Assembly: GCF_000186245.1 (NCBI RefSeq) | Contig: NC_014935.1 | Span: 310,001 to 374,000, forward strand | Direction: 5' to 3' | Length of the DNA: 64,000 nt | From: Nitratifractor salsuginis DSM 16511 | Lineage (GTDB): Bacteria > Campylobacterota > Campylobacteria > Campylobacterales > Sulfurovaceae | Made by a program: the position numbers and the translations under genes | Notes under the pieces: model-generated | What the model was told of the DNA's origin: nothing | What the model saw: the letters and a program-made list of their open reading frames with translations, nothing else | The model's database searches: none | Part shown: one piece after another, positions 1 to 64,000 of the stretch | Position numbering within the stretch: position 1 is the first letter of the stretch | Layout of the letters: every line of letters begins with the position of its first letter

Positions 1-1
1 T

Positions 2-3000
2 TCGTCTCCCTTGGTAGATATCGTTGCTGATGGCACTACACACAATATTTCAGCCGGTTCCCCGGCAACCTATTGTCAGGATAACCCCGATGTTGTGATG
101 GCGGCTCTTCCGGGGTACTATACTGCAGGAAATTATCATGCAGGCGGAGGGACGCCACCGCCAAATGATTTTGGTACGGTTTTTAAAGTGCCTGCACCGA
201 AAAATGGAGTTTTTAACGATAACAATAGTATCAATGCAAAACGTTCAAAGCTTGCACAAGTTGCTCAGACGGGTGCAATCTGGGGAGCGGCCTGGCAGAA
301 AGGAGGTAAAAACCTTTTCGTCTCTGCCGCGCTTAAACGGTATGTACCACTTAAGGATGAAACTTCTTCCGATGCTGTACAGCGGTCAGCAGGTACTATA
401 TACAAGATTGATACACAGACAAACACAGTATCGCCTTTTGCTGTTGTCCCTGACGTACTGACATCGACAGCTGCTGATCGTTTACACAATAGAGACTACG
501 GTTACAATCAAGACACGGATGTAGTTCATTATGCCGGTCGGCAAGGCTTGGGGGACCTGGATATCAGTGAAGATGAAACAAAACTCTACACGGTCAATTT
601 AAAGAATAAGAAGTTGGTAGTGATTGATGCTTCCGATGGTACTATCATTGACTCTATCTCAATTCCCAACCCATATGGAAATGATTGTAATGATGAAAAG
701 GTCCGTCCCTGGGCCCTCAAGGTAAGGGGAAATGATGTCTTTATCGGGTCTGTCTGTGAGGATAAGATTGACACAGGTGACTATACTACGGATTTAGGTG
801 CCGCAATCCAAAAATATGATGGTGCAGCCTTCCAAACCGTTGCCCGAACCAATTCACTGCGTTATTTACGTGCTCGCGCATACGAACCTGCCAACAAATC
901 TGAGGGAGACGGTTACCGCTATACGAACTGGTCCAATGGAAATGATGAAAATTATGACGCACCCATGTTGACCGATATCGAGTTTACCAATCGTGGGGAT
1001 TTGGTTCTGGGTTACACGAGTCGGCAGACTTACAACCGTTATAATTTATTACGTGGTGATATTCGGAAAATGTGCTACAACGCGAATGGAAGTTATACGG
1101 ATGAAGATTCCGACATAGCTCATACAGACTGCCAGACCCATACCGAGCAATATGATGGCAATCCCACGATTTATAAAGAGTTTTATGTAGGGGATTTCTA
1201 CGGATCCAATCATGGGGAGCATGGACACCCTGAGACCGCTTCAGGTGCTTTGGCCCAGAAGCCCGGTGCATCCAACATTATCGTGGGAATGATCGATGCT
1301 ACTAACTGGTATCAGCCGGGAGCGATCGGTAATTACGATAACACGAGCGGAGACAAGATCGGTGCTCAGGCAGTAATTGACAATCGGAAAATGTCTGATG
1401 GCGGGGAACGTGAAACTTATGGTTCGAAAGCAGGTGGTATGGGAGACGTGGAACTTCTGTGTGATCCCGCGCCTATTGAAGTAGGGGATTATGTTTGGAT
1501 GGATATTAATCAAAACGGTATCCAAGATCCCAACGAACCGGCTTTCTCTGATGTGAATGTTACACTGGAGTGTGAGGAAGGCCAAAGCTACGTTTCTTAC
1601 GGTACCGCAACGACGGACAGCAAAGGTCATTATTACTTCGGCGGCCTGAACAATGTAAACCTTGCCAACGGTAAGACCCTCCGTAGCGGACAGAACTGTC
1701 GCCTTAGCATTGATGAGAGCGAAGTCAACGGTAAACCTCCGACAACGAAAGATGTCAACAACAATACTGAGGATCAGCATGATAATGATGCCGAAGACAG
1801 GAATGGATTTGCTGTCATTGAGTTTAGCACCACGGCGAGCAATAATCATGATTTGGATTTTGGGATTCAGCCCGCCCTCGGGTGTCTAACCGGTATCCTC
1901 TATGAAGATGTTAACGGTAATGGAGCGTTGGATTCAACTGATCAGCGTGCCCCTGCGCATATCACGATCAAGATCACTGATGCCTACGGAAACCATTACG
2001 CTACAGAGACCGATGCTCATGGATCGTTCTCTTTGACGGGGGTCCCTACCGGCCAAGTTCAGATGGCTATCGACACGACGGATACAGATATCCCCGAAGG
2101 AGCAGTTTGGAGTAATCCTCCGGGGAGTGCCGTGAGGATACAAGTTCAAGAGAGTACCCCCAACGGTACGCCCAACACTTGTGCTGAACAGGATTTCCCC
2201 TATACGCTTCCTAGCGAAGAGAATCGCGATCCCAAGACTACGGCTACTTGTGCAAATCCCACCTCTCTGACTTGGGAGGGAGCGAATGTGGGGACGGCAT
2301 CATCCTGGGATGGCAACAATATGGCTAGCGCTAAGACCTTTACCACGGAAGGCGGGATTCCTGTCGATGTCACTATGGAAATCATCAACGATAACAATGA
2401 GGAGTTCAACCCTAGTGACTCTGGTACGAATGCCGCATTCGGCAAGCCTTATTTGACCCTCTACCTCGGGGATCAGGATCAACCGGGTGACGGCAACTAC
2501 AGCGCTCAAGATTGTGCCGCACACAGCTATGACTTGGTGGCAGGGGAGTCTTATCAGCTTGAGGTTGACTTCTCTGATCCGGTCATTCTGGACAATTGGC
2601 GCCTCCGGGATGTGGATTCGGGTGACATTCGTAATGATGAACCCAATTGGAATTGGCAAGACGGTATCAAGGTTGAAGCCTACGATGCGAACAATCAACC
2701 GGTGGAGGTCGAGACCAAAATCGGCAACAGCGGTGCCGGACTAATCGTGGATGCCAACGGTACCGTCCATACTGATCCGGATCATTATAATGGTGGAGAT
2801 GTGGCTCATGGGCCCGGAGTAACCCCCAACAGTACCAATGGGCACATCGTATTGACCTCTAACTTTATTCCCATCAAGCGACTCGTCATCACCCATTTGG
2901 CGGGCCCGGATGTTCACTGTCAGACACGTTCTGCCCTAGCCGCAGCCGGTTTTGCGGTCTGTAAGCCCCTGCATCTCTCCGGTAAGGTTTACGACGATGC

Positions 3001-5326
3001 GGATGGTGTGGCTTCGAGCAGCGAATGTGCCACCAGTGACAATCAAGTTGACGGCACCCCCATTAGTTCCCTCGATGGTACGGCTCTGAATGTTTGTCTG
3101 ATCGGACCGGATGGCAAAGTAGTCGATACCCAGACCCTTAGTAACGGTACTTACGATTTCGACCGCTATATTCATCCCAATACGACTTACAAAGTTATTG
3201 TTACTCAAGAGGGATGTATCCCGGGTTCTGATGCTCCCGATTCTTTATTGCCTCAAGGTTGGCATTACGAGGGAGAGCAGATTGATCCGGATAATAATCC
3301 AGGACACGACGGAACCGTCGACGGGGTGATCAGCATAGATGTCAATACTTCAAATGTGAGTGAGATCGACTTCTCCCTCAACAAAGAGCCTAGAGCCAGT
3401 GGATACATTCGTCCCCTCGAATTAAATCCCGGAGGCAATACGGCAGTGCAGTTTGATCTCTCCGGCAATCCGACGTCACATTATATTGATGACTTGGAAG
3501 ACACCTCTGAAGTCGCAATCCGCATCAGCTCCATTTCTAATGGACAGCTTTATTATAATTCGAACCAGGTCCATATCAATGATGTGATTCCTAGTCCTGA
3601 TATTTCGTCATTCAGTATCGATCCAGATGACGGTGACGTAGTTGCGACTTTCATCTATCGTGCCTTGGATAAAGCCTGCCGCACTTCCGATGAGGCTGTC
3701 TTTGAGGCCCCCTTCAGGACAGTAAATATTTCCGGAAATCTCTATCTGGATATGACACGAGACGACAAGGTAAACGGTACGCCAGTATCTCAAAGTTGCG
3801 ATGGAGAGACCCCTCTCTATGTCAACCTTGTGGATAGCAACGGAAATGTTCTTTCAGCCGTACCGCTTGATCAGGACGGTAGTTACGCCTTTCATTATGA
3901 TGATGGCGTAGTTGCCAATAGTGACTATACATTGATCCTCTCGACTATTCGGGGTGAAGCGGGTGATCCTGCGCCTGAAGCGACGCTCCCCGAGGGATGT
4001 GGCCACTATGATGGAGAGAATATCGAATCAAAGAATCCAGACGGAAATGACGGAAACGCCGACGGTCGTATAGCAGTGCGTATGGATACGACAGATATTA
4101 ACCAGGTCAACTTCGCGATCACCCCAATGGTCAAGATCGGGGATCAGCTTTGGATCGAAGATGACAACGACGGTATCTACGAACCAGGAGAGGAGCCAGT
4201 TGTGGGCGCGACGGTCACCGCCGTATGCGGCGATCAAAACTTTAGTGCGGAGACCGACGGGATGGGACGCTACCTGATCGAAGTCCCCGCCAATATCGGT
4301 ACCTGTACCGTCTCTACGCCGACACCGCCTAATACAAACCCCACGGTGGGTTCCGAAGATGATACAGCTTCGGCAGATACTTTTGCGGAGGAAAATAATC
4401 ACAGTCACAACAATAGAGGTACCTATGTGGATATTGGAACCGAAAATATTTTGAGTCTTGATTTCGGCTTTTCCAAGGCAGTTGCCATCGGTGACACCGT
4501 CTGGATGGATGACAATATGAATGGCTTACAGGATGATAATCACCCGATGAGTGGAGTGCATGTGGTGCTCCATCGAGCTGACGGCAGTGTTGTAGCTGAA
4601 ACAGATACTAATAGCAGCGGCCAATATTACTTTGGTAACCTGGAAGCGGGAGACTATTACGTCAGCTTCGACGATCAGTACTACTACACCGACCCGAATG
4701 TCGGGAGTGATGATACGATCGACAGTGATGTCAACCGCAGCACTTTCCGGACGGAGACGACCCATCTTGACTGGGGTGAGCGGGATATGACAATCGATGC
4801 GGGGATCACCCCCACTGCCCATATCGGGGATTACTTTTGGATTGATGAGAATAAAAACGGGATCCAGGATCCCGGTGAACCTCCGGTCGCCGGGGGTGTT
4901 GTCGAGCTCTATGATGCCGACGGCAATCCCGTCTCCGATGTCCACGGCAACCACAGTGTCACCACTGACAGTAACGGTAAATACGGCTTCGATGTTGAGC
5001 CTGGCCAGACTTATAAGCTGCATTTCATCATCCCAAAGAATTTGCAAGAGGATGGCTATGTCTTCACCCCATCCAATGCGGGAAGTGATACAGGAGATAG
5101 TGATGCCGACGGTAGCGGGTTCACGGTTACGGTCACTCCCCACGCCGGGCAGAACATTGTTACCCTTGATGCCGGCATTAACTGCGGTTGTGACCGGAAG
5201 CAGGTTTCCAACGACAGCGGTGGCGGATCCGCAATGGGCGTGGTCAGTGGATTGCTGATGATCTTCCTGAGTGCCGGCTTGGGGCTTTGGATGATCCGAA
5301 GAGAAGAGAGTGAGGTTCTGGGATGA
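2..5326 (+). CDS. Giant SdrD-B-type surface protein with C-terminal sorting tail (5' end outside window)
   Basis: The reading frame is open to the window edge, so the start is missing. Alignment with the related protein at 13689 suggests that about 115 residues, including a signal peptide, lie upstream. The first ~490 residues resemble a beta-propeller-like domain shared with that protein (GDLDISEDE, VVIDASDG). Then come SdrD-B/Cna-B-like Ca-binding repeats with motifs such as GDYVWMDINQNGIQDPNEP, at roughly residues 493, 1375, 1491 and 1601 counted from base 11. The end carries INCGCDRKQ, a DSGGGSAMG motif, a membrane helix and RREESEVLG, a layout typical of exosortase or rhombosortase substrates. 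The protein is probably exported and processed by the exosortase-like enzyme at 18684. Its stop overlaps an ATG of the next reading frame (ATGA). Domain class is well supported; the biological role (adhesion, matrix or sheath) is unknown. Confidence 0.85.
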   Translation, partial: SSPLVDIVADGTTHNISAGSPATYCQDNPDVVMAALPGYYTAGNYHAGGGTPPPNDFGTVFKVPAPKNGVFNDNNSINAKRSKLAQVAQTGAIWGAAWQKGGKNLFVSAALKRYVPLKDETSSDAVQRSAGTIYKIDTQTNTVSPFAVVPDVLTSTAADRLHNRDYGYNQDTDVVHYAGRQGLGDLDISEDETKLYTVNLKNKKLVVIDASDGTIIDSISIPNPYGNDCNDEKVRPWALKVRGNDVFIGSVCEDKIDTGDYTTDLGAAIQKYDGAAFQTVARTNSLRYLRARAYEPANKSEGDGYRYTNWSNGNDENYDAPMLTDIEFTNRGDLVLGYTSRQTYNRYNLLRGDIRKMCYNANGSYTDEDSDIAHTDCQTHTEQYDGNPTIYKEFYVGDFYGSNHGEHGHPETASGALAQKPGASNIIVGMIDATNWYQPGAIGNYDNTSGDKIGAQAVIDNRKMSDGGERETYGSKAGGMGDVELLCDPAPIEVGDYVWMDINQNGIQDPNEPAFSDVNVTLECEEGQSYVSYGTATTDSKGHYYFGGLNNVNLANGKTLRSGQNCRLSIDESEVNGKPPTTKDVNNNTEDQHDNDAEDRNGFAVIEFSTTASNNHDLDFGIQPALGCLTGILYEDVNGNGALDSTDQRAPAHITIKITDAYGNHYATETDAHGSFSLTGVPTGQVQMAIDTTDTDIPEGAVWSNPPGSAVRIQVQESTPNGTPNTCAEQDFPYTLPSEENRDPKTTATCANPTSLTWEGANVGTASSWDGNNMASAKTFTTEGGIPVDVTMEIINDNNEEFNPSDSGTNAAFGKPYLTLYLGDQDQPGDGNYSAQDCAAHSYDLVAGESYQLEVDFSDPVILDNWRLRDVDSGDIRNDEPNWNWQDGIKVEAYDANNQPVEVETKIGNSGAGLIVDANGTVHTDPDHYNGGDVAHGPGVTPNSTNGHIVLTSNFIPIKRLVITHLAGPDVHCQTRSALAAAGFAVCKPLHLSGKVYDDADGVASSSECATSDNQVDGTPISSLDGTALNVCLIGPDGKVVDTQTLSNGTYDFDRYIHPNTTYKVIVTQEGCIPGSDAPDSLLPQGWHYEGEQIDPDNNPGHDGTVDGVISIDVNTSNVSEIDFSLNKEPRASGYIRPLELNPGGNTAVQFDLSGNPTSHYIDDLEDTSEVAIRISSISNGQLYYNSNQVHINDVIPSPDISSFSIDPDDGDVVATFIYRALDKACRTSDEAVFEAPFRTVNISGNLYLDMTRDDKVNGTPVSQSCDGETPLYVNLVDSNGNVLSAVPLDQDGSYAFHYDDGVVANSDYTLILSTIRGEAGDPAPEATLPEGCGHYDGENIESKNPDGNDGNADGRIAVRMDTTDINQVNFAITPMVKIGDQLWIEDDNDGIYEPGEEPVVGATVTAVCGDQNFSAETDGMGRYLIEVPANIGTCTVSTPTPPNTNPTVGSEDDTASADTFAEENNHSHNNRGTYVDIGTENILSLDFGFSKAVAIGDTVWMDDNMNGLQDDNHPMSGVHVVLHRADGSVVAETDTNSSGQYYFGNLEAGDYYVSFDDQYYYTDPNVGSDDTIDSDVNRSTFRTETTHLDWGERDMTIDAGITPTAHIGDYFWIDENKNGIQDPGEPPVAGGVVELYDADGNPVSDVHGNHSVTTDSNGKYGFDVEPGQTYKLHFIIPKNLQEDGYVFTPSNAGSDTGDSDADGSGFTVTVTPHAGQNIVTLDAGINCGCDRKQVSNDSGGGSAMGVVSGLLMIFLSAGLGLWMIRREESEVLG

Positions 5327-5966
5327 GCTTGCAAGTAATGCCTAAAGGAAAAAAGAAGATGGATAAGCTGATCAAAGCAGTGACCGCCGCGGCCCTGCTG
5401 ACGGGCGGGAGCTTTCTTTATGCCGGGAAGAATGTTGCGCCGGCCGTGGCACCAGTAGCAGCGGTGGAGGAGCCCTGGGGGCTTTATGCGGGGCTGGGGT
5501 TGCTGGGGAGTTATTTCGGTCGGGATTGCCCCTGCGGCGGCGGTGTGAGGATCTATGACCATACCTATGGATTGACCGGATTGCTGGGCTATGATTTTAA
5601 CTCCTTTCTCGGGATACAGGCCCGCCTCTCCTGGGCTCCTTTGGAGAGTGACTTTATGAAGATGGGCAATGGAGGGCTCTACCTGCGTCCCCGCTACTCC
5701 TTGACCGACCGACTTGATGTCTACGGACTGCTGGGGTACGGCTGGAGCCGTTTGAGCTGTGACTGCCCGGGCCATCCTCATCATCATCACAATCTGCACG
5801 GATTTCAATGGGGTGTAGGTGGAGAGTATTTCTTCGATAATGAGCGCATCGAGGGCAAACGTAAAGGGTGGTCAATCTGGACCGACTATGTCAACCTCTT
5901 TCACGACAAGACCCGCAACAACTTCACCGACAACACTTGGCAATTGGGTGTCGCCTATCACTTCTA
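4502..5966 (+). repeat. Long direct repeat, copy A (sorting module plus barrel gene)
   Basis: This is the first of three nearly identical blocks. It covers the last two SdrD-B domains and sorting tail of the giant protein plus the entire barrel gene. It matches 17172-18637 over its full length and 12216-13410 from base 4772 on. Identity stops inside the barrel stop codon: TAG here, TAA in copy B and TGA in copy C. Confidence 0.9.
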
Positions 5967-5967
5967 G
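5359..5967 (+). CDS. Outer-membrane beta-barrel protein, copy A
   Basis: A small protein of about 202 residues with a signal peptide (MDKLIKAVTAAALLTGG) and alternating aromatic/hydrophobic strands ending in WQLGVAYHF, a C-terminal aromatic residue as expected for a BAM-assembled outer-membrane barrel. Two segments are unusually rich in Cys and His: RDCPCGGG and LSCDCPGHPHHHHNLHG, which could bind metal or form disulfides. An upstream ATG at 5323 overlaps the previous stop and would add 12 residues. I prefer 5359 because AAAGGA lies 9 bases before it and the signal peptide then has normal length. It is translationally coupled to the giant surface protein. The function is unknown; it could be an outer-membrane partner or anchor of the giant protein. 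Confidence 0.8.
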   Translation: MDKLIKAVTAAALLTGGSFLYAGKNVAPAVAPVAAVEEPWGLYAGLGLLGSYFGRDCPCGGGVRIYDHTYGLTGLLGYDFNSFLGIQARLSWAPLESDFMKMGNGGLYLRPRYSLTDRLDVYGLLGYGWSRLSCDCPGHPHHHHNLHGFQWGVGGEYFFDNERIEGKRKGWSIWTDYVNLFHDKTRNNFTDNTWQLGVAYHF

Positions 5968-6043
5968 GTAGTCCGCCTTTCCTAATTTTCCCCATCAGGG
6001 GGCTTCCTTCTACTTGTTTTAAACTTTTTTTTACACTTTTTAA

Positions 6044-6072
6044 TTGCTCTGTAATATCCGGTACCCTACAAT
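6044..6072 (+). promoter_or_regulatory. Candidate promoter for the second giant surface protein
   Basis: TTGCTC (6044-6049) and TACAAT (6067-6072) are separated by 17 bases in the 140-base AT-rich gap after the first barrel gene. An AAGGA ribosome site follows at 6096-6100, 7 bases before a GTG start. This is a motif match only. Confidence 0.4.
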
Positions 6073-6107
6073 GATAAATCTATAGTTTTTCTTACAAGGA
6101 GCCGGAA

Positions 6108-9100
6108 GTGGAAAAAAGGAGAGGATGGATGCGATGGCTTTTCGCTATGGCATTGATCGTGTCGATGGGAGAGGCGAGCAGCGTCAATGTAACAACAAAG
6201 TATGGAAAGACAGGAGGGATTGTCGGTCCTCTGAATACAACGTCAGATTTGATCAACGGGAGACAGGTTTGTCCGGCTGATCCGACGCCGGGTTGCGACT
6301 TTGCGGATGATCCGGGGTTTAACAACAATGGTACGGTTGATGACCCGACGGATGATTATTACACTGGCGATCTGCTGGTGCGGACCAATGACAACTTTCA
6401 GGCGATTGCCGGCTGGACCTGGAACGGCAATCCGGGAGGAGCGGAAGAGGTGGCGACGATCACCGGAACGCTGCCTGTGGCGCCCGATGGCAATAAATAC
6501 TATGAGTGGACGGAGATCCCGGGATCCTGTAACCCGGACCATTCGAGTATCTCCGCAGACAAACAGACGATTGTCTGCGAGCGCAAAGATTTTGACAAAA
6601 ACGATGTGGGAACTTTCTCAGAGGACCTCATTTTCAATGTCCGTGTCCTGGGAGGCACCTCCAACGGTACACAACCGGGTGACATCAAATTCAAAGTCGA
6701 AGCCCCCAATGCGGCCGCCAAAGAGGACACCACCGATGGACATTCACTGAAGGTGACCGCTTCACCCCGCTGGAACCTCGATAAAGCATTCGGAGCCTAT
6801 AGTATACGCTCCGGCCAGAAAGTCACCATCAACGGTCAGGAAGAGACCGGCTATATCATCGACTATCGTATTCTGATCGAGACAGATGAAGTCAATGGAG
6901 AAACTGACAATACATATTCTCTTCTCGGGAATGAATCGTTGGGCGACGATGCGACCATTACCTTTACCGATGATCTTTCGGAAATTGCTCCCCACGCCAC
7001 ACTGCTCGACTGCCGTACGACGGGGCGTGCCTATAGCGATACGGTCCGAGATGGGTATGTGGGGTCGAATCTGCCTATAACCTGCATCGGTGATGGATGC
7101 ATCCGGGGCAGCCAGTATCCGGAGCGTCATATCCCGCAACCCAAAGGGGAGCAGACACCCACCTGTACCCAGACAGGGAGTACGGTCGATGTCAAAATCG
7201 AGCATGTCGATGCGACACTCAATCACTATCCGACCAAAGATTATTATGGGAGGGACCTGCCGGTCAACAGGGCGATCGCTTCGATTCTGACTCTGTCCGT
7301 CTTTGTACCGCTCGATGATGTCAAGGCTGGGGATAATGGTACCGTCGACTGTGACGGATACGGTATCGGAGACCCGAATTGTGATGATGGAGAGCTTCAT
7401 ACGAAAAACACGGCAAAAGATTTCGATCCTGTCACCCCAAGCGGCAATCACAATTTCGCCGGTCAAGGGGAGAGCGAAAAAGACAACTACCGCAACTATA
7501 CCCTGTATTACTCTGCCGGGAGTTTTGACAAATACTACTGGGGGGAGAAGAACAGCGTCTGGAACGCTCCTGCAGGTATTGCGCATTCACGGGAGGGAGA
7601 CGGTTTTGTCGGGAAAGGGTACGAGTGGTCTTCCCGACTCTACGCAGCCAACACCGGAGGGATCGACCAGACCGAAAACAGCTTCTGCGATGTGATCGAT
7701 GCGAATTACATGGAGATCATCAAGTACAGTGAACGCACCAACTATACCGATACCCGCTATGCCCATGAAGACGATCTGCCTTTCATCGTCTATGCCAGCA
7801 ACACCGACAAAGGGGATCCGGACAATCATATGTACAGGGGAGGGAAGATCAGCGATTACTACGATATCGAGTATGCGGCAGACTATGAAGACCCCTCTTT
7901 CCTTCCCTCAAACAACGGCGATCGCCAGGATGAGAATGTAGATGAGAAGATCAAGGCCGAGTGTAATGCACCGGCTGACAAATGGTACCCGACCATCGAT
8001 GAGGCAAGAGCCGCCGGCGGCGCTGTGACCAAGATCCGCTGGAAGCTGAAGCCCAATATGGTCATGGTCCCCGGACAACGTGAGTACTGGATGCTCCTGC
8101 ACCGTGTCCGTGCCAACAGGCTCGATAACAATCAGCCGCTTCAGAACGGTGCCATGATGGTCAACTACGGCACGCACAAATTTGACGGCAATCAGGGAAC
8201 GTGGAGTACCGTCAGTTACATCCCCCATGGGCTCGATGCCAACGGACAGCCCGAGAATTTTGTAAATGGGACAGGGGACCGTATCTTCTTTACCGGTCCG
8301 AAGGTCCGTATCAAAAAGCACGAGAACCGTACTTCGGCCAGTCCCGGAGACGAAGTGACCTATACACTTGAAATGTCTCTGACGGATGATGTCAACTCCA
8401 ACGGTTTGACGGAACATGTGACGGTAACGGATGTTCTTCCGAAAGATTTCAACTATCAGCAGGGCTCTGTGTCTCCTGAGGAGTTCGGTGAACCGATCTT
8501 GGGTACCTGTGCCGATGTGAGCGATATCACTTCGGCCTCCGCCCCCTGTGTCGATGGAGAAAACCAGGTGTTGATTTGGGATTTGGGAGAGCGTGGTGTG
8601 AACGCTCCCAATATTCCTGATTTGAACTATACGGTACGAATCGGTGCGGCTGCCAATGTCGGGAACAACCTCAATGTAGTCAAAATCGAAGCGCCTTCCG
8701 ATGCTTCGCCGGTTTCGCAGCGTAAAGCGGACATCGGTCTCTCAATCGATATTCCCGCTTCGATCAATATCGTCAAAAGTACCGAAGAAAATTCCGATTA
8801 CCCTTCCAAACGGGAACGTACTACTGATCCCAAAGATATCTTTTTCCGAATGGATGTGCGCAATGGAAAATCGGGTGAGATCACCGATCTTGATATCATT
8901 GATATTCTTCCGTTTATCGGCGACGGCGATGACGGCGCGATCCAATTCAATGATTTGGCCCTCAAAAGAAAAGTACCGACCAACTATCATGGCACTCTGG
9001 CCTTTCACGAAGCCGATTTCGGACAGCATCCCGGTTCGAGTACCGAATGTGACTATAATCAGCTTGACTACTATTATACCAATGCTGATCCCAAAACGAT

Positions 9101-12100
9101 CAACATCGCACCGACAGTCGGTGATGCCAATGATGTAAACAGCAACAGTTCCATCTGGTGTCAGGGGGATGCGAACGGGCCCAACGGCTGTACCATTCCC
9201 TCGACAGGGTTTACTTTTACGGACAATTCCGAGGTGACCGCAGTGCGGGTACGGGGACCACGGATGGAAGCGCAGGCGATCTGCCAATTCCGCGTTCATG
9301 TAACAGTAGACGACAACCTTATGGGTGACAACTATTCCAACTCGGCCGGCGCCTCGGCGACAGGGATTACCCTGCCGGTCCTTTCCAACTCGGTCGCTGT
9401 GCCTATCGTGGGCAGTTCTCTGGGTGATTACGTCTGGTACGACAAAAACAAAGACGGGATACAGGATAATGATGAACACGGAATTTCCGGAGTCAAAGTA
9501 GATCTGCTCGATGCAAGCGGCAATCCGGTCAATGATCCTACGACAGGACAGCCCTATGTGGTCACGACCGATGCAAACGGAAAATACCTCTTTACCAATC
9601 TCAGCCACGGGAATTATCAGGTCCGCTTTGAAATTCCTTCCGGATACAAAGCGAGCCCAGCGAATCAGGGCGATGACAGCGAAAATTCCGATGGGGATTC
9701 AAATGGAATCGCCCAGGTTTCTCTCGGTGTCGATGAGACGAATCCCAATGTGGATATGGGGATCAACACGCCGATTATCTCTGGGCATGTCTTTGATGAC
9801 GGCAACGGCAACGGTAATGTAGACGGAACGCTGATCAGTCAAGCTGACGGGACCCAGCTCTACGTGACCCTACTCGATGAGAACGGAACGGTACTTGCCA
9901 GTGCGCCTGTTGCGAATGACGGTGCCTACAGCTTCGACGGCGATGATGGTGTCAGAGCTAACAGTAACTATTCGGTTGTGCTTTCGACTGCTCAAAATAC
10001 CACGACATCGGCCTTGCCGGCAAATTGGAACAACGCCGACGGTGAGCAGCCGAACAACAGTGGAAACGGTACCGACGGTACGCCGGACGGAGTAATGAGC
10101 GTTGCAGTCGGTACAAGTGATTCCGTGAATAATGACTTCGGGATCAATAAAAAGCCCGTCGCCAACGATGAGACCAAACCGGCTGTACTTAACCCGGGCG
10201 GTAGCACGCAAGTGGCCGTGCCTGCTCTGGACTATTCAGATCAGGAAGACGGTACACCGAGTACGATCACGATCACGACACTGCCTGATCCTGCGACGGG
10301 GGTTCTCTATTATGACGGTACGCCGGTAACAGCGGGGCAGACCATAAACAACTTTGATCCCAGTAAGCTTACCGTCGATCCGACGGATGGAGACCAGACC
10401 GTGGTCTTCAAGTACACGGTGACCGATGCTGCCGGAGTGACTTCCGATGAAGCGACGGTAACCCTGCCCTTTACAGGGCTTGGGCTTTCAGGCCACGTAT
10501 TTGACGATGGAAACGGCAACGGCAATATTGATGGAACGCCGATCAGCAAGCCTGACGGTATACAGCTGTATGCCAATCTGGTCGATGCAAACGGCACTGT
10601 TTTGGCAGTACAGCCCGTTGCCGCTGACGGCACCTATGCCTTTGGTGGTACAGACGGGGTGACTGCCAATACCACTTATGGCGTGGTATTGAGTACAACC
10701 CAGGGAACCGTAGGGCAGAGTGCTCCGGCCGCGGCCTTGCCGGCAAATTGGAACAACGCCGACGGTGAGCAGCCGAACAACAGTGGAAACGGTACCGACG
10801 GTACGCCGGACGGAGTAATGAGCGTTGCAGTCGGTACAAGTGATTCCGTGAATGATGACTTCGGGATCAATAAAAAGCCCGTCGCCAACGACACAAGTAG
10901 GCCTGCACAGCTCAACCCGGGTCAGGATACGCAGGTACAGGTTCCGGAACTCAATGTCACCGATAGAGAGGACGGCAAACCTAAAACCATCACGATCAGG
11001 GATCTTCCGAGCAATGCCACTCTGTACTATAATGGACAGCCAGTCACCGCTGGACAGGTAATCACCAATTACGATCCTTCCAAACTTACCGTTGATCCGA
11101 TTGACGGGGATCAGACGGTGGTCTTTCACTACACTACGACCGATGCCGTTGGTGTCGAGAGTGACCCGGCGACGGTAACATTGTCCTTCAACGGTCTTGG
11201 ACTTTCCGGTACGCTCTACGATGACGGCAATGGCAACACCAACAATAAAGTGGATGGTACTCCGATCAGCAAGCCTGACGGCCAGCCTCTCTATGTCAAT
11301 CTGATCAGAGAGGATGGCAAAGTGATCGCTTCTAAACTTTTGGCAGATGACGGTACCTACCAGTTCCTTGGATCGGATGGTGTGACTGCCAATACCGAAT
11401 ACGATATTGTCCTGAGCACGATCAAGGGGACGCCGGACGATCCGGCTCCGGCCGCCCAGCTGCCTGTCAACTGGAACAACACCGGCGAGCATCTCAACAA
11501 CGAAGGGGACGGTAACGACGGAAACAACGATGGCAAGATCCATGTCGCGCTGGGGACTAGCGGGATTCCCAAGATTGATTTCGGGATCAACAAGAAGCCG
11601 GTTGCCAGAGACAGGACTGAAGCGGCTCAGCCCAACCCTTCCGGCGCCAAACAATATCCTGTTCCTGCACTGCCGGTCAGTGACAACGAAGACGGAACAC
11701 CCACAACCATTACGATCAAGACACTGCCCGATCCAGCGACGGGTGTTTTCTACTATGACGGTCAGCCGGTTACAGCGGGACAAGTCATTGAAAACTTCGA
11801 TCCCGACAAACTCACCGTTGATCCGACCGATGGCAATCCTGTAATGGTCTTTACCTATACTACTACGGATGCCGCCGGAATCGAAAGTGACCCGGCGAAG
11901 GTAACGATGCCTTTCCTCGGTGAAATGCATCTGGGTGACACCGTCTGGATGGATGATGACGGCAATGGCATTCAGGATCTAGGTGAAGCGGGGGTTTCCG
12001 GCGTGGAGGTCAGGCTTCTCGATGAGAACGGTACCGTAGTGCAGACGGTGACTACCGATGCGGAGGGTCATTACGACTTTACGATTCAGATACCGGGCAA

Positions 12101-12770
12101 ATATATGGTCGAGTTTGACAGCGATTACTACTACACCACAAAAGGTGCCGGAAGCGCAGACAACGACTCTAACGTTGGCGGACTCAGCAACCGTACTGAA
12201 CCTGTCGAATTGGGTTGGGGTGAGCGGGATATGACAATCGATGCGGGGATCACCCCCACTGCCCATATCGGGGATTACTTTTGGATTGATGAGAATAAAA
12301 ACGGGATCCAGGATCCCGGTGAACCTCCGGTCGCCGGGGGTGTTGTCGAGCTCTATGATGCCGACGGCAATCCCGTCTCCGATGTCCACGGCAACCACAG
12401 TGTCACCACTGACAGTAACGGTAAATACGGCTTCGATGTTGAGCCTGGCCAGACTTATAAGCTGCATTTCATCATCCCAAAGAATTTGCAAGAGGATGGC
12501 TATGTCTTCACCCCATCCAATGCGGGAAGTGATACAGGAGATAGTGATGCCGACGGTAGCGGGTTCACGGTTACGGTCACTCCCCACGCCGGGCAGAACA
12601 TTGTTACCCTTGATGCCGGCATTAACTGTGGTTGTGACCGGAAGCAGGTTTCCAATGACAGCGGTGGCGGATCCGCAATGGGCGTGATCAGTGGATTGTT
12701 GATGATCTTCCTGAGTGCCGGCTTGGGGCTTTGGATGATCCGAAGAGAAGAGAGTGAGGTTCTGGGATGA
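6108..12770 (+). CDS. Giant repeat-containing surface protein (2220 aa) with sorting tail
   Basis: It starts at GTG 6108 with AAGGA 7 bases upstream and has a signal peptide (RRGWMRWLFAMALIVSMGEA). The first ~700 residues are an unrecognised extracellular region with many Asp/Asn residues. DUF11-like domains follow (EVTYTLEMSLTDD, VTVTDVLPKDF), then an SdrD-B domain near residue 1102 (LGDYVWYDKNKDGIQDNDE). Three tandem ~240-residue units begin with SGHVFDDGNGNGN-like motifs, and further SdrD-B domains lie near residues 1940 and 2053. The final ~185 residues are almost identical to the other two giant proteins and carry NCGCDRKQ, DSGGGSAMG, a membrane helix and RREE. It is likely exported and sorted by the exosortase-like protein at 18684. 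No catalytic domain was recognised. Role in adhesion or a cell-surface layer is an inference. Confidence 0.88.
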   Translation: MEKRRGWMRWLFAMALIVSMGEASSVNVTTKYGKTGGIVGPLNTTSDLINGRQVCPADPTPGCDFADDPGFNNNGTVDDPTDDYYTGDLLVRTNDNFQAIAGWTWNGNPGGAEEVATITGTLPVAPDGNKYYEWTEIPGSCNPDHSSISADKQTIVCERKDFDKNDVGTFSEDLIFNVRVLGGTSNGTQPGDIKFKVEAPNAAAKEDTTDGHSLKVTASPRWNLDKAFGAYSIRSGQKVTINGQEETGYIIDYRILIETDEVNGETDNTYSLLGNESLGDDATITFTDDLSEIAPHATLLDCRTTGRAYSDTVRDGYVGSNLPITCIGDGCIRGSQYPERHIPQPKGEQTPTCTQTGSTVDVKIEHVDATLNHYPTKDYYGRDLPVNRAIASILTLSVFVPLDDVKAGDNGTVDCDGYGIGDPNCDDGELHTKNTAKDFDPVTPSGNHNFAGQGESEKDNYRNYTLYYSAGSFDKYYWGEKNSVWNAPAGIAHSREGDGFVGKGYEWSSRLYAANTGGIDQTENSFCDVIDANYMEIIKYSERTNYTDTRYAHEDDLPFIVYASNTDKGDPDNHMYRGGKISDYYDIEYAADYEDPSFLPSNNGDRQDENVDEKIKAECNAPADKWYPTIDEARAAGGAVTKIRWKLKPNMVMVPGQREYWMLLHRVRANRLDNNQPLQNGAMMVNYGTHKFDGNQGTWSTVSYIPHGLDANGQPENFVNGTGDRIFFTGPKVRIKKHENRTSASPGDEVTYTLEMSLTDDVNSNGLTEHVTVTDVLPKDFNYQQGSVSPEEFGEPILGTCADVSDITSASAPCVDGENQVLIWDLGERGVNAPNIPDLNYTVRIGAAANVGNNLNVVKIEAPSDASPVSQRKADIGLSIDIPASINIVKSTEENSDYPSKRERTTDPKDIFFRMDVRNGKSGEITDLDIIDILPFIGDGDDGAIQFNDLALKRKVPTNYHGTLAFHEADFGQHPGSSTECDYNQLDYYYTNADPKTINIAPTVGDANDVNSNSSIWCQGDANGPNGCTIPSTGFTFTDNSEVTAVRVRGPRMEAQAICQFRVHVTVDDNLMGDNYSNSAGASATGITLPVLSNSVAVPIVGSSLGDYVWYDKNKDGIQDNDEHGISGVKVDLLDASGNPVNDPTTGQPYVVTTDANGKYLFTNLSHGNYQVRFEIPSGYKASPANQGDDSENSDGDSNGIAQVSLGVDETNPNVDMGINTPIISGHVFDDGNGNGNVDGTLISQADGTQLYVTLLDENGTVLASAPVANDGAYSFDGDDGVRANSNYSVVLSTAQNTTTSALPANWNNADGEQPNNSGNGTDGTPDGVMSVAVGTSDSVNNDFGINKKPVANDETKPAVLNPGGSTQVAVPALDYSDQEDGTPSTITITTLPDPATGVLYYDGTPVTAGQTINNFDPSKLTVDPTDGDQTVVFKYTVTDAAGVTSDEATVTLPFTGLGLSGHVFDDGNGNGNIDGTPISKPDGIQLYANLVDANGTVLAVQPVAADGTYAFGGTDGVTANTTYGVVLSTTQGTVGQSAPAAALPANWNNADGEQPNNSGNGTDGTPDGVMSVAVGTSDSVNDDFGINKKPVANDTSRPAQLNPGQDTQVQVPELNVTDREDGKPKTITIRDLPSNATLYYNGQPVTAGQVITNYDPSKLTVDPIDGDQTVVFHYTTTDAVGVESDPATVTLSFNGLGLSGTLYDDGNGNTNNKVDGTPISKPDGQPLYVNLIREDGKVIASKLLADDGTYQFLGSDGVTANTEYDIVLSTIKGTPDDPAPAAQLPVNWNNTGEHLNNEGDGNDGNNDGKIHVALGTSGIPKIDFGINKKPVARDRTEAAQPNPSGAKQYPVPALPVSDNEDGTPTTITIKTLPDPATGVFYYDGQPVTAGQVIENFDPDKLTVDPTDGNPVMVFTYTTTDAAGIESDPAKVTMPFLGEMHLGDTVWMDDDGNGIQDLGEAGVSGVEVRLLDENGTVVQTVTTDAEGHYDFTIQIPGKYMVEFDSDYYYTTKGAGSADNDSNVGGLSNRTEPVELGWGERDMTIDAGITPTAHIGDYFWIDENKNGIQDPGEPPVAGGVVELYDADGNPVSDVHGNHSVTTDSNGKYGFDVEPGQTYKLHFIIPKNLQEDGYVFTPSNAGSDTGDSDADGSGFTVTVTPHAGQNIVTLDAGINCGCDRKQVSNDSGGGSAMGVISGLLMIFLSAGLGLWMIRREESEVLG
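9779..11915 (+). repeat. Three tandem ~710-base intragenic units
   Basis: Units begin near 9779, 10487 and 11203, each coding for a Cna-B-like plus Ig/cadherin-like pair of domains. Within them, 10011-10169 and 10733-10891 are identical but for about one base, which suggests recent gene conversion or unequal exchange, while the rest of the units have diverged. Confidence 0.8.
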
Positions 12771-13410
12771 GCTTGCAAGTAATGCCTAAAGGAAAAAAGA
12801 AGATGGATAAGCTGATCAAAGCAGTGACCGCCGCGGTCCTGCTGACGGGCGGGAGCCTTCTTTATGCCGGGAAGAATGTTGCGCCGGCCGTGGCACCAGT
12901 GGCAGCGGTGGAGGAGCCCTGGGGGCTTTATGCCGGGCTGGGGTTGCTGGGGAGTTATTTCGGTCGGGATTGCCCCTGCGGCGGCGGTGTGAGGATCTAT
13001 GACCATACCTACGGAGTGACCGGATTGCTGGGCTATGATTTTAACTCCTTTCTCGGGATACAGGCCCGCCTCTCCTGGGCTCCTTTGGAGAGTGACTTTA
13101 TGAAGATGGGCAATGGAGGGCTCTACCTGCGTCCCCGCTACTCCTTGACCGACCGACTTGATGTCTACGGACTGCTGGGGTACGGCTGGAGCCGTTTGAG
13201 CTGTGACTGCCCGGGCCATCCTCATCATCATCACAATCTGCATGGATTTCAGTGGGGTGTAGGTGGAGAGTATTTCTTCGATAATGAGCGCATCGAGGGC
13301 AAACGTAAAGGGTGGTCAATCTGGACCGACTATGTCAACCTCTTTCACAACAAGACCCGCAACAACTTCACCGACAACACTTGGCAATTGGGTGTCGCCT
13401 ATCACTTCTA
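12216..13410 (+). repeat. Long direct repeat, copy B (sorting tail plus barrel gene)
   Basis: Second copy of the block. It begins one SdrD-B domain later than copies A and C, at a TTGGGGTGAGCGGGATATG stretch, and ends inside the barrel stop codon. Its barrel protein appears identical to copy C and differs from copy A at a few residues. Confidence 0.9.
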
Positions 13411-13411
13411 A
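12803..13411 (+). CDS. Outer-membrane beta-barrel protein, copy B
   Basis: Near-identical paralogue of the barrel gene at 5359. Compared with that copy it reads SLLYAG for SFLYAG, YGVTG for YGLTG and FHNKT for FHDKT. It has the same signal peptide, Cys/His-rich loops and C-terminal Phe. The upstream in-frame ATG at 12767 again overlaps the stop of the giant protein. After its TAA comes a 277-base AT-rich gap that holds no gene I can see but probably the promoter of the third giant protein; a weak GCCCT/AGGGC hairpin lies near 13450. Confidence 0.8.
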   Translation: MDKLIKAVTAAVLLTGGSLLYAGKNVAPAVAPVAAVEEPWGLYAGLGLLGSYFGRDCPCGGGVRIYDHTYGVTGLLGYDFNSFLGIQARLSWAPLESDFMKMGNGGLYLRPRYSLTDRLDVYGLLGYGWSRLSCDCPGHPHHHHNLHGFQWGVGGEYFFDNERIEGKRKGWSIWTDYVNLFHNKTRNNFTDNTWQLGVAYHF

Positions 13412-13688
13412 AATACTGCGATACTGCGGAACTCCCCATCTTTTTGCCGCCCTTCTTGGAGGGCTCTTGGCGATTCGATAAGCTGTTTTAACTCTAGACA
13501 ACCATAATTAACAAACTAGCCAATTCCTTATATTCTTAAGTAATGTATTATAAAATATTTAATAAAATGTGTCATGGTAGTGAAAGAGAGGATTCATTGC
13601 TCTCTTCCCATATCAGATTAGGTCGAGAGGGAAAAGGCGAAGGATCTTTAAAACATTAGGTGTTACAAAGAGGGGGGAGAAAAAAGAT

Positions 13689-16600
13689 ATGTATTTATTA
13701 AAAGGGGCACTATACAGACTTTTTATTTCAGGTGTGATTGTACTGCTTTCAGCGATATCTGCTCAGGCGGATATATCCGGGATCGTTTTCAGAGACTTCA
13801 ATCTCAACGGTGTTAAAGATACGCTGGAGCCGGGGGTCGCCGGATTGACGGTGGCTGCTTATGACGATAGCGGTCAGGCGGTGGATACCGTGATGACAAA
13901 TAGTGATGGAAACTATACCCTTGCGACGGATCCGGGAACCTATCGAGTGGAGGTGAGTGGAGTTCCCGCCTTTCTCAAACCGGGTACATCTCTGAGTGGG
14001 AATACGAGACCCCTGGTTGATAGAGTGACAGACGGTGCAACACACAATGTGGGATTGATCAGCGCGGGGGAGTATTGTCAGAGTAATCCGGATATTCTGG
14101 TGACGCGTTTCACCAAATATAACCGGGACGGAAGCAATGGACAAATTTCCGTTTTCTTGGAGTATGCCTATACGGCGAACACGACAGATGATGATAGTAC
14201 AGACGACCCGAAGGCGGAGTTGGGAACGTACTCGCAGATTGGGTCCATTTATGGATTGGCTCATTTTAAAGAGGCCAACATCACCTATCTGGGCACCTAT
14301 CTCAAACGTCACGCTGACATCGGTCCCTCGGGGATGGGTGCGATTTATAAATATGATCACGCTTCCGGGACCTTCTCAACCCTGATCACTCTTCCTACCT
14401 ATGATCCGCGCAATGGAGCCGGTCAGGGATATGACTGGGATCACGATACCGAGGCTTACCGTTGGGTGGGCAAAACAGGAATCGGAGATATCGAAATTTC
14501 AGAGGATGAACAGCGTCTTTTTGCAGTGGATCTCTACGATCGCAAGCTCTACGTTATCGATCTGAATCAAAGCGGGGATGCCACCGGCCATACAGGATAT
14601 GACATTCCTAACCCTTGTGGCAATGATACTGACTTCCGCCCTATGGCATTGGGATATCGGGATGGAAAACTCTATGTGGGAGTAACCTGTACCGCGGAAT
14701 CGACGGTGGATCCGGATAATCAGGATGACAGTACCAACGGCCCGCGTAAAGGAGATCGCAACGCACTCTCGGCTCATATTTATCGATTTGATCCTGACAG
14801 TACCAGCTTTGAGCCCAATGCAGTTCTGGATATTAATCTCACCTATGATCGAGGCTGTATTCATAGTAGCGATGTTAGCAATCAAGACCCTTCTACCTGT
14901 ACCTATCAGGACTGGGATGATCAAACGCAACCCTACCGTGCCAATTGGAATCCTTGGCAAATGGATTATGACATTGTCTTCAATGACAAGAAACCGGGAG
15001 ATATCGGGAACCAGGATAACTGGATCGAATATATGCAACCCTTGCTCTCTGATATTGTATTTGACAACGACGGATCTATGATCATCCAGATACGGGATGT
15101 CAACGGAGATCGCGGCGGATACAAGAACTATTCTCCCAATCCCAATGATACCACCCGTCAAAATATGAATGGCGAGGGGGACATTCTCCGAGCTTGCGGA
15201 AATCCGCAAAGCGGATGGACTCTGGAAAACAACGGTGAGTGCGGCGGTGTGCAGACGAATGGGGCGAATAACCATGAGGGGCCCGGCGGAGGCGAGTACT
15301 ACTGGAACGATCAGGGGCCGGGAGGGACGAATCACAGTACCGCCGGCAGCGCTTATCAGGGAGATGCAGGCCACAGCGATACTTCTATGGGGGGATTGCT
15401 TGTGGTCCCGGGATATCCGGATGTAGTGACGGGGTTGATGGATGTTACCGATTATCTGAATAATGGCTTAGGTTGGCTGCGCAACGATACAGGTGAGTTG
15501 GCAAAAGACGGGTCGGGGAATCCCAAGCGCCTTCTTGTCTCTGAAGACGATCAAGATAAATTCTATGGGAAAGGGAGCGGAATCGGAGACCTGGAAGCGC
15601 TTTGCGATCCTGCTCCCATCGAGATCGGAAACTATGTTTGGGAAGATAGCGACGGGGACGGGATTCAGGATCCCGGTGAGAGCCCCATCGCCAATGTCAC
15701 TGTGAAACTCTATGATGCTAATGGGCAAGAAATCGGCTCCACGACGACCGATAGCAATGGAGAGTATTACTTTGGAGGAGCCTCCAATGCCAGAGGTGTG
15801 GCCCTCGCTCCCCATACCCACTACCAAATCCGCATCGCACTTAATGATCAGCATCTCAATGGAAGAGTCCCGACAACCAGGGATGCTAATCCCTCAGCAC
15901 CTGACTCCGATGATCAGCATGACAGCGATGGAGACAACGGCACCCTTAACCCCGGATTCTCCACCATAGATTACACCACAGGGGGAGCAGGTAAGAACGA
16001 CCACACCCTTGATTTTGGCTTTGTTCCACCTTCTTCTCTCGGTGACTACGTCTGGGTTGACAGTAACCGTGACGGTATTCAAAATGATGGTGCCAATGCC
16101 GGGATCCAGGGTGTGACGGTCCACCTTTATAAGGATGGACAAGACACCGGCCGGACTGCCACCACCGACGGTAACGGTAAGTACCTCTTCGATAATCTGG
16201 TGCCGGGCAGCTACCACGTGAAGTTTGATGTGCCTAACGGCTATGTGGTTTCGCCCAAGGATCAGGGTAACGATGAGACAAAAGACTCCGATGCCGATCC
16301 GGCCACCGGTGCTACGGTCGATACGGACCTGAGCGCGGGCGAGAACGATCTGACCTGGGATATGGGAATTTACCCTGTCGCCGATGTGAGCCTGAGTAAA
16401 GATGTCAACCAGAGCACCGCCTATGAGGGGAATCGGGTGACCTTTACCATCACCGTGCATAACGACGGTCCGAGCGTGGCACATAACGTGACCGTCACCG
16501 ACGCCGTTCCCGACGGATACGAAAATGTAGGCGATGCGACGAACGGTGCGAGTGTCAGCGGCAGTACCGTAAGCTTCACCGTTGCGAGCCTGGCCGTCGG

Positions 16601-17585
16601 CGCCGATGCAAGCTTTAGCTTCCAGGCTGACTACAAAGAGAGCGGGGAGCATACCAACTGGGCCGAGGTGACGGCGATGGATGAGGCCGATGTCGATTCC
16701 GATCCGGCCAGTGACCATACCCAGGATGACTTGAATGACGGACAGCCCGATGACGATGAGAGCAATGCAACGGTCAGCACCGGCGAGAAAGCGACCCTAG
16801 GTGACTACGTCTGGGTTGACAGTAACCGTGACGGTATTCAAAATGATGGTGCCAATGCCGGGATCCAGGGTGTGACGGTCCACCTTTATAAGGATGGACA
16901 AGACACCGGCCGGACTGCCACCACCGACAGTAACGGTAAGTACCTCTTCGATAATCTGGTGCCGGGCAGCTACCACGTGAAGTTTGATGTGCCTAACGGC
17001 TATGTGGTTTCGCCCAAGGATCAGGGTAACGATGAGACAAAAGACTCCGATGCCGATCCGGCCACCGGTGCTACGGTCGATACGGACCTGAGCGCGGGCG
17101 AGAACGATCTGACCTGGGATATGGGAATTTACCCTGTCGCCTCCCAGACAGCTTCCATCGGCGATTATGTTTGGATGGATGACAATATGAATGGCTTACA
17201 GGATGATAATCACCCGATGAGTGGAGTGCATGTGGTGCTCCATCGAGCTGACGGCAGTGTTGTAGCTGAAACAGATACTAATAGCAGCGGCCAATATTAC
17301 TTTGGTAACCTGGAAGCGGGAGACTATTACGTCAGCTTCGACGATCAGTACTACTACACCGACCCGAATGTCGGGAGTGATGATACGATCGACAGTGATG
17401 TCAACCGCAGCACTTTCCGGACGGAGACGACCCATCTTGACTGGGGTGAGCGGGATATGACAATCGATGCGGGGATCACCCCCACTGCCCATATCGGGGA
17501 TTACTTTTGGATTGATGAGAATAAAAACGGGATCCAGGATCCCGGTGAACCTCCGGTCGCCGGGGGTGGTTGTCGAGCTCTATGA
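13689..17585 (+). CDS. Third giant SdrD-B surface protein, truncated by a frameshift
   Basis: It starts at ATG 13689 with GGGGAGA 8 bases upstream. A signal peptide (LFISGVIVLLSAISAQA) is followed by an SdrD-B domain (SGIVFRDFNLNGVKDTLEP) and a propeller-like region to about residue 640, homologous to the N-terminus of the first giant protein. SdrD-B domains follow near residues 646, 779, 1038 and 1155. A DUF11 domain (VTFTITVHNDGPS) sits at about 900-1030, between two nearly identical SdrD-B copies. A single extra G at 17568-17569, relative to the two sister copies, shifts the frame and ends the protein at GGGCRAL. The product lacks the last domain, the Cys pair and the sorting tail, so if made it may be released rather than sorted. 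A sequencing error or a slippage-controlled site cannot be excluded. Confidence 0.85.
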   Translation: MYLLKGALYRLFISGVIVLLSAISAQADISGIVFRDFNLNGVKDTLEPGVAGLTVAAYDDSGQAVDTVMTNSDGNYTLATDPGTYRVEVSGVPAFLKPGTSLSGNTRPLVDRVTDGATHNVGLISAGEYCQSNPDILVTRFTKYNRDGSNGQISVFLEYAYTANTTDDDSTDDPKAELGTYSQIGSIYGLAHFKEANITYLGTYLKRHADIGPSGMGAIYKYDHASGTFSTLITLPTYDPRNGAGQGYDWDHDTEAYRWVGKTGIGDIEISEDEQRLFAVDLYDRKLYVIDLNQSGDATGHTGYDIPNPCGNDTDFRPMALGYRDGKLYVGVTCTAESTVDPDNQDDSTNGPRKGDRNALSAHIYRFDPDSTSFEPNAVLDINLTYDRGCIHSSDVSNQDPSTCTYQDWDDQTQPYRANWNPWQMDYDIVFNDKKPGDIGNQDNWIEYMQPLLSDIVFDNDGSMIIQIRDVNGDRGGYKNYSPNPNDTTRQNMNGEGDILRACGNPQSGWTLENNGECGGVQTNGANNHEGPGGGEYYWNDQGPGGTNHSTAGSAYQGDAGHSDTSMGGLLVVPGYPDVVTGLMDVTDYLNNGLGWLRNDTGELAKDGSGNPKRLLVSEDDQDKFYGKGSGIGDLEALCDPAPIEIGNYVWEDSDGDGIQDPGESPIANVTVKLYDANGQEIGSTTTDSNGEYYFGGASNARGVALAPHTHYQIRIALNDQHLNGRVPTTRDANPSAPDSDDQHDSDGDNGTLNPGFSTIDYTTGGAGKNDHTLDFGFVPPSSLGDYVWVDSNRDGIQNDGANAGIQGVTVHLYKDGQDTGRTATTDGNGKYLFDNLVPGSYHVKFDVPNGYVVSPKDQGNDETKDSDADPATGATVDTDLSAGENDLTWDMGIYPVADVSLSKDVNQSTAYEGNRVTFTITVHNDGPSVAHNVTVTDAVPDGYENVGDATNGASVSGSTVSFTVASLAVGADASFSFQADYKESGEHTNWAEVTAMDEADVDSDPASDHTQDDLNDGQPDDDESNATVSTGEKATLGDYVWVDSNRDGIQNDGANAGIQGVTVHLYKDGQDTGRTATTDSNGKYLFDNLVPGSYHVKFDVPNGYVVSPKDQGNDETKDSDADPATGATVDTDLSAGENDLTWDMGIYPVASQTASIGDYVWMDDNMNGLQDDNHPMSGVHVVLHRADGSVVAETDTNSSGQYYFGNLEAGDYYVSFDDQYYYTDPNVGSDDTIDSDVNRSTFRTETTHLDWGERDMTIDAGITPTAHIGDYFWIDENKNGIQDPGEPPVAGGGCRAL
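16042..16382 (+). repeat. SdrD-B domain direct repeat, first copy
   Basis: A 341-base segment coding for one complete SdrD-B domain, repeated at 16801-17141 with about one mismatch (GACGGTAAC versus GACAGTAAC). The DUF11 domain lies between the copies. Confidence 0.9.
16801..17141 (+). repeat. SdrD-B domain direct repeat, second copy
   Basis: Partner of 16042-16382 at an offset of 759 bases. Recombination between the two would delete the DUF11 domain in frame, since 759 is divisible by three. Confidence 0.9.
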
Positions 17586-18637
17586 TGCCGACGGCAATCC
17601 CGTCTCCGATGTCCACGGCAACCACAGTGTCACCACTGACAGTAACGGTAAATACGGCTTCGATGTTGAGCCTGGCCAGACTTATAAGCTGCATTTCATC
17701 ATCCCAAAGAATTTGCAAGAGGATGGCTATGTCTTCACCCCATCCAATGCGGGAAGTGATACAGGAGATAGTGATGCCGACGGTAGCGGGTTCACGGTTA
17801 CGGTCACTCCCCACGCCGGGCAGAACATTGTTACCCTTGATGCCGGCATTAACTGTGGTTGTGACCGGAAGCAGGTTTCCAATGACAGCGGTGGCGGATC
17901 CGCAATGGGCGTGATCAGTGGATTGTTGATGATCTTCCTGAGTGCCGGCTTGGGGCTTTGGATGATCCGAAGAGAAGAGAGTGAGGTTCTGGGATGAGCT
18001 TGCAAGTAATGCCTAAAGGAAAAAAGAAGATGGATAAGCTGATCAAAGCAGTGACCGCCGCGGTCCTGCTGACGGGCGGGAGCCTTCTTTATGCCGGGAA
18101 GAATGTTGCGCCGGCCGTGGCACCAGTGGCAGCGGTGGAGGAGCCCTGGGGGCTTTATGCCGGGCTGGGGTTGCTGGGGAGTTATTTCGGTCGGGATTGC
18201 CCCTGCGGCGGCGGTGTGAGGATCTATGACCATACCTACGGAGTGACCGGATTGCTGGGCTATGATTTTAACTCCTTTCTCGGGATACAGGCCCGCCTCT
18301 CCTGGGCTCCTTTGGAGAGTGACTTTATGAAGATGGGCAATGGAGGGCTCTACCTGCGTCCCCGCTACTCCTTGACCGACCGACTTGATGTCTACGGACT
18401 GCTGGGGTACGGCTGGAGCCGTTTGAGCTGTGACTGCCCGGGCCATCCTCATCATCATCACAATCTGCACGGATTTCAATGGGGTGTAGGTGGAGAGTAT
18501 TTCTTCGATAATGAGCGCATCGAGGGCAAACGTAAAGGGTGGTCAATCTGGACCGACTATGTCAACCTCTTTCACAACAAGACCCGCAACAACTTCACCG
18601 ACAACACTTGGCAATTGGGTGTCGCCTATCACTTCTG
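17172..18637 (+). repeat. Long direct repeat, copy C (sorting module plus barrel gene)
   Basis: Third copy of the block. It is identical or nearly so to copy A over two SdrD-B domains, the sorting tail and the barrel gene, apart from the single-base insertion at 17568-17569. Confidence 0.9.
17570..17997 (+). pseudogene. Out-of-frame sorting module of the third giant protein
   Basis: Downstream of the extra G, the reading frame shared with the other two giant proteins continues in +1 to the normal stop at 17995-17997. It encodes the rest of the last SdrD-B domain, NCGCDRKQ, DSGGGSAMG, the membrane helix and RREESEVLG. There is no signal peptide, so independent translation would not give an exported protein. 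Its stop still overlaps the ATG frame leading to the barrel gene. Confidence 0.75.
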
Positions 18638-18638
18638 A
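18030..18638 (+). CDS. Outer-membrane beta-barrel protein, copy C
   Basis: The protein appears identical to copy B (202 residues from the preferred start; 214 from the ATG at 17994). Signal peptide, RDCPCGGG and CDCPGHPHHHH segments and terminal Phe are all present. The exosortase gene follows after 45 bases, so all may be on one transcript. Confidence 0.8.
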   Translation: MDKLIKAVTAAVLLTGGSLLYAGKNVAPAVAPVAAVEEPWGLYAGLGLLGSYFGRDCPCGGGVRIYDHTYGVTGLLGYDFNSFLGIQARLSWAPLESDFMKMGNGGLYLRPRYSLTDRLDVYGLLGYGWSRLSCDCPGHPHHHHNLHGFQWGVGGEYFFDNERIEGKRKGWSIWTDYVNLFHNKTRNNFTDNTWQLGVAYHF

Positions 18639-18683
18639 TGCCGGGAAAAATCGTGAACCACTCGGATCGTTAAAGAGTTTTCA

Positions 18684-19172
18684 ATGACCCAAAGTCAGCG
18701 TTTTTTGCTGCACTACCTTTCCTGGGTAGCGGTTCTTTTCCTTCTCTTCTATCTCGATACCAATTCCCTTTCCCACTGGATCAATGAAACCCAACGACAA
18801 TGGCTTCTCGATGCCCTGCGCTTCTTTTTGGGAGAGGATCGGGTACGAGGGCTAGACATCCTGGCTCATCCCCATTTTCGCATCATCATCACCCGGGCTT
18901 GCAACGGGCTCATTCCTTATTACCTCTATCTGGCGGCTATCCTGGCTTACCCCCGTTCCTGGAAAGCGCGTTTGACCTGGGCTGTGTTGGGCTACGGGGT
19001 GATCAGTGCGGTGAATCTGCTCCGCCTCCTGATGGTAACGGCCTTGGTTGCAAAAAATCCTTCCAACTTCCATTGGGCCCATGACTTGCTGGGGAATGCG
19101 CTTTTGATGGTGACGGGGCTCGGGCTCTTCTACGGCTTTTTGCGCAGGAGCCGGCCGACACGCTCAATCTGA
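18684..19172 (+). CDS. Exosortase/archaeosortase-family membrane transpeptidase
   Basis: A 162-residue membrane protein with several helices and the three conserved exosortase positions: Cys73 in RACNGLIPYY, Arg114 in AVNLLRLL, and His130/His133 in HWAHDLLG. Exosortases are thought to cleave and transfer proteins carrying a C-terminal motif-helix-basic tail. Here the three giant proteins directly upstream carry such a tail, so they are the obvious substrates. The length fits the short single-domain exosortases. AAAGAG at 18673-18678 could be the ribosome site. The recognised tail (DSGGGSAMG) is not the PEP motif, so the named subfamily cannot be assigned from sequence reading alone. Confidence 0.82.
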   Translation: MTQSQRFLLHYLSWVAVLFLLFYLDTNSLSHWINETQRQWLLDALRFFLGEDRVRGLDILAHPHFRIIITRACNGLIPYYLYLAAILAYPRSWKARLTWAVLGYGVISAVNLLRLLMVTALVAKNPSNFHWAHDLLGNALLMVTGLGLFYGFLRRSRPTRSI

Positions 19173-19178
19173 TATAAT
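19173..19178 (+). promoter_or_regulatory. Candidate -10 box for the HIT gene
   Basis: TATAAT 28 bases before the start, with no recognisable -35, as is usual in Campylobacterota. GAGGAG (19194-19199) is the ribosome site. Confidence 0.5.
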
Positions 19179-19205
19179 TCTTCAAACCTGATCGAGGAGC
19201 GTAAG

Positions 19206-19559
19206 ATGTGTGTTTTTTGTAAAATCGTGGCGGGAGAGATCCCCTGTAACAAAGTTCACGAGAATGAAGAGTTCCTGGCCTTTCATGATCTCTATCCCAA
19301 AGCGCCGATTCACGTCCTGGCCATTCCCAAAAAACATGTCTGCTGTTTCCAGGAGGTCGATGGGGAGACCATGGCCAAGATGACCCCCTTCATCCAGGAA
19401 GTTACCCGCAAACTAGGGATCGATGAGACCGGCTACCGGCTTATCGTCAACAACGGAGAGGATGGAGGGCAGGAGATCCACCATCTGCATGTGCATATCC
19501 TGGGCGGCGGCAAACTGCGTTGGGATCATCAGCACGAGGATGCCCGGAAAAACCTCTAA
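19206..19559 (+). CDS. HIT family (histidine triad) nucleotide hydrolase
   Basis: A 117-residue protein of the HINT/HIT family, soluble nucleoside phosphoramidases or AMP-lysine hydrolases. The active-site triad is visible as His93, His95 and His97 in HHLHVHIL, with the conserved N-terminal [12 protein letters not shown] and a downstream LGGGKLRW. Length is typical. It has its own -10 box and is followed by pheS 89 bases later, an arrangement often seen in Campylobacterota. Confidence 0.93.
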
Positions 19560-19610
19560 TCCCGCCTCCGTCACGACGAGCGGCCCGGCGGTCTCTTAAG
19601 CCGCTTTCGA

Positions 19611-19616
19611 TAAAAT
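19611..19616 (+). promoter_or_regulatory. Candidate -10 box for pheST
   Basis: TAAAAT preceded by CGA, 32 bases before the TTG start of pheS. Weak on its own; no -35 is seen. Confidence 0.35.
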
Positions 19617-19648
19617 CCAGACATTTTAGTCCCAAAGAAGGAACCCAA

Positions 19649-20641
19649 TTGGAAAATCTCGAGCAGAAAATCGCTCAAGCCTCCACCCTGGAGGCGTTGG
19701 AAAAGGTTCGGATTGAGATCTTCGGCAAAAAGGGGATCCTGGCGGCGGAGTTCGCCAAGCTCAAGGATGTCCCCGGCCCCGAGAAAAAGGCTTTCGCCGA
19801 AGGGCTCAACCGAAAAAAAGCCCAGCTGCAGGCCCGCTTCGATGAGCGGCTCTCAGCCTTGAAAGAGGCGAGACTCCAGGAACAGCTCAAAGCGGAGGCC
19901 CTGGATGTTACAATGTACTCCGGCTTCGGTGAAAAGGGAGCGCTCCACCCCGTGCGGGAGACGATGGACCGGATCGTGGAGTACTTTGTCTCCATGAACT
20001 TCGCCGTGGAGAGCGGACCGATGGTGGAGGATGATTTTCACAACTTCGAAGCCCTCAACCTCCCCAAGCACCACCCGGCCCGGGATATGCAGGATACCTT
20101 CTATTTCAAAGACGGCACGCTGCTTCGCACCCACACTTCTCCCGTGCAGATCCGCACCATGATGCGCCAAAAGCCCCCCATCCGCATCATCGCCCCCGGT
20201 GCGGTCTTCCGCCGGGATTACGATCTGACCCATACCCCGATGTTCCACCAGGTCGAGGGGCTGGTGGTCGAGGAGGGCGACAAAGTCAGTTTCGCCAACC
20301 TCAAATGGATCCTCACCGATTTCCTCCACTATATGTTCGGTGATGTGGAGGTGCGCTTCCGCCCCAGCTTCTTCCCCTTTACGGAACCTTCGGCCGAAGT
20401 GGACATCAGCTGTATCTTCTGCGGCGGCAAAGGGTGCCGGGTCTGTTCTCATACCGGCTGGCTGGAGGTCCTGGGCAGCGGCGTGGTCGATCCCAACGTT
20501 TTCAAAGCCGTGGGCTATGAGAACGTCAGCGGCTACGCCTTTGGATTGGGGGTGGAGCGCTTTGCTATGCTGTTGCACCGCATTCCCGATCTGCGGTCGC
20601 TTTTTGAGGGAGATATTCGTTTGTTGGAGCAGTTCAGATGA
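19649..20641 (+). CDS. pheS: Phenylalanyl-tRNA synthetase alpha subunit
   Basis: Catalytic subunit that charges tRNA-Phe as an alpha2-beta2 enzyme. The 330-residue product begins with the N-terminal coiled coil ([10 protein letters not shown]) and then the class II core. [17 protein letters not shown] and [16 protein letters not shown] are visible motifs, and [12 protein letters not shown] is the Cys-rich loop seen in many bacterial PheS. The reading frame is open further upstream, but I chose TTG 19649 because GAAGGAA lies 6-7 bases before it and the resulting length is the family norm. The stop overlaps pheT by 4 bases. Confidence 0.95.
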
Positions 20642-22974
20642 TCGTTACGCGTAGATGGCTCGAAGAGTATATCGATCTGGAAGGGATCAGCGATCAGGCG
20701 CTGCATGACACCTTCAACAGCATCGGCCTGGAGGTCGACAGTATGCAGCGGCATACCATGCCTGAAAAGGTCGTGGTGGGGCGTATCCTCTCCTGCGAAA
20801 AGCATCCCGACGCCGACAAGCTCAATCTCTGTTCGGTGGATGTGGGTGCCGATGCTCCGCTTCAAATCGTCTGTGGAGCCGCCAATGTACGGGAGGCGGA
20901 GTATGTCGCCGTCGCCACCGTCGGAGCGGTACTTCCCGGGGATTTCGCCATCAAGCCGGCGAAGCTGCGGGGCGTCGAGAGTTTCGGGATGATCTGCTCC
21001 TCTTCGGAACTGGGGCTTCCCGAGATGGGCAAAGGGATCATTATCCTCGACAAAAGCATCGGCGAACTTGTTCCCGGCAAACCCCTTCGGGACTACCCTG
21101 ACTTCAACGACACCGTCATCGAGCTGGAGCTCACCGCCAACCGGGGGGATTGCCTCAGCATCCGCGGGGTGGCGAGAGACCTGAGCGCCGCTCTGGACCG
21201 GCCACTTGTAGCTCAGCCTCAGCCTAAACCGGAGACCCTTCCTCTGGGGATCGCCCGGATCGTGGATCTGCATACCCACGGTCAGATCGAAGCGGAACTC
21301 CTCTACGACTATGTGGAGAAGGAGGCGCTCCGCCTTCCTCTGCTGATAGAGCTCCGCCTCGCCTATGTCGACGCGTGGAGCGAAAGTCCCCTGGCATCCC
21401 ATCTGGCCTATGCCACCCACGCCACGGGAGTGATCCTGCGGGCTTACGATGCCGGCCGGCTCAGGGATGGGGAGGGTCGAGTACCTCTGGAGCTGGAAGA
21501 GACCGCTCCGGGGCTTGTGGAGGTCCGGAGTGCCGGCCGGCTTCTCTCCGTCGTCGGTGTGACGGCTTCTGCCGAGTTCACCGCGGATGACGAAAGCCGG
21601 GAGCTTCTGTTGGAAGCCTCCTACATCGATCCCGAGCGGCTTGTCCCTGCGGTGGCTGCCGCGGAGGTCAAGCCCGACGCCCTCTACTACCGCAGTTCCC
21701 GGGGAAGCGAGCCGGAGATCGATCTGGGGATGGATCGGCTGATGGCAGAGTGCTCCCGGGATGGGGAGTGCCGTGTCAGCAAGACCCCTCTGCGGATCGA
21801 GACCGATTACGAAGCGCGGACCCTGGCGGTCGATACGGCCCGTCTGAATGCCGTGATCGGGCAGGAGATTCCTCTGGGGACCGTCCATACCATCCTCAAG
21901 CGGCTGGGTTTCACCATCCACGGAGGGGACAAAGAACGCTTCGGGGTTACCATCCCCCGATGGCGGCACGACATCCGCAACATCCAGGATATCGCCGAAG
22001 AGATTCTGCGGATCGTCGGGATCAACAACATTGAGGCCAAGCCTCTGGCCTTTACGGAAGCCAACCGGCTCACCGAGAGTGCCAAGCGTTTCCGCATCCG
22101 ACGGGATCTGCGTCAGGAAGCGGTGGCCGCCGGCTTCTACGAAGCGGTCACTTACGCTTTTGCCGACCGTAAAAAGCTCGAAGCCTACGGCTTCCCGGTC
22201 GTCGAAGCTTCCAAAGAACTCCTCAACCCCATCGTCGAAGAGTTCAACACCCTGCGAAGCACCCTCACCATCAACCTTCTGGAGGCGGCGCAGCGCAACG
22301 TAAGCTACGGCAAGCGGCGTATTCCCCTCTTCGAGATCGGATCGGTCTTCGACCGGGAGCGCAGAGAGCGGGAGAAGATGACCCTGCTCTGGAGCGGCGA
22401 CGCCGAAGAGCCCGATGTCGGCAACCAGGGCAAGCCCCCCCGGATCGATTTCGCCCTTTTCGTCCGAAAACTGGGCAGCATCCTGGGAGAGTACGAAATG
22501 ACAGAGTGTCGCGAAAGCAACGGCCTGATCCATCCCTATCAGTCGGCGACGATCCTTCTGCACGGCCAAGAGGCCGGCTGGGTGAGCAAGCTCCATCCCA
22601 GCGTTGCCGAAGCCTTCGGCCTCGAAGAGACCTTCCTCGCGGAGCTCGATTTCGATGCACTGATCCCGCCCCACATCGATGCACAGCCGGTCTCCAATTT
22701 CCAGGGGACCTTCAAAGACCTGAGTCTCCTGGTGGAAAAGGAGCTTCCCTACGGGAAGATGAAGAAGGCCCTCGAAAGCCTGGAAGAGCCTCTGCTGAAA
22801 CGCTTCTTCCCCATCGACCGCTATGAAGATGAGCAGCTGGGTGAGCGCAAGAGTATGACCCTGCGCTTCTTCCTCCAATCCGACGAGGGGACCCTCTCCG
22901 ATGAAGTGATCGAAGGGGTGATGGCGCGGATCCTCGAAACCCTCCAGAGCCGTTGCGGAGCCGAGCTGCGATGA
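20638..22974 (+). CDS. pheT: Phenylalanyl-tRNA synthetase beta subunit
   Basis: A 778-residue partner of PheS. It has the N-terminal tRNA-binding (OB-fold, EMAP-like) domain with [15 protein letters not shown], a B3/B4 editing domain, B5 ([11 protein letters not shown]), the catalytic-like core, and a C-terminal anticodon-binding domain ([17 protein letters not shown]). Full length and intact. The start ATG overlaps the pheS stop and the end overlaps aroA, consistent with a tightly coupled operon. Confidence 0.96.
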
Positions 22975-24263
22975 GCCGTGTCCTGGTCTCCCCCTGTTCG
23001 CAACCCTTCGATACAGTTCTCGATACCATCGCGCCCGACAAATCGATCTCCCATCGCTGTGCCATGTTTTCTCTCTTTTCTGATCGTCCTTCCACGGTTC
23101 GCAATTTTCTAAAAGGAGAAGATACCCTGGCTTCCCTCTCCATCGCCCGTCAGCTCGGAGCCGAGGTGGAGGAGGATGAAGCCGGGACCCTGCGCATTAC
23201 GCCTCCTGTTGAGTTGAGAGAGCCCGACGATATTCTCGATTGCGGCAATGCGGGAACGGGGATGCGTCTCTACTGTGGTCTCCTGGCCGGGGTGGAAGGG
23301 AGTTTCGTCCTCACCGGCGACCGCTATCTGCGCTCTCGCCCTATGAAGCGGGTGACGGGGCCGCTGCAAAGTATCGGGGCGAAGATCGACGGACGGGAGG
23401 AGGGGAATCTGGCTCCGCTCCATATCCGCGGCGGCAAGCTCAAGGCTTTCCGCTATGAATCCCCCATCGATTCCGCCCAGGTCAAATCGGCGATGATCCT
23501 GGCGGCGCTGCGGGGCGACGCCCCCAGCTATTATCGGGAGAATTTCCTGAGCCGGGATCACACCGAGCGGATGCTTCGGGGGATGGGTGCTTCCATCGAA
23601 ACAGACGCCGAGGGGTGGATCGTCGTCAAGCCTCTGACGAAGCCGTTGAACCCGCTCGATATCACGGTACCGGCTGATCCCTCCAGCGCCTTCTTTTTTG
23701 CCGTGGCGGCCGCCATCGTCCCCGGAGCCAAGGTGCGCATCCCCGGCGTGACCCTCAATCCCACCCGGATCGAAGCCTATAAAGTGCTCGAGGCGATGGG
23801 CGCGGCGGTGGAGTATGCGCTTCGGGAAGACCGCTACGAACCCATCGGAGAGATCCGGGTCGCCTACGACGGACGGTTGAGTGCCGTGGAAGTCTCTCAC
23901 CGCATCGCCTGGCTCATCGACGAGTTGCCGGCCCTGGCAGTGGCGATGGCCACAGCCGAAGGGGTCAGCCGTGTGCGAAACGCGGCGGAGCTTCGGGTCA
24001 AAGAGAGCGACCGGATCGCCACGGTAGTGACGGCGCTTAAAGCCTGTGGCATTGAAGCCGAAGAGTACCCCGACGGCTATGCGATCCGCGGAGGTACCCT
24101 CCGTCGGGCGGTGATCGACAGTCACGGCGATCATCGGATTGCGATGAGTTTCGCCATCGCCGGATTGCTCTGCGGGATGGAGATCGAAGATATCGACTGT
24201 GTGGCGACTTCCTTCCCCAATTTCTTCGAGATTCTCTCGAATTTGACGGAGGTGACACGATGA
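22971..24263 (+). CDS. aroA: 3-phosphoshikimate 1-carboxyvinyltransferase (EPSP synthase)
   Basis: Transfers the enolpyruvyl group of PEP to shikimate 3-phosphate in aromatic amino-acid synthesis. The 430-residue product shows APDKSISHR near the N-terminus, [11 protein letters not shown], and RVKESDRI near the C-terminus. An upstream TTG at 22953 would add six residues, but ATG 22971 gives the ATGA overlap with pheT and is preferred. Confidence 0.95.
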
Positions 24264-25120
24264 AAATCAAACTCGCCTCCTCCTACGGCTTCTGTTACGG
24301 GGTCAAACGGGCCATCAAGATCGCCGAGGAACACCCCGGCAGCGCCACCTACGGTCCTCTGATCCATAACAAAGATGAGATCGACCGGCTCAAGAGCTCC
24401 TTCGACATCGGTCTGGTGGAGAGTTTCGGAGAGGCAGAGCAGGTCGACTCCATCGTCATCCGCACCCACGGGATCCCCAAGAACGAGCTCAAAATGCTCA
24501 AAGCCGAAGGCAAAGAGATCATCAATGCCACCTGTCCCTACGTCACGACCCCCCAGCAGATCGTCGAACGGATGAGTCGGGAAGGGTACAGCATCGTGGT
24601 ATTCGGCGACCGCAACCATCCGGAGATCAAGGGGGTCGTCAGTTATGCGGAGGATCCGAGGGACGCCTTCGTCGTTCTGGAAGAGTCGGAGCTGGAAAGC
24701 CTCCCCCTCAAATCCAAGGTGGCCGTCGTAGCCCAGACCACCCGCAAACCGGCCGACTTTCTCGAGATCGTCAATGCCCTGGTGCTGCGGGCCAAGGAGG
24801 TGCGGGTCTTCAACACCATCTGCAACGCCACTTTCGAAAACCAGGATGCCGCGGCGGAGCTGGCCAAAGAGGCCGATATGATGATCGTTATCGGCGGGAA
24901 GCACTCTTCCAACACCAAACAGCTCCACTCCATCTGCAAAAATTATTGCGAAGAGAGTTATCTGATCGAAAATGAAAACGAGCTCGACCCCGCCTGGTTC
25001 GAAGGCAAAGAGCTCTGCGGGATCAGCGCCGGGGCTTCGACTCCCGACTGGGTCGTGCAGAACGTTATCGCTCGTATCCGGGAGATCGAAGAGGTTACGC
25101 GGGCCCTTCGATCCGAGTAG
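24260..25120 (+). CDS. ispH: 4-hydroxy-3-methylbut-2-enyl diphosphate reductase
   Basis: Last step of the MEP isoprenoid pathway, giving IPP and DMAPP. It is a [4Fe-4S] enzyme: the three cluster cysteines are visible as Cys12 (YGFCYGV), Cys92 (NATCPYV) and Cys188 (NTICNAT). THGIP and SGASTPDW are further family motifs. Length of 286 is normal. It overlaps aroA by 4 bases. Confidence 0.96.
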
Positions 25121-25158
25121 CCTCCTCCCTTTCCCACCCCTCTTTAAACAAAATAGAG

Positions 25159-25164
25159 TATAAT
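25159..25164 (+). promoter_or_regulatory. -10 box of the rpsA promoter
   Basis: TATAAT lies 36 bases before the rpsA start in the 79-base gap after ispH, with no -35. AAGGAT (25188-25193) is the ribosome site. Confidence 0.6.
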
Positions 25165-25199
25165 TAGCGCCAAACTCAGAGTAAAGTAAGGATAGGTAT

Positions 25200-26870
25200 A
25201 TGAAGTTCGAAGACATCGAAATCGAGGACGTTGATTTTGAAGCAATGCTGGAGGAGTCTTTCAAGAAGGAAGACCGCAGCAGTGGAGACCTGACCGAGGG
25301 CACCATCGTCAAAATCAACGAAGATGAAAACCAGGCGATCATCGATATCGGCCGGAAAAACGAAGCGGTCATCAGCCTGGATCAATTGCGGGACGAAGAG
25401 GGGAACCTGCTCTTCAAAGAGGGAGATGCCATTCCGGTCGTCATCACCGGTATGCGGGGCGAGCGGCCTATGGTTTCTTATGACTTGGCCAAGAAACGCC
25501 AGGCGATGAACGAATTCATCGAAGAGTATGATGAAAACCAGGAGTACATCGTCGAGGGGACCGTTACCAAGAAAAACAAGGGCGGATATGTCGTCGATGT
25601 GGACGGGCTGGAATTCTTCCTCCCCCGGACCCTCTCCTACCTCAGTTCCAAGACCGATGCCATCGGCAAAAAGGTCAAAGGGGTCATTGTCAAGGTCGAT
25701 AAAGACAAGGGTTCCGTCGTCATCTCCCGCAAAGAGCTCATCGAGCGGGACAAGGCACGGGTCAACGAGATCGTCGAGAAGCTCCTGGAGAGCAAAGAGC
25801 CGGTGGTCGGAACCGTCAAAAAGATCACCAGCTACGGAATGTTCGTCGATGTCGGAGGAATGGATGGTCTGGTCCACTATTCCCAGATCTCCCACAAAGG
25901 GCCGGTCAATCCTTCCAAGTATTATCAGGAAGGGGACGAGGTCAATGTCGTCGCTTTGGATTACGACAAGAAGAAGCGCCACCTCTCCCTCTCCATCAAA
26001 GAGGCCAACCCCGATCCCTGGGAGAATATCGATGAGATCCTTGGCGTCGGCGATACAGTGACCGCTACCGTAAGCAACATCGAACCCTATGGAGTCTTCG
26101 TCGACCTGGGAGAGGATCTGGAAGCCTTCCTGCACGTCTCCGAGATCTCCTGGGACAAAAACGTCAAACACCCCAAAGATTTCCTCAATGTGGGTGACGA
26201 GATCGATGTAGAAGTGATCGAGATCGATCGGGAGAAGCGCCGCCTCCGCGTCAGCCGCAAAAGCCTGCTTCCCAAGCCGATGGAAGAGTTCGCCCAGAAG
26301 CACCGCGTCGGCGACATCGTGACCGGAACCGTCTCTTCCGTCACCGATTTCGGTGCTTTTGTCCGCCTGGATGGCGGAGTAGAAGGTCTTCTGCACAACC
26401 AGGAAGCTTCCTGGGACAAGAGCAAGCGGGCCAAAGATCTCTTCAACGTCGGTGATGAAGTCGAAGTGAAAATCATCAAGATCGATACCGATGCCGGCAA
26501 GATCAGTCTGAGCAAAAAAGCCCTGGAGAAGTCACCGGTCGAAACTTTCGCCGAAGAGCACAAGGTCGGTGATATCGTGACCGGAACCGTCAAGGACAAA
26601 AAAGATTTCGGTGTCTTCATCGCTCTGGATGACAATGTCGATGCGTTGATCCGTACCGAAGATTTGGCACCGCTTAATTTCGACGAGATCGAGCGCGGCC
26701 AGGAGATCAAAGGGGTCATCACCCATATCGATCCCCGCAACGACCGGATCCGTGTTTCGGTCCGCCGTCTCGAGCGTCAGGAAGAGCGTGAAGCCCTCAA
26801 TCAGCTCAATCAGGAGCAGGACAGCAGTATGACACTGGGTGACCTGATCAAAGACAAGCTCAACAAATAA
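25200..26870 (+). CDS. rpsA: 30S ribosomal protein S1
   Basis: A 556-residue protein built of six S1 RNA-binding domains, visible from repeated GTVxxxxxxGxFVxL signatures (GTVKKITSYGMFVDVGG, ATVSNIEPYGVFVDLGE, GTVSSVTDFGAFVRLDG, GTVKDKKDFGVFIALDD). S1 brings mRNA to the 30S subunit. Length is typical for the phylum. Its own promoter lies upstream; serA follows after 19 bases. Confidence 0.96.
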   Translation: MKFEDIEIEDVDFEAMLEESFKKEDRSSGDLTEGTIVKINEDENQAIIDIGRKNEAVISLDQLRDEEGNLLFKEGDAIPVVITGMRGERPMVSYDLAKKRQAMNEFIEEYDENQEYIVEGTVTKKNKGGYVVDVDGLEFFLPRTLSYLSSKTDAIGKKVKGVIVKVDKDKGSVVISRKELIERDKARVNEIVEKLLESKEPVVGTVKKITSYGMFVDVGGMDGLVHYSQISHKGPVNPSKYYQEGDEVNVVALDYDKKKRHLSLSIKEANPDPWENIDEILGVGDTVTATVSNIEPYGVFVDLGEDLEAFLHVSEISWDKNVKHPKDFLNVGDEIDVEVIEIDREKRRLRVSRKSLLPKPMEEFAQKHRVGDIVTGTVSSVTDFGAFVRLDGGVEGLLHNQEASWDKSKRAKDLFNVGDEVEVKIIKIDTDAGKISLSKKALEKSPVETFAEEHKVGDIVTGTVKDKKDFGVFIALDDNVDALIRTEDLAPLNFDEIERGQEIKGVITHIDPRNDRIRVSVRRLERQEEREALNQLNQEQDSSMTLGDLIKDKLNK

Positions 26871-26889
26871 ACTTTTAGGAATCGATTCG

Positions 26890-28482
26890 ATGTCCAAATA
26901 TACCATCGTAGTCTGTGATCATATTCATGAGAGCGGACTCAAAATCCTCGCTTCCGATCCGGAGGTTGAGCTCATCAATGCCGCCGATGAGCCCAAAGAC
27001 CAGCTTCTGGAAAAATACATTCCCCTGGCCGATGTCGCCATTACCCGCAGCTCCACCGATGTCGACGAGAAATTCCTCGCCCGGGCGAAGAAGATGCGTG
27101 CCATCGTCCGTGCCGGTGTGGGAGTGGACAATGTAGATATTCCCGGCTGTTCCAAGCTTGGAATCGTCGTGATGAACGTCCCCACGGCCAACACCATCGC
27201 CGCGGTAGAGATGACTATGGCCCATATGCTGGCCTGTGCCCGACAATTCCCTTATGCCCACAACAACCTCAAGCTCGATCGGGTTTGGCGGCGCCAGGAT
27301 TGGTACGGTACCGAGCTCAAAGACAAAAAACTGGGAATCATCGGTTTCGGCAACATCGGTTCCCGGGTGGGGAAACGGGCCAAAGCCTTCGAAATGGATG
27401 TCATCACCTACGACCCCTACATCGATCCCCGCAAAGCGACCGATCTCGATATCGCCTATACCGAGAATTTCGACGACATCCTTGCCTGTGACATCATTAC
27501 GATCCATACGCCGAAAACCGAAGAGACCATCGGGATGATCGGAAAAGAGGAGATCGCCAAGATGAAAGACGGCGTGATCCTCATCAACTGCGCCCGGGGA
27601 GGGCTCTACGACGAAGAGGCCCTCTACGAAGGCCTCAAAAGCGGCAAGATCGCTATGGCCGGTATCGATGTCTTCAGCAAAGAGCCCGCGATCGACAACC
27701 CTCTGCTGGATCTGAACAATGTCACCGTGACCCCCCACCTTGGGGCCAACACCCGTGAATCCCAGCGTAACATCGCGGTCCAGGCTGCCGAGAACGCGAT
27801 CGCTGCCGCCAAAGGGATCGCCTATCCCAACGCACTCAATCTTCCGATCCGGGAGAACGAATTGCCCGAATTCGTGATGCCTTTCCTGGAGCTAACCCAG
27901 AAGATCGGTTATATGAGTGCCCAGGTGGCAAAAAGCGGGGCCAAGGCGATCAAAGTGATTGCCGAGGGACCGGTTTCGGAGTATATCGATTCCCTGACCA
28001 CTTTCGCTACCGTCGGGGTCATGAGCGAAGCTCTGGCGGACAGCATCAACTATGTCAACGCCGAGTATGTGGCTAAAGAGCGTGAAATCGAAATCCTCAA
28101 AGAGACGATCCCTGAAGCCAAGGGTTTCAAAAATCTCGTGACAGTCAAACTTACGACCCAAAACGGTCAAGTGATCCGCATCAGCGGCACTGTCTTCGAA
28201 GAGGGGATCCAGCGCATCGTCGATATCGACGGCTACACTCTCGATCTGGAGCCCAAGGGGCGTATGATCCTGTTCAAGAACAATGACGAACCCGGTGTCA
28301 TCGGTGATGTGGGACGTATCATCGCCGAAAACGGTCTCAATATCGGCGACTTCCGTCTGGGGCGGGATAGCAACGGACAGGCTTTGGCGGTTGTCCGTGT
28401 CGATGGAGAAATTCCCAAAAAACTCATCGACGAATTGGCGGCACTCCCCGCCTGCATCAGTGTCAAGGCTGTCTCCCTCTAG
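26890..28482 (+). CDS. serA: D-3-phosphoglycerate dehydrogenase
   Basis: First committed step of serine synthesis. The 530-residue long form has the N-terminal substrate domain, an NAD-binding Rossmann motif (GFGNIGSRVGKRAKAF), the catalytic Arg/Glu/His region (INCARGGLYDE, VTPHLGA), an intervening ASB-type domain and a C-terminal ACT domain (FKNNDEPGVIGDVGRIIAE) likely to bind serine. Just after the stop, GGGTC/GACCC (28485-28497) may form a weak hairpin. Confidence 0.95.
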   Translation: MSKYTIVVCDHIHESGLKILASDPEVELINAADEPKDQLLEKYIPLADVAITRSSTDVDEKFLARAKKMRAIVRAGVGVDNVDIPGCSKLGIVVMNVPTANTIAAVEMTMAHMLACARQFPYAHNNLKLDRVWRRQDWYGTELKDKKLGIIGFGNIGSRVGKRAKAFEMDVITYDPYIDPRKATDLDIAYTENFDDILACDIITIHTPKTEETIGMIGKEEIAKMKDGVILINCARGGLYDEEALYEGLKSGKIAMAGIDVFSKEPAIDNPLLDLNNVTVTPHLGANTRESQRNIAVQAAENAIAAAKGIAYPNALNLPIRENELPEFVMPFLELTQKIGYMSAQVAKSGAKAIKVIAEGPVSEYIDSLTTFATVGVMSEALADSINYVNAEYVAKEREIEILKETIPEAKGFKNLVTVKLTTQNGQVIRISGTVFEEGIQRIVDIDGYTLDLEPKGRMILFKNNDEPGVIGDVGRIIAENGLNIGDFRLGRDSNGQALAVVRVDGEIPKKLIDELAALPACISVKAVSL

Positions 28483-28625
28483 GGGGGTCGATGACCCTTC
28501 ACTTTTTCATTCTGTAAATGATCAAAATTTTTAAAGAGATCCATAAGTCTCCCTCGCTATAATTCCCGGAATATTTATCATCAGTTAATTATCGATTATC
28601 ACTCTATTCATAATTGATATTTTTT

Positions 28626-28633
28626 GCTATAAT
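28626..28633 (+). promoter_or_regulatory. Extended -10 promoter of the efflux operon
   Basis: GCTATAAT, with TATAAT at 28628-28633, lies 41 bases before the first gene. A second TATAAT occurs at 28558-28563. GAGGAG (28663-28668) is the ribosome site. The 192-base gap otherwise contains only AT-rich sequence. Confidence 0.5.
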
Positions 28634-28674
28634 GAAGCCATTATCGCAAGTTTTGGCGGAATGAGGAGTACTAT

Positions 28675-30054
28675 ATGTGGCGCGCTATTTCGGTATTGCT
28701 GATTGGAAGCATCCCGGCACTCGCAGGGTTGAAGCATTTAACGCTCAACCAGGCTTTGCAAATTTTGGACAAAAAGAATATGGAGATCAAAGTCTCGAAA
28801 TTCGAAGAGACGATGAAAAAATACGATGAGTTGGTCGTAGAAGGAAAAAACTGGGGATCATTGACGGTAAGTCTCCAGGCCCTGCGTTCCAATGATGCCG
28901 GCAACGTCTTTGGATTCAAACTCCAGAGCCGAGAAGCGGACTTTGAAGACTTTGGCTTCTCTGATTTTCTCGCCTGTATGGGGGCAAATCCTCCCGCATA
29001 CTGTCAGGATGTCCTCCACCGTCAACCCGAAGATTTGAACTATCCAAAAGCAAGAAACCATTTCTTGACAAAACTCACTTATCAGGTTCCTTTATATACC
29101 GGTGGTAAACTGACCGAATACAAGAAGATCACCGAAAAGATGTATCAGATGAGCAAGCTCGATACGCGCAAGCTCCGAGATGAAAAGATCTTCCAGGTGA
29201 AAAAAGCCTTCTATAATATTACCCTCGTCAATCGTTATATCTACAATCTAAACAAGATTCGTCACAATATGGAAAAGTTGAAGCGGACCATTTGGGAGAT
29301 GAAAAAAGAGGGGTATACCAAAAAGACGGATGTCCTGGAGGTGGAAGCGCGCCTGGCCAAAGTGGACAGCATGCTCAACCAGGCAAGACTCAATCGGAGC
29401 CTCGCCCTTCAATTTCTCTCTTTCCTCATCGATACCGATGTGGATTCCATCCGGCAGGTAAACCTCTCCGTACATGCGCCACGAGTTAGCAAGAGTGATA
29501 TAGAGCGGATGAGCCTGGATATCCAGAAAGCGAAAATGGGTCTCGAAGTGGCACGTCATGCCATTCAGACGGAAAAAGCTAATTTCCTCCCGATGGTCGG
29601 AGCCTTTGGCGAGTACGGAAGTGCCGATGACCATTTGTGGAACGATTTCGGCAAAAAAGACTTTTATACCGTGGGCATGCAGGTCAAAATGAACCTTTTT
29701 AACGGCGGTAGCGACAAGGCCAAGCTGGAAAAAGCACGGGTGCGCCATATGAAAGTGGCAACCCAGGTGGCTTTGGCGAAGAAGGGGATAGCCCTTCAGG
29801 TCAAAAAACTGCAAACTTCCATTCGCTCGCTCGAATATGATTTGAAAAGCGAGCGCAAGCAGCTCGAGCTTGCCAAACAGGTTTATAAGACTTATGAAAC
29901 GAAATACAAAGAGGGCTTGGCTTCTATCACCGATGTGCTGATTAAACAGTCGATCGAGCTTCAGGTTTTGCTGGAGTATCTGCAGGTCGCCAACAAACAC
30001 AGTGAAAAAGTCTTCGAACTTGAAAAAATTCTCGACTGGGGAGGTCGTTCATGA
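28675..30054 (+). CDS. TolC-family outer-membrane efflux protein
   Basis: 459 residues. A short signal peptide (AISVLLIGSIPALAG) is followed by two long-helix repeats characteristic of outer-membrane efflux channels (KKAFYNITLVNRYIYNLNK; LQVKKLQTSIRSLEYDLKS) and the usual NLFNGG near residue 340. It forms the outer-membrane duct of the tripartite pump encoded by the next three genes. Overlaps the adaptor gene by 4 bases. Confidence 0.88.
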   Translation: MWRAISVLLIGSIPALAGLKHLTLNQALQILDKKNMEIKVSKFEETMKKYDELVVEGKNWGSLTVSLQALRSNDAGNVFGFKLQSREADFEDFGFSDFLACMGANPPAYCQDVLHRQPEDLNYPKARNHFLTKLTYQVPLYTGGKLTEYKKITEKMYQMSKLDTRKLRDEKIFQVKKAFYNITLVNRYIYNLNKIRHNMEKLKRTIWEMKKEGYTKKTDVLEVEARLAKVDSMLNQARLNRSLALQFLSFLIDTDVDSIRQVNLSVHAPRVSKSDIERMSLDIQKAKMGLEVARHAIQTEKANFLPMVGAFGEYGSADDHLWNDFGKKDFYTVGMQVKMNLFNGGSDKAKLEKARVRHMKVATQVALAKKGIALQVKKLQTSIRSLEYDLKSERKQLELAKQVYKTYETKYKEGLASITDVLIKQSIELQVLLEYLQVANKHSEKVFELEKILDWGGRS

Positions 30055-30854
30055 AAAAAATCATCCTTACCGTCCTGGCGATTGCCGGTACACTTTTTTC
30101 CGGTGAGCTGGAGCTCAGCGGGACCGTCATCTCCGACAACCAGAAGATGATCACGAGTCGTTTTATGGGCTTTGTCAAAGATATGAATGTCAGCGAAGGG
30201 GATCGAGTCAAGAAAGGGCAGGTGCTCTACGAGATCGATTCCAAAGAGATCGAAGCGGCGGTCAAACAGGTCGATCTGGCTATTTCCCAGGCACGGCTCG
30301 CCCTGCAGATGAATGAGAATCAGCTCAACAACGTCTTGTTGAACCTGGCACGGAACAAGCGCCTCCTTCAGAAGGATATGGTTTCCAAGTTTGAAGTGGA
30401 GCAGCTGGAATTGGCGGCGAAAAATATGAGAGATATGGTCGAGATCGCCAAGAAACAGGTGGAGCAGGCCGAAGCACAGAAAGAGTCGGTGCTTAATCAA
30501 TACAAATATTTGACGATTAAAGCACCCAACGATGGTGTAGTTGTGGCCAAAAGGCTCAACGAAGGGGATATGCAAATCCCCGGAATGCCCGCCCTGGTCA
30601 TCACCGACCTCAGGCATCTCAAAGTCCTTGTGCAGATCAGTGAAAGCAACCTCAAACATATTCGTATCGGCAAAAAGGTCAAAGTGGAGATCCCCTCCAT
30701 CGGTTTTCAAACCGAAGGGAAGATCAGCGCGATTATCCCGGCGTCGAATCCTATGACTCACAAGTTCAAGATCAAAATTACTTTCGATAAGAAGAATGCC
30801 AACGTCTTCCCCGGTATGTATGCCAAAGTCTATATCCCCGAAGAGGATAAGTGA
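30051..30854 (+). CDS. HlyD/AcrA-family periplasmic adaptor of an RND pump
   Basis: 267 residues with a signal peptide (MKKIILTVLAIAGTLFSG). A biotinyl-lipoyl-like half-domain (MNVSEGDRVKKGQVLYEID) and its partner (IKAPNDGVVVAKRLNEGDM) flank a helical hairpin, and a beta-barrel domain follows (LKVLVQISESNLKHI). It is shorter than AcrA because the C-terminal membrane-proximal domain is small. It links the inner-membrane permease to the TolC-like channel. Overlaps both neighbours by 4 bases. Confidence 0.88.
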   Translation: MKKIILTVLAIAGTLFSGELELSGTVISDNQKMITSRFMGFVKDMNVSEGDRVKKGQVLYEIDSKEIEAAVKQVDLAISQARLALQMNENQLNNVLLNLARNKRLLQKDMVSKFEVEQLELAAKNMRDMVEIAKKQVEQAEAQKESVLNQYKYLTIKAPNDGVVVAKRLNEGDMQIPGMPALVITDLRHLKVLVQISESNLKHIRIGKKVKVEIPSIGFQTEGKISAIIPASNPMTHKFKIKITFDKKNANVFPGMYAKVYIPEEDK

Positions 30855-32491
30855 CGATGATCTCCTACAAGCCCAAAGATATCGCAGGAAAGCTGGCGCT
30901 GGCATTCCTCAAGAACCCTTTGACGCTGGTTCTGGGAATTTCACTCTTGCTCTTGGGATTCATTTCGCTGGAAGTGATGCCGAGGGAGGAGGATCCCCAG
31001 ATCGCTATCTCAGGAGGAGCCGTCATTGCCCCGATGCCCGGAGCAACGCCCCGGGAGATCGAAAACGTCATTGTCAACCCGCTGGAGCGCAAACTCCGTG
31101 AAATCAAAGGGATCGACCATATTTACGGCATTGCGATGCACAATGTGGGGATCGTCAATGTCGTCTACAAGATCGGTGAGCGCAGAGAAGACGCCAACCT
31201 CAAGCTCTACGATAAAGTGATGCAGAATATGGACAAAATGCCCAAGGGAGTGATGCAGCCGCTGGTCAAACCCTTTGATATCGATATTGATATTCCCATC
31301 CTCACCTTCGCTTTCTACCCTCTTGAGGGGCAAAAAGCCGATTATGAAAAGCTCTTTCCCCTCGTTCGGCATATGCAGCAGCGGATCAATGCCGTGCACA
31401 ATGTGGCCAAGACGACCCTCAAGGGAGAGCACAAGCCCCAATTCAACGTCGAAGTGGACCTGAACAAGCTCAGTGCCTACAATCTTTCCTTGGGGCAGAT
31501 TATGAAGGCAATCCAATCCATCGCCGTTAACGTCCCCGATGTCAAAGGGCGCACCAAAAGCAAAAAGCTCCTGATCTTTGGTGTGAAGAATGCCATCGAG
31601 ACCGTCGACGATGTCAAGAATATTATTGTCGCCCAATATATGGGATCGCCTATTTACCTGCGTGATGTAGCAACGGTCGAACGGGGTATCGATTTCCAAA
31701 ATTTCAAAACCGCTTATGTCGCGTTCAAAAAAGGAAAGAGTGCCGAAGAGATTCGAAAAGCGAAACTCTCTCCCGTCAAAGAGCAGATCACCCTTACCGT
31801 CTCCAAGCTGGCGGGGACCAATGCAGTCTTTGTCGCCGACGATGTGCTCAAAGTGATGGCGCAGTATCGGGAGAGGCTTCGTAAATACGGCTTCGGCTAT
31901 ATCGTAACGCGTAATTACGGAAAGCGGGCCAACGATGCTGTCAATGAATTGGTCGATCACCTTCTGGTCACCATTTTGATCATCGCGATCATGCTCGTCT
32001 TCGCCTTGGGCTTCAAAGAAGCAATCATCGTCACGCTGACCGTACCGGCGATTTTGGCGGTGACCCTCTTCATCGCCTGGATCAGCGGGCAGACCATCAA
32101 CCGAATCACCCTCTTCGCCTTTTTGCTCTCCCTGGGACTTTTGGTAGATGCGGCGATCATCGTGATCGAAAACATCCACCGTCATCTCCATAGCCACGAC
32201 GCACCCGAACGCAGTATGGAAGAGATCCTCGTGGAAGCGACCGACGAGATCGGGGCTCCGACCAACGTGGCAACGCTGGCGATCATTATGACGATGATCC
32301 CCATGCTCTTCGTCGGGGGGATGATGGGGTCCTTTATGAAGCCCATTCCCCTCAATGTCCCTGTGGCATTGATCGCTTCATTGGTGGTGGCCTATATCTT
32401 CACCCCCTATCTCAGTCTCAAACTCTTGAAAAAGCCCAAAGCCCACCACCATCACCATCACGGGCAAGATGGGAAAGAAGGAGCGAAATGA
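30851..32491 (+). CDS. RND efflux permease, N-terminal half (split gene)
   Basis: 546 residues equal to the first half of an AcrB/CusA-type permease: TM1 (NPLTLVLGISLLLLGFISL), a porter region, then TM2-TM6 from about residue 372. TM4 reads LLVDAAIIVIENIH, with Asp and Glu seven residues apart as in heavy-metal efflux RND proteins (VDAAIVMIEN in CusA) rather than the Asp-Asp of AcrB. The protein ends after TM6 with a cytoplasmic tail holding six consecutive His. The next gene starts within its stop codon and supplies TM7-TM12. ORF lengths sum to 1124, close to a full permease. A metal substrate is an inference. Confidence 0.85.
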   Translation: MTMISYKPKDIAGKLALAFLKNPLTLVLGISLLLLGFISLEVMPREEDPQIAISGGAVIAPMPGATPREIENVIVNPLERKLREIKGIDHIYGIAMHNVGIVNVVYKIGERREDANLKLYDKVMQNMDKMPKGVMQPLVKPFDIDIDIPILTFAFYPLEGQKADYEKLFPLVRHMQQRINAVHNVAKTTLKGEHKPQFNVEVDLNKLSAYNLSLGQIMKAIQSIAVNVPDVKGRTKSKKLLIFGVKNAIETVDDVKNIIVAQYMGSPIYLRDVATVERGIDFQNFKTAYVAFKKGKSAEEIRKAKLSPVKEQITLTVSKLAGTNAVFVADDVLKVMAQYRERLRKYGFGYIVTRNYGKRANDAVNELVDHLLVTILIIAIMLVFALGFKEAIIVTLTVPAILAVTLFIAWISGQTINRITLFAFLLSLGLLVDAAIIVIENIHRHLHSHDAPERSMEEILVEATDEIGAPTNVATLAIIMTMIPMLFVGGMMGSFMKPIPLNVPVALIASLVVAYIFTPYLSLKLLKKPKAHHHHHHGQDGKEGAK

Positions 32492-34224
32492 TGAAGCGCT
32501 TCGAGAATTTTGTTTATAACATTCTGGAACACAAATCGAAAAAGACTTTGGTGGTTCTGTTGACCCTGTTGGCTTTGGCGGGCTCGGTGGCGATGCTGCC
32601 CTTCAAAATCGTCAAGGCCAAGATGCTGCCCGGAAAGAGTGACAATACCTTCTCGGTCTACATCACTACACCGACCGGCAGTTCGATTGATCAAACCTAT
32701 CAAGTGGGACAATGTGTGGTCGAGGAGCTTAAAAAAGAGCCTGAGATCACCGATATGGAGATCTATGCCGGTATGGGGATCCCCCTCGACTATGCCGGTC
32801 TGGTAAAGGGTTCGGGAATGAAGAATTCCGAGAACGTCGCCGAGATCGCCGTAAACCTCACCGACAAGCACGAGCGGGAGATCACCTCCATCGAGATGGT
32901 CCACCGCTTGCGTCCGGTGGTAAAAAAAGCCTGTAGCGGCGTCGTGCCCGGTTCCCGTATCCAATTTGTCGAGCAACCCGCCGGTCCTCCGACTCTGGCA
33001 TCCATCGTCGTCGAAGTGACCGGTCACAATATTCCCAAGATCCGTGAATTGGCCGCTGAAGTGGCCGGGATCCTCAAAAAGACTCCCACGCTGGTCGATG
33101 TGGATATTATGGAAGACGATATTTACAAAAAATATGAACTGATTCCCGACAAAGAGAAGATCGCCCGAAGCGGCCTGAGCGTGGATCAGGTCAACAAGAT
33201 CATCTACCTCGCGTTTGAAGGGATGGCGATCGCTCATAAAAACTCGGCGAACGAGCCGGATCAGATCCAAATCTTCGAAATACTGGATCCCCGCACCAAA
33301 CTCTTTAAAAGCAAGAGTCTCGACGCTTTGCGGCGCAAGCTCAACGAGCTGAACCTGATGAACAAGAAAGGGATGATGGTTCCCATCAGCGAAGTGGTGA
33401 CCATCAAAGAGGTCGATTCCAAGCCGAGCATCATGCAAAAAGATCTCCATCGGATGATCAACGTGACGGCCGAGACCGACGAAGAGTCCCAGGTCTATCC
33501 TCTGCTCGAGGCACGGGAGCGGATGATCAAGTATTTCACCAAAAAAGGCTACAAGGTGGAAAAAGAGCCCGGGATGTCCACCTATATGTTCGATCTCCAT
33601 TTGACCGATCCCAAAACGGGCGAGAAGTATCTGCTCCGCTGGGACGGGGAGATGAAAGTGACGTTGGATACTTTCCGGGATCTGGGCGGGGCCTTTATCG
33701 GGGCGCTGGTGCTGATTTTCCTCCTACTGGTGATCTATTACAAAAACTACGGTTTGCCCACCATCGTACTGATCGGAAGCTTCCTGAGTATCATCGGGGT
33801 CATCGTCGGGCACTGGGTGGCTGATCTGGTGACTAAGGACACCTTTTTCCTGACGGCCACCTCCCTCATCGGCTTTATCGCCCTGATGGGGATCAGCTCA
33901 CGGAACTCCCTCCTGCTGATTGACTTCGCCAAGTCTCTGATGGAAGCGAGGGGGATGCCCAAGCGCCGGGCCATTGCCGTCGCTTCGGCTACCCGGGCCA
34001 AGCCGATTATGCTGACCGCGATCGCCATCATCCTCGGTTCGGCGCTGCTGGCGAGTGACCCGATCTTCGGCGGGCTGGGGGTCGCGCTGATCTCCGGGAC
34101 TGTCGCGGCGGTCTTCGTTTCGCTGATCTTCGTGCCGGTGCTTCTGGACAATGCCAAATCGATGGAACTCGACGACGACAATCCTCTCCATCACGATCCA
34201 AACGACATCTCGATCACGCGCTGA
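32488..34224 (+). CDS. RND efflux permease, C-terminal half (split gene)
   Basis: 578 residues equal to the second half of an RND permease: TM7 (residues ~13-33), a large periplasmic porter/docking region, then TM8-TM12 from about residue 400 (GALVLIFLLLVIYYK, LIGFIALMGISSRNSLLLID). At the position of the AcrB TM10 Lys the sequence has Arg (SSRNS). The ATGA overlap implies translational coupling, so the two halves probably assemble into one trimeric pump. The break lies in the cytoplasmic loop, where it is structurally tolerable. Confidence 0.85.
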   Translation: MMKRFENFVYNILEHKSKKTLVVLLTLLALAGSVAMLPFKIVKAKMLPGKSDNTFSVYITTPTGSSIDQTYQVGQCVVEELKKEPEITDMEIYAGMGIPLDYAGLVKGSGMKNSENVAEIAVNLTDKHEREITSIEMVHRLRPVVKKACSGVVPGSRIQFVEQPAGPPTLASIVVEVTGHNIPKIRELAAEVAGILKKTPTLVDVDIMEDDIYKKYELIPDKEKIARSGLSVDQVNKIIYLAFEGMAIAHKNSANEPDQIQIFEILDPRTKLFKSKSLDALRRKLNELNLMNKKGMMVPISEVVTIKEVDSKPSIMQKDLHRMINVTAETDEESQVYPLLEARERMIKYFTKKGYKVEKEPGMSTYMFDLHLTDPKTGEKYLLRWDGEMKVTLDTFRDLGGAFIGALVLIFLLLVIYYKNYGLPTIVLIGSFLSIIGVIVGHWVADLVTKDTFFLTATSLIGFIALMGISSRNSLLLIDFAKSLMEARGMPKRRAIAVASATRAKPIMLTAIAIILGSALLASDPIFGGLGVALISGTVAAVFVSLIFVPVLLDNAKSMELDDDNPLHHDPNDISITR

Positions 34225-34305
34225 GGCTTCAGGCGTGTAAGAGCGCTATGCTGAAGTGCGCGCTTCCTTCTTCAGACAATAACCGGTACGCAATGAGCAA
34301 ATTGC

Positions 34306-34311
34306 TATAAT
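34306..34311 (+). promoter_or_regulatory. -10 box of the efp promoter
   Basis: TATAAT preceded by TTGC, 27 bases before the efp start. AAGGAG at 34327-34332 is the ribosome site. Confidence 0.55.
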
Positions 34312-34337
34312 CACCCATATTTTTTCAAGGAGTCATC

Positions 34338-34901
34338 ATGGCAACCATAGGCATGGGCGATATCAAAAAGGGCACCCGTCTCGAGATCGACGGCAACCCC
34401 TACAAAGTGATCGAATTTCAACACGTCAAACCCGGGAAGGGAGCGGCTTTTGTCCGGATCAAGATCCGTAACCTCGCCAACGGAAAGGTGATCGAAAAGA
34501 CGGTCCACGCCGGCGACAAATTCGAAGTCCCCGAACTGGAGTACAAAAAGATGCAGTATCTCTATGACGATGGGGAGATGCTGCAGTTTATGGACAGCGA
34601 AACCTTCGATCAGATGGGGCTGACCCACGAGCAGGTCGGTGAAGTCTTCGATTTTATGATCGACGGGATGGAAGCGACGATCCTCTTTCACAAGGGCAAG
34701 CCCATTACCGTGGAGATTCCCCAGACCGTAGAGCTGAAAGTGGTCGAAACGCCCCCCAACTTCAAAGGGGATTCCCAGGGCGGGAAAAAGCCCGCCACCC
34801 TTGAAAGCGGTGCCGTGGTTCAGGTTCCCTTTCACATCCTCGAAGGTGACGTGGTCAAAGTCGATACCGTCGAAGGTAAATATCTGGAGAAGGTGAAGTA
34901 A
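34338..34901 (+). CDS. efp: Translation elongation factor P
   Basis: 187 residues with the three-domain EF-P fold; it relieves ribosome stalling at polyproline. The modifiable Lys34 is visible in [10 protein letters not shown]. Full length, monocistronic by its own promoter. No modification enzyme gene (epmA/epmB) is in the window. Confidence 0.96.
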
Positions 34902-34945
34902 ATCACCTCTCCATTTCTTCTTTTTCTTCATTTCCTCAAATCCGT

Positions 34946-34951
34946 TATAAT
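34946..34951 (+). promoter_or_regulatory. -10 box for the DJ-1-like gene
   Basis: TATAAT 37 bases before the start, AAGGAG at 34976-34981 as ribosome site. Confidence 0.5.
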
Positions 34952-34987
34952 ATTTCCGAGATCATCAACCGATATAAGGAGTGAACT

Positions 34988-35548
34988 ATGGCACGAGCAC
35001 TGGTACCTTTGGCTGAAGGATTCGAAGAGATCGAAGGCGTAACGATTATCGATATTTTGCGTCGTGGCGGCGTGGCGGTCGATAGTGCCTACCTGCCGGG
35101 TGAATTCGCTACCGACCTGGTGACGGGAGCCAACGGCATTACCGTCCAGGCCGATATCCCCCTCGCCAACGCGGTGGTAGATGAATACGACATCATCGCA
35201 CTGCCAGGCGGCTGGGGCGGGACCAACCGCCTGGCGGAGAATGAATTGGCCCAGAGCCTGCTCAAAAGTTTCAAAGAGCAGGGCAAATGGGTCGCCGCGA
35301 TGTGCGCCGCTCCCTATGCGTTGCATGTCGCGGGGGTCCTCAGCCCCAAGTACACCTGCTATCCCGGAGTCGAAGAGCAGATCCGTCCCCAGGACTGGGT
35401 CAATGAGATGGTCGTGGTGGATGAGAAGGTGATCACGTCTCAGGGGCCCGGCACGGCGATCTGCTTCGCCCTGGAGATCGTGCGCCAGCTGGTAGGCGAA
35501 GAGAGCTATACCACCGTCAAAGAGGGAACCCTGGCCCGCTACTGCTAA
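34988..35548 (+). CDS. DJ-1/PfpI family protein (YajL-like)
   Basis: 186 residues of the DJ-1/ThiJ superfamily, associated with protein deglycation or stress protection. The nucleophile-elbow cysteine is Cys106 in AAMCAAPYAL, and the conserved Glu is in GFEEIEGV. ALPGG is the family glycine motif. Closest in layout to the DJ-1/YajL branch by length and motif spacing. Substrate not predictable. Confidence 0.9.
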   Translation: MARALVPLAEGFEEIEGVTIIDILRRGGVAVDSAYLPGEFATDLVTGANGITVQADIPLANAVVDEYDIIALPGGWGGTNRLAENELAQSLLKSFKEQGKWVAAMCAAPYALHVAGVLSPKYTCYPGVEEQIRPQDWVNEMVVVDEKVITSQGPGTAICFALEIVRQLVGEESYTTVKEGTLARYC

Positions 35549-35563
35549 GCGACCCTTCGAGAC

Positions 35564-35646
35564 CTGGGGATGCGACTTCAGTAGCACAATAAAAAACTCA
35601 TCAACTGGGAATCTATTTTAGCGACTAAAGTCGCTCCCCCAGTTTT
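35564..35646 (+). terminator. Long imperfect hairpin with REP-like arms and T-run
   Basis: CTGGGGATGCGACTTCAG (from 35564) and its imperfect inverse ending CCCCCAG at 35642 flank about 35 bases, then TTTT follows. The right arm holds a perfect AGCGACT-AA-AGTCGCT palindrome. It could be a rho-independent terminator for the DJ-1 gene or an inverted pair of REP elements; both may be true. Confidence 0.5.
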
Positions 35647-35647
35647 C

Positions 35648-35679
35648 TTAACACGTAATACATAGCACGTAACACATTT
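35648..35679 (+). repeat. Low-complexity CACGTAACA tract
   Basis: Two degenerate copies of a TAACACGTAAYACAT unit. The same unit occurs at 50533-50562. See the related tracts at 36805, 54564 and 59820. Confidence 0.6.
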
Positions 35680-35692
35680 AAGAAGGATCCCC

Positions 35693-36805
35693 TTGCGTTA
35701 TGAAAAGATGACTCCCTTTCGGGTCATGGATCTGGTCCGACAGGCCCAGAATTACGAAGATACGATCCATTTTGAAGTCGGCCAGCCCGATCTTCTCCCG
35801 CCTCCCGGCGTCAAAAAGGCATTGCTTGAAGCGGTGGAGAGTGACCGCTACGCCTATACCGAGAGTATGGGACTTTTTGAGCTTCGCAGGAAAATCGCCG
35901 CCCACTACCGTCATGACTACGGTGTGGAGGTCGATCCGGCGTGCATTCTGATCACCCCGGGCACGAGCAATGCCTTTCTGGTCGCCTACCTGCTGACCCT
36001 GGAAGAGGGGGGCGTTTTGGGCTTGGCCGATCCTTCCTACCCCTGCTATCCAAACTTTGCGGCGATGGTGGATGTGCAACCCCGATTTTTCCCGGTGGAC
36101 CGAAGCAACGGATACCTTCTGCGCGCGGAGGATTTGGCGGGAAGCCGGCTCGATGCGGTGCACATCTCCTCCCCCTCCAACCCCACCGGAACCCTCTATG
36201 ATGCGGAGACTTTACGGGATTTGGCCACCTATTGCGAAGGGGAGGGGGTCGCGCTGATCTCCGATGAGCTCTACCACGGCCTGGTCTACGGAAAACGGGC
36301 CCACACCGCCCTGGAGTTCAGCCAAGAGGCGATCGTCATCAATGGCTTCTCCAAATACTTCTGTATGCCGGGGCTGCGCATCGGCTGGATGATCGTGCCG
36401 GAGCGCCTGATCCGACCGGCGGAGATCATCGCCCAGAATCTCTTTATCTCCGCGCCGACCCTGAGCCAGTATGCGGCTCTGGAAGCCTTCGATTACGATT
36501 ACTTGGCCCAGGTGCGCGAAACCTTCAAAAAACGCCGGGATTGGCTCCATGAAGCGCTCGATCCCCTGCTGCCTGTGGATGCCCATCCCGACGGGGCCTT
36601 TTATCTCTGGTGCGATGCTTCGGCCTATACCGAGGATAGCGACGCCTTCAGCCGGGAGTTGCTGGAAGCGATCCACATCGCCGTCACACCGGGGGTCGAC
36701 TTTGGAAAGTATGGCACCCAAACCAAGCTTCGCTTCGCTTATACCCGAAGTATCGAGCATATGGCGGAGGGAGTGGAACGATTGAGAAGATATCTTCTCA
36801 AGTGA
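35693..36805 (+). CDS. PLP-dependent aminotransferase, class I/II
   Basis: 370 residues of the AspC-like fold type I family. The PLP lysine is in NGFSKYFCMPGLRIGW (about residue 219); SPSNPTG, SDELYHGLVYG and the C-terminal RFAYTRS arginine region are present. It starts at TTG 35693 with AGAAGGA 5 bases upstream; the first in-frame ATG at 35708 is too far from that site. The substrate is not determined; candidates are aspartate, alanine or a related amino acid. Confidence 0.88.
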   Translation: MRYEKMTPFRVMDLVRQAQNYEDTIHFEVGQPDLLPPPGVKKALLEAVESDRYAYTESMGLFELRRKIAAHYRHDYGVEVDPACILITPGTSNAFLVAYLLTLEEGGVLGLADPSYPCYPNFAAMVDVQPRFFPVDRSNGYLLRAEDLAGSRLDAVHISSPSNPTGTLYDAETLRDLATYCEGEGVALISDELYHGLVYGKRAHTALEFSQEAIVINGFSKYFCMPGLRIGWMIVPERLIRPAEIIAQNLFISAPTLSQYAALEAFDYDYLAQVRETFKKRRDWLHEALDPLLPVDAHPDGAFYLWCDASAYTEDSDAFSRELLEAIHIAVTPGVDFGKYGTQTKLRFAYTRSIEHMAEGVERLRRYLLK

Positions 36806-37005
36806 GGAGTGAGGAATTTCGGTAACAATGTGTCATTTCCTTCGACATCCCGTTATCTAAGCCGAAATCCAATTATCAGACCCAAAGATTTTCAAGTGTC
36901 CTACATTGTTGCCTCATAGGATCCCTTTAGTCAGATTTTCTATAGATTTTTTCTTGACCCTATCCTATGCATTATGCTAGTGTTGGTTATCTGTAAAAGG
37001 AGGAG

Positions 37006-40000
37006 ATGATGATCAAGCTGCGTTGGTTGGTAGAGGTTATTGCATTATTTATAATAACTCTAACATATCTTACAGCATCCGACTATCAAAAAGCATTAGA
37101 GTTATGTGAACAATATTATCATTCTTCTCGCGTCTACGTGTATGGATATGCTTATCACACCAAGCCTTATGATGGAGTTTGGGCAGCATGCAGTGGAAAT
37201 TGCACTATATGTAGTCAAAATCTAAAGGATGTTAATACCACACCGTACTGGACTAATAGAGATGGGGGAAACCATAGAAATATTTCAAAAAATTACACTG
37301 AAGGTAATATACCTAAAAAGAATTACTGTTACTACTTTGAGCATTTTGCAGACCATTATTATTGCCAAAAATGTGGCAGCAGTGATTCTAACTACACCGC
37401 CCCACAAAATTGGCAACCCAGGCCAGATCTTTACTACCTTAATGGGTGCTCACAAGAAGAAACAGGGAGCATAGAACAATGTGCTGCTCATAAGGGTAAA
37501 ACTTTCTCCAGGAGGACCAAATGTTGCACAGAAACCACTTGTTTTGTCCCCCGGTGTGAGCAAAAAGACAAAAATTTCCCCCCTCTGGCACAGAACCAAC
37601 GCACCATCGATACCTGGGGTGAGGGAGAGGACCGCAGCGCACAGTGTTCGGAGAGTGGCGGGAAGGTCCAGGAGGCGCTTTTTAGCTGTAAAAAACGCTA
37701 CCGCTGTGTCGTCACAACCGATCGCTGCCCTATTGAGCGTTCGGAGCCGATCAACTCCTATGTCGATCCCCATAACCAGAGCTTTCAGGAAGATATCCCC
37801 CTTGACGGGGTGGAATATACTCTGCACTACTCCAGCGCCGATATAAACCATAGCGCCTTGGGGTCGGGTTGGGATCTGAGTATCGATGCGCGCTTGTTTG
37901 ATCAGACCCTCTATCTGGGCAACGGGGTGATCCTGGCGGTCAAGCCCGTTCAGGAAGGTACGCGGCGGGTCGTGAGCCTCGGAGGGAAAGAGTGGCACTT
38001 CAATGCCGACGGCGCCCTGGAGATGATCCGTGACGCTTATACCCAAACCCCTCTGTATCGGCTCTTCTATGATTCGGACGGCCATCTGGTGAAGATTGTC
38101 GATTCGAATCGGCAAACGACACGCATCGTCTATAATGGCGACGGAATCGCTACGGCCATCGTCGCTCCCACCGGACAGAGAACACTCCTGGATATCGACG
38201 CCCAGGGGGACCTGGCGGAGGTGCAGTATGAAGACGGTAGTAGCTACGCCTTTGTGTATGACCGACACCGGATGACCGAAGAGATCGATCCCAACGGCAA
38301 CAGCTTTGAGCATTATTATGACGAGGCGGGTCGAATTGTCAAGGTGGTCGATGCCGAGCAGGGGGAGTGGGACTTCGCAACGGAGTATGGCCCCGATGGG
38401 ATTCGGCGCACCGTCACCCGGGCCGCCGGCGATACCGTGACCTATGCCGAGGAGCTGCTCAATAACGGTTGGCTGCACTCTACTGTTACGCTACCCAGCG
38501 GGGAGCGCATCTCCTACGGCGGATCGTTGGATGAGCGTGAAGACAGGCTCGAGGATAGCTGTGGGATGCAAAGCCGTAGCCTCTTTAGGCAAAAGAGTGA
38601 CGGCTCCCTCTACAAAGACCCCTTGACCCACCGCCGAGAGCTCAAACAGCGCGCGCTAAGCACCCCGTCGGGTTTGAATTACACGGAGCGTTTCGAGACA
38701 CGATACAGCTACGATAGCCAAGGAAACCGGCTGCTCGGGCGCACCCGGACACTTGGCACCCCGCTGGGGACTTCGACACTCACGACCGATTACCGGCACC
38801 ACCGCGTCAAGATCAAATCAGCCTCGGGTAAACACAGCGAAATCGATTATGATGCTGCGATGCGCAAAGTGCGGCGCATAAAACCCTGGGGGCTCAAAGC
38901 AATCCGTTACCGTTATGACAAGGCGGGAAGAGTCATCGAAGAGAAGATCGGCAGCCGCCGTATCCGCTACCGCTACGATGATCGGGGTAACCTTGAGAGC
39001 GTCACCGACCCGCTGGGCCGAATCACCCGCTACGTTTACGACCTGCGGGGGCGGGTGACGGAGATCCACTATCCGGATGGCTCAAGCGAATCTTTTAGCT
39101 ATGACGCCAACGGCAATCTCCTCACCCGGACCGTCCCCACCTCTGCGGAGCATCACTTCGCCTACAACGGCGTCAACCGACCCGTCGGCTATACCGACCC
39201 CGAGCAACGAAGCACAACCTACCGCTACGACAAGCAGCGCCGGGTCATCGGCATTGATAAGCCCAGCGGCAAAACGATCGATTTGCGTTATGCCGGCGGC
39301 CGCCTGGAGTCTATCGAGACCCCCGAAGGGAGCACCGTCTATGCCTACGCCTGCTCCGATCACCCCCGAAGCATCGTCCGCGGCAATGAGCGGATCGATC
39401 TCCGCTATGACGGGGTCCTTCCTCTTGAAGTCAGCCTCGGCGGTACCCTGAGCCAAACGATCAAGTACCGCTACGATGGGCGCTTCCTGCCCGTGGAGAT
39501 TTCGTACGCGGGCCGAAGCACCGCGCTGGAGTATGACCCCGACGGCGCCCTGGTTCACAGCGGCGACTTCACAATAACGCGTAAGGGGAAAAAGAGGCTG
39601 CGCCTGAAGATCACAGACGGCCGCTATACCCTCAAAAAGGATTTTAACGGTTACGGGGAACTTAGCTCCAGCCGGGATGGGACCCTGAAACTCGGGCTCG
39701 TGCGTAACCAAGCCGGTCAAATCATCTTCAAATTCGAGCAGCTTCACGGCCGCTTCGGATTCTATTTCTACCGCTACGACAAGCGGGGCCGGCTCACCAA
39801 AGTGAGAAAAGGACTTCGGGTAGTCGAATCCTATACCTATGACGCCAACGGCAACAGAAAAAGCGCGACCCTCTACGGCAAACACTATGAAGGCAGCACC
39901 ACCCTTGATGACGCTCTGCAGGTCTATGGGGATAATACTTACCGATACGATGAAGACGGTTACCTCATAGAAAAGACCACGCCGCAGGGAACGACGACTT

Positions 40001-40875
40001 ATACCTACAACACTCTGGGGGCCCTTACGGAGGCAGACCTGCCCGACGGCACGCGAATTCACTACCTTCTTGACCCCCTCAACCGCCGGATCGCCAAAGA
40101 GGTCAACGGTACAATTACTCAAAAATATCTTTGGGCAGATCTTACTACACTTCTTGCTGTTTATGATAAAGATGACAACTTGGTACAACGCTTCGAATAC
40201 GCCGGAGAGCGTATGCCCGTGGCGATGAGAGACGCCAACGGCAAGAAGTATTATCTGCACTACGACCAGGTCGGCAGTCTCAGAGCCGTCACGGACAGCA
40301 GACACCGACTCGTCAAAGCGATCCGCTACGACAGCTATGGTAATATCCTAAGAGACAGTAACCCGGGATTTAAAGTCCCCTTCGGCTTCGCCGGAGGGCT
40401 TTACGACTCTGATACGGAGTTAACACACTTCGGCTTCAGAGAGTACGATGCCTTCACCGGCAAGTGGACAGCAAAAGACCCGCTCCTCTTCGGAGGAGGG
40501 GACAGCAACCTCTACGGGTATGTGCTGGGGGATCCGGTGGATTTGGTGGATCCAAGTGGAAAAGTTGCTGTTGTTGATGATATTGTAATTGTAGGTATTG
40601 CATTTTTAGGAGCGTGGGCAATATATGAAGCTATCCCACATGCACGAAATCTCGTGAATCAGGCAAATAGTTATTTACCTGATTGGCTCAATAAACAATT
40701 AGATGATCTCATTAACAAGAACACACAAACCAAGGAAAAAGAAGCAAAAAAGAATAGTAACAAACGAAATGATTGTATCGAGCAATGTCTTTATCTGTTG
40801 GAAAGATATGGTGCAGATGAATTTAATAAATGTGTTAGTGAATGTGAAGAGGAAAAAGCATGCAGAGAGGATTGA
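37006..40875 (+). CDS. RHS/YD-repeat polymorphic toxin, full length
   Basis: 1289 residues. A hydrophobic signal peptide (ALFIITLTYLTA) is followed by a Cys-rich region to about residue 235 and a DUF6531-like entry (EPINSYVDPHNQSFQED). Many YD repeats (YRYDKAGRVIEEKIGS, YTYDANGNRKS) form the RHS cocoon. The core ends with GFREYDAFTGKW, NLYGYVLGDP and DLVDPSGK near residue 1180. The last ~105 residues are the variable tip (VVDDIVIVGIAFLG, then Lys-rich and Cys-containing), unrecognised. AAGGAGG at 36997-37003 favours ATG 37009 over 37006. No VgrG, PAAR or TcB/TcA gene is near, so Sec export is the only visible route. The gene after it overlaps by 16 bases and is a candidate immunity gene. Confidence 0.9.
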   Translation: MMIKLRWLVEVIALFIITLTYLTASDYQKALELCEQYYHSSRVYVYGYAYHTKPYDGVWAACSGNCTICSQNLKDVNTTPYWTNRDGGNHRNISKNYTEGNIPKKNYCYYFEHFADHYYCQKCGSSDSNYTAPQNWQPRPDLYYLNGCSQEETGSIEQCAAHKGKTFSRRTKCCTETTCFVPRCEQKDKNFPPLAQNQRTIDTWGEGEDRSAQCSESGGKVQEALFSCKKRYRCVVTTDRCPIERSEPINSYVDPHNQSFQEDIPLDGVEYTLHYSSADINHSALGSGWDLSIDARLFDQTLYLGNGVILAVKPVQEGTRRVVSLGGKEWHFNADGALEMIRDAYTQTPLYRLFYDSDGHLVKIVDSNRQTTRIVYNGDGIATAIVAPTGQRTLLDIDAQGDLAEVQYEDGSSYAFVYDRHRMTEEIDPNGNSFEHYYDEAGRIVKVVDAEQGEWDFATEYGPDGIRRTVTRAAGDTVTYAEELLNNGWLHSTVTLPSGERISYGGSLDEREDRLEDSCGMQSRSLFRQKSDGSLYKDPLTHRRELKQRALSTPSGLNYTERFETRYSYDSQGNRLLGRTRTLGTPLGTSTLTTDYRHHRVKIKSASGKHSEIDYDAAMRKVRRIKPWGLKAIRYRYDKAGRVIEEKIGSRRIRYRYDDRGNLESVTDPLGRITRYVYDLRGRVTEIHYPDGSSESFSYDANGNLLTRTVPTSAEHHFAYNGVNRPVGYTDPEQRSTTYRYDKQRRVIGIDKPSGKTIDLRYAGGRLESIETPEGSTVYAYACSDHPRSIVRGNERIDLRYDGVLPLEVSLGGTLSQTIKYRYDGRFLPVEISYAGRSTALEYDPDGALVHSGDFTITRKGKKRLRLKITDGRYTLKKDFNGYGELSSSRDGTLKLGLVRNQAGQIIFKFEQLHGRFGFYFYRYDKRGRLTKVRKGLRVVESYTYDANGNRKSATLYGKHYEGSTTLDDALQVYGDNTYRYDEDGYLIEKTTPQGTTTYTYNTLGALTEADLPDGTRIHYLLDPLNRRIAKEVNGTITQKYLWADLTTLLAVYDKDDNLVQRFEYAGERMPVAMRDANGKKYYLHYDQVGSLRAVTDSRHRLVKAIRYDSYGNILRDSNPGFKVPFGFAGGLYDSDTELTHFGFREYDAFTGKWTAKDPLLFGGGDSNLYGYVLGDPVDLVDPSGKVAVVDDIVIVGIAFLGAWAIYEAIPHARNLVNQANSYLPDWLNKQLDDLINKNTQTKEKEAKKNSNKRNDCIEQCLYLLERYGADEFNKCVSECEEEKACRED

Positions 40876-41390
40876 CAAGTAGACAGAAGCAGAAAATTAT
40901 TGCTTTTTCTGCGTATTCAAGCTATCAAAAGTTAATGTTTCTTGCTTCGGTATTTTCCTTTGATAAGGGATCTGATGTTGATGACTTGGTAGCAAAATTA
41001 AAAAAAGATATATTAGAGATATCCGCCAGAATAAGTTACGAAATACTTTATCAAATATGGAATGAGTCGCCTGAAATAGAGAATGACACAAAAATGATAT
41101 TCGAAAATCTAAAAATTTCAAAAAATGGGAATGCCAGAAAGATAAAATACATTGATTCAATTGAAGAAGCTAGAATAATTTCATATTTAATCACAAGTGC
41201 CTACAATGACCTTGGGGGAAGACTAGTGCCAGACATAGTCAAAGCTGACGAAAGTAGAATTTCTAAAGCTGTAATCGAGCAGTCAAAAAATATAATTATA
41301 AATCTCTTAACACCATTGTTCAAAAAATTCCCGGAACTAAAAATGGAAAGTGATAAGATATATAATTTATTTGGCGTTTTCCCTTTATAA
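40860..41390 (+). CDS. Candidate immunity protein for the full-length RHS tip
   Basis: 176 residues, AT-rich, no recognised domain, mostly helical and soluble (KKDILEISARISYEILYQIW). It starts inside the end of the RHS gene, the classic toxin-immunity overlap. Role is inferred from position only. Confidence 0.6.
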   Translation: MQRGLTSRQKQKIIAFSAYSSYQKLMFLASVFSFDKGSDVDDLVAKLKKDILEISARISYEILYQIWNESPEIENDTKMIFENLKISKNGNARKIKYIDSIEEARIISYLITSAYNDLGGRLVPDIVKADESRISKAVIEQSKNIIINLLTPLFKKFPELKMESDKIYNLFGVFPL

Positions 41391-41450
41391 GATGGGGCTA
41401 CGAAGTGATCGTAATCGTAGGCATCTTCAAAAAATATCTAAAGACCTTAA

Positions 41451-42290
41451 GACCTCGTAACCCTCCTGGCCGTCTATGATGCAGAGGACCGTCTGCTCCA
41501 ACGCTTCGAATACGCCGGAGAGCGTATGCCCGTGGCGATGAGAGACGCCAACGGCAAGAAGTATTACCTGCACTACGACCAGGTCGGCAGCCTCAGAGCC
41601 GTCACGGACAGAAGACACCGACTCGTCAAAGCGATCCGCTACGACAGCTATGGTAATATCCTAAGAGACAGTAACCCAAGATTCAAAGTCCCCTTCGGCT
41701 TCGCCGGAGGTCTTTACGACTCTGATACCAAATTAACACACTTTGGATTTAGAGAGTATGATGCCTTCACAGGCAAATGGACTGCCAAAGATCCGCTCCT
41801 CTTCGGAGGAGGGGACAGCAACCTCTATGGGTATGTGCTGGGGGATCCGGTTAATTTGGTGGATCCGTGGGGTTTGACCGATGTCAACTCCGGGGGAGGA
41901 GGAGGTGCCGGATTTATGGCCGGCTTTGGTGGAGCGAACGTCCATTTCCATATCAACTGTAGTTCTAATGGATGCTTTAAAGTAACAACCATTTGCGGGA
42001 GAGTCGGCCTGGGTATTGGATTCAATGTTGGTCTAGAAGGAAATGCGGGTATCGATCCTAACGGCACATATGGCAAAGATTGTGACGGAGAGCCGAAAAA
42101 GTGTACATACGATTGGAGCTTGGGAATTGGAGGGGATTTGCACTTTGGAGCTTTTGGCACAGGAGGTAGTATTGGATACGGCTCTTCGGGCGGAAGTGCA
42201 ATATTGGATTTGGGAATTCCTGAAACCGGTTATGGTTTGGATATTGGCGGTGGTATTGAAGCTTGTCTGATTATTACATGTCCATTGTAA
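41451..42290 (+). CDS. RHS cassette 1: core 3' end plus Gly-rich tip
   Basis: The frame is open from 41451 after TAA; the first ATG is 41526 (254 residues from there). Residues up to DPVNLVDPWGL copy the RHS core of 37006; the tip is new. It is Gly/Ser-rich with beta character (GAGFMAGFGGANVHFHINC, YGSSGGSAILDLGI) and Cys pairs, ending CLIITCPL. This might be a membrane-acting domain. No signal peptide or promoter is seen, so it is probably a silent donor cassette or remnant. Its first two thirds are nearly identical to cassette 5 (46168). Confidence 0.7.
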   Translation, partial: DLVTLLAVYDAEDRLLQRFEYAGERMPVAMRDANGKKYYLHYDQVGSLRAVTDRRHRLVKAIRYDSYGNILRDSNPRFKVPFGFAGGLYDSDTKLTHFGFREYDAFTGKWTAKDPLLFGGGDSNLYGYVLGDPVNLVDPWGLTDVNSGGGGGAGFMAGFGGANVHFHINCSSNGCFKVTTICGRVGLGIGFNVGLEGNAGIDPNGTYGKDCDGEPKKCTYDWSLGIGGDLHFGAFGTGGSIGYGSSGGSAILDLGIPETGYGLDIGGGIEACLIITCPL

Positions 42291-42300
42291 TTATTTAATC

Positions 42301-42567
42301 ATGAAAAAAATGAAAACCTCAGATAAGAAATTTGCTTTTTTTATTTGGATTGAAATATTTTTGATTTTAATTTTTGCAAATTTTGAGACGACAAAACCCT
42401 TTATAAAGTATATGTTATTTATGTTTTTCATGACAGTAATTTATGGATATGCTAGGAGAGGTTTTATTAATTATTTTAGAATAGAGAATGATTATGTAAA
42501 ATATATATTAGTGATGGGTATTCTTTTTTTTATTATTGCGTTATTATTTACAGCGATTACTTGGTAA
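42301..42567 (+). CDS. Small membrane protein, candidate immunity (cassette 1)
   Basis: 88 residues with about three membrane helices (WIEIFLILIFANF, YMLFMFFMTVIYG, ILVMGILFFIIALLF). It starts 10 bases after the cassette 1 tip. Position and topology suggest immunity to a membrane-acting tip; no family recognised. Confidence 0.5.
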   Translation: MKKMKTSDKKFAFFIWIEIFLILIFANFETTKPFIKYMLFMFFMTVIYGYARRGFINYFRIENDYVKYILVMGILFFIIALLFTAITW

Positions 42568-42653
42568 AGAAGCAAGGCAAGATAACAATATGGTATGATA
42601 ATTGATTTTCCCCAAAATTCAGGTCTAAATCTGAATAGGGATCATTTACTATA

Positions 42654-43304
42654 ATGGACACGAACGGTACAAAGTATTACCTGCACTACGACCAGGTCGG
42701 CAGCCTCAGAGCCGTCACGGACAGGAGACACCGACTCGTCAAAGCGATCCGCTACGACAGCTATGGTAATATCCTAAAAGACAGTAACCCGGGATTTAAA
42801 GTCCCCTTCGGCTTCGCCGGAGGGCTCTATGACAGAGATACGAAGCTTGTCCACTTCGGCTTCAGAGAGTACGATCCCTTCACCGGCAAATGGACCTCCA
42901 AAGACCCGCTCCTCTTCGGAGGAGGGGACAGTAACCTCTATGGGTATGTGCTGGGGGATCCGGTGGATCTGGTGGATCCAAGAGGAACAGACTGTATAAG
43001 CAAATGTTTATTAAATTATCCCGGTTCATGGATATATTTGGGCTCCTTGTCCCCACTTGCAAATTTAAAAACGCCATCAGAATTCGCAAGTGCGCGAAGG
43101 AGAAGTCCTAATGCTTCTCCATGGACTAGTGTGGATAGAAGATTTGGGTTAAAACCAAGAGGAGGAGCCATTACGAGAGGAAAACCCATAGGAAAATTGG
43201 GAACTATTGCCATTGGTATCGGGGCTTTTTCAACAGGGTATTTTTTGGGTGCTTTGGCGAATTGTTCATTAAAATGTAACGGTTATTGTAGTAGTCTGAA
43301 ATGA
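42654..43304 (+). CDS. RHS cassette 2: core 3' end plus short tip
   Basis: 216 residues. It starts with ATG in ATGGACACGAACGGT, at the point where other cassettes enter the core (DxNGxKYYLHYDQVG), and runs through NLYGYVLGDPVDLVDPRG. The tip (~105 residues) has TDCISKCLLNYPG, an Arg/Ser-rich stretch, a hydrophobic segment (LGTIAIGIGAFSTGYFLG) and four Cys at the end. Unrecognised. The stop overlaps the next gene by 4 bases. Confidence 0.7.
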   Translation: MDTNGTKYYLHYDQVGSLRAVTDRRHRLVKAIRYDSYGNILKDSNPGFKVPFGFAGGLYDRDTKLVHFGFREYDPFTGKWTSKDPLLFGGGDSNLYGYVLGDPVDLVDPRGTDCISKCLLNYPGSWIYLGSLSPLANLKTPSEFASARRRSPNASPWTSVDRRFGLKPRGGAITRGKPIGKLGTIAIGIGAFSTGYFLGALANCSLKCNGYCSSLK

Positions 43305-43846
43305 TATATCTAATACTCATTTTCACCGTTGTGATCTTTGCACTTATTTATGACAGATTGAAATATACTAGTGTACGAGATTGGATGTCGGAAATTGAAA
43401 AGCATTTTGCGGAAATCTGCAAAAAAGATATTAGTTATATTCCCGAGGAATATAATCTATTATCAAAAAAGCAAAAACACTTTCTTGACAATCTATCAAA
43501 ATACTTGAATTGTGAAAAACTCCCATATCTGTTGGATAAAAAAATCTATAATATATTTTGTCTTTCCATAAAAAATATAAATATTACCTTAAATAAATTT
43601 CTTTTTAGGCATAATAATCATTACTGTTCGCATGCTGTTTATGATTTGTTGTATTTTATAGACAGGCAATATCAAAAATACATAGAAATAAACAAGGATA
43701 TAAATCTTCATGCACTCAATACTAAGTTGTTTGGTAAAGAGAAAATCGATGATGAAGAATTATTGCATACAATTTTGGATATGACTTTAAAAGATTTTGT
43801 AATAAGATTTAGTGTTTTATGCAATTACGATACCAATCAAACCTAA
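43301..43846 (+). CDS. Candidate immunity protein (cassette 2)
   Basis: 181 residues, AT-rich, with an N-terminal membrane anchor (MIYLILIFTVVIFALIYD) and a helical cytoplasmic or periplasmic domain. No known family recognised. The ATGA overlap with the tip indicates coupled expression. Confidence 0.55.
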   Translation: MIYLILIFTVVIFALIYDRLKYTSVRDWMSEIEKHFAEICKKDISYIPEEYNLLSKKQKHFLDNLSKYLNCEKLPYLLDKKIYNIFCLSIKNINITLNKFLFRHNNHYCSHAVYDLLYFIDRQYQKYIEINKDINLHALNTKLFGKEKIDDEELLHTILDMTLKDFVIRFSVLCNYDTNQT

Positions 43847-43877
43847 TATATCACATAATCCAAGAATCTTAGTCGCC

Positions 43878-43947
43878 ATAGGGTAATCCCCCCGAAAAAC
43901 CACTCTTCCCGTAAATAGGAGTCAGACGTTGAATATTTACCATAACA
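43878..43947 (+). repeat. Pre-cassette element, copy before cassette 3
   Basis: AGGGTAATCCCCCCGAAAAA followed by CTCTTCCCGTAAATAGG and GTCAGACGTTGAA, ending at the core entry point. Related copies: 45010-45080 (near full length), 48011-48043 (3' part) and a short remnant at 42634-42654. It may be an eroded insertion-sequence end or a recombination site. Confidence 0.6.
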
Positions 43948-44652
43948 GACAGCAATGGCAAGAAGTATTATCTGCACTACGACCAGGTCGGCAGCCTCAG
44001 AGCCGTCACGGACAGGAGACACCGACTCGTCAAAGCGATCCGCTACGACAGCTATGGTAATATCCTAAAAGACAGTAACCCGGGATTTAAAGTCCCCTTC
44101 GGCTTCGCCGGAGGTCTTTACGACTCTGATACGGAGTTAACACACTTCGGCTTCAGAGAGTATGACCCCTTCACCGGCAAGTGGACCTCCAAAGACCCGC
44201 TCCTCTTCGGAGGAGGGGACAGTAACCTCTATGGGTATGTGCTGGGGGATCCGGTTGGTGGGTTTGACCCGATAGGTCTTTGGACTTTTGGAATCTCATT
44301 TAACTTTGGTTGGGGTGGTGGAGCCGGAGTTATAACGGGACTGAATTTTGTCTTCGATGGACATTGGAATTTTCAAATACAGTGGATCAAAGGAGCCGGA
44401 GGATACGCAGGTTTGGGGTTTGGAGGAACGATTGATCTTGAATGGTCAAATGCAGAATGTGTACAAGATTTAACAGGTTATGGTTATCAGCATGGTGCTG
44501 ATGGACGAATTATTTTAGATTTGGAGGGTGGTGCATTTGGTGGTAACGGCTACAATGGATATTATGGTGGCATAGGTTTTGGATTAAATCTTGGTATTCC
44601 TTTTGGTTATGGTTTTTACGGTACACATACAAAGACGATATGGGAATACTAA
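43933..44652 (+). pseudogene. RHS cassette 3: startless core plus Gly-rich tip
   Basis: The core frame opens right after TGA with ATA-TTT-ACC and has no ATG, GTG or TTG until GTG 44239, inside GYVLGDP. The tip after GGFDPIGL is Gly/aromatic-rich (WTFGISFNFGWGGGAG, GNGYNGYYGGIGFGLNLG) and looks beta-rich and possibly membrane-inserting. Because the core lacks a start, the cassette is probably silent unless recombined behind the full-length gene. Confidence 0.65.
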
Positions 44653-44653
44653 T

Positions 44654-45010
44654 ATGCTACTACAAAAATGTATCCTCTTTTTAATTATAGTTTTTAGTTG
44701 TACATTCTTATCAATGTTGATATATGCAATATCAAGAATGCTTATAGGATACAAATTAGAAAAATTTTATCAAGAAAAGATGACGGATATATTTCCAGGA
44801 TACGGAAATCCTAATAAATTTAATCGAACATATGGAATGGGGCCACTAAACTTTATCCGATTTGAAGATAAATTGTATCACAATGATAGTGTATTCGATA
44901 TTATCGATAAAAGACTAATATTGGTTGCAAAAATATCAGGTTTTATCTTTTATATATCGCTTGCTGTGATATTGTTATCAATATTGGGAATATTTTTAAA
45001 AAAGTGTTGA
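44654..45010 (+). CDS. Small membrane protein, candidate immunity (cassette 3)
   Basis: 118 residues from ATG 44654, just after the tip stop. Two membrane helices (ILFLIIVFSCTFLSMLIYA; ISGFIFYISLAVILLSILG) flank a polar middle. No family recognised. Confidence 0.5.
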   Translation: MLLQKCILFLIIVFSCTFLSMLIYAISRMLIGYKLEKFYQEKMTDIFPGYGNPNKFNRTYGMGPLNFIRFEDKLYHNDSVFDIIDKRLILVAKISGFIFYISLAVILLSILGIFLKKC

Positions 45011-45080
45011 TAGGGTAATCCCCCCGAAAAACTGCTCTTCCCGTAAATAGGGTCCAGACGTTGAACATTTACTATAACAG
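45010..45080 (+). repeat. Pre-cassette element, copy before cassette 4
   Basis: Close copy of 43878-43947 with GTCCAGACGTTGAACATTT at its end; the would-be start codon is ACA here. Confidence 0.6.
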
Positions 45081-45823
45081 ACGCCAACGGCAAGAAGTAT
45101 TACCTGCACTACGACCAGGTCGGCAGCCTCAGAGCCGTCACGGACAGGAGACATCGACTCGTCAAAGCGATCCGCTACGATAGCTATGGTAATATCCTAA
45201 GAGACAGTAACCCAGGATTTAAAGTCCCCTTCGGCTTCGCCGGAGGGCTCTATGACAGAGATACGAGGCTTGTCCACTTCGGCTTCAGAGAGTATGACCC
45301 CTTCACCGGCAAATGGACAGCAAAAGACCCAATTGGCTTTGCTGGTGGAGACAGCAACCTCTACGGGTATGTGCTGGGGGATCCGGTTAATTTGGTGGAT
45401 CCGATGGGGTTATTGACAGAGCTTTATATATGGGAAGGTGTAGGATATGGAGAATCTGCATTTGGACATGTTTCCATAGGAATTAACAATATTTCATATT
45501 CTTGGGGACCGAAAGGTATGGATATTAGAAATTTAGATAATTATATTAAAATTCAGACCAATTTTAGAAATGGAATCCGTCTAACATTACCATTAACAAC
45601 TGCACAAGAAAAGGTATTTGCTAAATATTTAAAAAATTATAGCAATAATAATAGTTATTGGTTCCCGGGTAATGTATGTACTGACCCGATAAACAAGGGA
45701 TTGAGGAACCTCGGATTTGATTTTGATCCTCAAACTGTTCCAATGGCTTTGTACTTAGAATTGATTCATACAGGCATCGGGAGAAACCCCACATATATAC
45801 GTAAGAGGATGAAATATCAATGA
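45068..45823 (+). pseudogene. RHS cassette 4: startless core plus permuted-papain-like tip
   Basis: The core is open from ACA-TTT-ACT with no start until GTG 45371. The core differs from its neighbours at KDPIGFAGGD, suggesting a separate origin. The tip after DPMGL shows FGHVSIGINNISYSWGPKG and, about 100 residues later, GNVCTDPINKGLRNLG. His before Cys in this order recalls circularly permuted papain-like enzymes (NlpC/P60 or LRAT type), a class used by polymorphic toxins. This assignment is tentative. The stop overlaps the next gene by 4 bases. Confidence 0.6.
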
Positions 45824-46134
45824 GGAGGATTCTTAGTATTTTTTTAATAGCGATTTTTGTTTATTCGCTATTTTTTATCTTAGCTATCTTCAAGTATAAA
45901 TTTGTAAAATTTAATGATATTGATATAAATAAAGATGAGATATTGTCTCCTTCTGAAATAGATTATATTTTAGAAAGCGATGTACGGTATAGGTGTTATA
46001 GCGATGACAAAAAATATACTTATTATAATAATCTACCAGATAAAAAGGGGTGCAAAAAGATCAGTTTAGAGATTTATTCGCTTAAAGATGGATTGCCGAT
46101 TAAAGAGGTGAATGTTTCGGATTTTTTAAAGTAA
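45820..46134 (+). CDS. Membrane-anchored EF-hand-like protein, candidate immunity (cassette 4)
   Basis: 104 residues with one N-terminal membrane helix (IFLIAIFVYSLFFILAIF) and, right after it, a canonical-looking EF-hand loop, DINKDEILSPSE (ligands at 1, 3, 5 and 12; Glu in place of Gly at 6). The periplasmic part carries two Cys. Partner of the cassette 4 tip by ATGA overlap. Confidence 0.55.
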   Translation: MRRILSIFLIAIFVYSLFFILAIFKYKFVKFNDIDINKDEILSPSEIDYILESDVRYRCYSDDKKYTYYNNLPDKKGCKKISLEIYSLKDGLPIKEVNVSDFLK

Positions 46135-46167
46135 TAAATAAAATCGGGATATGGGTCAGCAATATGG

Positions 46168-47010
46168 ATGTCTGACGACAAGAGTGTAACCCTCCTGGCC
46201 GTCTATGACCGAGAGGACCGTCTGCTCCAACGCTTCGAATACGCCGGAGAGCGTATGCCCGTGGCGATGAGAGACGCCAACGGCAAGAAGTATTATCTGC
46301 ACTACGACCAGGTCGGCAGCCTCAGAGCCGTCACGGACAGCAGACACCGACTCGTCAAAGCGATCCGCTACGACAGCTATGGTAATATCCTAAGAGACAG
46401 TAACCCAAGATTCCAAGTCCCCTTCGGCTTCGCCGGAGGGCTCTATGACAGAGATACGAAGCTTGTCCACTTCGGCTTCAGAGAGTACGATCCCTTCACC
46501 GGCAAATGGACCTCCAAAGACCCGCTCCTCTTCGGAGGAGGGGACAGCAACCTCTACGGGTATGTGCTGGGGGATCCGGTTAATTTGGTGGATCCGTGGG
46601 GTTTGACCGATGTCAACTCCGGGGGAGGAGCAGGTGCCGGATTTATGGCCGGCTTTGGTGGAGCGAACGTCCATTTCCATATCAACTGTAGTTCTAATGG
46701 ATGCTTTAAAATAACAACCATTTGCGGGAGGGTCGGCCTGGGTATTGGATTCAATGTTGGTCTAGAAGGAAATGCGGGTATCGATCCTAGCGGCACATAT
46801 GGCAAAGATTGTGACGGAGAGCCGAAAAAGTGTACATACGATTGGAGCTTGGGAATTGGAGGGGATTTGCACTTTGGGATAGAAGGATTTGGAGGTAGTA
46901 TATCATATGGTTCAGGGGGGAGCAGTGTAATTGGGGATTTGCCTTTCGGGGGAGGATTGGATATCGGTGCTGGTATTGAAGCCTGTTTGGTTATTTCATG
47001 CCCACTTTGA
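46168..47010 (+). CDS. RHS cassette 5: core 3' end plus Gly-rich tip
   Basis: 280 residues from ATG 46168 (MSDDKSVTLLAVYD). The core and the first ~100 tip residues nearly equal cassette 1. The sequences part after GGDLHFG: here they continue GIEGFGGSISYGSGGSS and end CLVISCPL. No signal peptide. A weak or absent ribosome site makes expression doubtful. Confidence 0.7.
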   Translation: MSDDKSVTLLAVYDREDRLLQRFEYAGERMPVAMRDANGKKYYLHYDQVGSLRAVTDSRHRLVKAIRYDSYGNILRDSNPRFQVPFGFAGGLYDRDTKLVHFGFREYDPFTGKWTSKDPLLFGGGDSNLYGYVLGDPVNLVDPWGLTDVNSGGGAGAGFMAGFGGANVHFHINCSSNGCFKITTICGRVGLGIGFNVGLEGNAGIDPSGTYGKDCDGEPKKCTYDWSLGIGGDLHFGIEGFGGSISYGSGGSSVIGDLPFGGGLDIGAGIEACLVISCPL

Positions 47011-47013
47011 ATT

Positions 47014-47388
47014 ATGGATCGTATGATGTGCAAAAAAATTATTTCTATACTCATAAAAATTGGTGAAAATAAAAAAATTACTCATTTAAAAAAAAACCTT
47101 CGTCCGCATTGGATGAAGTTGGTGTTTTTATCAATGACTTTTATTGTATTTGCCATATATAATGCTGGATTTATCTTGCATTCGAATATATTTTTAAAAT
47201 CATTTGTTTTGTTTGTTATATTTATAATATCTATTCTTGGATTAGTCCAAGGATTTATGATATTTGAAGAAGCTGAAGGGGATTTACAGTATAGTTTTTG
47301 GAGGATTAATTATTGTTTTTCTTTTTTAATCGTTTTCGCAATATCTATTTATATATTATATTTAATAATTTCTTTATGGCTATATTGA
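47014..47388 (+). CDS. Small membrane protein, candidate immunity (cassette 5)
   Basis: 124 residues, AT-rich, with about three to four membrane helices (LVFLSMTFIVFAIYNAGF, FVLFVIFIISILGLVQGF, YCFSFLIVFAISIYILYL). It is unlike the gene that follows cassette 1 although the two tips share most of their sequence. ATG 47029 is an alternative start. Confidence 0.5.
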   Translation: MDRMMCKKIISILIKIGENKKITHLKKNLRPHWMKLVFLSMTFIVFAIYNAGFILHSNIFLKSFVLFVIFIISILGLVQGFMIFEEAEGDLQYSFWRINYCFSFLIVFAISIYILYLIISLWLY

Positions 47389-47434
47389 CCATGGTCCGAC
47401 TGCACAATGTATAATGTAGGAGATGCAGGAGTGA

Positions 47435-47582
47435 CAGTACGGAAAAGAGGCTTATGAGATCATTGGAGACTGGATTGGATTTTATAACCGGAAACGTGAA
47501 CATTCGGTGCTGCATTACAAAACACCGGCAGAGGTGTTTCGTTTAGCGGCTTAGGTGTGCAGAAAGGGAGGGGTCATTACAA
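47435..47582 (+). mobile_element. IS3-family transposase 3' remnant
   Basis: Translation from 47435 to the TAG at 47552-47554 gives the C-terminus of an IS3-type integrase (IGFYNRKREHSVLHYKTP, then AEVFRLAA). Everything upstream of this is lost. The likely right end of the element is near GGGGTCATTACA (about 47571-47582). The remnant has replaced the RHS core of one cassette. Confidence 0.7.
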
Positions 47583-47722
47583 AAGATTACAGCCGCGCAA
47601 CTCCAGTGATTACAAACATTAAATACCATACCATAGAATGGTATGGACCGATAGGGAATTATGAAAATGCCGGTGCAGCTATTGGGGCTGTTATAGGTTC
47701 CGGTTTCTCTGGTAGTTGGTGA
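47583..47722 (+). pseudogene. Orphan toxin tip left by IS insertion
   Basis: Just downstream of the IS remnant, in the same frame, runs an open tail (KDYSRATPVITNIKYHTIEW, then GNYENAGAAIGAVIGSGF) to TGA at 47720-47722. It has no RHS core before it and no start. Gly/Ala-rich end and position before a membrane protein gene mark it as the stump of another tip. Confidence 0.5.
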
Positions 47723-47728
47723 TTGATA

Positions 47729-47998
47729 ATGCATGAATGTACCTGGACAGGATTTATCGGCTTCATCTTTGGATTCTTATTCTTTTTATTTGGCGCCATA
47801 TTGGCTATTGTCATTACTATACAACATTTCATCTTTGGGATGAAAAAGGGGTTCTTTTTCAAGTATGGAGGGACGCCTTCAAATAATCCTTTTACGAATG
47901 TGCTTTTTTTTGGATTGATGGCAGCAATAGGTATTTATGCTGTCTGCTTTGACTTACCTTCTATAATTATAAAATACTGGCGATGCTTGCAAGGTTGA
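47729..47998 (+). CDS. Small membrane protein, candidate immunity (orphan tip)
   Basis: 89 residues from ATG 47729 with two to three helices (FIGFIFGFLFFLFGAILAIV, VLFFGLMAAIGIYAVCF). It follows the orphan tip by 6 bases, as in the other cassettes. Resembles integral membrane proteins found near toxin genes; no family named. Confidence 0.5.
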   Translation: MHECTWTGFIGFIFGFLFFLFGAILAIVITIQHFIFGMKKGFFFKYGGTPSNNPFTNVLFFGLMAAIGIYAVCFDLPSIIIKYWRCLQG

Positions 47999-48010
47999 AA
48001 ATACGTCAGA

Positions 48011-48043
48011 GGGAGTCAGACGTTGAATGTTTACCATAACAGA
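48011..48043 (+). repeat. Pre-cassette element, 3' part, before cassette 6
   Basis: GGGAGTCAGACGTTGAATG then TTTACC. Here the triplet after TGA is ATG, giving this cassette a start codon where copies before cassettes 3 and 4 have ATA and ACA. Confidence 0.6.
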
Positions 48044-48707
48044 CAGCAATGGCGAAAAGTACAACCTGCACTACGACCAGGTCGGCAGCCTCAGAGCCGT
48101 CACGGACAGGAGACACCGACTCGTCAAAGCGATCCGCTACGACAGCTATGGTAATATCCTAAAAGACAGTAACCCGGGATTTAAAGTCCCCTTCGGCTTC
48201 GCCGGAGGGCTCTATGACAGAGATACGAAGCTTGTCCACTTCGGCTTCAGAGAGTACGATCCCTTCACCGGCAAATGGACCTCCAAAGACCCGCTCCTCT
48301 TCGGAGGAGGGGACAGTAACCTCTATGGGTATGTGCTGGGGGATCCGGTGAATTTGGTGGACCCTGAGGGTACAATTGCTGGAGTTGATGATTTTGTATT
48401 AATAACTTATTTTGCATTTACAGCTACATTAGCAATCTATGAAGCACAGCAGTCTCATATCGGACAAGCTATAGTAAATTGGTGGAATGGACCACATTGG
48501 TGGGAAATGGCAGCGAAAGGTAATGTTGCCGATACGGCCATAACCCAAGCATTACAAAGAGAAGGAAGTGGTGGGAAAAATAGATGTGACTGGTTAAAAG
48601 AAAATGCTTATAGATGGTCAAAGGCACAAGTAAAAAGAACAGAAAAACTTGGGGTTGTAGACATTCAAGAAATAGTAAGGATCGGTGTAAAAAATGATAT
48701 ATCTTAG
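48027..48707 (+). CDS. RHS cassette 6: core 3' end plus tip
   Basis: 226 residues. The core runs MFTITDSNGEKYNLHYDQV to GDPVNLVDPEG. The tip starts with AGVDDFVLITYFAFTATLA and IYEA, similar to the start of the tip of the full-length RHS (AVVDDIVIVGIAFLGAWAIY). It continues with a basic helical domain (RCDWLKENAYRWSKAQVKR), unrecognised, possibly a nuclease-like or RNA-binding end. It overlaps the next gene by 14 bases. Confidence 0.7.
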   Translation: MFTITDSNGEKYNLHYDQVGSLRAVTDRRHRLVKAIRYDSYGNILKDSNPGFKVPFGFAGGLYDRDTKLVHFGFREYDPFTGKWTSKDPLLFGGGDSNLYGYVLGDPVNLVDPEGTIAGVDDFVLITYFAFTATLAIYEAQQSHIGQAIVNWWNGPHWWEMAAKGNVADTAITQALQREGSGGKNRCDWLKENAYRWSKAQVKRTEKLGVVDIQEIVRIGVKNDIS

Positions 48708-49269
48708 TAGTGACGATAGTTATGACATTCTTGCGGCAAGAGGAATGATGTGTAGCGATGAAAATGATGTGTATCAATTCTTAAATGACAAAGATTATAG
48801 AGTACGTACACTTGCTGCTCAAACAATACAAACAAAATATCCGACAAAAAAAAGCTTTGATATTGCAAAAGAAATGATTGAAAGTAATCAGGCAGACAAG
48901 ATAGAACTTGGAACCTACATTCTTGGGCAATTAGGTACGCCGAATATGCCATTTTGGCGTGAATCATTTCCCTTGTTAGAAAATATCGTAAATACAAGTA
49001 ATGACAAAAAGGCTATTGCATCAGCATTGTATGCACTTTCACATCTATGTTCATTGGCAAAGTGCAAAATAGATGAAAAACTATTATCAAAAATTATTGA
49101 ATATACAAAAGATGAGAATAAGGATGTTGCAATTGCGGCATTGTTGACGCTGTCATCACAACCGGGAAATAAAAAAGTTGAAGATACTATTAAACATATT
49201 ATTTTTGAATCCGATGATGCAAATTTAAGGGATTGGGCAGAAACAGCTTTAGAAATTATTAGGGATTAA
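48694..49269 (+). CDS. HEAT-repeat-like protein, candidate immunity (cassette 6)
   Basis: 191 residues of paired helices with HEAT-like spacing (DYRVRTLAAQTI, AIASALYALSHLCSL, DVAIAALLTLSSQ, NLRDWAETALEII). HEAT/ARM proteins are a known class of immunity proteins in polymorphic toxin loci. The overlap with the tip gene supports this role. Confidence 0.65.
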   Translation: MIYLSSDDSYDILAARGMMCSDENDVYQFLNDKDYRVRTLAAQTIQTKYPTKKSFDIAKEMIESNQADKIELGTYILGQLGTPNMPFWRESFPLLENIVNTSNDKKAIASALYALSHLCSLAKCKIDEKLLSKIIEYTKDENKDVAIAALLTLSSQPGNKKVEDTIKHIIFESDDANLRDWAETALEIIRD

Positions 49270-49312
49270 AATTTATATTTTCATCCAGAAAAGGGGACCT
49301 AATCGCAATAGC

Positions 49313-50535
49313 CCAGCGGCAAAACGATCAATTTGCGTTATGCCGGCGGCCGCCTGGAGTCCATCGAGACCCCCGAAGGGAGCACCGTCTATGCCTACGC
49401 CTGCGCCGATTATCCCCGAAGCGTCGTCCGCGGCAATGAGCGGATCGATCTCCGCTATGACGGGGTCCTTCCTCTTGAAGTCAGCCTCGGCGGTACCCTG
49501 AGCCAAACGATCAAGTACCGCTACGATGAGCGATTTTTACCCGTGGAGATTTCGTACGCGGGCCGAAGCACCGCGCTGGAGTATGACCCCGACGGCGCCC
49601 TGGTTCACAGCGGCGACTTCACAATAACGCGTAAAGGGAAAAAGAGGCTGCGCCTGAAGATCACAGACGGCCGCTATACCCTCAAAAAGGATTTTAACGG
49701 TTACGGGGAACTTAGCTCCAGCCGGGATAGGACCCTGAAACTCAGGCTCGTGCGTAACCAAGCCGGACAAATCATCTTCAAATTCGAGCAGCTTCACGGC
49801 CGCTTCGGATTCTATTTCTACCGCTATGACAAGCGGGGCCGGCTCACCAAAGTGAGAAAAGGACTTCGGGTAGTCGAATCCTATACCTATGACGCCAACG
49901 GCAACAGAAAAAGCGCGACCCTCTACGGCAAACACTATGAGGGCAGCACTACCCTCGATGACGCTCTGCAGGTTTATGGGGATAATACCTACCGATACGA
50001 TGAAGACGGTTACCTCATAGAAAAGACCACGCCGCAGGGAACGACGACTTATACCTACAACACTCTGGGGGCCCTTACGGAGGCAGACCTGCCCGACGGC
50101 ACGCGAATTCACTACCTTCTTGACCCCCTCAACCGCCGGATCGCCAAAGAGGTCAACGGCACAATTACTCAAAAATATCTTTGGGCAGATCTTACTACAC
50201 TTCTTGCTGTTTATGATAAAGATGACAACTTGGTACAACGCTTCGAATACGCCGGAGAGCGTATGCCCGTGGCGATGAGAGACGCCAACGGCAAGAAGTA
50301 TTATCTGCACTACGACCAGGTCGGCAGCCTCAGAGCCGTCACGGACAGGAGACTCCGACTCGTCAAAGCCATCCGCTACGACAGCTATGGTAATATCCTA
50401 AGAGACAGTAACCCGGAATTCCAAGTCCCCTTCGGCTTCAGAGAGTACGATCCCGTCACCGGTAAGTGGACCTCCAAAGTCGTTTTTAATGAGAAAATAG
50501 AAGACAGAAATGAGAAATTAGTGTTCATTTCTTAG
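49313..50535 (+). pseudogene. RHS core copy without tip, closing the array
   Basis: A 1.1 kb near-identical copy of 39261-40440 of the full-length gene (first usable start TTG 49333; 400 residues from there). YD repeats are intact, but about 45 bases are missing between two TTCGGCTTC repeats, removing GGLYDSDTKLTHFG. After GKWTSK the frame runs into unrelated VVFNEKIEDRNEKLVFIS. There is no DPxG junction and no tip. Confidence 0.8.
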
Positions 50536-50562
50536 CACGTAACACATAACACGTAACACAAT
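50533..50562 (+). repeat. Low-complexity CACGTAACA tract
   Basis: GCACGTAACACATAACACG then TAACACA: the same unit as at 35648-35679. It abuts the end of the RHS remnant. Confidence 0.6.
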
Positions 50563-50580
50563 TCCCCAACGGAGATAAAA

Positions 50581-50925
50581 ATGATCAAAGTTTATGGAAT
50601 CAAAACCTGTGACACCGTGCGCAAGGCGTTAAAATTTCTCAAAGAGAAAGGCGTGGAGTTTGAATTTGTTGACTTCAAAAAGACTCCGGTCGGTTGTGAA
50701 AAGATCGACGAGTGGCTTCAGAAGGTTGACATCAATACCCTTTTCAACAAACGGGGGACCAAATACCGGATGCTCAAGCTCAAGGAGCTCGATCTCGACG
50801 AAGCGGGGATGCGGGAGTGGCTTTGCAAAGAGAATCTGCTGATCAAGCGGCCGGTGATTGAGCTGGAGGACGGCAGAGTGATCGTCGGCTTCGATCCTGA
50901 GAGATATGAGGAGATTTCCGGCTGA
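50581..50925 (+). CDS. ArsC/Spx-family thioredoxin-fold protein (YffB-like)
   Basis: 114 residues. Single redox cysteine Cys10 in GIKTCDTVRKA, without the CxxC of Spx; RPVIELEDG and VGFDPERY are typical of the ArsC/YffB group. Some members reduce arsenate with glutathione, others have no proven function. There is no ars operon here, so arsenate reduction is not supported by context. Downstream, GGGGCT/AGCCCC (50931-50954) could form a weak hairpin. Confidence 0.85.
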   Translation: MIKVYGIKTCDTVRKALKFLKEKGVEFEFVDFKKTPVGCEKIDEWLQKVDINTLFNKRGTKYRMLKLKELDLDEAGMREWLCKENLLIKRPVIELEDGRVIVGFDPERYEEISG

Positions 50926-51011
50926 TCTTCGGGGCTAACGCCTCTTTCAGCCCCCCTTCGCTACACTGAAATCACTTGAACGAAAAACAATATTTATAAC
51001 CAGAGGAACGT

Positions 51012-54000
51012 ATGTCCGAACACCCCCGATTTACCCATCTGCACCTGCATACCGAATATTCCCTGCTCGACGGGGCCAACAAGATCAAAGCCTTGGCCAA
51101 GAAGGTCAAAGCCCTGGGGATGGATTCCGTCGCTATGACCGACCACGGCAATATGTTCGGTACCATCGACTTTTACAATACGATGCGCAAAGAGGGGGTC
51201 AAACCCATCATCGGGATGGAAGCCTACCTCCACAACAGCGATGACCTGGGGGATAAATCGACCCGCCAGCGCTACCACCTCTGCCTCTATGCCAAGAACG
51301 AGATCGGCTACAAAAACCTGATGTATCTCAGCTCCCAGGCTTATCTGAAAGGCTTCTACTACTACCCGAGGATCAACAAAAAGCTGCTGCGGGAACACAG
51401 CGAGGGGCTGATCTGCTCTTCCGCCTGCCTGCAGGGAGAGGTCAACTGGCACCTCAACCTTAGCGACCGCAACAAGAAATTCGGGGCAGGGGGCTATGAA
51501 GAGGCCAAAAAGATCGCCCTGGAATACAAAGAGATCTTCGGCGACGATTTCTATCTGGAGCTGATGCGTCACGGCATCGGGGATCAGCAGCGTATCGACG
51601 AGCAGATCATCCGCCTCTCTTTGGAGACGGGGATCAAGATCATCGCCACCAACGACACCCACTACACCAACCCCGAGGATGCCGAGGCTCACGAAGCCTT
51701 TATGTGCATCGCGATGAACAAACAGTATGACGACCCCAACCGCCTACGCCACAGTGTCCACGAATTCTATGTCAAATCCCCCGAGGAGATGGCGCGGCTC
51801 TTTGCCGACATCCCCGAAGCTCTGGAGAATACCCAGGAGATCGCCGAGAAGTGCAATCTGGAGATCAAGCTGGGCAATCCCACACCGCCCAACTTCAAAT
51901 TTACCAGAGAGCGAGCCAAGCTGGCGGGGCTGGAGCTTCCTGAACCGGAAGAGGAGTACTCCCTGGCCAACGACATCGTGCTCTTCGAACACGAGGCGCG
52001 CAAGGGATTGGAAAAACGCCTCGAACACGTGCCCGAAGAGAAGCATGCCGAATACCGGGAGCGTCTGGAGACCGAGATCGGCATCATCAACTCGATGAAA
52101 TTCCCCGGCTATATGCTGATCGTCTGGGACTTCGTCCGGGCCGCCAAGGAGATGGGGATTCCCGTCGGGCCGGGCCGGGGGTCGGCCGCCGGATCGCTGG
52201 TGGCCTACAGCCTCTCCATCACCGACATCGACCCGATCCCCTACGGCCTGCTCTTCGAGCGTTTCCTCAACCCCGAGCGTGTGAGCATGCCCGATATCGA
52301 TATGGATTTTTGCCAGAGCCGTCGCCAGGAGATTATCGACTATGTGGTGGAGAAGTACGGCCGGGTCAACGTGGCCCAGATCATCACCTTCGGTAAGCTT
52401 CTGGCCAAGGGGGTCATCCGGGATGTCGCCCGGGTGATGGGGCTGCCCTATGCCCAGGCCGACGCCTTTGCTAAGCTGATTCCTGACGAGCTGGGGATCA
52501 CCCTCAAGGATGCCTACGCCAAAGAGCCCAAGATCAAAGAGCTCATCGAGCGGGACCCCAAGGCGGCCCAGGTGTGGCGATTCGCCCTGGCCCTGGAGGG
52601 GCTCAACCGCAACGCGGGCACCCACGCCGCCGGGGTGGTCATCTCCAACGAACCTCTCTGGGAAAAGACGCCCCTCTTCAAGCCCACGGGCCAAGAGACC
52701 CTGGCGACCCAATACAGCGGCAAGTATGTCGAGGATGTGGACCTGATCAAATTCGACTTCTTGGGGCTCAAGACCCTGACGACGATCGAAGAGGCGCTCC
52801 AGCTCATCGAGAAGCGCCACGGAAAGCGGATCGACTTCAAACAGGTCGATATCAACGACCCCAAGGTCTACGACTACATCGCCACCGGCAATACCCTGGG
52901 GCTCTTCCAGATTGAATCGGCGGGGATGCAGGATTTGGCCAAAAAGCTCAAACCCAGCAGTTTCGAAGATATCATCGCGATGCTGGCGCTTTATCGTCCG
53001 GGGCCGATGGAGTCGGGGATGCTCGATGATTTCGTGGAGCGCAAGCACGGCCGGGCGGAAATCACCTATATGTTCCCCGAACTCGAGCCGATCCTCAAGC
53101 CCACCTACGGCGTCATCGTCTATCAGGAACAGGTTATGCAGATCGTCCAGACCATCGGAGGGTTCAGTCTCGGCGGGGCGGACCTGGTGCGCCGGGCGAT
53201 GGGAAAAAAGATCAAAGAAGAGATGGACAAGCTCAAGGGCCAATTCGCCGACGGGGCAGAGAAAAAGGGCTTCGACCGTGCCAAAGCCGAGGAGCTCTTC
53301 GACCTGATCGTCAAATTCGCCGGCTACGGATTCAACAAATCTCACTCCGCCGCCTATGCGATGGTCACCTTCTATACCTCTTATCTCAAGTGCTACTACC
53401 CCACGGAGTTTATGGCGGCCCAGCTGACCCTGGAGAAGGACAACACCACCAAGGTGGTTCGCTACGTCGATGCGGTCAAGCATATGGGGATCGACCTGCT
53501 ACCCCCCGATGTCAACCGCTCCGACCTGGCCTTCATCGCCGACGAGATCGAGGGACGCCCGACGATCCTCTTCGGCCTGGGAGGGGTCAAAGGGGCGGGC
53601 GACGTCGCCATCCGCTCCATCCTCGAATCACGCGAGGAGGGGCCCTTTAGGGATCTGAGCGATTTCATCTCCAGGATCGACACTGCCAAGGTCAACAAGA
53701 AGGTGATCGAAGCCTTCATCAAGGCGGGGGCTCTCGACGGCCTGGGCTATACCCGCAAAGCGATGCTGACTCAGATCGAGGCGATCATGGAGGCGGCTTC
53801 CAAGGCGACCCAGGCGAAGAAGATGGCGGAGAATTCCCTTTTTGGCGCTGGAGAGGAGATGACCCATGTGGAGTTGGAGCTCGACCCGATGGAAGAGTTC
53901 GATCCCCTGCAGATGCTGGAGTTCGAGAAGGAGACGCTGGGCTTCTACGTCTCGGGCCACCCCCTCGATAAGTACCGTGAGGAATTGGCCAAGATCGATT

Positions 54001-54563
54001 ACACCCTCAGCTCCGAGATCGACGAATTGGCCGACGGATCCCAGGCGCTCTTCATCGGCAAGATCGAATCGATCACCGAGAAGATCAGCAAAAAGGGCAA
54101 CAAATTCGGCATTGCCAATGTGATGGACCTCCATGGGAACATCGAGCTGATGCTTTTTGCCGACCGGCTCAAGGAACTCGAAGAGGAGTTCGACCTGAGC
54201 AAACCCATCGCCTTCAAGGTCAAAGTGACCAAAGACGGTGACTTTACCCGGATGAATATCCTCAAGATCGAAACCCTCAAAGAGGCCCGCAAAGAGAAGG
54301 TCAAGGTCAAGAAGGAGCAAAAACACACCGAAGCCCCCGAAGAACAGCCTCCGGTGATCCTGGCACTGGACCTGATGCCCGATCCCAAGATCATCGAAGA
54401 GCTCTACTGCCTGGCGGAGCGCAATCCCGGCCCCCATCCCCTGCAGCTCCAGATCCGCTCCAAGCTGGCGGATGTGGTGATCGAATCCAAAGTCCACGTC
54501 AGCCGCTCCATCATCGAAGCGGCTCGAAGCCTGGGAATCACACCGGCGGAGAAGAGCGCATAG
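51012..54563 (+). CDS. dnaE: DNA polymerase III alpha subunit
   Basis: 1183 residues, the replicative polymerase. The N-terminal PHP domain has HLHLHTEYSLLDG and MTDHGNMFG; the polymerase core has GPGRGSAAGSLVAY and the catalytic acids in PDIDMDFCQSRRQE (about residue 425); FNKSHSAAYAMVTFYT is in the fingers. An OB-fold lies near residue 1000 and a short acidic/basic tail follows. Length is typical. TACACT at 50962-50967 is a possible -10 box. Confidence 0.97.
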   Translation: MSEHPRFTHLHLHTEYSLLDGANKIKALAKKVKALGMDSVAMTDHGNMFGTIDFYNTMRKEGVKPIIGMEAYLHNSDDLGDKSTRQRYHLCLYAKNEIGYKNLMYLSSQAYLKGFYYYPRINKKLLREHSEGLICSSACLQGEVNWHLNLSDRNKKFGAGGYEEAKKIALEYKEIFGDDFYLELMRHGIGDQQRIDEQIIRLSLETGIKIIATNDTHYTNPEDAEAHEAFMCIAMNKQYDDPNRLRHSVHEFYVKSPEEMARLFADIPEALENTQEIAEKCNLEIKLGNPTPPNFKFTRERAKLAGLELPEPEEEYSLANDIVLFEHEARKGLEKRLEHVPEEKHAEYRERLETEIGIINSMKFPGYMLIVWDFVRAAKEMGIPVGPGRGSAAGSLVAYSLSITDIDPIPYGLLFERFLNPERVSMPDIDMDFCQSRRQEIIDYVVEKYGRVNVAQIITFGKLLAKGVIRDVARVMGLPYAQADAFAKLIPDELGITLKDAYAKEPKIKELIERDPKAAQVWRFALALEGLNRNAGTHAAGVVISNEPLWEKTPLFKPTGQETLATQYSGKYVEDVDLIKFDFLGLKTLTTIEEALQLIEKRHGKRIDFKQVDINDPKVYDYIATGNTLGLFQIESAGMQDLAKKLKPSSFEDIIAMLALYRPGPMESGMLDDFVERKHGRAEITYMFPELEPILKPTYGVIVYQEQVMQIVQTIGGFSLGGADLVRRAMGKKIKEEMDKLKGQFADGAEKKGFDRAKAEELFDLIVKFAGYGFNKSHSAAYAMVTFYTSYLKCYYPTEFMAAQLTLEKDNTTKVVRYVDAVKHMGIDLLPPDVNRSDLAFIADEIEGRPTILFGLGGVKGAGDVAIRSILESREEGPFRDLSDFISRIDTAKVNKKVIEAFIKAGALDGLGYTRKAMLTQIEAIMEAASKATQAKKMAENSLFGAGEEMTHVELELDPMEEFDPLQMLEFEKETLGFYVSGHPLDKYREELAKIDYTLSSEIDELADGSQALFIGKIESITEKISKKGNKFGIANVMDLHGNIELMLFADRLKELEEEFDLSKPIAFKVKVTKDGDFTRMNILKIETLKEARKEKVKVKKEQKHTEAPEEQPPVILALDLMPDPKIIEELYCLAERNPGPHPLQLQIRSKLADVVIESKVHVSRSIIEAARSLGITPAEKSA

Positions 54564-54925
54564 TGGTAATTGATGGAAGATTGAAGATTGAGGATGGAAG
54601 GTTGAGGATGATTTTGGATTATGGATTTTAGATTTTGGAATAAGAGTTGAGTATGTAATGAGGAAGCGGGCAAATAAATTTTCTCAACGCTCAACGCTCA
54701 GCACTCAACGCTGTAAAAAAGGTTACGCCTTTTCCCATTCTTCTCCAAAACTCCGTATTTCAAAGAGTGGCGAAAGCCTATGGCCCTGAAATGTAGCCTC
54801 TGATTGTGTAGCTCCGAAACACTTTTAAAGAGTTGCAAACTCCCGGCCCCCCATCCAATTATCCCTCTACCTTGACCCGATATAATAAACCCACACCATC
54901 CCAAACTTTTCAGGAGAAATAACCC
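54564..54925 (+). repeat. 362-base gene-free region with low-complexity tracts
   Basis: 54575-54640 is built of degenerate ATTGARG/GGATGG/GATTTTGG units. 54683-54712 is CTCAACG repeated four times with one variant. AAAAGG-TTACG-CCTTTT (54717-54733) can form a hairpin and may terminate dnaE. The rest shows no gene. The promoter of icd lies at the right end. Confidence 0.6.
54881..54886 (+). promoter_or_regulatory. -10 box of the icd promoter
   Basis: TATAAT 39 bases before the start. AGGAGA at 54912-54917 is the ribosome site. Confidence 0.5.
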
Positions 54926-57112
54926 ATGAGTAAAAAACCCACCATCGTCTGGTCTAAAATCGATGAAGCACCGGCACTTGCGACCTACTCCCTCTATCCT
55001 GTCGTGAAAAAGTATGTCGGCAAAGCCGGCGTCAATATGCGCCTGAGTGATATCTCCCTGGCGGCCCGGACTCTGGCGGCTATGGGCAAGCATGAGGATG
55101 AGCTGGCCCAGCTGGGTGAATTGGTTCACAAGCCCGAAGCCAACATTATCAAACTCCCCAATATCTCAGCCTCTCTGACCCAGCTCAAAGAGTGTATCGC
55201 CGAGCTTCAGGAGCATGGACACGACATTCCCGATTATCCTGAAAACCCCCAGACCGAGGAGGAGAAGCAGATCGCGGCCAAATACGCTACCTGCCTCGGC
55301 TCCGCGGTCAACCCTGTCCTGCGGGAAGGAAACTCCGACCGCCGCTCCGCTCTGGCAGTCAAGCGCTATGCCCAGAAGCATCCCCACCGCCTCAAGCCCT
55401 TCGCCGAGAATTCTCAGGCGAAGGTGGCCCATATGAACGGTGACGGTGACTTCTACGGTAACGAGCAGTCGATCATCAACCCCAAGGCCCAAACCATCTC
55501 CATCAAGCTCAACGGCAAGACCCTCAAAGAGATCGAGGCGGAGACCGATGAGGTGCTCGATGCCACCTTTATGTCGGTCAGAAAGCTGCGCGACTTTTAT
55601 CAAAAGACCATCGAAGAGGCCAAAGAGAAGGATCTGATCTGGTCCCTGCACCTCAAAGCGACCATGATGAAGATCTCCGATCCCATTATGTTTGGCCATG
55701 CGGTCCAGGTCTTTTTCAAGGATGTCTTCGAAAAGTACGGCGACGAGTTCAAGCGCCTGGGTGTCAACCCCAATCAGGGACTGGGCGATCTCTATGAGAA
55801 GCTTCAAAACTCCGACAAAAAAGAGGAGATCGAAGCGGCGATCAAGGATGTGATCCTCAACGGTAAGCCCGATCTGGCCATGAGCGACAGCGACAAGCTC
55901 ATCACCAACCTTGACGCGCCCAACCTGGTCATCGTCGATGCCTCGATGCCGGTCGTCGTCCGCGAAGGCGGTAAGCAGTGGGACAAAAACGGAGAAGCCC
56001 GCGAAACCCTGGCGGTCATCCCCGACAGCAGTTATGCCCGCTTCTATGAAGCGATGATGGAAGATTGCAAAAAGAACGGCCAGTTCGATGTCACCACGAT
56101 GGGCCGCGTCTCCAACGTGGGCTTGATGGCCAAAAAAGCCGAAGAGTACGGTTCGCACCCCACCACCTTCGAAGTGGCCGAAGACGGCGTGATGGAAGTG
56201 GTCTCCGAAACCGGCGAAGTGCTGATGAAGCACGAAGTGGAGAAGGGCGACATTTGGCGCCTGGTCCGTGCCAAAGACGACGCGATCCGTGACTGGGTCC
56301 GCCTGGCGGTCGAGCGCGCCCGCATCGAGGGAGTTCCCGCTGTCTTCTGGCTCGACAAGAACCGCGCCCATGATGCCAATATGATCAAGCAGGTCGAGAA
56401 ATACCTCAAAGAGTATGACACCACCGGATTGGAATTGCCCATTATGGATGTCACCGAGGCGACCTACTACACCAACGAGCGGGCTCGGGCCGGTCTGGAT
56501 ACCATCTCCGTCACCGGAAACGCCCTGCGGGATTACCTGACCGATATGTATCCCATCCTCGAACTGGGCACCTCCGCCAAGATGCTCTCCATCGTTCCTT
56601 TGCTCGCAGGCGGCGGCCTCTTCGAGACGGGTGCGGGCGGTTCGGCTCCCAAGCATGTGGAGCAGTTCCTCAAAGAGGGACACCTGCGCTGGGACAGCCT
56701 GGGAGAATTCCTGGCGCTGGCCGAGTCGCTGCGTATGGAGTATATGAAGTCCGAGAACGAGAAGATCGGCGTGATGGCCGATACCCTCGACAAGGCCAAT
56801 GAAGCCTACCTCGAGAACGACAAGTCTCCCAGCCGCAAGTGCTGCGAACCCGACAACAAAGCGAGCCACTACTGGCTGGCCCGCTACTGGGCCGAGGCGC
56901 TGAGCACCCAGACGGTCGACAAAGAGCTCTCAGACACCTTTACACCGGTGGCTGACGCGCTGGCCAAGAACGAAGAGAAGATCCTCGAAGAGCTTCTCTC
57001 CGTCGAAGGCAAAGAGCAGGATATCGGCGGCTATTACGATCCCGACGAGCTCAAGGCGGAAAAAGCGATGCGCCCCAGCCAGACTTTCAACGAGATCATC
57101 GACAATCTCTAA
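54926..57112 (+). CDS. icd: Isocitrate dehydrogenase, monomeric NADP type
   Basis: 728 residues, the ~80 kDa monomeric family, distinct from the dimeric enzyme. Family stretches include [13 protein letters not shown] near the start, [20 protein letters not shown] and [19 protein letters not shown]. It interconverts isocitrate with 2-oxoglutarate and CO2. Beside mdh, fumAB and sucCD it likely works in the carboxylating direction of the reductive TCA cycle; the direction is an inference. Confidence 0.95.
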
Positions 57113-57121
57113 AAAGCGTTG

Positions 57122-57142
57122 AGAGGCATCGAGCCTCTTTGA
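57122..57142 (+). terminator. Short terminator-like hairpin after icd
   Basis: AGAGGC-ATCGA-GCCTCT followed by TTGATT. Six base pairs and a short T-rich tail; partial termination at most. Confidence 0.4.
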
Positions 57143-57255
57143 TTCAAGGGAGCCGGCTCCCGATCGCGAAAGCGAAGCAGAGCAGAGCTGAGCGTTATGA
57201 AGATGTTGAGCTATGTTTTGCAGGCGATCGAGAGCCGGCCCGAGAAAGGAGTTTT

Positions 57256-58236
57256 ATGGCAAGAGGAAAGAAAGTAACGATTATCGGAGCAGGGAATGTG
57301 GGCGCGACCGTCGCCTACTCCCTGGCGATGAAGGGGACCTGTCATGAAGTGATGCTTCGGGACCGCAATCCCGAGATCGCCAAGGGCAAGGCGCTGGATA
57401 TGTCCCAGGCGGCCAATGCCGCCCGGCAGCATACTCTGGTCAGTGTGGCGGAAAAAGCCGAGGATATGGCGGGAACCGACGTCTTCGTCGTGACCGCCGG
57501 GTTTCCCCGCAAGCCGGGGATGAGCCGGGATGACCTGCTGATGATGAATGCACAGATCACCAAAGAGGTGGTCACCGACATCCGGGAACAGGCTCCCGAT
57601 TCCATCATCATCATGGTCTCCAACCCGCTCGATGTCATGACCTATGTGGCGCTCAAAGAGAGCGGCTTTCCCAAAGAGCGGGTCGTCGGGATGGCCGGGA
57701 TCCTCGACAGTGCCCGTATGGCCCACTTCATCTATGAGAAGATCCGCTACGGTGCCGGCCAGATCCGTGCCTCGGTGATGGGCGGGCACGGAGACGATAT
57801 GGTGCCTCTGCCCAAGTTTTCCACCGTGGCCGGAGTGCCGTTGACCGATATTCTCAGCGAAGAGGAGATCCTCGACGTGGTGGAGCGGACCAAGCACGGC
57901 GGTGCCGAGATCGTGGGGTATCTCAAGACCGGTTCCGCCTATTACGCGCCGGCCAAATCGACGGCCATTATGGTCGAGGCGATCCTCAAGGATACCCGCC
58001 AGATCCACCCCTGTGCCGTCTACCTCGACGGCCACTACGGCTATCGGGATGTGGTCTCCGGTGTCCCCATCGCTCTGGGGGCCAACGGAGTGGAAAAACT
58101 TTTCGAAGTGACCCTCAACGAGAATCAGAAAAAACGGTTCGCCAAGAGTGTCGCTTCCGTTCGTTCCATGATCAATGTGCTCAAAAGGAACAACTTCTTC
58201 ACCAACCCCGAAGACAACATCATTACAGAAGAGTAA
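57256..58236 (+). CDS. mdh: Malate dehydrogenase
   Basis: 326 residues of the LDH/MDH superfamily. NAD site GAGNVGATVAYSL; substrate arginines in RKPGMSRDD and NPLDVMTYVA; catalytic His in GGHGDDMVPL. The acidic coenzyme-loop residue and MDH-type SRDD fit malate over lactate. The frame is open to 57139, but AAAGGAG lies 5 bases before ATG 57256 and the Rossmann motif then starts at the normal place. fumA follows after 9 bases. Confidence 0.94.
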   Translation: MARGKKVTIIGAGNVGATVAYSLAMKGTCHEVMLRDRNPEIAKGKALDMSQAANAARQHTLVSVAEKAEDMAGTDVFVVTAGFPRKPGMSRDDLLMMNAQITKEVVTDIREQAPDSIIIMVSNPLDVMTYVALKESGFPKERVVGMAGILDSARMAHFIYEKIRYGAGQIRASVMGGHGDDMVPLPKFSTVAGVPLTDILSEEEILDVVERTKHGGAEIVGYLKTGSAYYAPAKSTAIMVEAILKDTRQIHPCAVYLDGHYGYRDVVSGVPIALGANGVEKLFEVTLNENQKKRFAKSVASVRSMINVLKRNNFFTNPEDNIITEE

Positions 58237-58245
58237 AGGATAACT

Positions 58246-59097
58246 ATGAGAGAGATACAGTACGACGATCTGGTCAAATCGGTCAAAGCGATGGTGATGC
58301 ACACCGCATCCCACCTTCCCGAAGATGCCCTCAAAGCCATCGAAAAGGCTTACAACGAGGAGAAGAGCGAAGTGGCCAAGTCGGTCCTAAAGCAGATCCT
58401 CGACAATGCCCACCTGGCCAGTGAAGAGGATCGCCCTCTTTGCCAGGATACGGGATTGGCGGTCTACTTCATCAATGTGGGCGAAGATGTCAAAGTGGTG
58501 GGAGGCTCCATCCGAGACGCCGTCAACCAGGCGACCGAAGAGGCGTACAAAGAGGGGTATCTGCGGGCGAGCACCTGCGACTGCTTCGACCGCCACAACC
58601 TCAAAGATGAGGTCGGCTACAACCTCCCGGCGGTTATCCACTTCGATATCGTTCCCGGTGACAAGATCGAGATCGAATATGCCGCCAAGGGTGGCGGAAG
58701 CGAAAACGTCTCCCGCGCTACCGTCCTGGCTCCCGCCCAGGGCAAAGAGGGAATCAAAAACTTCGTCAAGCAGGTCATCAGCGACGCGGGCCCCAACCCC
58801 TGTCCTCCGATCATCGTCGGTGTGGGTATCGGCGGGACTTTCGAAGTGGCGGCCAAATCCTCCAAGCACGCCCTCTTCCGTGAAGCGGGCACGCCCAACC
58901 CCAATCCGGATCTCGACGCTTTTGAGCAGGAGCTCAAAGAGGAGCTCAACAAGCTCGGAATCGGCGCCATGGGCATGGGGGGAACCCAGACAGTCCTGGC
59001 GGTTCATATCGAAAAGAACCCCTGCCACATCGCTTCACTGCCCGTCAGTGTCAACGTCCAGTGCCACAGTTCACGGCACTCCCATATCACCCTCTAA
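58246..59097 (+). CDS. Fumarate hydratase, class I, alpha subunit
   Basis: 283 residues of the two-subunit iron-sulfur fumarase. The three [4Fe-4S] cysteines are visible: Cys66 in CQDTG, Cys186 in NPCPPIIVGVGIGG and Cys273 in VQCHSSRH. The beta subunit follows after 11 bases. Could in principle be an L-tartrate dehydratase, but the TCA-gene context favours fumarase. Confidence 0.93.
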   Translation: MREIQYDDLVKSVKAMVMHTASHLPEDALKAIEKAYNEEKSEVAKSVLKQILDNAHLASEEDRPLCQDTGLAVYFINVGEDVKVVGGSIRDAVNQATEEAYKEGYLRASTCDCFDRHNLKDEVGYNLPAVIHFDIVPGDKIEIEYAAKGGGSENVSRATVLAPAQGKEGIKNFVKQVISDAGPNPCPPIIVGVGIGGTFEVAAKSSKHALFREAGTPNPNPDLDAFEQELKEELNKLGIGAMGMGGTQTVLAVHIEKNPCHIASLPVSVNVQCHSSRHSHITL

Positions 59098-59108
59098 AAG
59101 GATCGAAG

Positions 59109-59666
59109 ATGGCTGAATATCATATGACAACCCCCTTGACAGACGAAGATGTCGAGAAGCTCGAAGCAGGAGATATCGTCTATCTCAACGGCACCATCTA
59201 TACGGCCCGTGACGCGGCCCACAAGCGCCTGGTGGATCTGATCGAAAAGGGCGAGCAGCTCCCCTTCGACCTGAAGGGATCGGTGATCTATTTCGTCGGC
59301 CCCACCCCGCCCAAGCCGGGTGAGCCCATCGGCAGTGCCGGCCCCACTACCAGCTACCGGATGGACAGCTACTCCCCGATCCTGATCGAACATGGACAAA
59401 AAGGGATGATCGGAAAAGGGAAGCGTAACGAAGCGGTCAAAGAGGCGTGCAAAAAATACAAGGCGGTCTATTTCGGTGCCACCGGAGGTGCCGGGGCTCT
59501 CATCGCCAAAGCGATCAAAAAGGCCGAAGTGATCGCCTACCCCGAGTTGGGCCCCGAAGCGATCCGCAAACTGGAGGTCGAAGAGTTTCCCGTGACGGTC
59601 ATTAACGATACTCACGGCAACGACCTCTACGAGATGGGACGGGCGAAATACGAAGTGAAGGATTGA
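59109..59666 (+). CDS. Fumarate hydratase, class I, beta subunit
   Basis: 185 residues, partner of the preceding gene. Family motifs GDIVYLNGTIYTARDAAHKR, GPTTSYRMD and GKGKR are present. AAAGGA at 59096-59101 supports ATG 59109 rather than the longer frame from 59061, which would overlap the alpha subunit. Confidence 0.93.
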   Translation: MAEYHMTTPLTDEDVEKLEAGDIVYLNGTIYTARDAAHKRLVDLIEKGEQLPFDLKGSVIYFVGPTPPKPGEPIGSAGPTTSYRMDSYSPILIEHGQKGMIGKGKRNEAVKEACKKYKAVYFGATGGAGALIAKAIKKAEVIAYPELGPEAIRKLEVEEFPVTVINDTHGNDLYEMGRAKYEVKD

Positions 59667-59939
59667 CCCCTCACTTCGAGCGAGGCGTGCTGCGCACTTA
59701 GTGAGGCGCTTCGCTTAGTGGGTAGTGTGTAGAAAAAATTTGCAGATTGGCAATGGCCTGGTCTATAATCCCACTCATCTTTTGATAATGGCGTTGCAAG
59801 GCAACGCATACCAAAATTCCTCATTCCTCACTCATTTCGTAACACTTTCCCTCTTTCCCCTGCTGAAATACGGTTGTTTCATCTGCGGATGACCTTATTC
59901 CTTCTATAATAAAGGACTTCAACGCAAAAGGAGCATACC
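59667..59939 (+). other. Intergenic region between fumB and sucC
   Basis: 273 bases with no gene. GCGTTGC-AAG-GCAACGC (59791-59807) is a perfect 7-bp hairpin without T-run. CTTAGTG occurs twice near 59700. AATTCCTCATTCCTCACTCA (59815-59834) is a low-complexity tract of the kind seen at 36805. TATAAT at 59905-59910 is the likely sucC promoter; another TATAAT is at 59764-59769. Confidence 0.5.
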
Positions 59940-61112
59940 GTGAATATTCATGAGTATCAGGCGAAAGAGATCTTCCGCAAGTACAACGTCCCCGTACCCC
60001 GCGGAAAAGTTGCCTTCACCGTCGATGAGGCGGTGGAAGCGGCCAAAGAGCTGGGAGGGAATCTCTGGGTAGTCAAAGCCCAGATCCATGCCGGAGGCCG
60101 TGGACTCGGCGGCGGGGTCAAGCTGGCCAAGTCCATCGACGAAGTGCGCCATTGGGCCGATGAAATCCTCGGAATGACCCTGGTGACCCATCAGACCGGG
60201 CCCGAAGGGAAAGTGGTCCACAAGGTCTATATCGAAGAGGGTGCCGACATCGCCAAAGAGTTCTATCTGGGAATGCTCCTGGACCGCGCGGCGGAGATGC
60301 CGGTCATGATGGCGTCCACCGAAGGGGGAATGGAGATTGAGAAGGTCGCGGCCGAAACCCCTGAAAAGATCGTCAAGGTCACCATCGACCCCACCATCGG
60401 CTTCCAGGGATTCCACGGGCGCAAGCTGGCCTTTGGCCTCGGTCTGCCCAAAGAGGAGATCGGGACTTTCATCAAATTCGCTTCGGCGCTCTACAACGCC
60501 TATATGGACAACGACGCCGAGATGATCGAGATCAACCCCCTGATCAAGACCGGAGACGGGAAGTTTCTGGCGCTCGACGCCAAGATGGGCTTCGATGACA
60601 ATGCGCTCTACCGCCATCCGGACATTTCAGAGATGCGGGACCTCGAAGAGGAAGAGCCCACCGAGCTCGAAGCCAAAGCGCACGGCCTGAGCTACATCAA
60701 GCTCGACGGCAATGTCGGCTGTATGGTCAACGGTGCCGGACTGGCGATGGCGACGATGGATATCATCAAGCACGAAGGGGGCGAGCCGGCCAACTTCCTC
60801 GACGTGGGAGGCGGGGCCAACCCCGAAACGGTCGCGAAAGGCTTCGAGATCATTCTCAAAGATCCCAACGTCAAAGCGATCTTCGTCAACATCTTCGGCG
60901 GGATCGTCCGCTGCGACCGGGTTGCCAACGGCATTCTCGAAGCGACCAAGATCACCGATGTGAATGTGCCTGTGGTCGTGCGCCTGGACGGTACCAACGC
61001 CGATGAAGCCGCAGAGATTCTCAAAAACGCCAATATCGAAAACATCATTGCCGCCGAAAATCTTGCCGATGGTGCCCGCAAAGCCGTCGCCGCTGCGAAA
61101 GGAGAGCTCTAA
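59940..61112 (+). CDS. sucC: Succinyl-CoA ligase (ADP/GDP-forming), beta subunit
   Basis: 390 residues. ATP-grasp domain ([20 protein letters not shown]) and C-terminal CoA-ligase domain ([33 protein letters not shown]). It starts at GTG 59940 with AAAGGAG 6 bases upstream; the product would begin [11 protein letters not shown], the normal family N-terminus. Reversible step between succinyl-CoA and succinate in the TCA cycle. Its stop overlaps sucD by one base (TAATG). Confidence 0.95.
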
Positions 61113-61984
61113 TGTCTATTCTCGTTAACAAAGATACCAAAGTCATCGTTCAGGGATTTACCGGAAAAGAGGGAACTTTCCACGCCTCTCAGTGCATTGA
61201 TTACGGAACGAAGATCGTCGGGGGGGTCACGCCCGGCAAGGGCGGTCAGGAGCACCTGGGACGCCCCGTGTTTAACACGGTCAAAGAGGCGGTCGACAGT
61301 ACGGGTGCCACGGTCAGTATGATCTTCGTTCCGCCCGCATTCGTCGCCGACGCGGTGATGGAGGCAGCGGAAGCAGGAATCGATCTGGCGGTCATCATCA
61401 CCGAAGGGGCCCCGGTCAAGGATATGATGTATGCCAAAATGTACGCCACCAAAAAAGGGATGAAGACTATTGGGCCCAACTGCCCCGGAATCATTACCGC
61501 CGAAGAGTGCAAGATCGGCATCATGCCCGGTAATATTTTCAAAAAGGGTAATGTGGGCCTGATCTCCAAATCGGGAACCCTGACCTATGAGGCTTCCCAT
61601 CAGGTGGTCCAGGAGGGGTACGGCATCACTACCGCTGTGGGAATCGGAGGCGATCCCATCATCGGCCTGAGCTACAAGCAGCTCCTGCCGATGTTCGAAG
61701 CCGATCCCGAGACCGAGGCGATCGTGATGATCGGAGAGATCGGTGGAGACCTGGAGATCCAGGCGGCCGCTTACATCAAAGAGAATATCAGCAAGCCTGT
61801 CGTCGCCTTCATCGCCGGTCAGACCGCGCCCAAAGGCAAGCGGATGGGCCATGCCGGCGCCATTATCAGCGGCGGTAGCGGTACCGCTGCCGAGAAGATG
61901 GCAGCCCTCGAAGCGGCCGGTGTCAAAGTCGTCGTTTCTCCTGCCGATATCGGCAAAGCGGTCAAAGAGGTTCTGAGCAAATAG
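61112..61984 (+). CDS. sucD: Succinyl-CoA ligase, alpha subunit
   Basis: 290 residues. CoA-binding Rossmann domain ([19 protein letters not shown]), GPNCPGIIT, and the phosphohistidine loop [17 protein letters not shown] near residue 246. Full length, coupled to sucC. Confidence 0.96.
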
Positions 61985-62309
61985 AGACCTTGCCCCGTGA
62001 GGGGAGGGTGTATTTTATAGATCGGTTGCTTATTGCTCCTTTGAGATCCTTACTCATTTCCAGTCAATAGTCTCTCAATCCAAAATCTACGATCGTTCAT
62101 CTGACAAAACCCCAATCTCAACATCATCATTATTTTTGATGATATTATCCCATTATAATCATTATTTTTTCATTTATTGTTGCAAAAGGTAACAAAAACT
62201 TTATACATTAAAAAAATTACCTCTTTCATTATTAAATTAATTTATAGTGCGCTATACTTCACTTGACCGAGGTCAAGTAACTATAGAATCAAAAGAAAGG
62301 AGATTTTTC
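61985..62309 (+). promoter_or_regulatory. soxCD upstream region with several promoter candidates
   Basis: 325 bases, strongly AT-rich after 62090, with no gene. CCCC-GTGA-GGGG near 61995 may end the sucCD transcript. Candidate -10 boxes: TATAAT 62154-62159; TATACA 62202-62207 with TTGCAA 16 bases upstream; TATACT 62253-62258, closest to soxC. AAAGGAGA (62296-62303) is the ribosome site. Confidence 0.45.
62261..62278 (+). promoter_or_regulatory. Palindromic operator, Crp/Fnr-family-like
   Basis: ACTTGACC-GA-GGTCAAGT: perfect 8-base arms around two bases, which also reads TTGAC-N4-GTCAA, the half-site spacing of Crp/Fnr-family regulators. It begins 2 bases after the TATACT box, so a bound protein would cover the expected transcription start and probably repress. 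Regulator identity is unknown. Confidence 0.55.
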
Positions 62310-63683
62310 ATGAAGCATGAAAAGGACCGCATGGTCCACTCTCCGACAACTGCCGAGATGATCCAGGAGGTCGCGAAGCAGCTGGAGGAACTACCCAAAG
62401 AGGAACGCAGAGACTTCCTGAAGCGTGGAGTCGCTTTCTCCGTGGGAGCCGCTGCGGCCATGGCCGGCGCAGGCGCCAGCCAATTGAGCGCCGAAGAGTG
62501 CAAGGTCGACCCCGAGAATCTGCCGCCCCATATCCAAAAATGGGGTAAGGCTTGGGGGAGGGATGTCAATGCCTATCCCTACGGGATGCCTTCCAAATAC
62601 GAATCCAACGTCGTGCGTCGGATCGTTCCCTGGCTGACGGCTGACCAGAAAGCTTCTGTCAGCTTTACCCCCTGGCAGGATCTCGAAGGGACCATCGTCC
62701 CCAACGGTCTGCACTTCGTGCGCTGCCATGGTGGGGTCGTCGATATCAACCCCAAAGAGTGGCGCCTGATGATCCACGGCCTGGTGGAGCGTCCGGTCAT
62801 TCTGACCCTGGAAGATCTCAAGCGCTATCCCAGCGTCACGCGGAAGCACTTTTTCTCCTGCCCCGCCAACAGCGCCATGGAGGCCCGCGGGCCCGGCCTG
62901 AACTCTCTGCAGGTGACCCACGGGATGCTCTCCTCTTCCGAATACACCGGAGTCCTGATCAAGACCATCCTCGAAGATATCGGGCTCAAGCCCGAGGCGA
63001 AGTGGATGTTCTCCGAAGGTTCCGATCCCGCGAGTGTGGGACGTTCCGTGCCCATCGAGAAGGTATTGGACGACGCGATGCTGGTCTATGCCATGAACGG
63101 CGAAGCATTGCGCCCTGAGAACGGCTACCCCGTGCGCCTGCTCCTCCCCGGCTGGGAAGGGGTCATCCAGACCAAGTGGCTGCGCCGGCTCAAGTTCGAC
63201 GATAAAGCCTGGTGGGTCCGGGAAGAGACGACCAAATATACCGAGCTTCTCCCCGACGGCCATGCCAAGATGTTCAACTGGGTCTTCGAATCAGACTCGG
63301 TCATCACTTCTCCCTGCCCCGAGCGGGGTTGGGAAGGGCGTAAACCCGGCCCGACGAAGGTCGCCGGAATCGCCTGGAGCGGCAAAGGGAAGATCACAAA
63401 CGTGGATGTGACCCTCGACGGCGGCAAGACGTGGCACGAAGCCAAGATCACCAGCGAGGTTCTGCCCAAGATGATCACCCGTTTCGAATTCTATTTCGAC
63501 TGGGACGGCAAGCCGCTGATCATCGGAAGCCGCTCGACGGACGAAACCGGATACACTCAGCCCGAGCAGCAGCAGCTGATGGATGCCAGAGGTACCGAAT
63601 TCGTTTATCATAGAAACGCAATCCAATACTGGGAAGTCAAAGCAAACGGGGAGGTGAACAATGTCCAGATTCGTCGCGCGTAA
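62310..63683 (+). CDS. soxC: Sulfane dehydrogenase molybdoprotein SoxC
   Basis: 457 residues of the sulfite-oxidase/SoxC family, the molybdenum subunit of SoxCD that oxidises the sulfane sulfur bound to SoxY. A twin-arginine motif RRDFLK (33-38) followed by VAFSVGAAAAMAGAG gives Tat export with folded cofactor, after a long n-region. The molybdopterin cysteine is probably in HFFSCPANSAMEARG (about residue 184). The dimerisation domain has GIAWSGKGKITNVDVTLDGG. ATG 62310 is chosen for its AAAGGAGA site 6 bases upstream. It overlaps soxD by 23 bases. Confidence 0.92.
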   Translation: MKHEKDRMVHSPTTAEMIQEVAKQLEELPKEERRDFLKRGVAFSVGAAAAMAGAGASQLSAEECKVDPENLPPHIQKWGKAWGRDVNAYPYGMPSKYESNVVRRIVPWLTADQKASVSFTPWQDLEGTIVPNGLHFVRCHGGVVDINPKEWRLMIHGLVERPVILTLEDLKRYPSVTRKHFFSCPANSAMEARGPGLNSLQVTHGMLSSSEYTGVLIKTILEDIGLKPEAKWMFSEGSDPASVGRSVPIEKVLDDAMLVYAMNGEALRPENGYPVRLLLPGWEGVIQTKWLRRLKFDDKAWWVREETTKYTELLPDGHAKMFNWVFESDSVITSPCPERGWEGRKPGPTKVAGIAWSGKGKITNVDVTLDGGKTWHEAKITSEVLPKMITRFEFYFDWDGKPLIIGSRSTDETGYTQPEQQQLMDARGTEFVYHRNAIQYWEVKANGEVNNVQIRRA

Positions 63684-64000
63684 TTTCGCTCTTATGACGG
63701 GTGCTCTGGCTTTGAGCGCCTCCATGGCCCTGGCGGGTGAAGCCGCTCCCAAGAAGCTGAGCTACACTCCCGCCGATCCCGATCACTACCCCTATCACGG
63801 TGTGGTCGAGAAGAACGGGAAGAAGATCAATATCGACGGTGCGGTCATGCAGGTCAAGGCGCCCATCAAGCTCAAAAAGGGCCAACTCAAATACGGCAAG
63901 GATGCCACGCCCAAAGAGATCGCCGGATGGAACGTCGATGTCCGGCCCGACGGCAAAGGTTTGCCGGCCGGGCAGATGACGGTCGAGCAGGGGGCCGAGG
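63661..64000 (+). CDS. soxD: SoxD-like cytochrome subunit, 5' part
   Basis: The first 113 residues before the window ends. GGGGAGG precedes ATG 63661. A Sec signal peptide (LMTGALALSASMALAG) is followed by YTPADPDHYPYHGVVEKNG, typical of the start of SoxD-like proteins. The haem motifs lie beyond the window, so the name rests mainly on the overlap with soxC. Confidence 0.75.
   Translation, partial: MSRFVARNFALMTGALALSASMALAGEAAPKKLSYTPADPDHYPYHGVVEKNGKKINIDGAVMQVKAPIKLKKGQLKYGKDATPKEIAGWNVDVRPDGKGLPAGQMTVEQGAE

Follow-up and report, generated by a model that had tools for sequence, protein, structure and literature searches.

The closest precedent for the arrangement described here is, by analogy, the Myxococcus TraA/TraB pair with its MYXO-CTERM tag and the myxosortase MrtX. 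TraA bears the MYXO-CTERM, and the traA and traB genes overlap by four bases (PMC3325183). Transport of MYXO-CTERM proteins by the type II secretion system (T2SS) is described in the myxosortase paper, where TraA and TraB together are likened to MXAN_5598, in which an adhesin with MYXO-CTERM in its interior is joined to a β-barrel and an OmpA domain (PMC11980579). Genomes with GlyGly-CTERM proteins generally also have a T2SS (PMC3237569). The route by which exosortase substrates cross the outer membrane is not settled in the literature searched. The system described here is a small test case for this question: it combines a single exosortase with one to four substrates and a partner barrel, and in many genomes its exosortase gene is part of a T2SS cluster. 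The exosortase/tail/barrel system is real and fits no named family in the libraries searched; no description of it in Campylobacterota was found in the largely open-access literature searched.

Architecture of the locus

The window, that is, the whole stretch of 64,000 nucleotides that was analyzed, covers bases 310001–374000 of the single-contig genome of Nitratifractor salsuginis DSM 16511 (2,101,285 bases). The original prediction of three giant SdrD-B proteins, three barrels and one exosortase was borne out by Pfam and the exosortase signature. All are present as open reading frames (ORFs): three giant ORFs with SdrD_B, three barrel ORFs of 214 aa that match Pfam OMP_b-brl, and one exosortase-family ORF (Table 1). 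Giant 1 starts approximately 320 nt upstream of the window (L002:17684), and the barrel 1 ORF overlaps its stop by 4 nt (ATGA).

Table 1. Features of the exosortase locus, in positions of the window.
Feature	Position	Strand	Evidence
Giant 1, SdrD_B surface protein, ~1880 aa	1..5326	+	Pfam SdrD_B E 1e-79; tail match E 1.6e-31
Giant 1 tail, in frame	5162-5323	+	Tail match
Barrel 1, signal peptide and 8-stranded OmpA/Ail/OmpX-like β-barrel	5323..5967	+	Pfam OMP_b-brl E 7e-17; AlphaFold2; Foldseek
Giant 2, SdrD_B protein with signal peptide, 2220 aa	6108..12770	+	ORF, Pfam, tail match
Giant 2 tail, in frame	12606-12767	+	Tail match
Barrel 2, 98% identical to barrel 1; 4-nt overlap with giant 2	12767..13411	+	ORF and DNA comparison
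Giant 3, 1298 aa as read, frameshifted, without tail	13689..17585	+	DNA comparison of the three copies
Giant 3 tail-coding DNA, out of frame, within ORF 17467-17997	17833..17994	+	DNA comparison, tail match
Barrel 3, 98% identical to barrel 1	17994..18638	+	ORF and DNA comparison
Exosortase, 162 aa	18684..19172	+	TIGR04178, invariant residues, AlphaFold2, single genomic match

The three giants had been said to encode the same tail. The tail DNA is indeed found in all three, but the tail of giant 3 is out of frame, and the copies represent one duplication. The last ~1.2 kb of the giants, together with the barrels, shows 98.5–99.7% DNA identity between the three copies, and this is a recent duplication of a block of about that size. 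The likeness of tails and barrels inside the window is thus not independent evidence; we rejected the reading of three independent tails and counted the block once. Comparison of the three copies places one extra G in giant 3 at 17568/17569, and the protein ends ...AGGGCRAL* at 17585. The extra base puts the tail out of frame, though the tail DNA itself is intact. It could be an assembly error, the mark of a pseudogene or an on/off switch. Immediately before the extra G are five consecutive Gs and then a T. A fourth tail protein of 1815 aa is encoded ~270 kb away (C1:36.5 kb); its tail is diverged (43% tail identity), and no barrel gene adjoins it.

Directly upstream of giant 1 (L002:13631-17439) are the genes for an NQR2/RnfD-like membrane protein, a ~640-aa protein and a ~319-aa protein. 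The same three genes precede a giant in G315 (L170) as well, and in the metagenome-assembled genome at L134. The ~640-aa gene was found in 5 of the 34 genomes searched, all five of them exosortase-positive. Because it is missing from most exosortase genomes, we rejected the three genes as extra parts of the system.

The exosortase

The exosortase scores 59.2 bits against the superfamily signature TIGR04178 (cut-off 23), which places it in the superfamily, and it is the sole copy in the 2.10 Mb genome. The catalytic residues proposed for it hold in part: across 15 family sequences, Cys73, Arg114 and His133 never vary, but His130 is not conserved. The AlphaFold2 model has a mean pLDDT of 94.8, and a comparison of this predicted fold with solved structures gave no match. 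With 56.7 bits, the enzyme stays below the cut-off of 86 for XrtH (TIGR04177), as do two relatives scanned singly (47.8 and 39.5). Its score for exosortase X (NF046081) is 53.4 bits against a cut-off of 170, and it falls under every cut-off of all other named NCBIfam exosortase subfamilies. The proposal of a possible new sorting class is supported: the exosortases of this group go with a tail class of their own, and at cut-off neither a named NCBIfam subfamily nor a tail model covers them.

The tail and its substrates

We aligned 14 tails from the exosortase's own family. Thirteen contain Cys. The alignment further shows an SD(S/G)-type motif and a helix, and at the end a basic pair is followed by Glu-Glu, which is invariant, so that the tail has an RREE-type end (R/K-R-E-E). 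The original prediction that the motif is not PEP-CTERM agrees with the absence of Pro-Glu-Pro and of a match to any NCBIfam tail model. With E values of up to 10 allowed, a comparison of both tails with the NCBIfam tail models gave a spurious match to FxsA and a sub-cut-off match to LPXTG_anchor and no others, although short and weak matches may be lost to the HMMER filters. Each genome yielded one to four tails. In other genomes, the domains seen in the substrates are SdrD_B, DUF11/DUF7507, Big_9 and cadherin-like ones, with a lectin-like domain in one; this set fits surface adhesins.

An early lean toward rhombosortase found no support beyond the likeness of the motif. None of 20 exosortase genomes had a rhombosortase (TIGR03902) above the cut-off of 84; there were sub-cut-off rhomboid-like matches only, likewise seen in all 14 control genomes. 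Rhombosortase was thus rejected as the processing enzyme.

The co-occurrence of tail and exosortase was surveyed in a sample of 397 Campylobacterota genomes, many of them drafts with broken giant genes. The exosortase signature was found in 21, including G310, which was set aside as a frame with stops. Tail-profile matches of E ~1e-5 or better occur in 13 genomes, all exosortase-positive. Two further exosortase-positive genomes (G392 and G207) have weaker matches, but these are C-terminal, and in G176, the remaining exosortase-positive member of the family f1, the giant beside the exosortase runs off the contig. Within f1, tailed surface proteins are present in 15 of 16 exosortase-positive genomes and in none of 14 negative ones (p = 2e-7, relatedness ignored), and both exosortase states occur inside the genera g1, g5 and g6. 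Over the 397 genomes, tailed surface proteins are confined to those with the exosortase, as the co-occurrence check put forward with the original prediction would have it.

Ten exosortase-negative genomes gave weak tail-profile matches (E 3e-4 to 8e-3). All ten were inspected and rejected. In seven the match is a helix of an unrelated membrane protein, well away from the C-terminus, and in one it is a frame interrupted by a stop; in G287 and G304 it falls on the final helix of a multi-pass membrane protein with DUF347. The genome G013 (family f8) has a tail-profile match at 2e-5, but the matching protein has a VPxx-type tail at its end, and VPLSP-type tails are found on the proteins encoded next to the exosortase of this genome; this is a different pairing from that of the SD(S/G)-type tail. 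In f8, proteins bearing VPLS-type tails are encoded on either side of the exosortase (L047:7936-9618 and 10864-11856; L041:10611-11378), which suggests a second exosortase–tail pairing in the phylum. In G040 (L053:6536-10179), a subtilisin-like protein with a GGSGGGSAPLF tail is encoded directly before the exosortase, adjoining gspF, gspE and gspD.

A hydrophobic helix with a basic end could also be an ordinary membrane anchor, in which case the SdrD-B proteins would stay in the inner membrane and the exosortase would act on something else. Given the conserved motif, the restriction of the tail to exosortase genomes and the presence of one exosortase per genome, we regard this as very improbable.

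Partner barrels

The barrel model from AlphaFold2 (pLDDT 83.5) matches OmpA (E 2.5e-10), Ail and OmpX in Foldseek. At 14 loci in 11 genomes, with the triplicate of the window counted once, the distance from the stop of the substrate gene to the start of the barrel ORF is −11 to +15 nt. This tight pairing is also seen where the exosortase gene is elsewhere in the genome. A barrel had been expected after each substrate, and this holds for most of them. The fourth substrate of this genome and the substrate of G284 have no barrel behind them, and in the genus g4 the order differs, with the barrel and then the exosortase preceding the giant. The pairing is usual, not universal, and the two substrates without a barrel behind them (C1:36 kb; G284) indicate that an adjoining barrel is not needed for every substrate.

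Barrel-profile scores of ~131 bits or more were seen in exosortase genomes only; a lower-scoring, wider barrel family occurs elsewhere too. In a tree of 36 barrels, one 100/99 branch holds the 17 barrels of the system and four unpaired ones, all from exosortase genomes; three of the 17 are g4 barrels, which adjoin the exosortase and do not follow a substrate. The paralogues in this tree were chosen with the same barrel profile, so the split is somewhat favored. A distant paralogue (G000:C1:1737850-1738404; L012, L125) adjoins polysaccharide export-like and glycosyl-phosphate transferase-like genes.

The barrels might still be ordinary OmpA-type outer-membrane proteins that are carried along with the adhesin genes and have no role in sorting or display. 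The wider barrel family in exosortase-negative genomes and the substrates that lack a barrel speak for this reading. The substrate-adjacent barrels, however, form a separate, well-supported clade found in exosortase genomes only, and in many genomes barrel and substrate genes remain closely paired at unlinked loci. On this evidence we consider ordinary, passively carried barrels improbable.

Type II secretion neighborhood

GspG was detected above cut-off in 85 of 373 genomes: in all 16 exosortase genomes of that draw and in 69 of the 357 others. A scan of named genomes returned 36 exosortase relatives, all labeled Campylobacterota or its subgroups and mostly Sulfurovum. In 26 of these 36, the exosortase gene is between or adjoining gspF and gspG, and in the longer loci gspC, D and E are close by as well; the assignment of the gsp genes by NCBIfam comes from one locus, L045. 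The new observation is that the exosortase gene sits inside a T2SS gene cluster in many relatives, and this makes the surface route of the tagged proteins testable. In the Sulfurovum-type clusters, the exosortase gene and the neighboring gsp genes have opposite directions of transcription. In N. salsuginis, the GspG gene (C1:58 kb) is well separated from that of the exosortase.

The exosortase and the tail could be a true pair whose substrates are exported without T2SS, the position in the gsp cluster being an inherited gene order in Sulfurovum-type genomes. Consistent with this, the exosortase is not beside gsp genes in the window, in G095/G207 (where a ribonucleotide-reductase-like gene adjoins it) or in G396, L142, L149, L151 and L152 (a glmS-like gene), and of the 13 family members that lack the exosortase, 7 have a T2SS as well. 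On the other hand, every exosortase genome examined for T2SS has one, and the exosortase is close to gspF/E/D in the distant G040, which belongs to another family, and near gsp genes in g4. We therefore judge export without T2SS to be unlikely, though less so than the two alternatives weighed above.

Proposed pathway

We consider it probable that the locus encodes a small dedicated exosortase system, with Sec export, processing of the tail, probable T2SS export and display with a partner barrel. The data show the identity of the exosortase and its catalytic residues, its co-occurrence with the tail, the pairing of substrate and barrel genes, the limits of the barrel clade and the T2SS neighborhood of the exosortase gene. 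In the proposed pathway, the giant adhesins (SdrD-B, Ig or cadherin-type) would leave the cytoplasm via Sec and be held in the inner membrane by the C-terminal tail, which consists of a Cys stretch, an SD[SG]-like motif, a hydrophobic helix and R/K-R-E-E. The single exosortase (Cys73, Arg114, His133) would cut the tail near the motif and would probably transfer the new C-terminus to another carrier. The processed adhesin would then probably be exported by the T2SS. Its display at the surface may be aided or held by the 8-stranded OmpA-type barrel, a putative physical partner whose gene usually comes directly after that of the adhesin and overlaps or abuts it. The cleavage and transfer, the T2SS as the route and the partnership of barrel and adhesin are read from the genes and their order.

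More tentatively, this may be a T2SS-coupled exosortase class, in which processed adhesins are handed to the T2SS and each is usually received or held by its own co-translated barrel. It would then be a convergent counterpart of TraA/TraB that uses a different sortase.

Comparison with known systems

XrtH and exosortase X are the closest named models. They share the superfamily signature and the catalytic Cys, Arg and His with the enzyme described here, which differs in falling below their cut-offs and in having tails that match no NCBIfam tail model. PEP-CTERM/EpsH (PMC1569441) is alike in its exosortase superfamily enzyme and tripartite tail; it differs in that the motif here is not Pro-Glu-Pro, no tail model matches, and only 1–4 tails are found per genome. 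GlyGly-CTERM/rhombosortase (PMC3237569) has a similar Gly/Ser-rich motif followed by a helix and a basic end, but the enzyme here is an exosortase.

The likeness to TraA/TraB is one of arrangement, not of membership. A tagged adhesin followed by an overlapping or abutting barrel was found at 14 loci. As with TraA and TraB, a tagged surface protein precedes an OmpA-type outer-membrane partner with a 4-base ORF overlap, and the tag, like MYXO-CTERM, has a Cys-containing motif, a helix and a basic end. The tag sequence itself differs from MYXO-CTERM. TraA is Cys-rich with PA14, whereas the giants are SdrD-B or Ig/cadherin proteins, and TraB has an OmpA cell-wall-binding domain that the barrels here (~200–270 aa) lack; in barrel 1, Pfam finds the barrel domain alone. 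In TraA/TraB-MYXO-CTERM, the T2SS carries the tagged protein to the surface, the route that gene neighborhood and co-presence make probable here. The earlier remark that such a substrate/barrel pair had not been described needs qualifying in light of this precedent, although the sortase there is another enzyme: by its description, MrtX is an intramembrane protease of another kind, not an exosortase.

Follow-up and report, generated by a model that had tools for sequence, protein, structure and literature searches.

Gene Organization of the Split Permease Locus

The 64-kb stretch of the Nitratifractor salsuginis DSM 16511 genome that was analyzed (the window) contains a four-gene operon on the forward strand. 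It encodes a TolC-family outer-membrane channel (459 amino acids [aa]; positions 28675–30054; Pfam OEP, E = 3.2e-35), a periplasmic adaptor (267 aa; 30051–30854; Pfam HlyD_D23, E = 3.8e-31, and above the cut-off of NCBIfam RND_mfp), and two halves of an RND permease, A and B. Half A (546 aa; 30851–32491; GTG start codon at 30851, with an alternative ATG possible at 30857) comprises TM1–6 and their periplasmic domain; half B (578 aa; 32488–34224) comprises a linking helix and TM7–12 with their periplasmic domain, as judged from Pfam matches and AlphaFold models. A single Pfam profile, ACR_tran, is covered consecutively, at positions 11–499 by A (252 bits) and from 514 by B (177 bits; curated cut-off, 28), placing both in the RND superfamily; the annotation gives them one product name. 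The start of B and the stop of A share a four-base ATGA (32488–32491), and a Shine-Dalgarno-like AAGGAG lies within A (32478–32483). These coordinates, lengths, and overlap are as described in an earlier, sequence-only reading of this DNA. Its view that an RND permease is encoded here by two genes divided in the TM6–TM7 loop is borne out by the consecutive profile parts and by the homolog survey that it had proposed: among 121 parsed Campylobacterales loci (window included), 99 are split at the same place, 21 are fused, and one is cut by a contig end. The other 120 loci were selected for diversity among the matches listed, and the ratio 99:21 is therefore not a frequency.

Several families show the order serA-channel-adaptor-A-B-efp. 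The neighborhood comparison took the longest open frames, so that in some rows, including that of the window, an antisense frame stands in place of the adaptor or of efp. Neighbors of the surveyed loci are mostly housekeeping genes. Three upstream regulators, chosen visually among 13 proteins, are TetR-type, and a Sulfuricurvum pair has TetR and MarR neighbors; these are weak hints to the substrate.

The AlphaFold models are moderate (pLDDT 73–74, pTM 0.54–0.57). In them the last helix of A ends at residue 525, followed by a tail with pLDDT under 50, and B opens with helices at residues 2–14 and 16–35, which would put the cut between TM6 and the linking helix. In AcrB, according to PMC8277102, the two repeats alternate between an engaged and a disengaged state and are linked by an amphipathic helix that follows TM6 and precedes TM7. 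Foldseek matched both halves to AcrB-type permeases, with large rmsd (about 7–12 Å) and TM-scores of 0.37–0.66 by query length.

Proton-Relay Residues and the Histidine Tail

TM4 of A reads LVDAAIIVIEN (VDAAIIVIEN at 32144–32173), with D433 aligned to AcrB D407 and A434 to D408. The D407 equivalent is conserved in all 100 split rows of the alignment; the 408 position is Ala in 87, including the window, and Asp in 12. Two rows with a truncated B (L106 and L114) were retained, leaving 98 with letters at the relay columns in B: all 98 have Arg at the K940 position and conserve R971 and T978, both of which CusA also has, so that they are non-discriminating. The relay is divided between the chains, with D407 in A and Arg-940, R971, and T978 in B. 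Substitution of D408 or K940 in AcrB abolishes transport (PMC8277102, accessible part), and with Ala and Arg at these positions coupling here must differ from that of AcrB. VDAA represents loss of the second TM4 aspartate. Fused members of this branch can lack that aspartate too, which tells against a CusA-type affiliation.

Six His codons (32444–32461) lie in the tail of A past TM6, one of three CAY6 runs in the genome (any frame). The sequence-only reading had A ending in six His at the split; this holds, and a His cluster recurs in several families. By analogy with AcrB topology the tail would be cytoplasmic. A KKP...HHHxHH box is found in 19 of 99 split loci and at least three His past TM6 in 49 of 99, whereas other lineages lack such a tail; a few lineages have a His box at the start of B. 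AcrB has three His in the loop segment and the 21 fused Campylobacterales rows have two to four, so an enrichment predating the split is not supported. Codon slippage as the origin of the runs is not favored, since all 18 tail runs of at least four His mix CAT and CAC. The tail may be an exposed appendage, perhaps metal-binding, that is dispensable for the basic pump.

It is conceivable that a two-chain pump is governed at the junction itself, with the His box binding cytoplasmic metal or sensing pH and thereby setting how the repeats engage, and with the permease belonging to a deep RND branch whose single TM4 carboxylate probably carries one proton per step, but we regard this as rather unlikely. 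One point in favor of a metal-sensing junction is the adaptor's second-best NCBIfam match, CzcB/NccB (105 bits, far below the cut-off of 319). Against it, the tail of A contains three His in none of 18 loci of one family (f8), and no more than one or two in some loci from the same genus as the window.

Phylogenetic Placement

A first tree, which had a single HME reference as its root, could not place the branch; the rebuilt tree held four HME references and nine HAE references, three and four of which, respectively, came from plasmids. In this quick tree without a known root, the permease forms a third branch apart from both sets (SH-aLRT 100 for the 21-row permease branch and 100 for the clade of four HME rows). 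Identity to the HME and HAE kinds is alike, at 18%–21%. The phylogeny that the sequence-only reading had called for thus places the permease outside the HME clade, giving no support to a CusA-type affiliation, and equally outside the drug-efflux references, a position within which would have told against that reading.

The HAE-1 permeases (AcrB, MdtB, MdtC, and MexK) supply the best-scoring NCBIfam models and the top PDB matches, below whole-protein cut-offs; the best multidrug models reach 225 bits for A and 134 for B (cut-off, 1250). The split permease shares with them a tripartite operon, D407, R971, and T978, but it has two chains in place of a single 12-TM chain, Ala for D408 and hence no adjacent TM4 Asp pair, Arg for K940, and a separate branch in the tree. 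By eye in the alignment, Arg likewise occupies position 940 of MexK, a multidrug permease of solved structure, and K940 is therefore no strict criterion.

It is improbable that the locus encodes a divided CusA-type HME pump in which the His tail would sense or donate metal on the cytoplasmic side. Such a pump would fit the single TM4 Asp, as in CusA and CzcA, the His-rich A tails in about half of the split loci, the adaptor's resemblance to CzcB/NccB together with its Pfam CusB/HlyD domain, and the presence of CusA among the lower-ranked Foldseek matches of A. However, besides the separate branch, the CusA Met triad (M573, M623, and M672) is replaced by Tyr, Val, and Gly in the window, where periplasmic alignment to CusA is weak, and the E939 and K984 positions hold Arg and Ile. 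The triad is a Cu/Ag-type feature, and other HME pumps use other ligands. The NCBIfam CusA/CzcA model scores 137 bits for A and 68 for B, below the multidrug models. In Nitratiruptor SB155-2 an adaptor probably of the same operon type (an assignment inferred by us) was not cadmium-induced, according to the accessible part of PMC10092412. A heavy-metal pump is accordingly unsupported, and of the sequence-only reading of VDAAIIVIEN as CusA-type the motif, with its single Asp, stands, while the affiliation is not supported by the tree and the residues. As the substrate, an organic compound seems to us slightly likelier than a metal ion; the adaptor's sub-threshold likeness to CzcB-type models counts against this.

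Translation and Proposed Assembly of the Two Halves

Of the 99 split loci, 81 have a Shine-Dalgarno-like site ahead of B, compared with 151 of 1,980 randomly drawn internal ATGs. With the ATGA overlap, A and B look translationally coupled, in agreement with the sequence-only reading. Frameshifting or stop-codon read-through, joining the halves into one working chain, is very unlikely: although B lies in frame behind the stop of A in 11 of 99 loci, in some directly (L104, L058, and L059), it is in the −1 frame in 77 and the +1 frame in 11, the spacing runs from a 17-base overlap to a 12-base gap, Shine-Dalgarno-like sites are common, and no shared slippery sequence was noticed by inspection of the junctions listed. 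Read-through could yield a fused protein in the 11 in-frame loci.

We conclude that the operon probably encodes a tripartite efflux pump of channel, adaptor, and permease, in which the RND permease is assembled from separate A and B chains. Half A would supply TM1–6 and half B the linking helix and TM7–12, with three A/B pairs forming a trimer (A3B3). Ribosomes finishing A would restart at the Shine-Dalgarno site inside A, rather than shift frame, so that both halves are made together. Export would be proton driven, and the cut would fall between the two transmembrane repeats, which in AcrB move against each other on proton binding. That A and B act independently, as two homo-oligomers or in combination with different proteins, is highly improbable; the six-helix halves are pseudo-repeats that could in principle self-pair, but their genes lie side by side in every one of the 99 split loci, and each half carries only part of the relay.

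Among the known systems closest to this pump, two have paired genes. In E. coli, secD and secF are separate genes. SecD/SecF belong to the RND superfamily and have a heterodimeric setup of two times six TM segments (PMC8277102, accessible part), like A/B; they differ in serving protein translocation and in working without channel or adaptor, and SecDF and SecF models match A weakly and B not at all. The MdtB-MdtC operon likewise has two permease genes per pump, but both are full-length and not halves.

Distribution and Age of the Split

The sequence of A continues into that of B in 120 of the 121 loci, as a separate gene or by fusion. Matches among genomes of the order number 275/398 for A and 275/396 for B, and the two-gene permease is carried by many bacteria, mainly marine and sulfur-related ones. 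Outside the phylum, all six plasmid records examined (six of 129 matching, 30 of which were listed) are fused. Split rows fall on one side of a single branch in each tree: 35 of 35 in the first (SH-aLRT 100), nine of nine in the rebuilt one, and 100 of 100 in FastTree (local support, 0.75). Loci with a truncated half were left out of the junction counts (L161, A cut) or the trees (L083, B cut). From these sequence comparisons, the split appears to have originated in one event and persisted afterwards. The ISIT end of B is conserved in 24 of 33 loci of one family (f1) and in none of 66 in other families.

Fused relatives on the same branch (Campylobacterales, Pseudomonadota, Cyanobacteriota, and Bacteroidota; "efflux RND transporter permease subunit") share Arg at 940 (27 of 27) and a variable residue at 408; three (L139, L140, and L147) share their gene neighborhood with many split loci. 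Unlike the split permease, they are single genes of about 1060–1240 aa by annotation or open frame. The sequence-only reading had counted fused close relatives, with a stop removed by resequencing, as evidence against itself; fused relatives exist, but error as the cause is ruled out. A lone stop between two frames would look like a sequencing error or decaying pseudogene in a single genome, but this has virtually no likelihood given the parsed split loci, a split in 74 of 74 complete named loci (80 in total, six set aside; many are the same assemblies as in the survey), and mean column identities of 74% and 77% for the two conserved halves. The split is old and not an error.

Implications

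The tripartite pump type is known; a split efflux RND permease is not described in the literature searched, which included the accessible parts of PMC8277102, PMC8300790, PMC6477937, and PMC10092412 and covered subscription papers thinly. The split clade shows that a 12-TM permease is able to persist as two genes. It is also a natural experiment in which the repeats are separate chains that can be independently expressed, mutated, and mixed, and because most sampled members lack D408 and all have D407, it could help to show how such pumps use protons.

Operon Layout and Predicted Structure

The genome is a single contig of 2,101,285 bases. Within the window, Pfam matches identify four forward-strand genes that encode a TolC-family channel (28675-30054), an adaptor (30051-30854), and two permease halves, A (30851-32491; TM1-6) and B (32488-34224; a linking helix and TM7-12). 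The ACR_tran model is covered consecutively by A and then B, in agreement with the sequence-only reading of a permease split into two coupled genes. Overlaps of 4 bases occur at each of the three junctions, so the coupling of A to B is of the same kind as that of the other genes.

In the predicted model of A, the last helix ends at residue 525 and pLDDT is below 50 over residues 532-546; the model of B starts with a helix at 2-14 followed by one at 16-35. An amphipathic helix links the two repeats of AcrB (PMC8277102), and the split falls just before a linker helix of this type. The top Foldseek matches for both halves are AcrB, AcrD, AdeJ, OqxB, and their kin, with CusA lower for A.

Elsewhere in the window, an RHS-repeat-like protein (1289 aa, within 37006-42290) is followed by a short second cassette (41526-42290) that is a near letter-for-letter copy of part of its C-terminal region; G+C drops to 0.37-0.42 across 42-48 kb.

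Spread and Origin of the Split

The split recurs in homologues across the Campylobacterales, where half A has matches in 275 of 398 genomes (E ≤ 1e-60) and half B in 275 of 396. Parsing of 120 loci picked for diversity together with the window (121 in all) gave 99 split, 21 fused, and one cut by a contig end. Among 80 named loci (with labels such as Campylobacteraceae, Sulfurovum, Nitratifractor, Hydrogenimonas, and Nitratiruptor; many come from assemblies also present in that survey), both halves are complete in 74, and in each of these the two genes overlap by no more than 14 bases or are no more than 12 apart. Two plasmid records, of Sulfurovum mangrovi and Sulfuricurvum kujiense, likewise list each half as a gene of its own under the name "efflux RND transporter permease subunit".

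A quick IQ-TREE analysis of 61 rows separated the 35 split rows from the rest by a single branch (SH-aLRT 100; one change), and all 100 split rows group together in a FastTree of 133 rows (local support 0.75). The fused Campylobacterales rows fall outside this group, as do fused relatives on plasmids of Pseudomonadota, Bacteroidota, and Cyanobacteriota. Fused loci L139, L140, and L147 have neighbours (serA, efp, or DJ-1) common to many split loci; in genomes of genus g64, the fused L140 and the split L156 both lie beside efp and DJ-1, a pair that suggests fused/split replacement in place. Fused loci on plasmids of Paracoccus pantotrophus (L253) and Pseudanabaena galeata (L251) have ArsR, cytochrome c, sulfur-transferase, or rhodanese genes nearby.

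Across the 99 split loci, A/B spacing ranges from 17 bases of overlap to a gap of 12; the two genes share 4 bases in 44 loci and a single base in 26. Relative to A, the reading frame of B is -1 in 77 loci and +1 in 11; in the other 11, B continues the frame of A past its stop codon. Upstream of B, 81 of the 99 loci have a Shine-Dalgarno-like core, compared with 151 of 1980 random internal ATGs. This frame spread and core fit a mechanism in which translation of A would terminate and then re-start at B. At L104, L058, and L059 the ATG of B directly follows the stop of A in the same frame, so that one stop codon alone keeps the halves apart.

Relation to Drug and Metal Pumps

The sequence-only reading had likened the permease to CusA-type metal pumps, a view that the residues and phylogeny do not support. 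CusA M573, M623, M672, E939, and K984 are replaced in the window by Tyr, Val, Gly, Arg, and Ile. For both halves, the NCBIfam multidrug models give higher scores than the CusA/CzcA model, and no score attains a whole-protein cut-off. All 100 split rows retain the equivalent of AcrB D407, and R971 and T978 are present in 98 of 98; CusA has the same relay Asp, Arg, and Thr, so only E939/K984, K940, and D408 discriminate. Position 940 is Arg in 98 of 98 split rows. Position 408 is Ala in 87, Asp in 12, and Ser in one of 100 split rows, and Ser in 15, Asp in nine, Ala in two, and Gly in one of 27 fused rows of the branch. Split loci L084, L085, L086, L160, and L164, which have Asp at 408, lie mostly away from the serA...efp neighbourhood, fall together in the tree where sampled, and are probably a paralogue group.

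In a 34-row tree with four heavy-metal-efflux (HME) and nine drug-efflux (HAE) references, whose root is unknown and some of whose rows are long, the whole permease branch, split and fused (21 rows, SH-aLRT 100), is separate from the HME clade (four rows, SH-aLRT 100) and the HAE rows; by this test the permease belongs to neither class. Identity to either set is 18-21%.

The second-ranked NCBIfam match of the adaptor is a CzcB/NccB model, far under cut-off. In G084, taken as Nitratiruptor SB155-2, the operon adaptor lies at 672443-673168, and no other HlyD_D23 match was found from about 104 to 910 kb. PMC10092412 names one CzcB candidate, NIS_RS03660, with no induction by cadmium; by tag order this gene should lie near the G084 adaptor, and we infer that the two are the same. 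The same paper describes a cluster with an RND gene, NIS_RS04925, induced by cadmium and copper, which by tag order is a locus other than the operon.

The His Tail

Across the 99 split loci, His makes up 14.9% of residues in the A tail (those after TM6) versus 1.8% of the remainder of A. Three or more His follow TM6 in 49 of these loci; an unbroken run of at least three is present in 37, and one of at least six in 13. In 19 loci, including 5/5 in family f4 and 5/5 in f18, there is a box that reads KKP, up to three residues, HHHxHH, and then F, W, or G. At L095, L096, and L104 a His run is found at the start of B. None of the 18 loci of family f8 has three or more His in the A tail, and L051, L054, and L056, from the window's own genus, have only one or two, which argues against a necessary role for the tail.

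A Proposed Two-Chain Efflux Pump

No description of a split efflux RND permease was found in the literature searched, as far as its text was available; SecD/SecF is the nearest precedent. We take the system to be a tripartite pump, which would consist of the channel, the adaptor, and a permease of two chains, A and B; its assembly, proton drive, and substrate are inferred.
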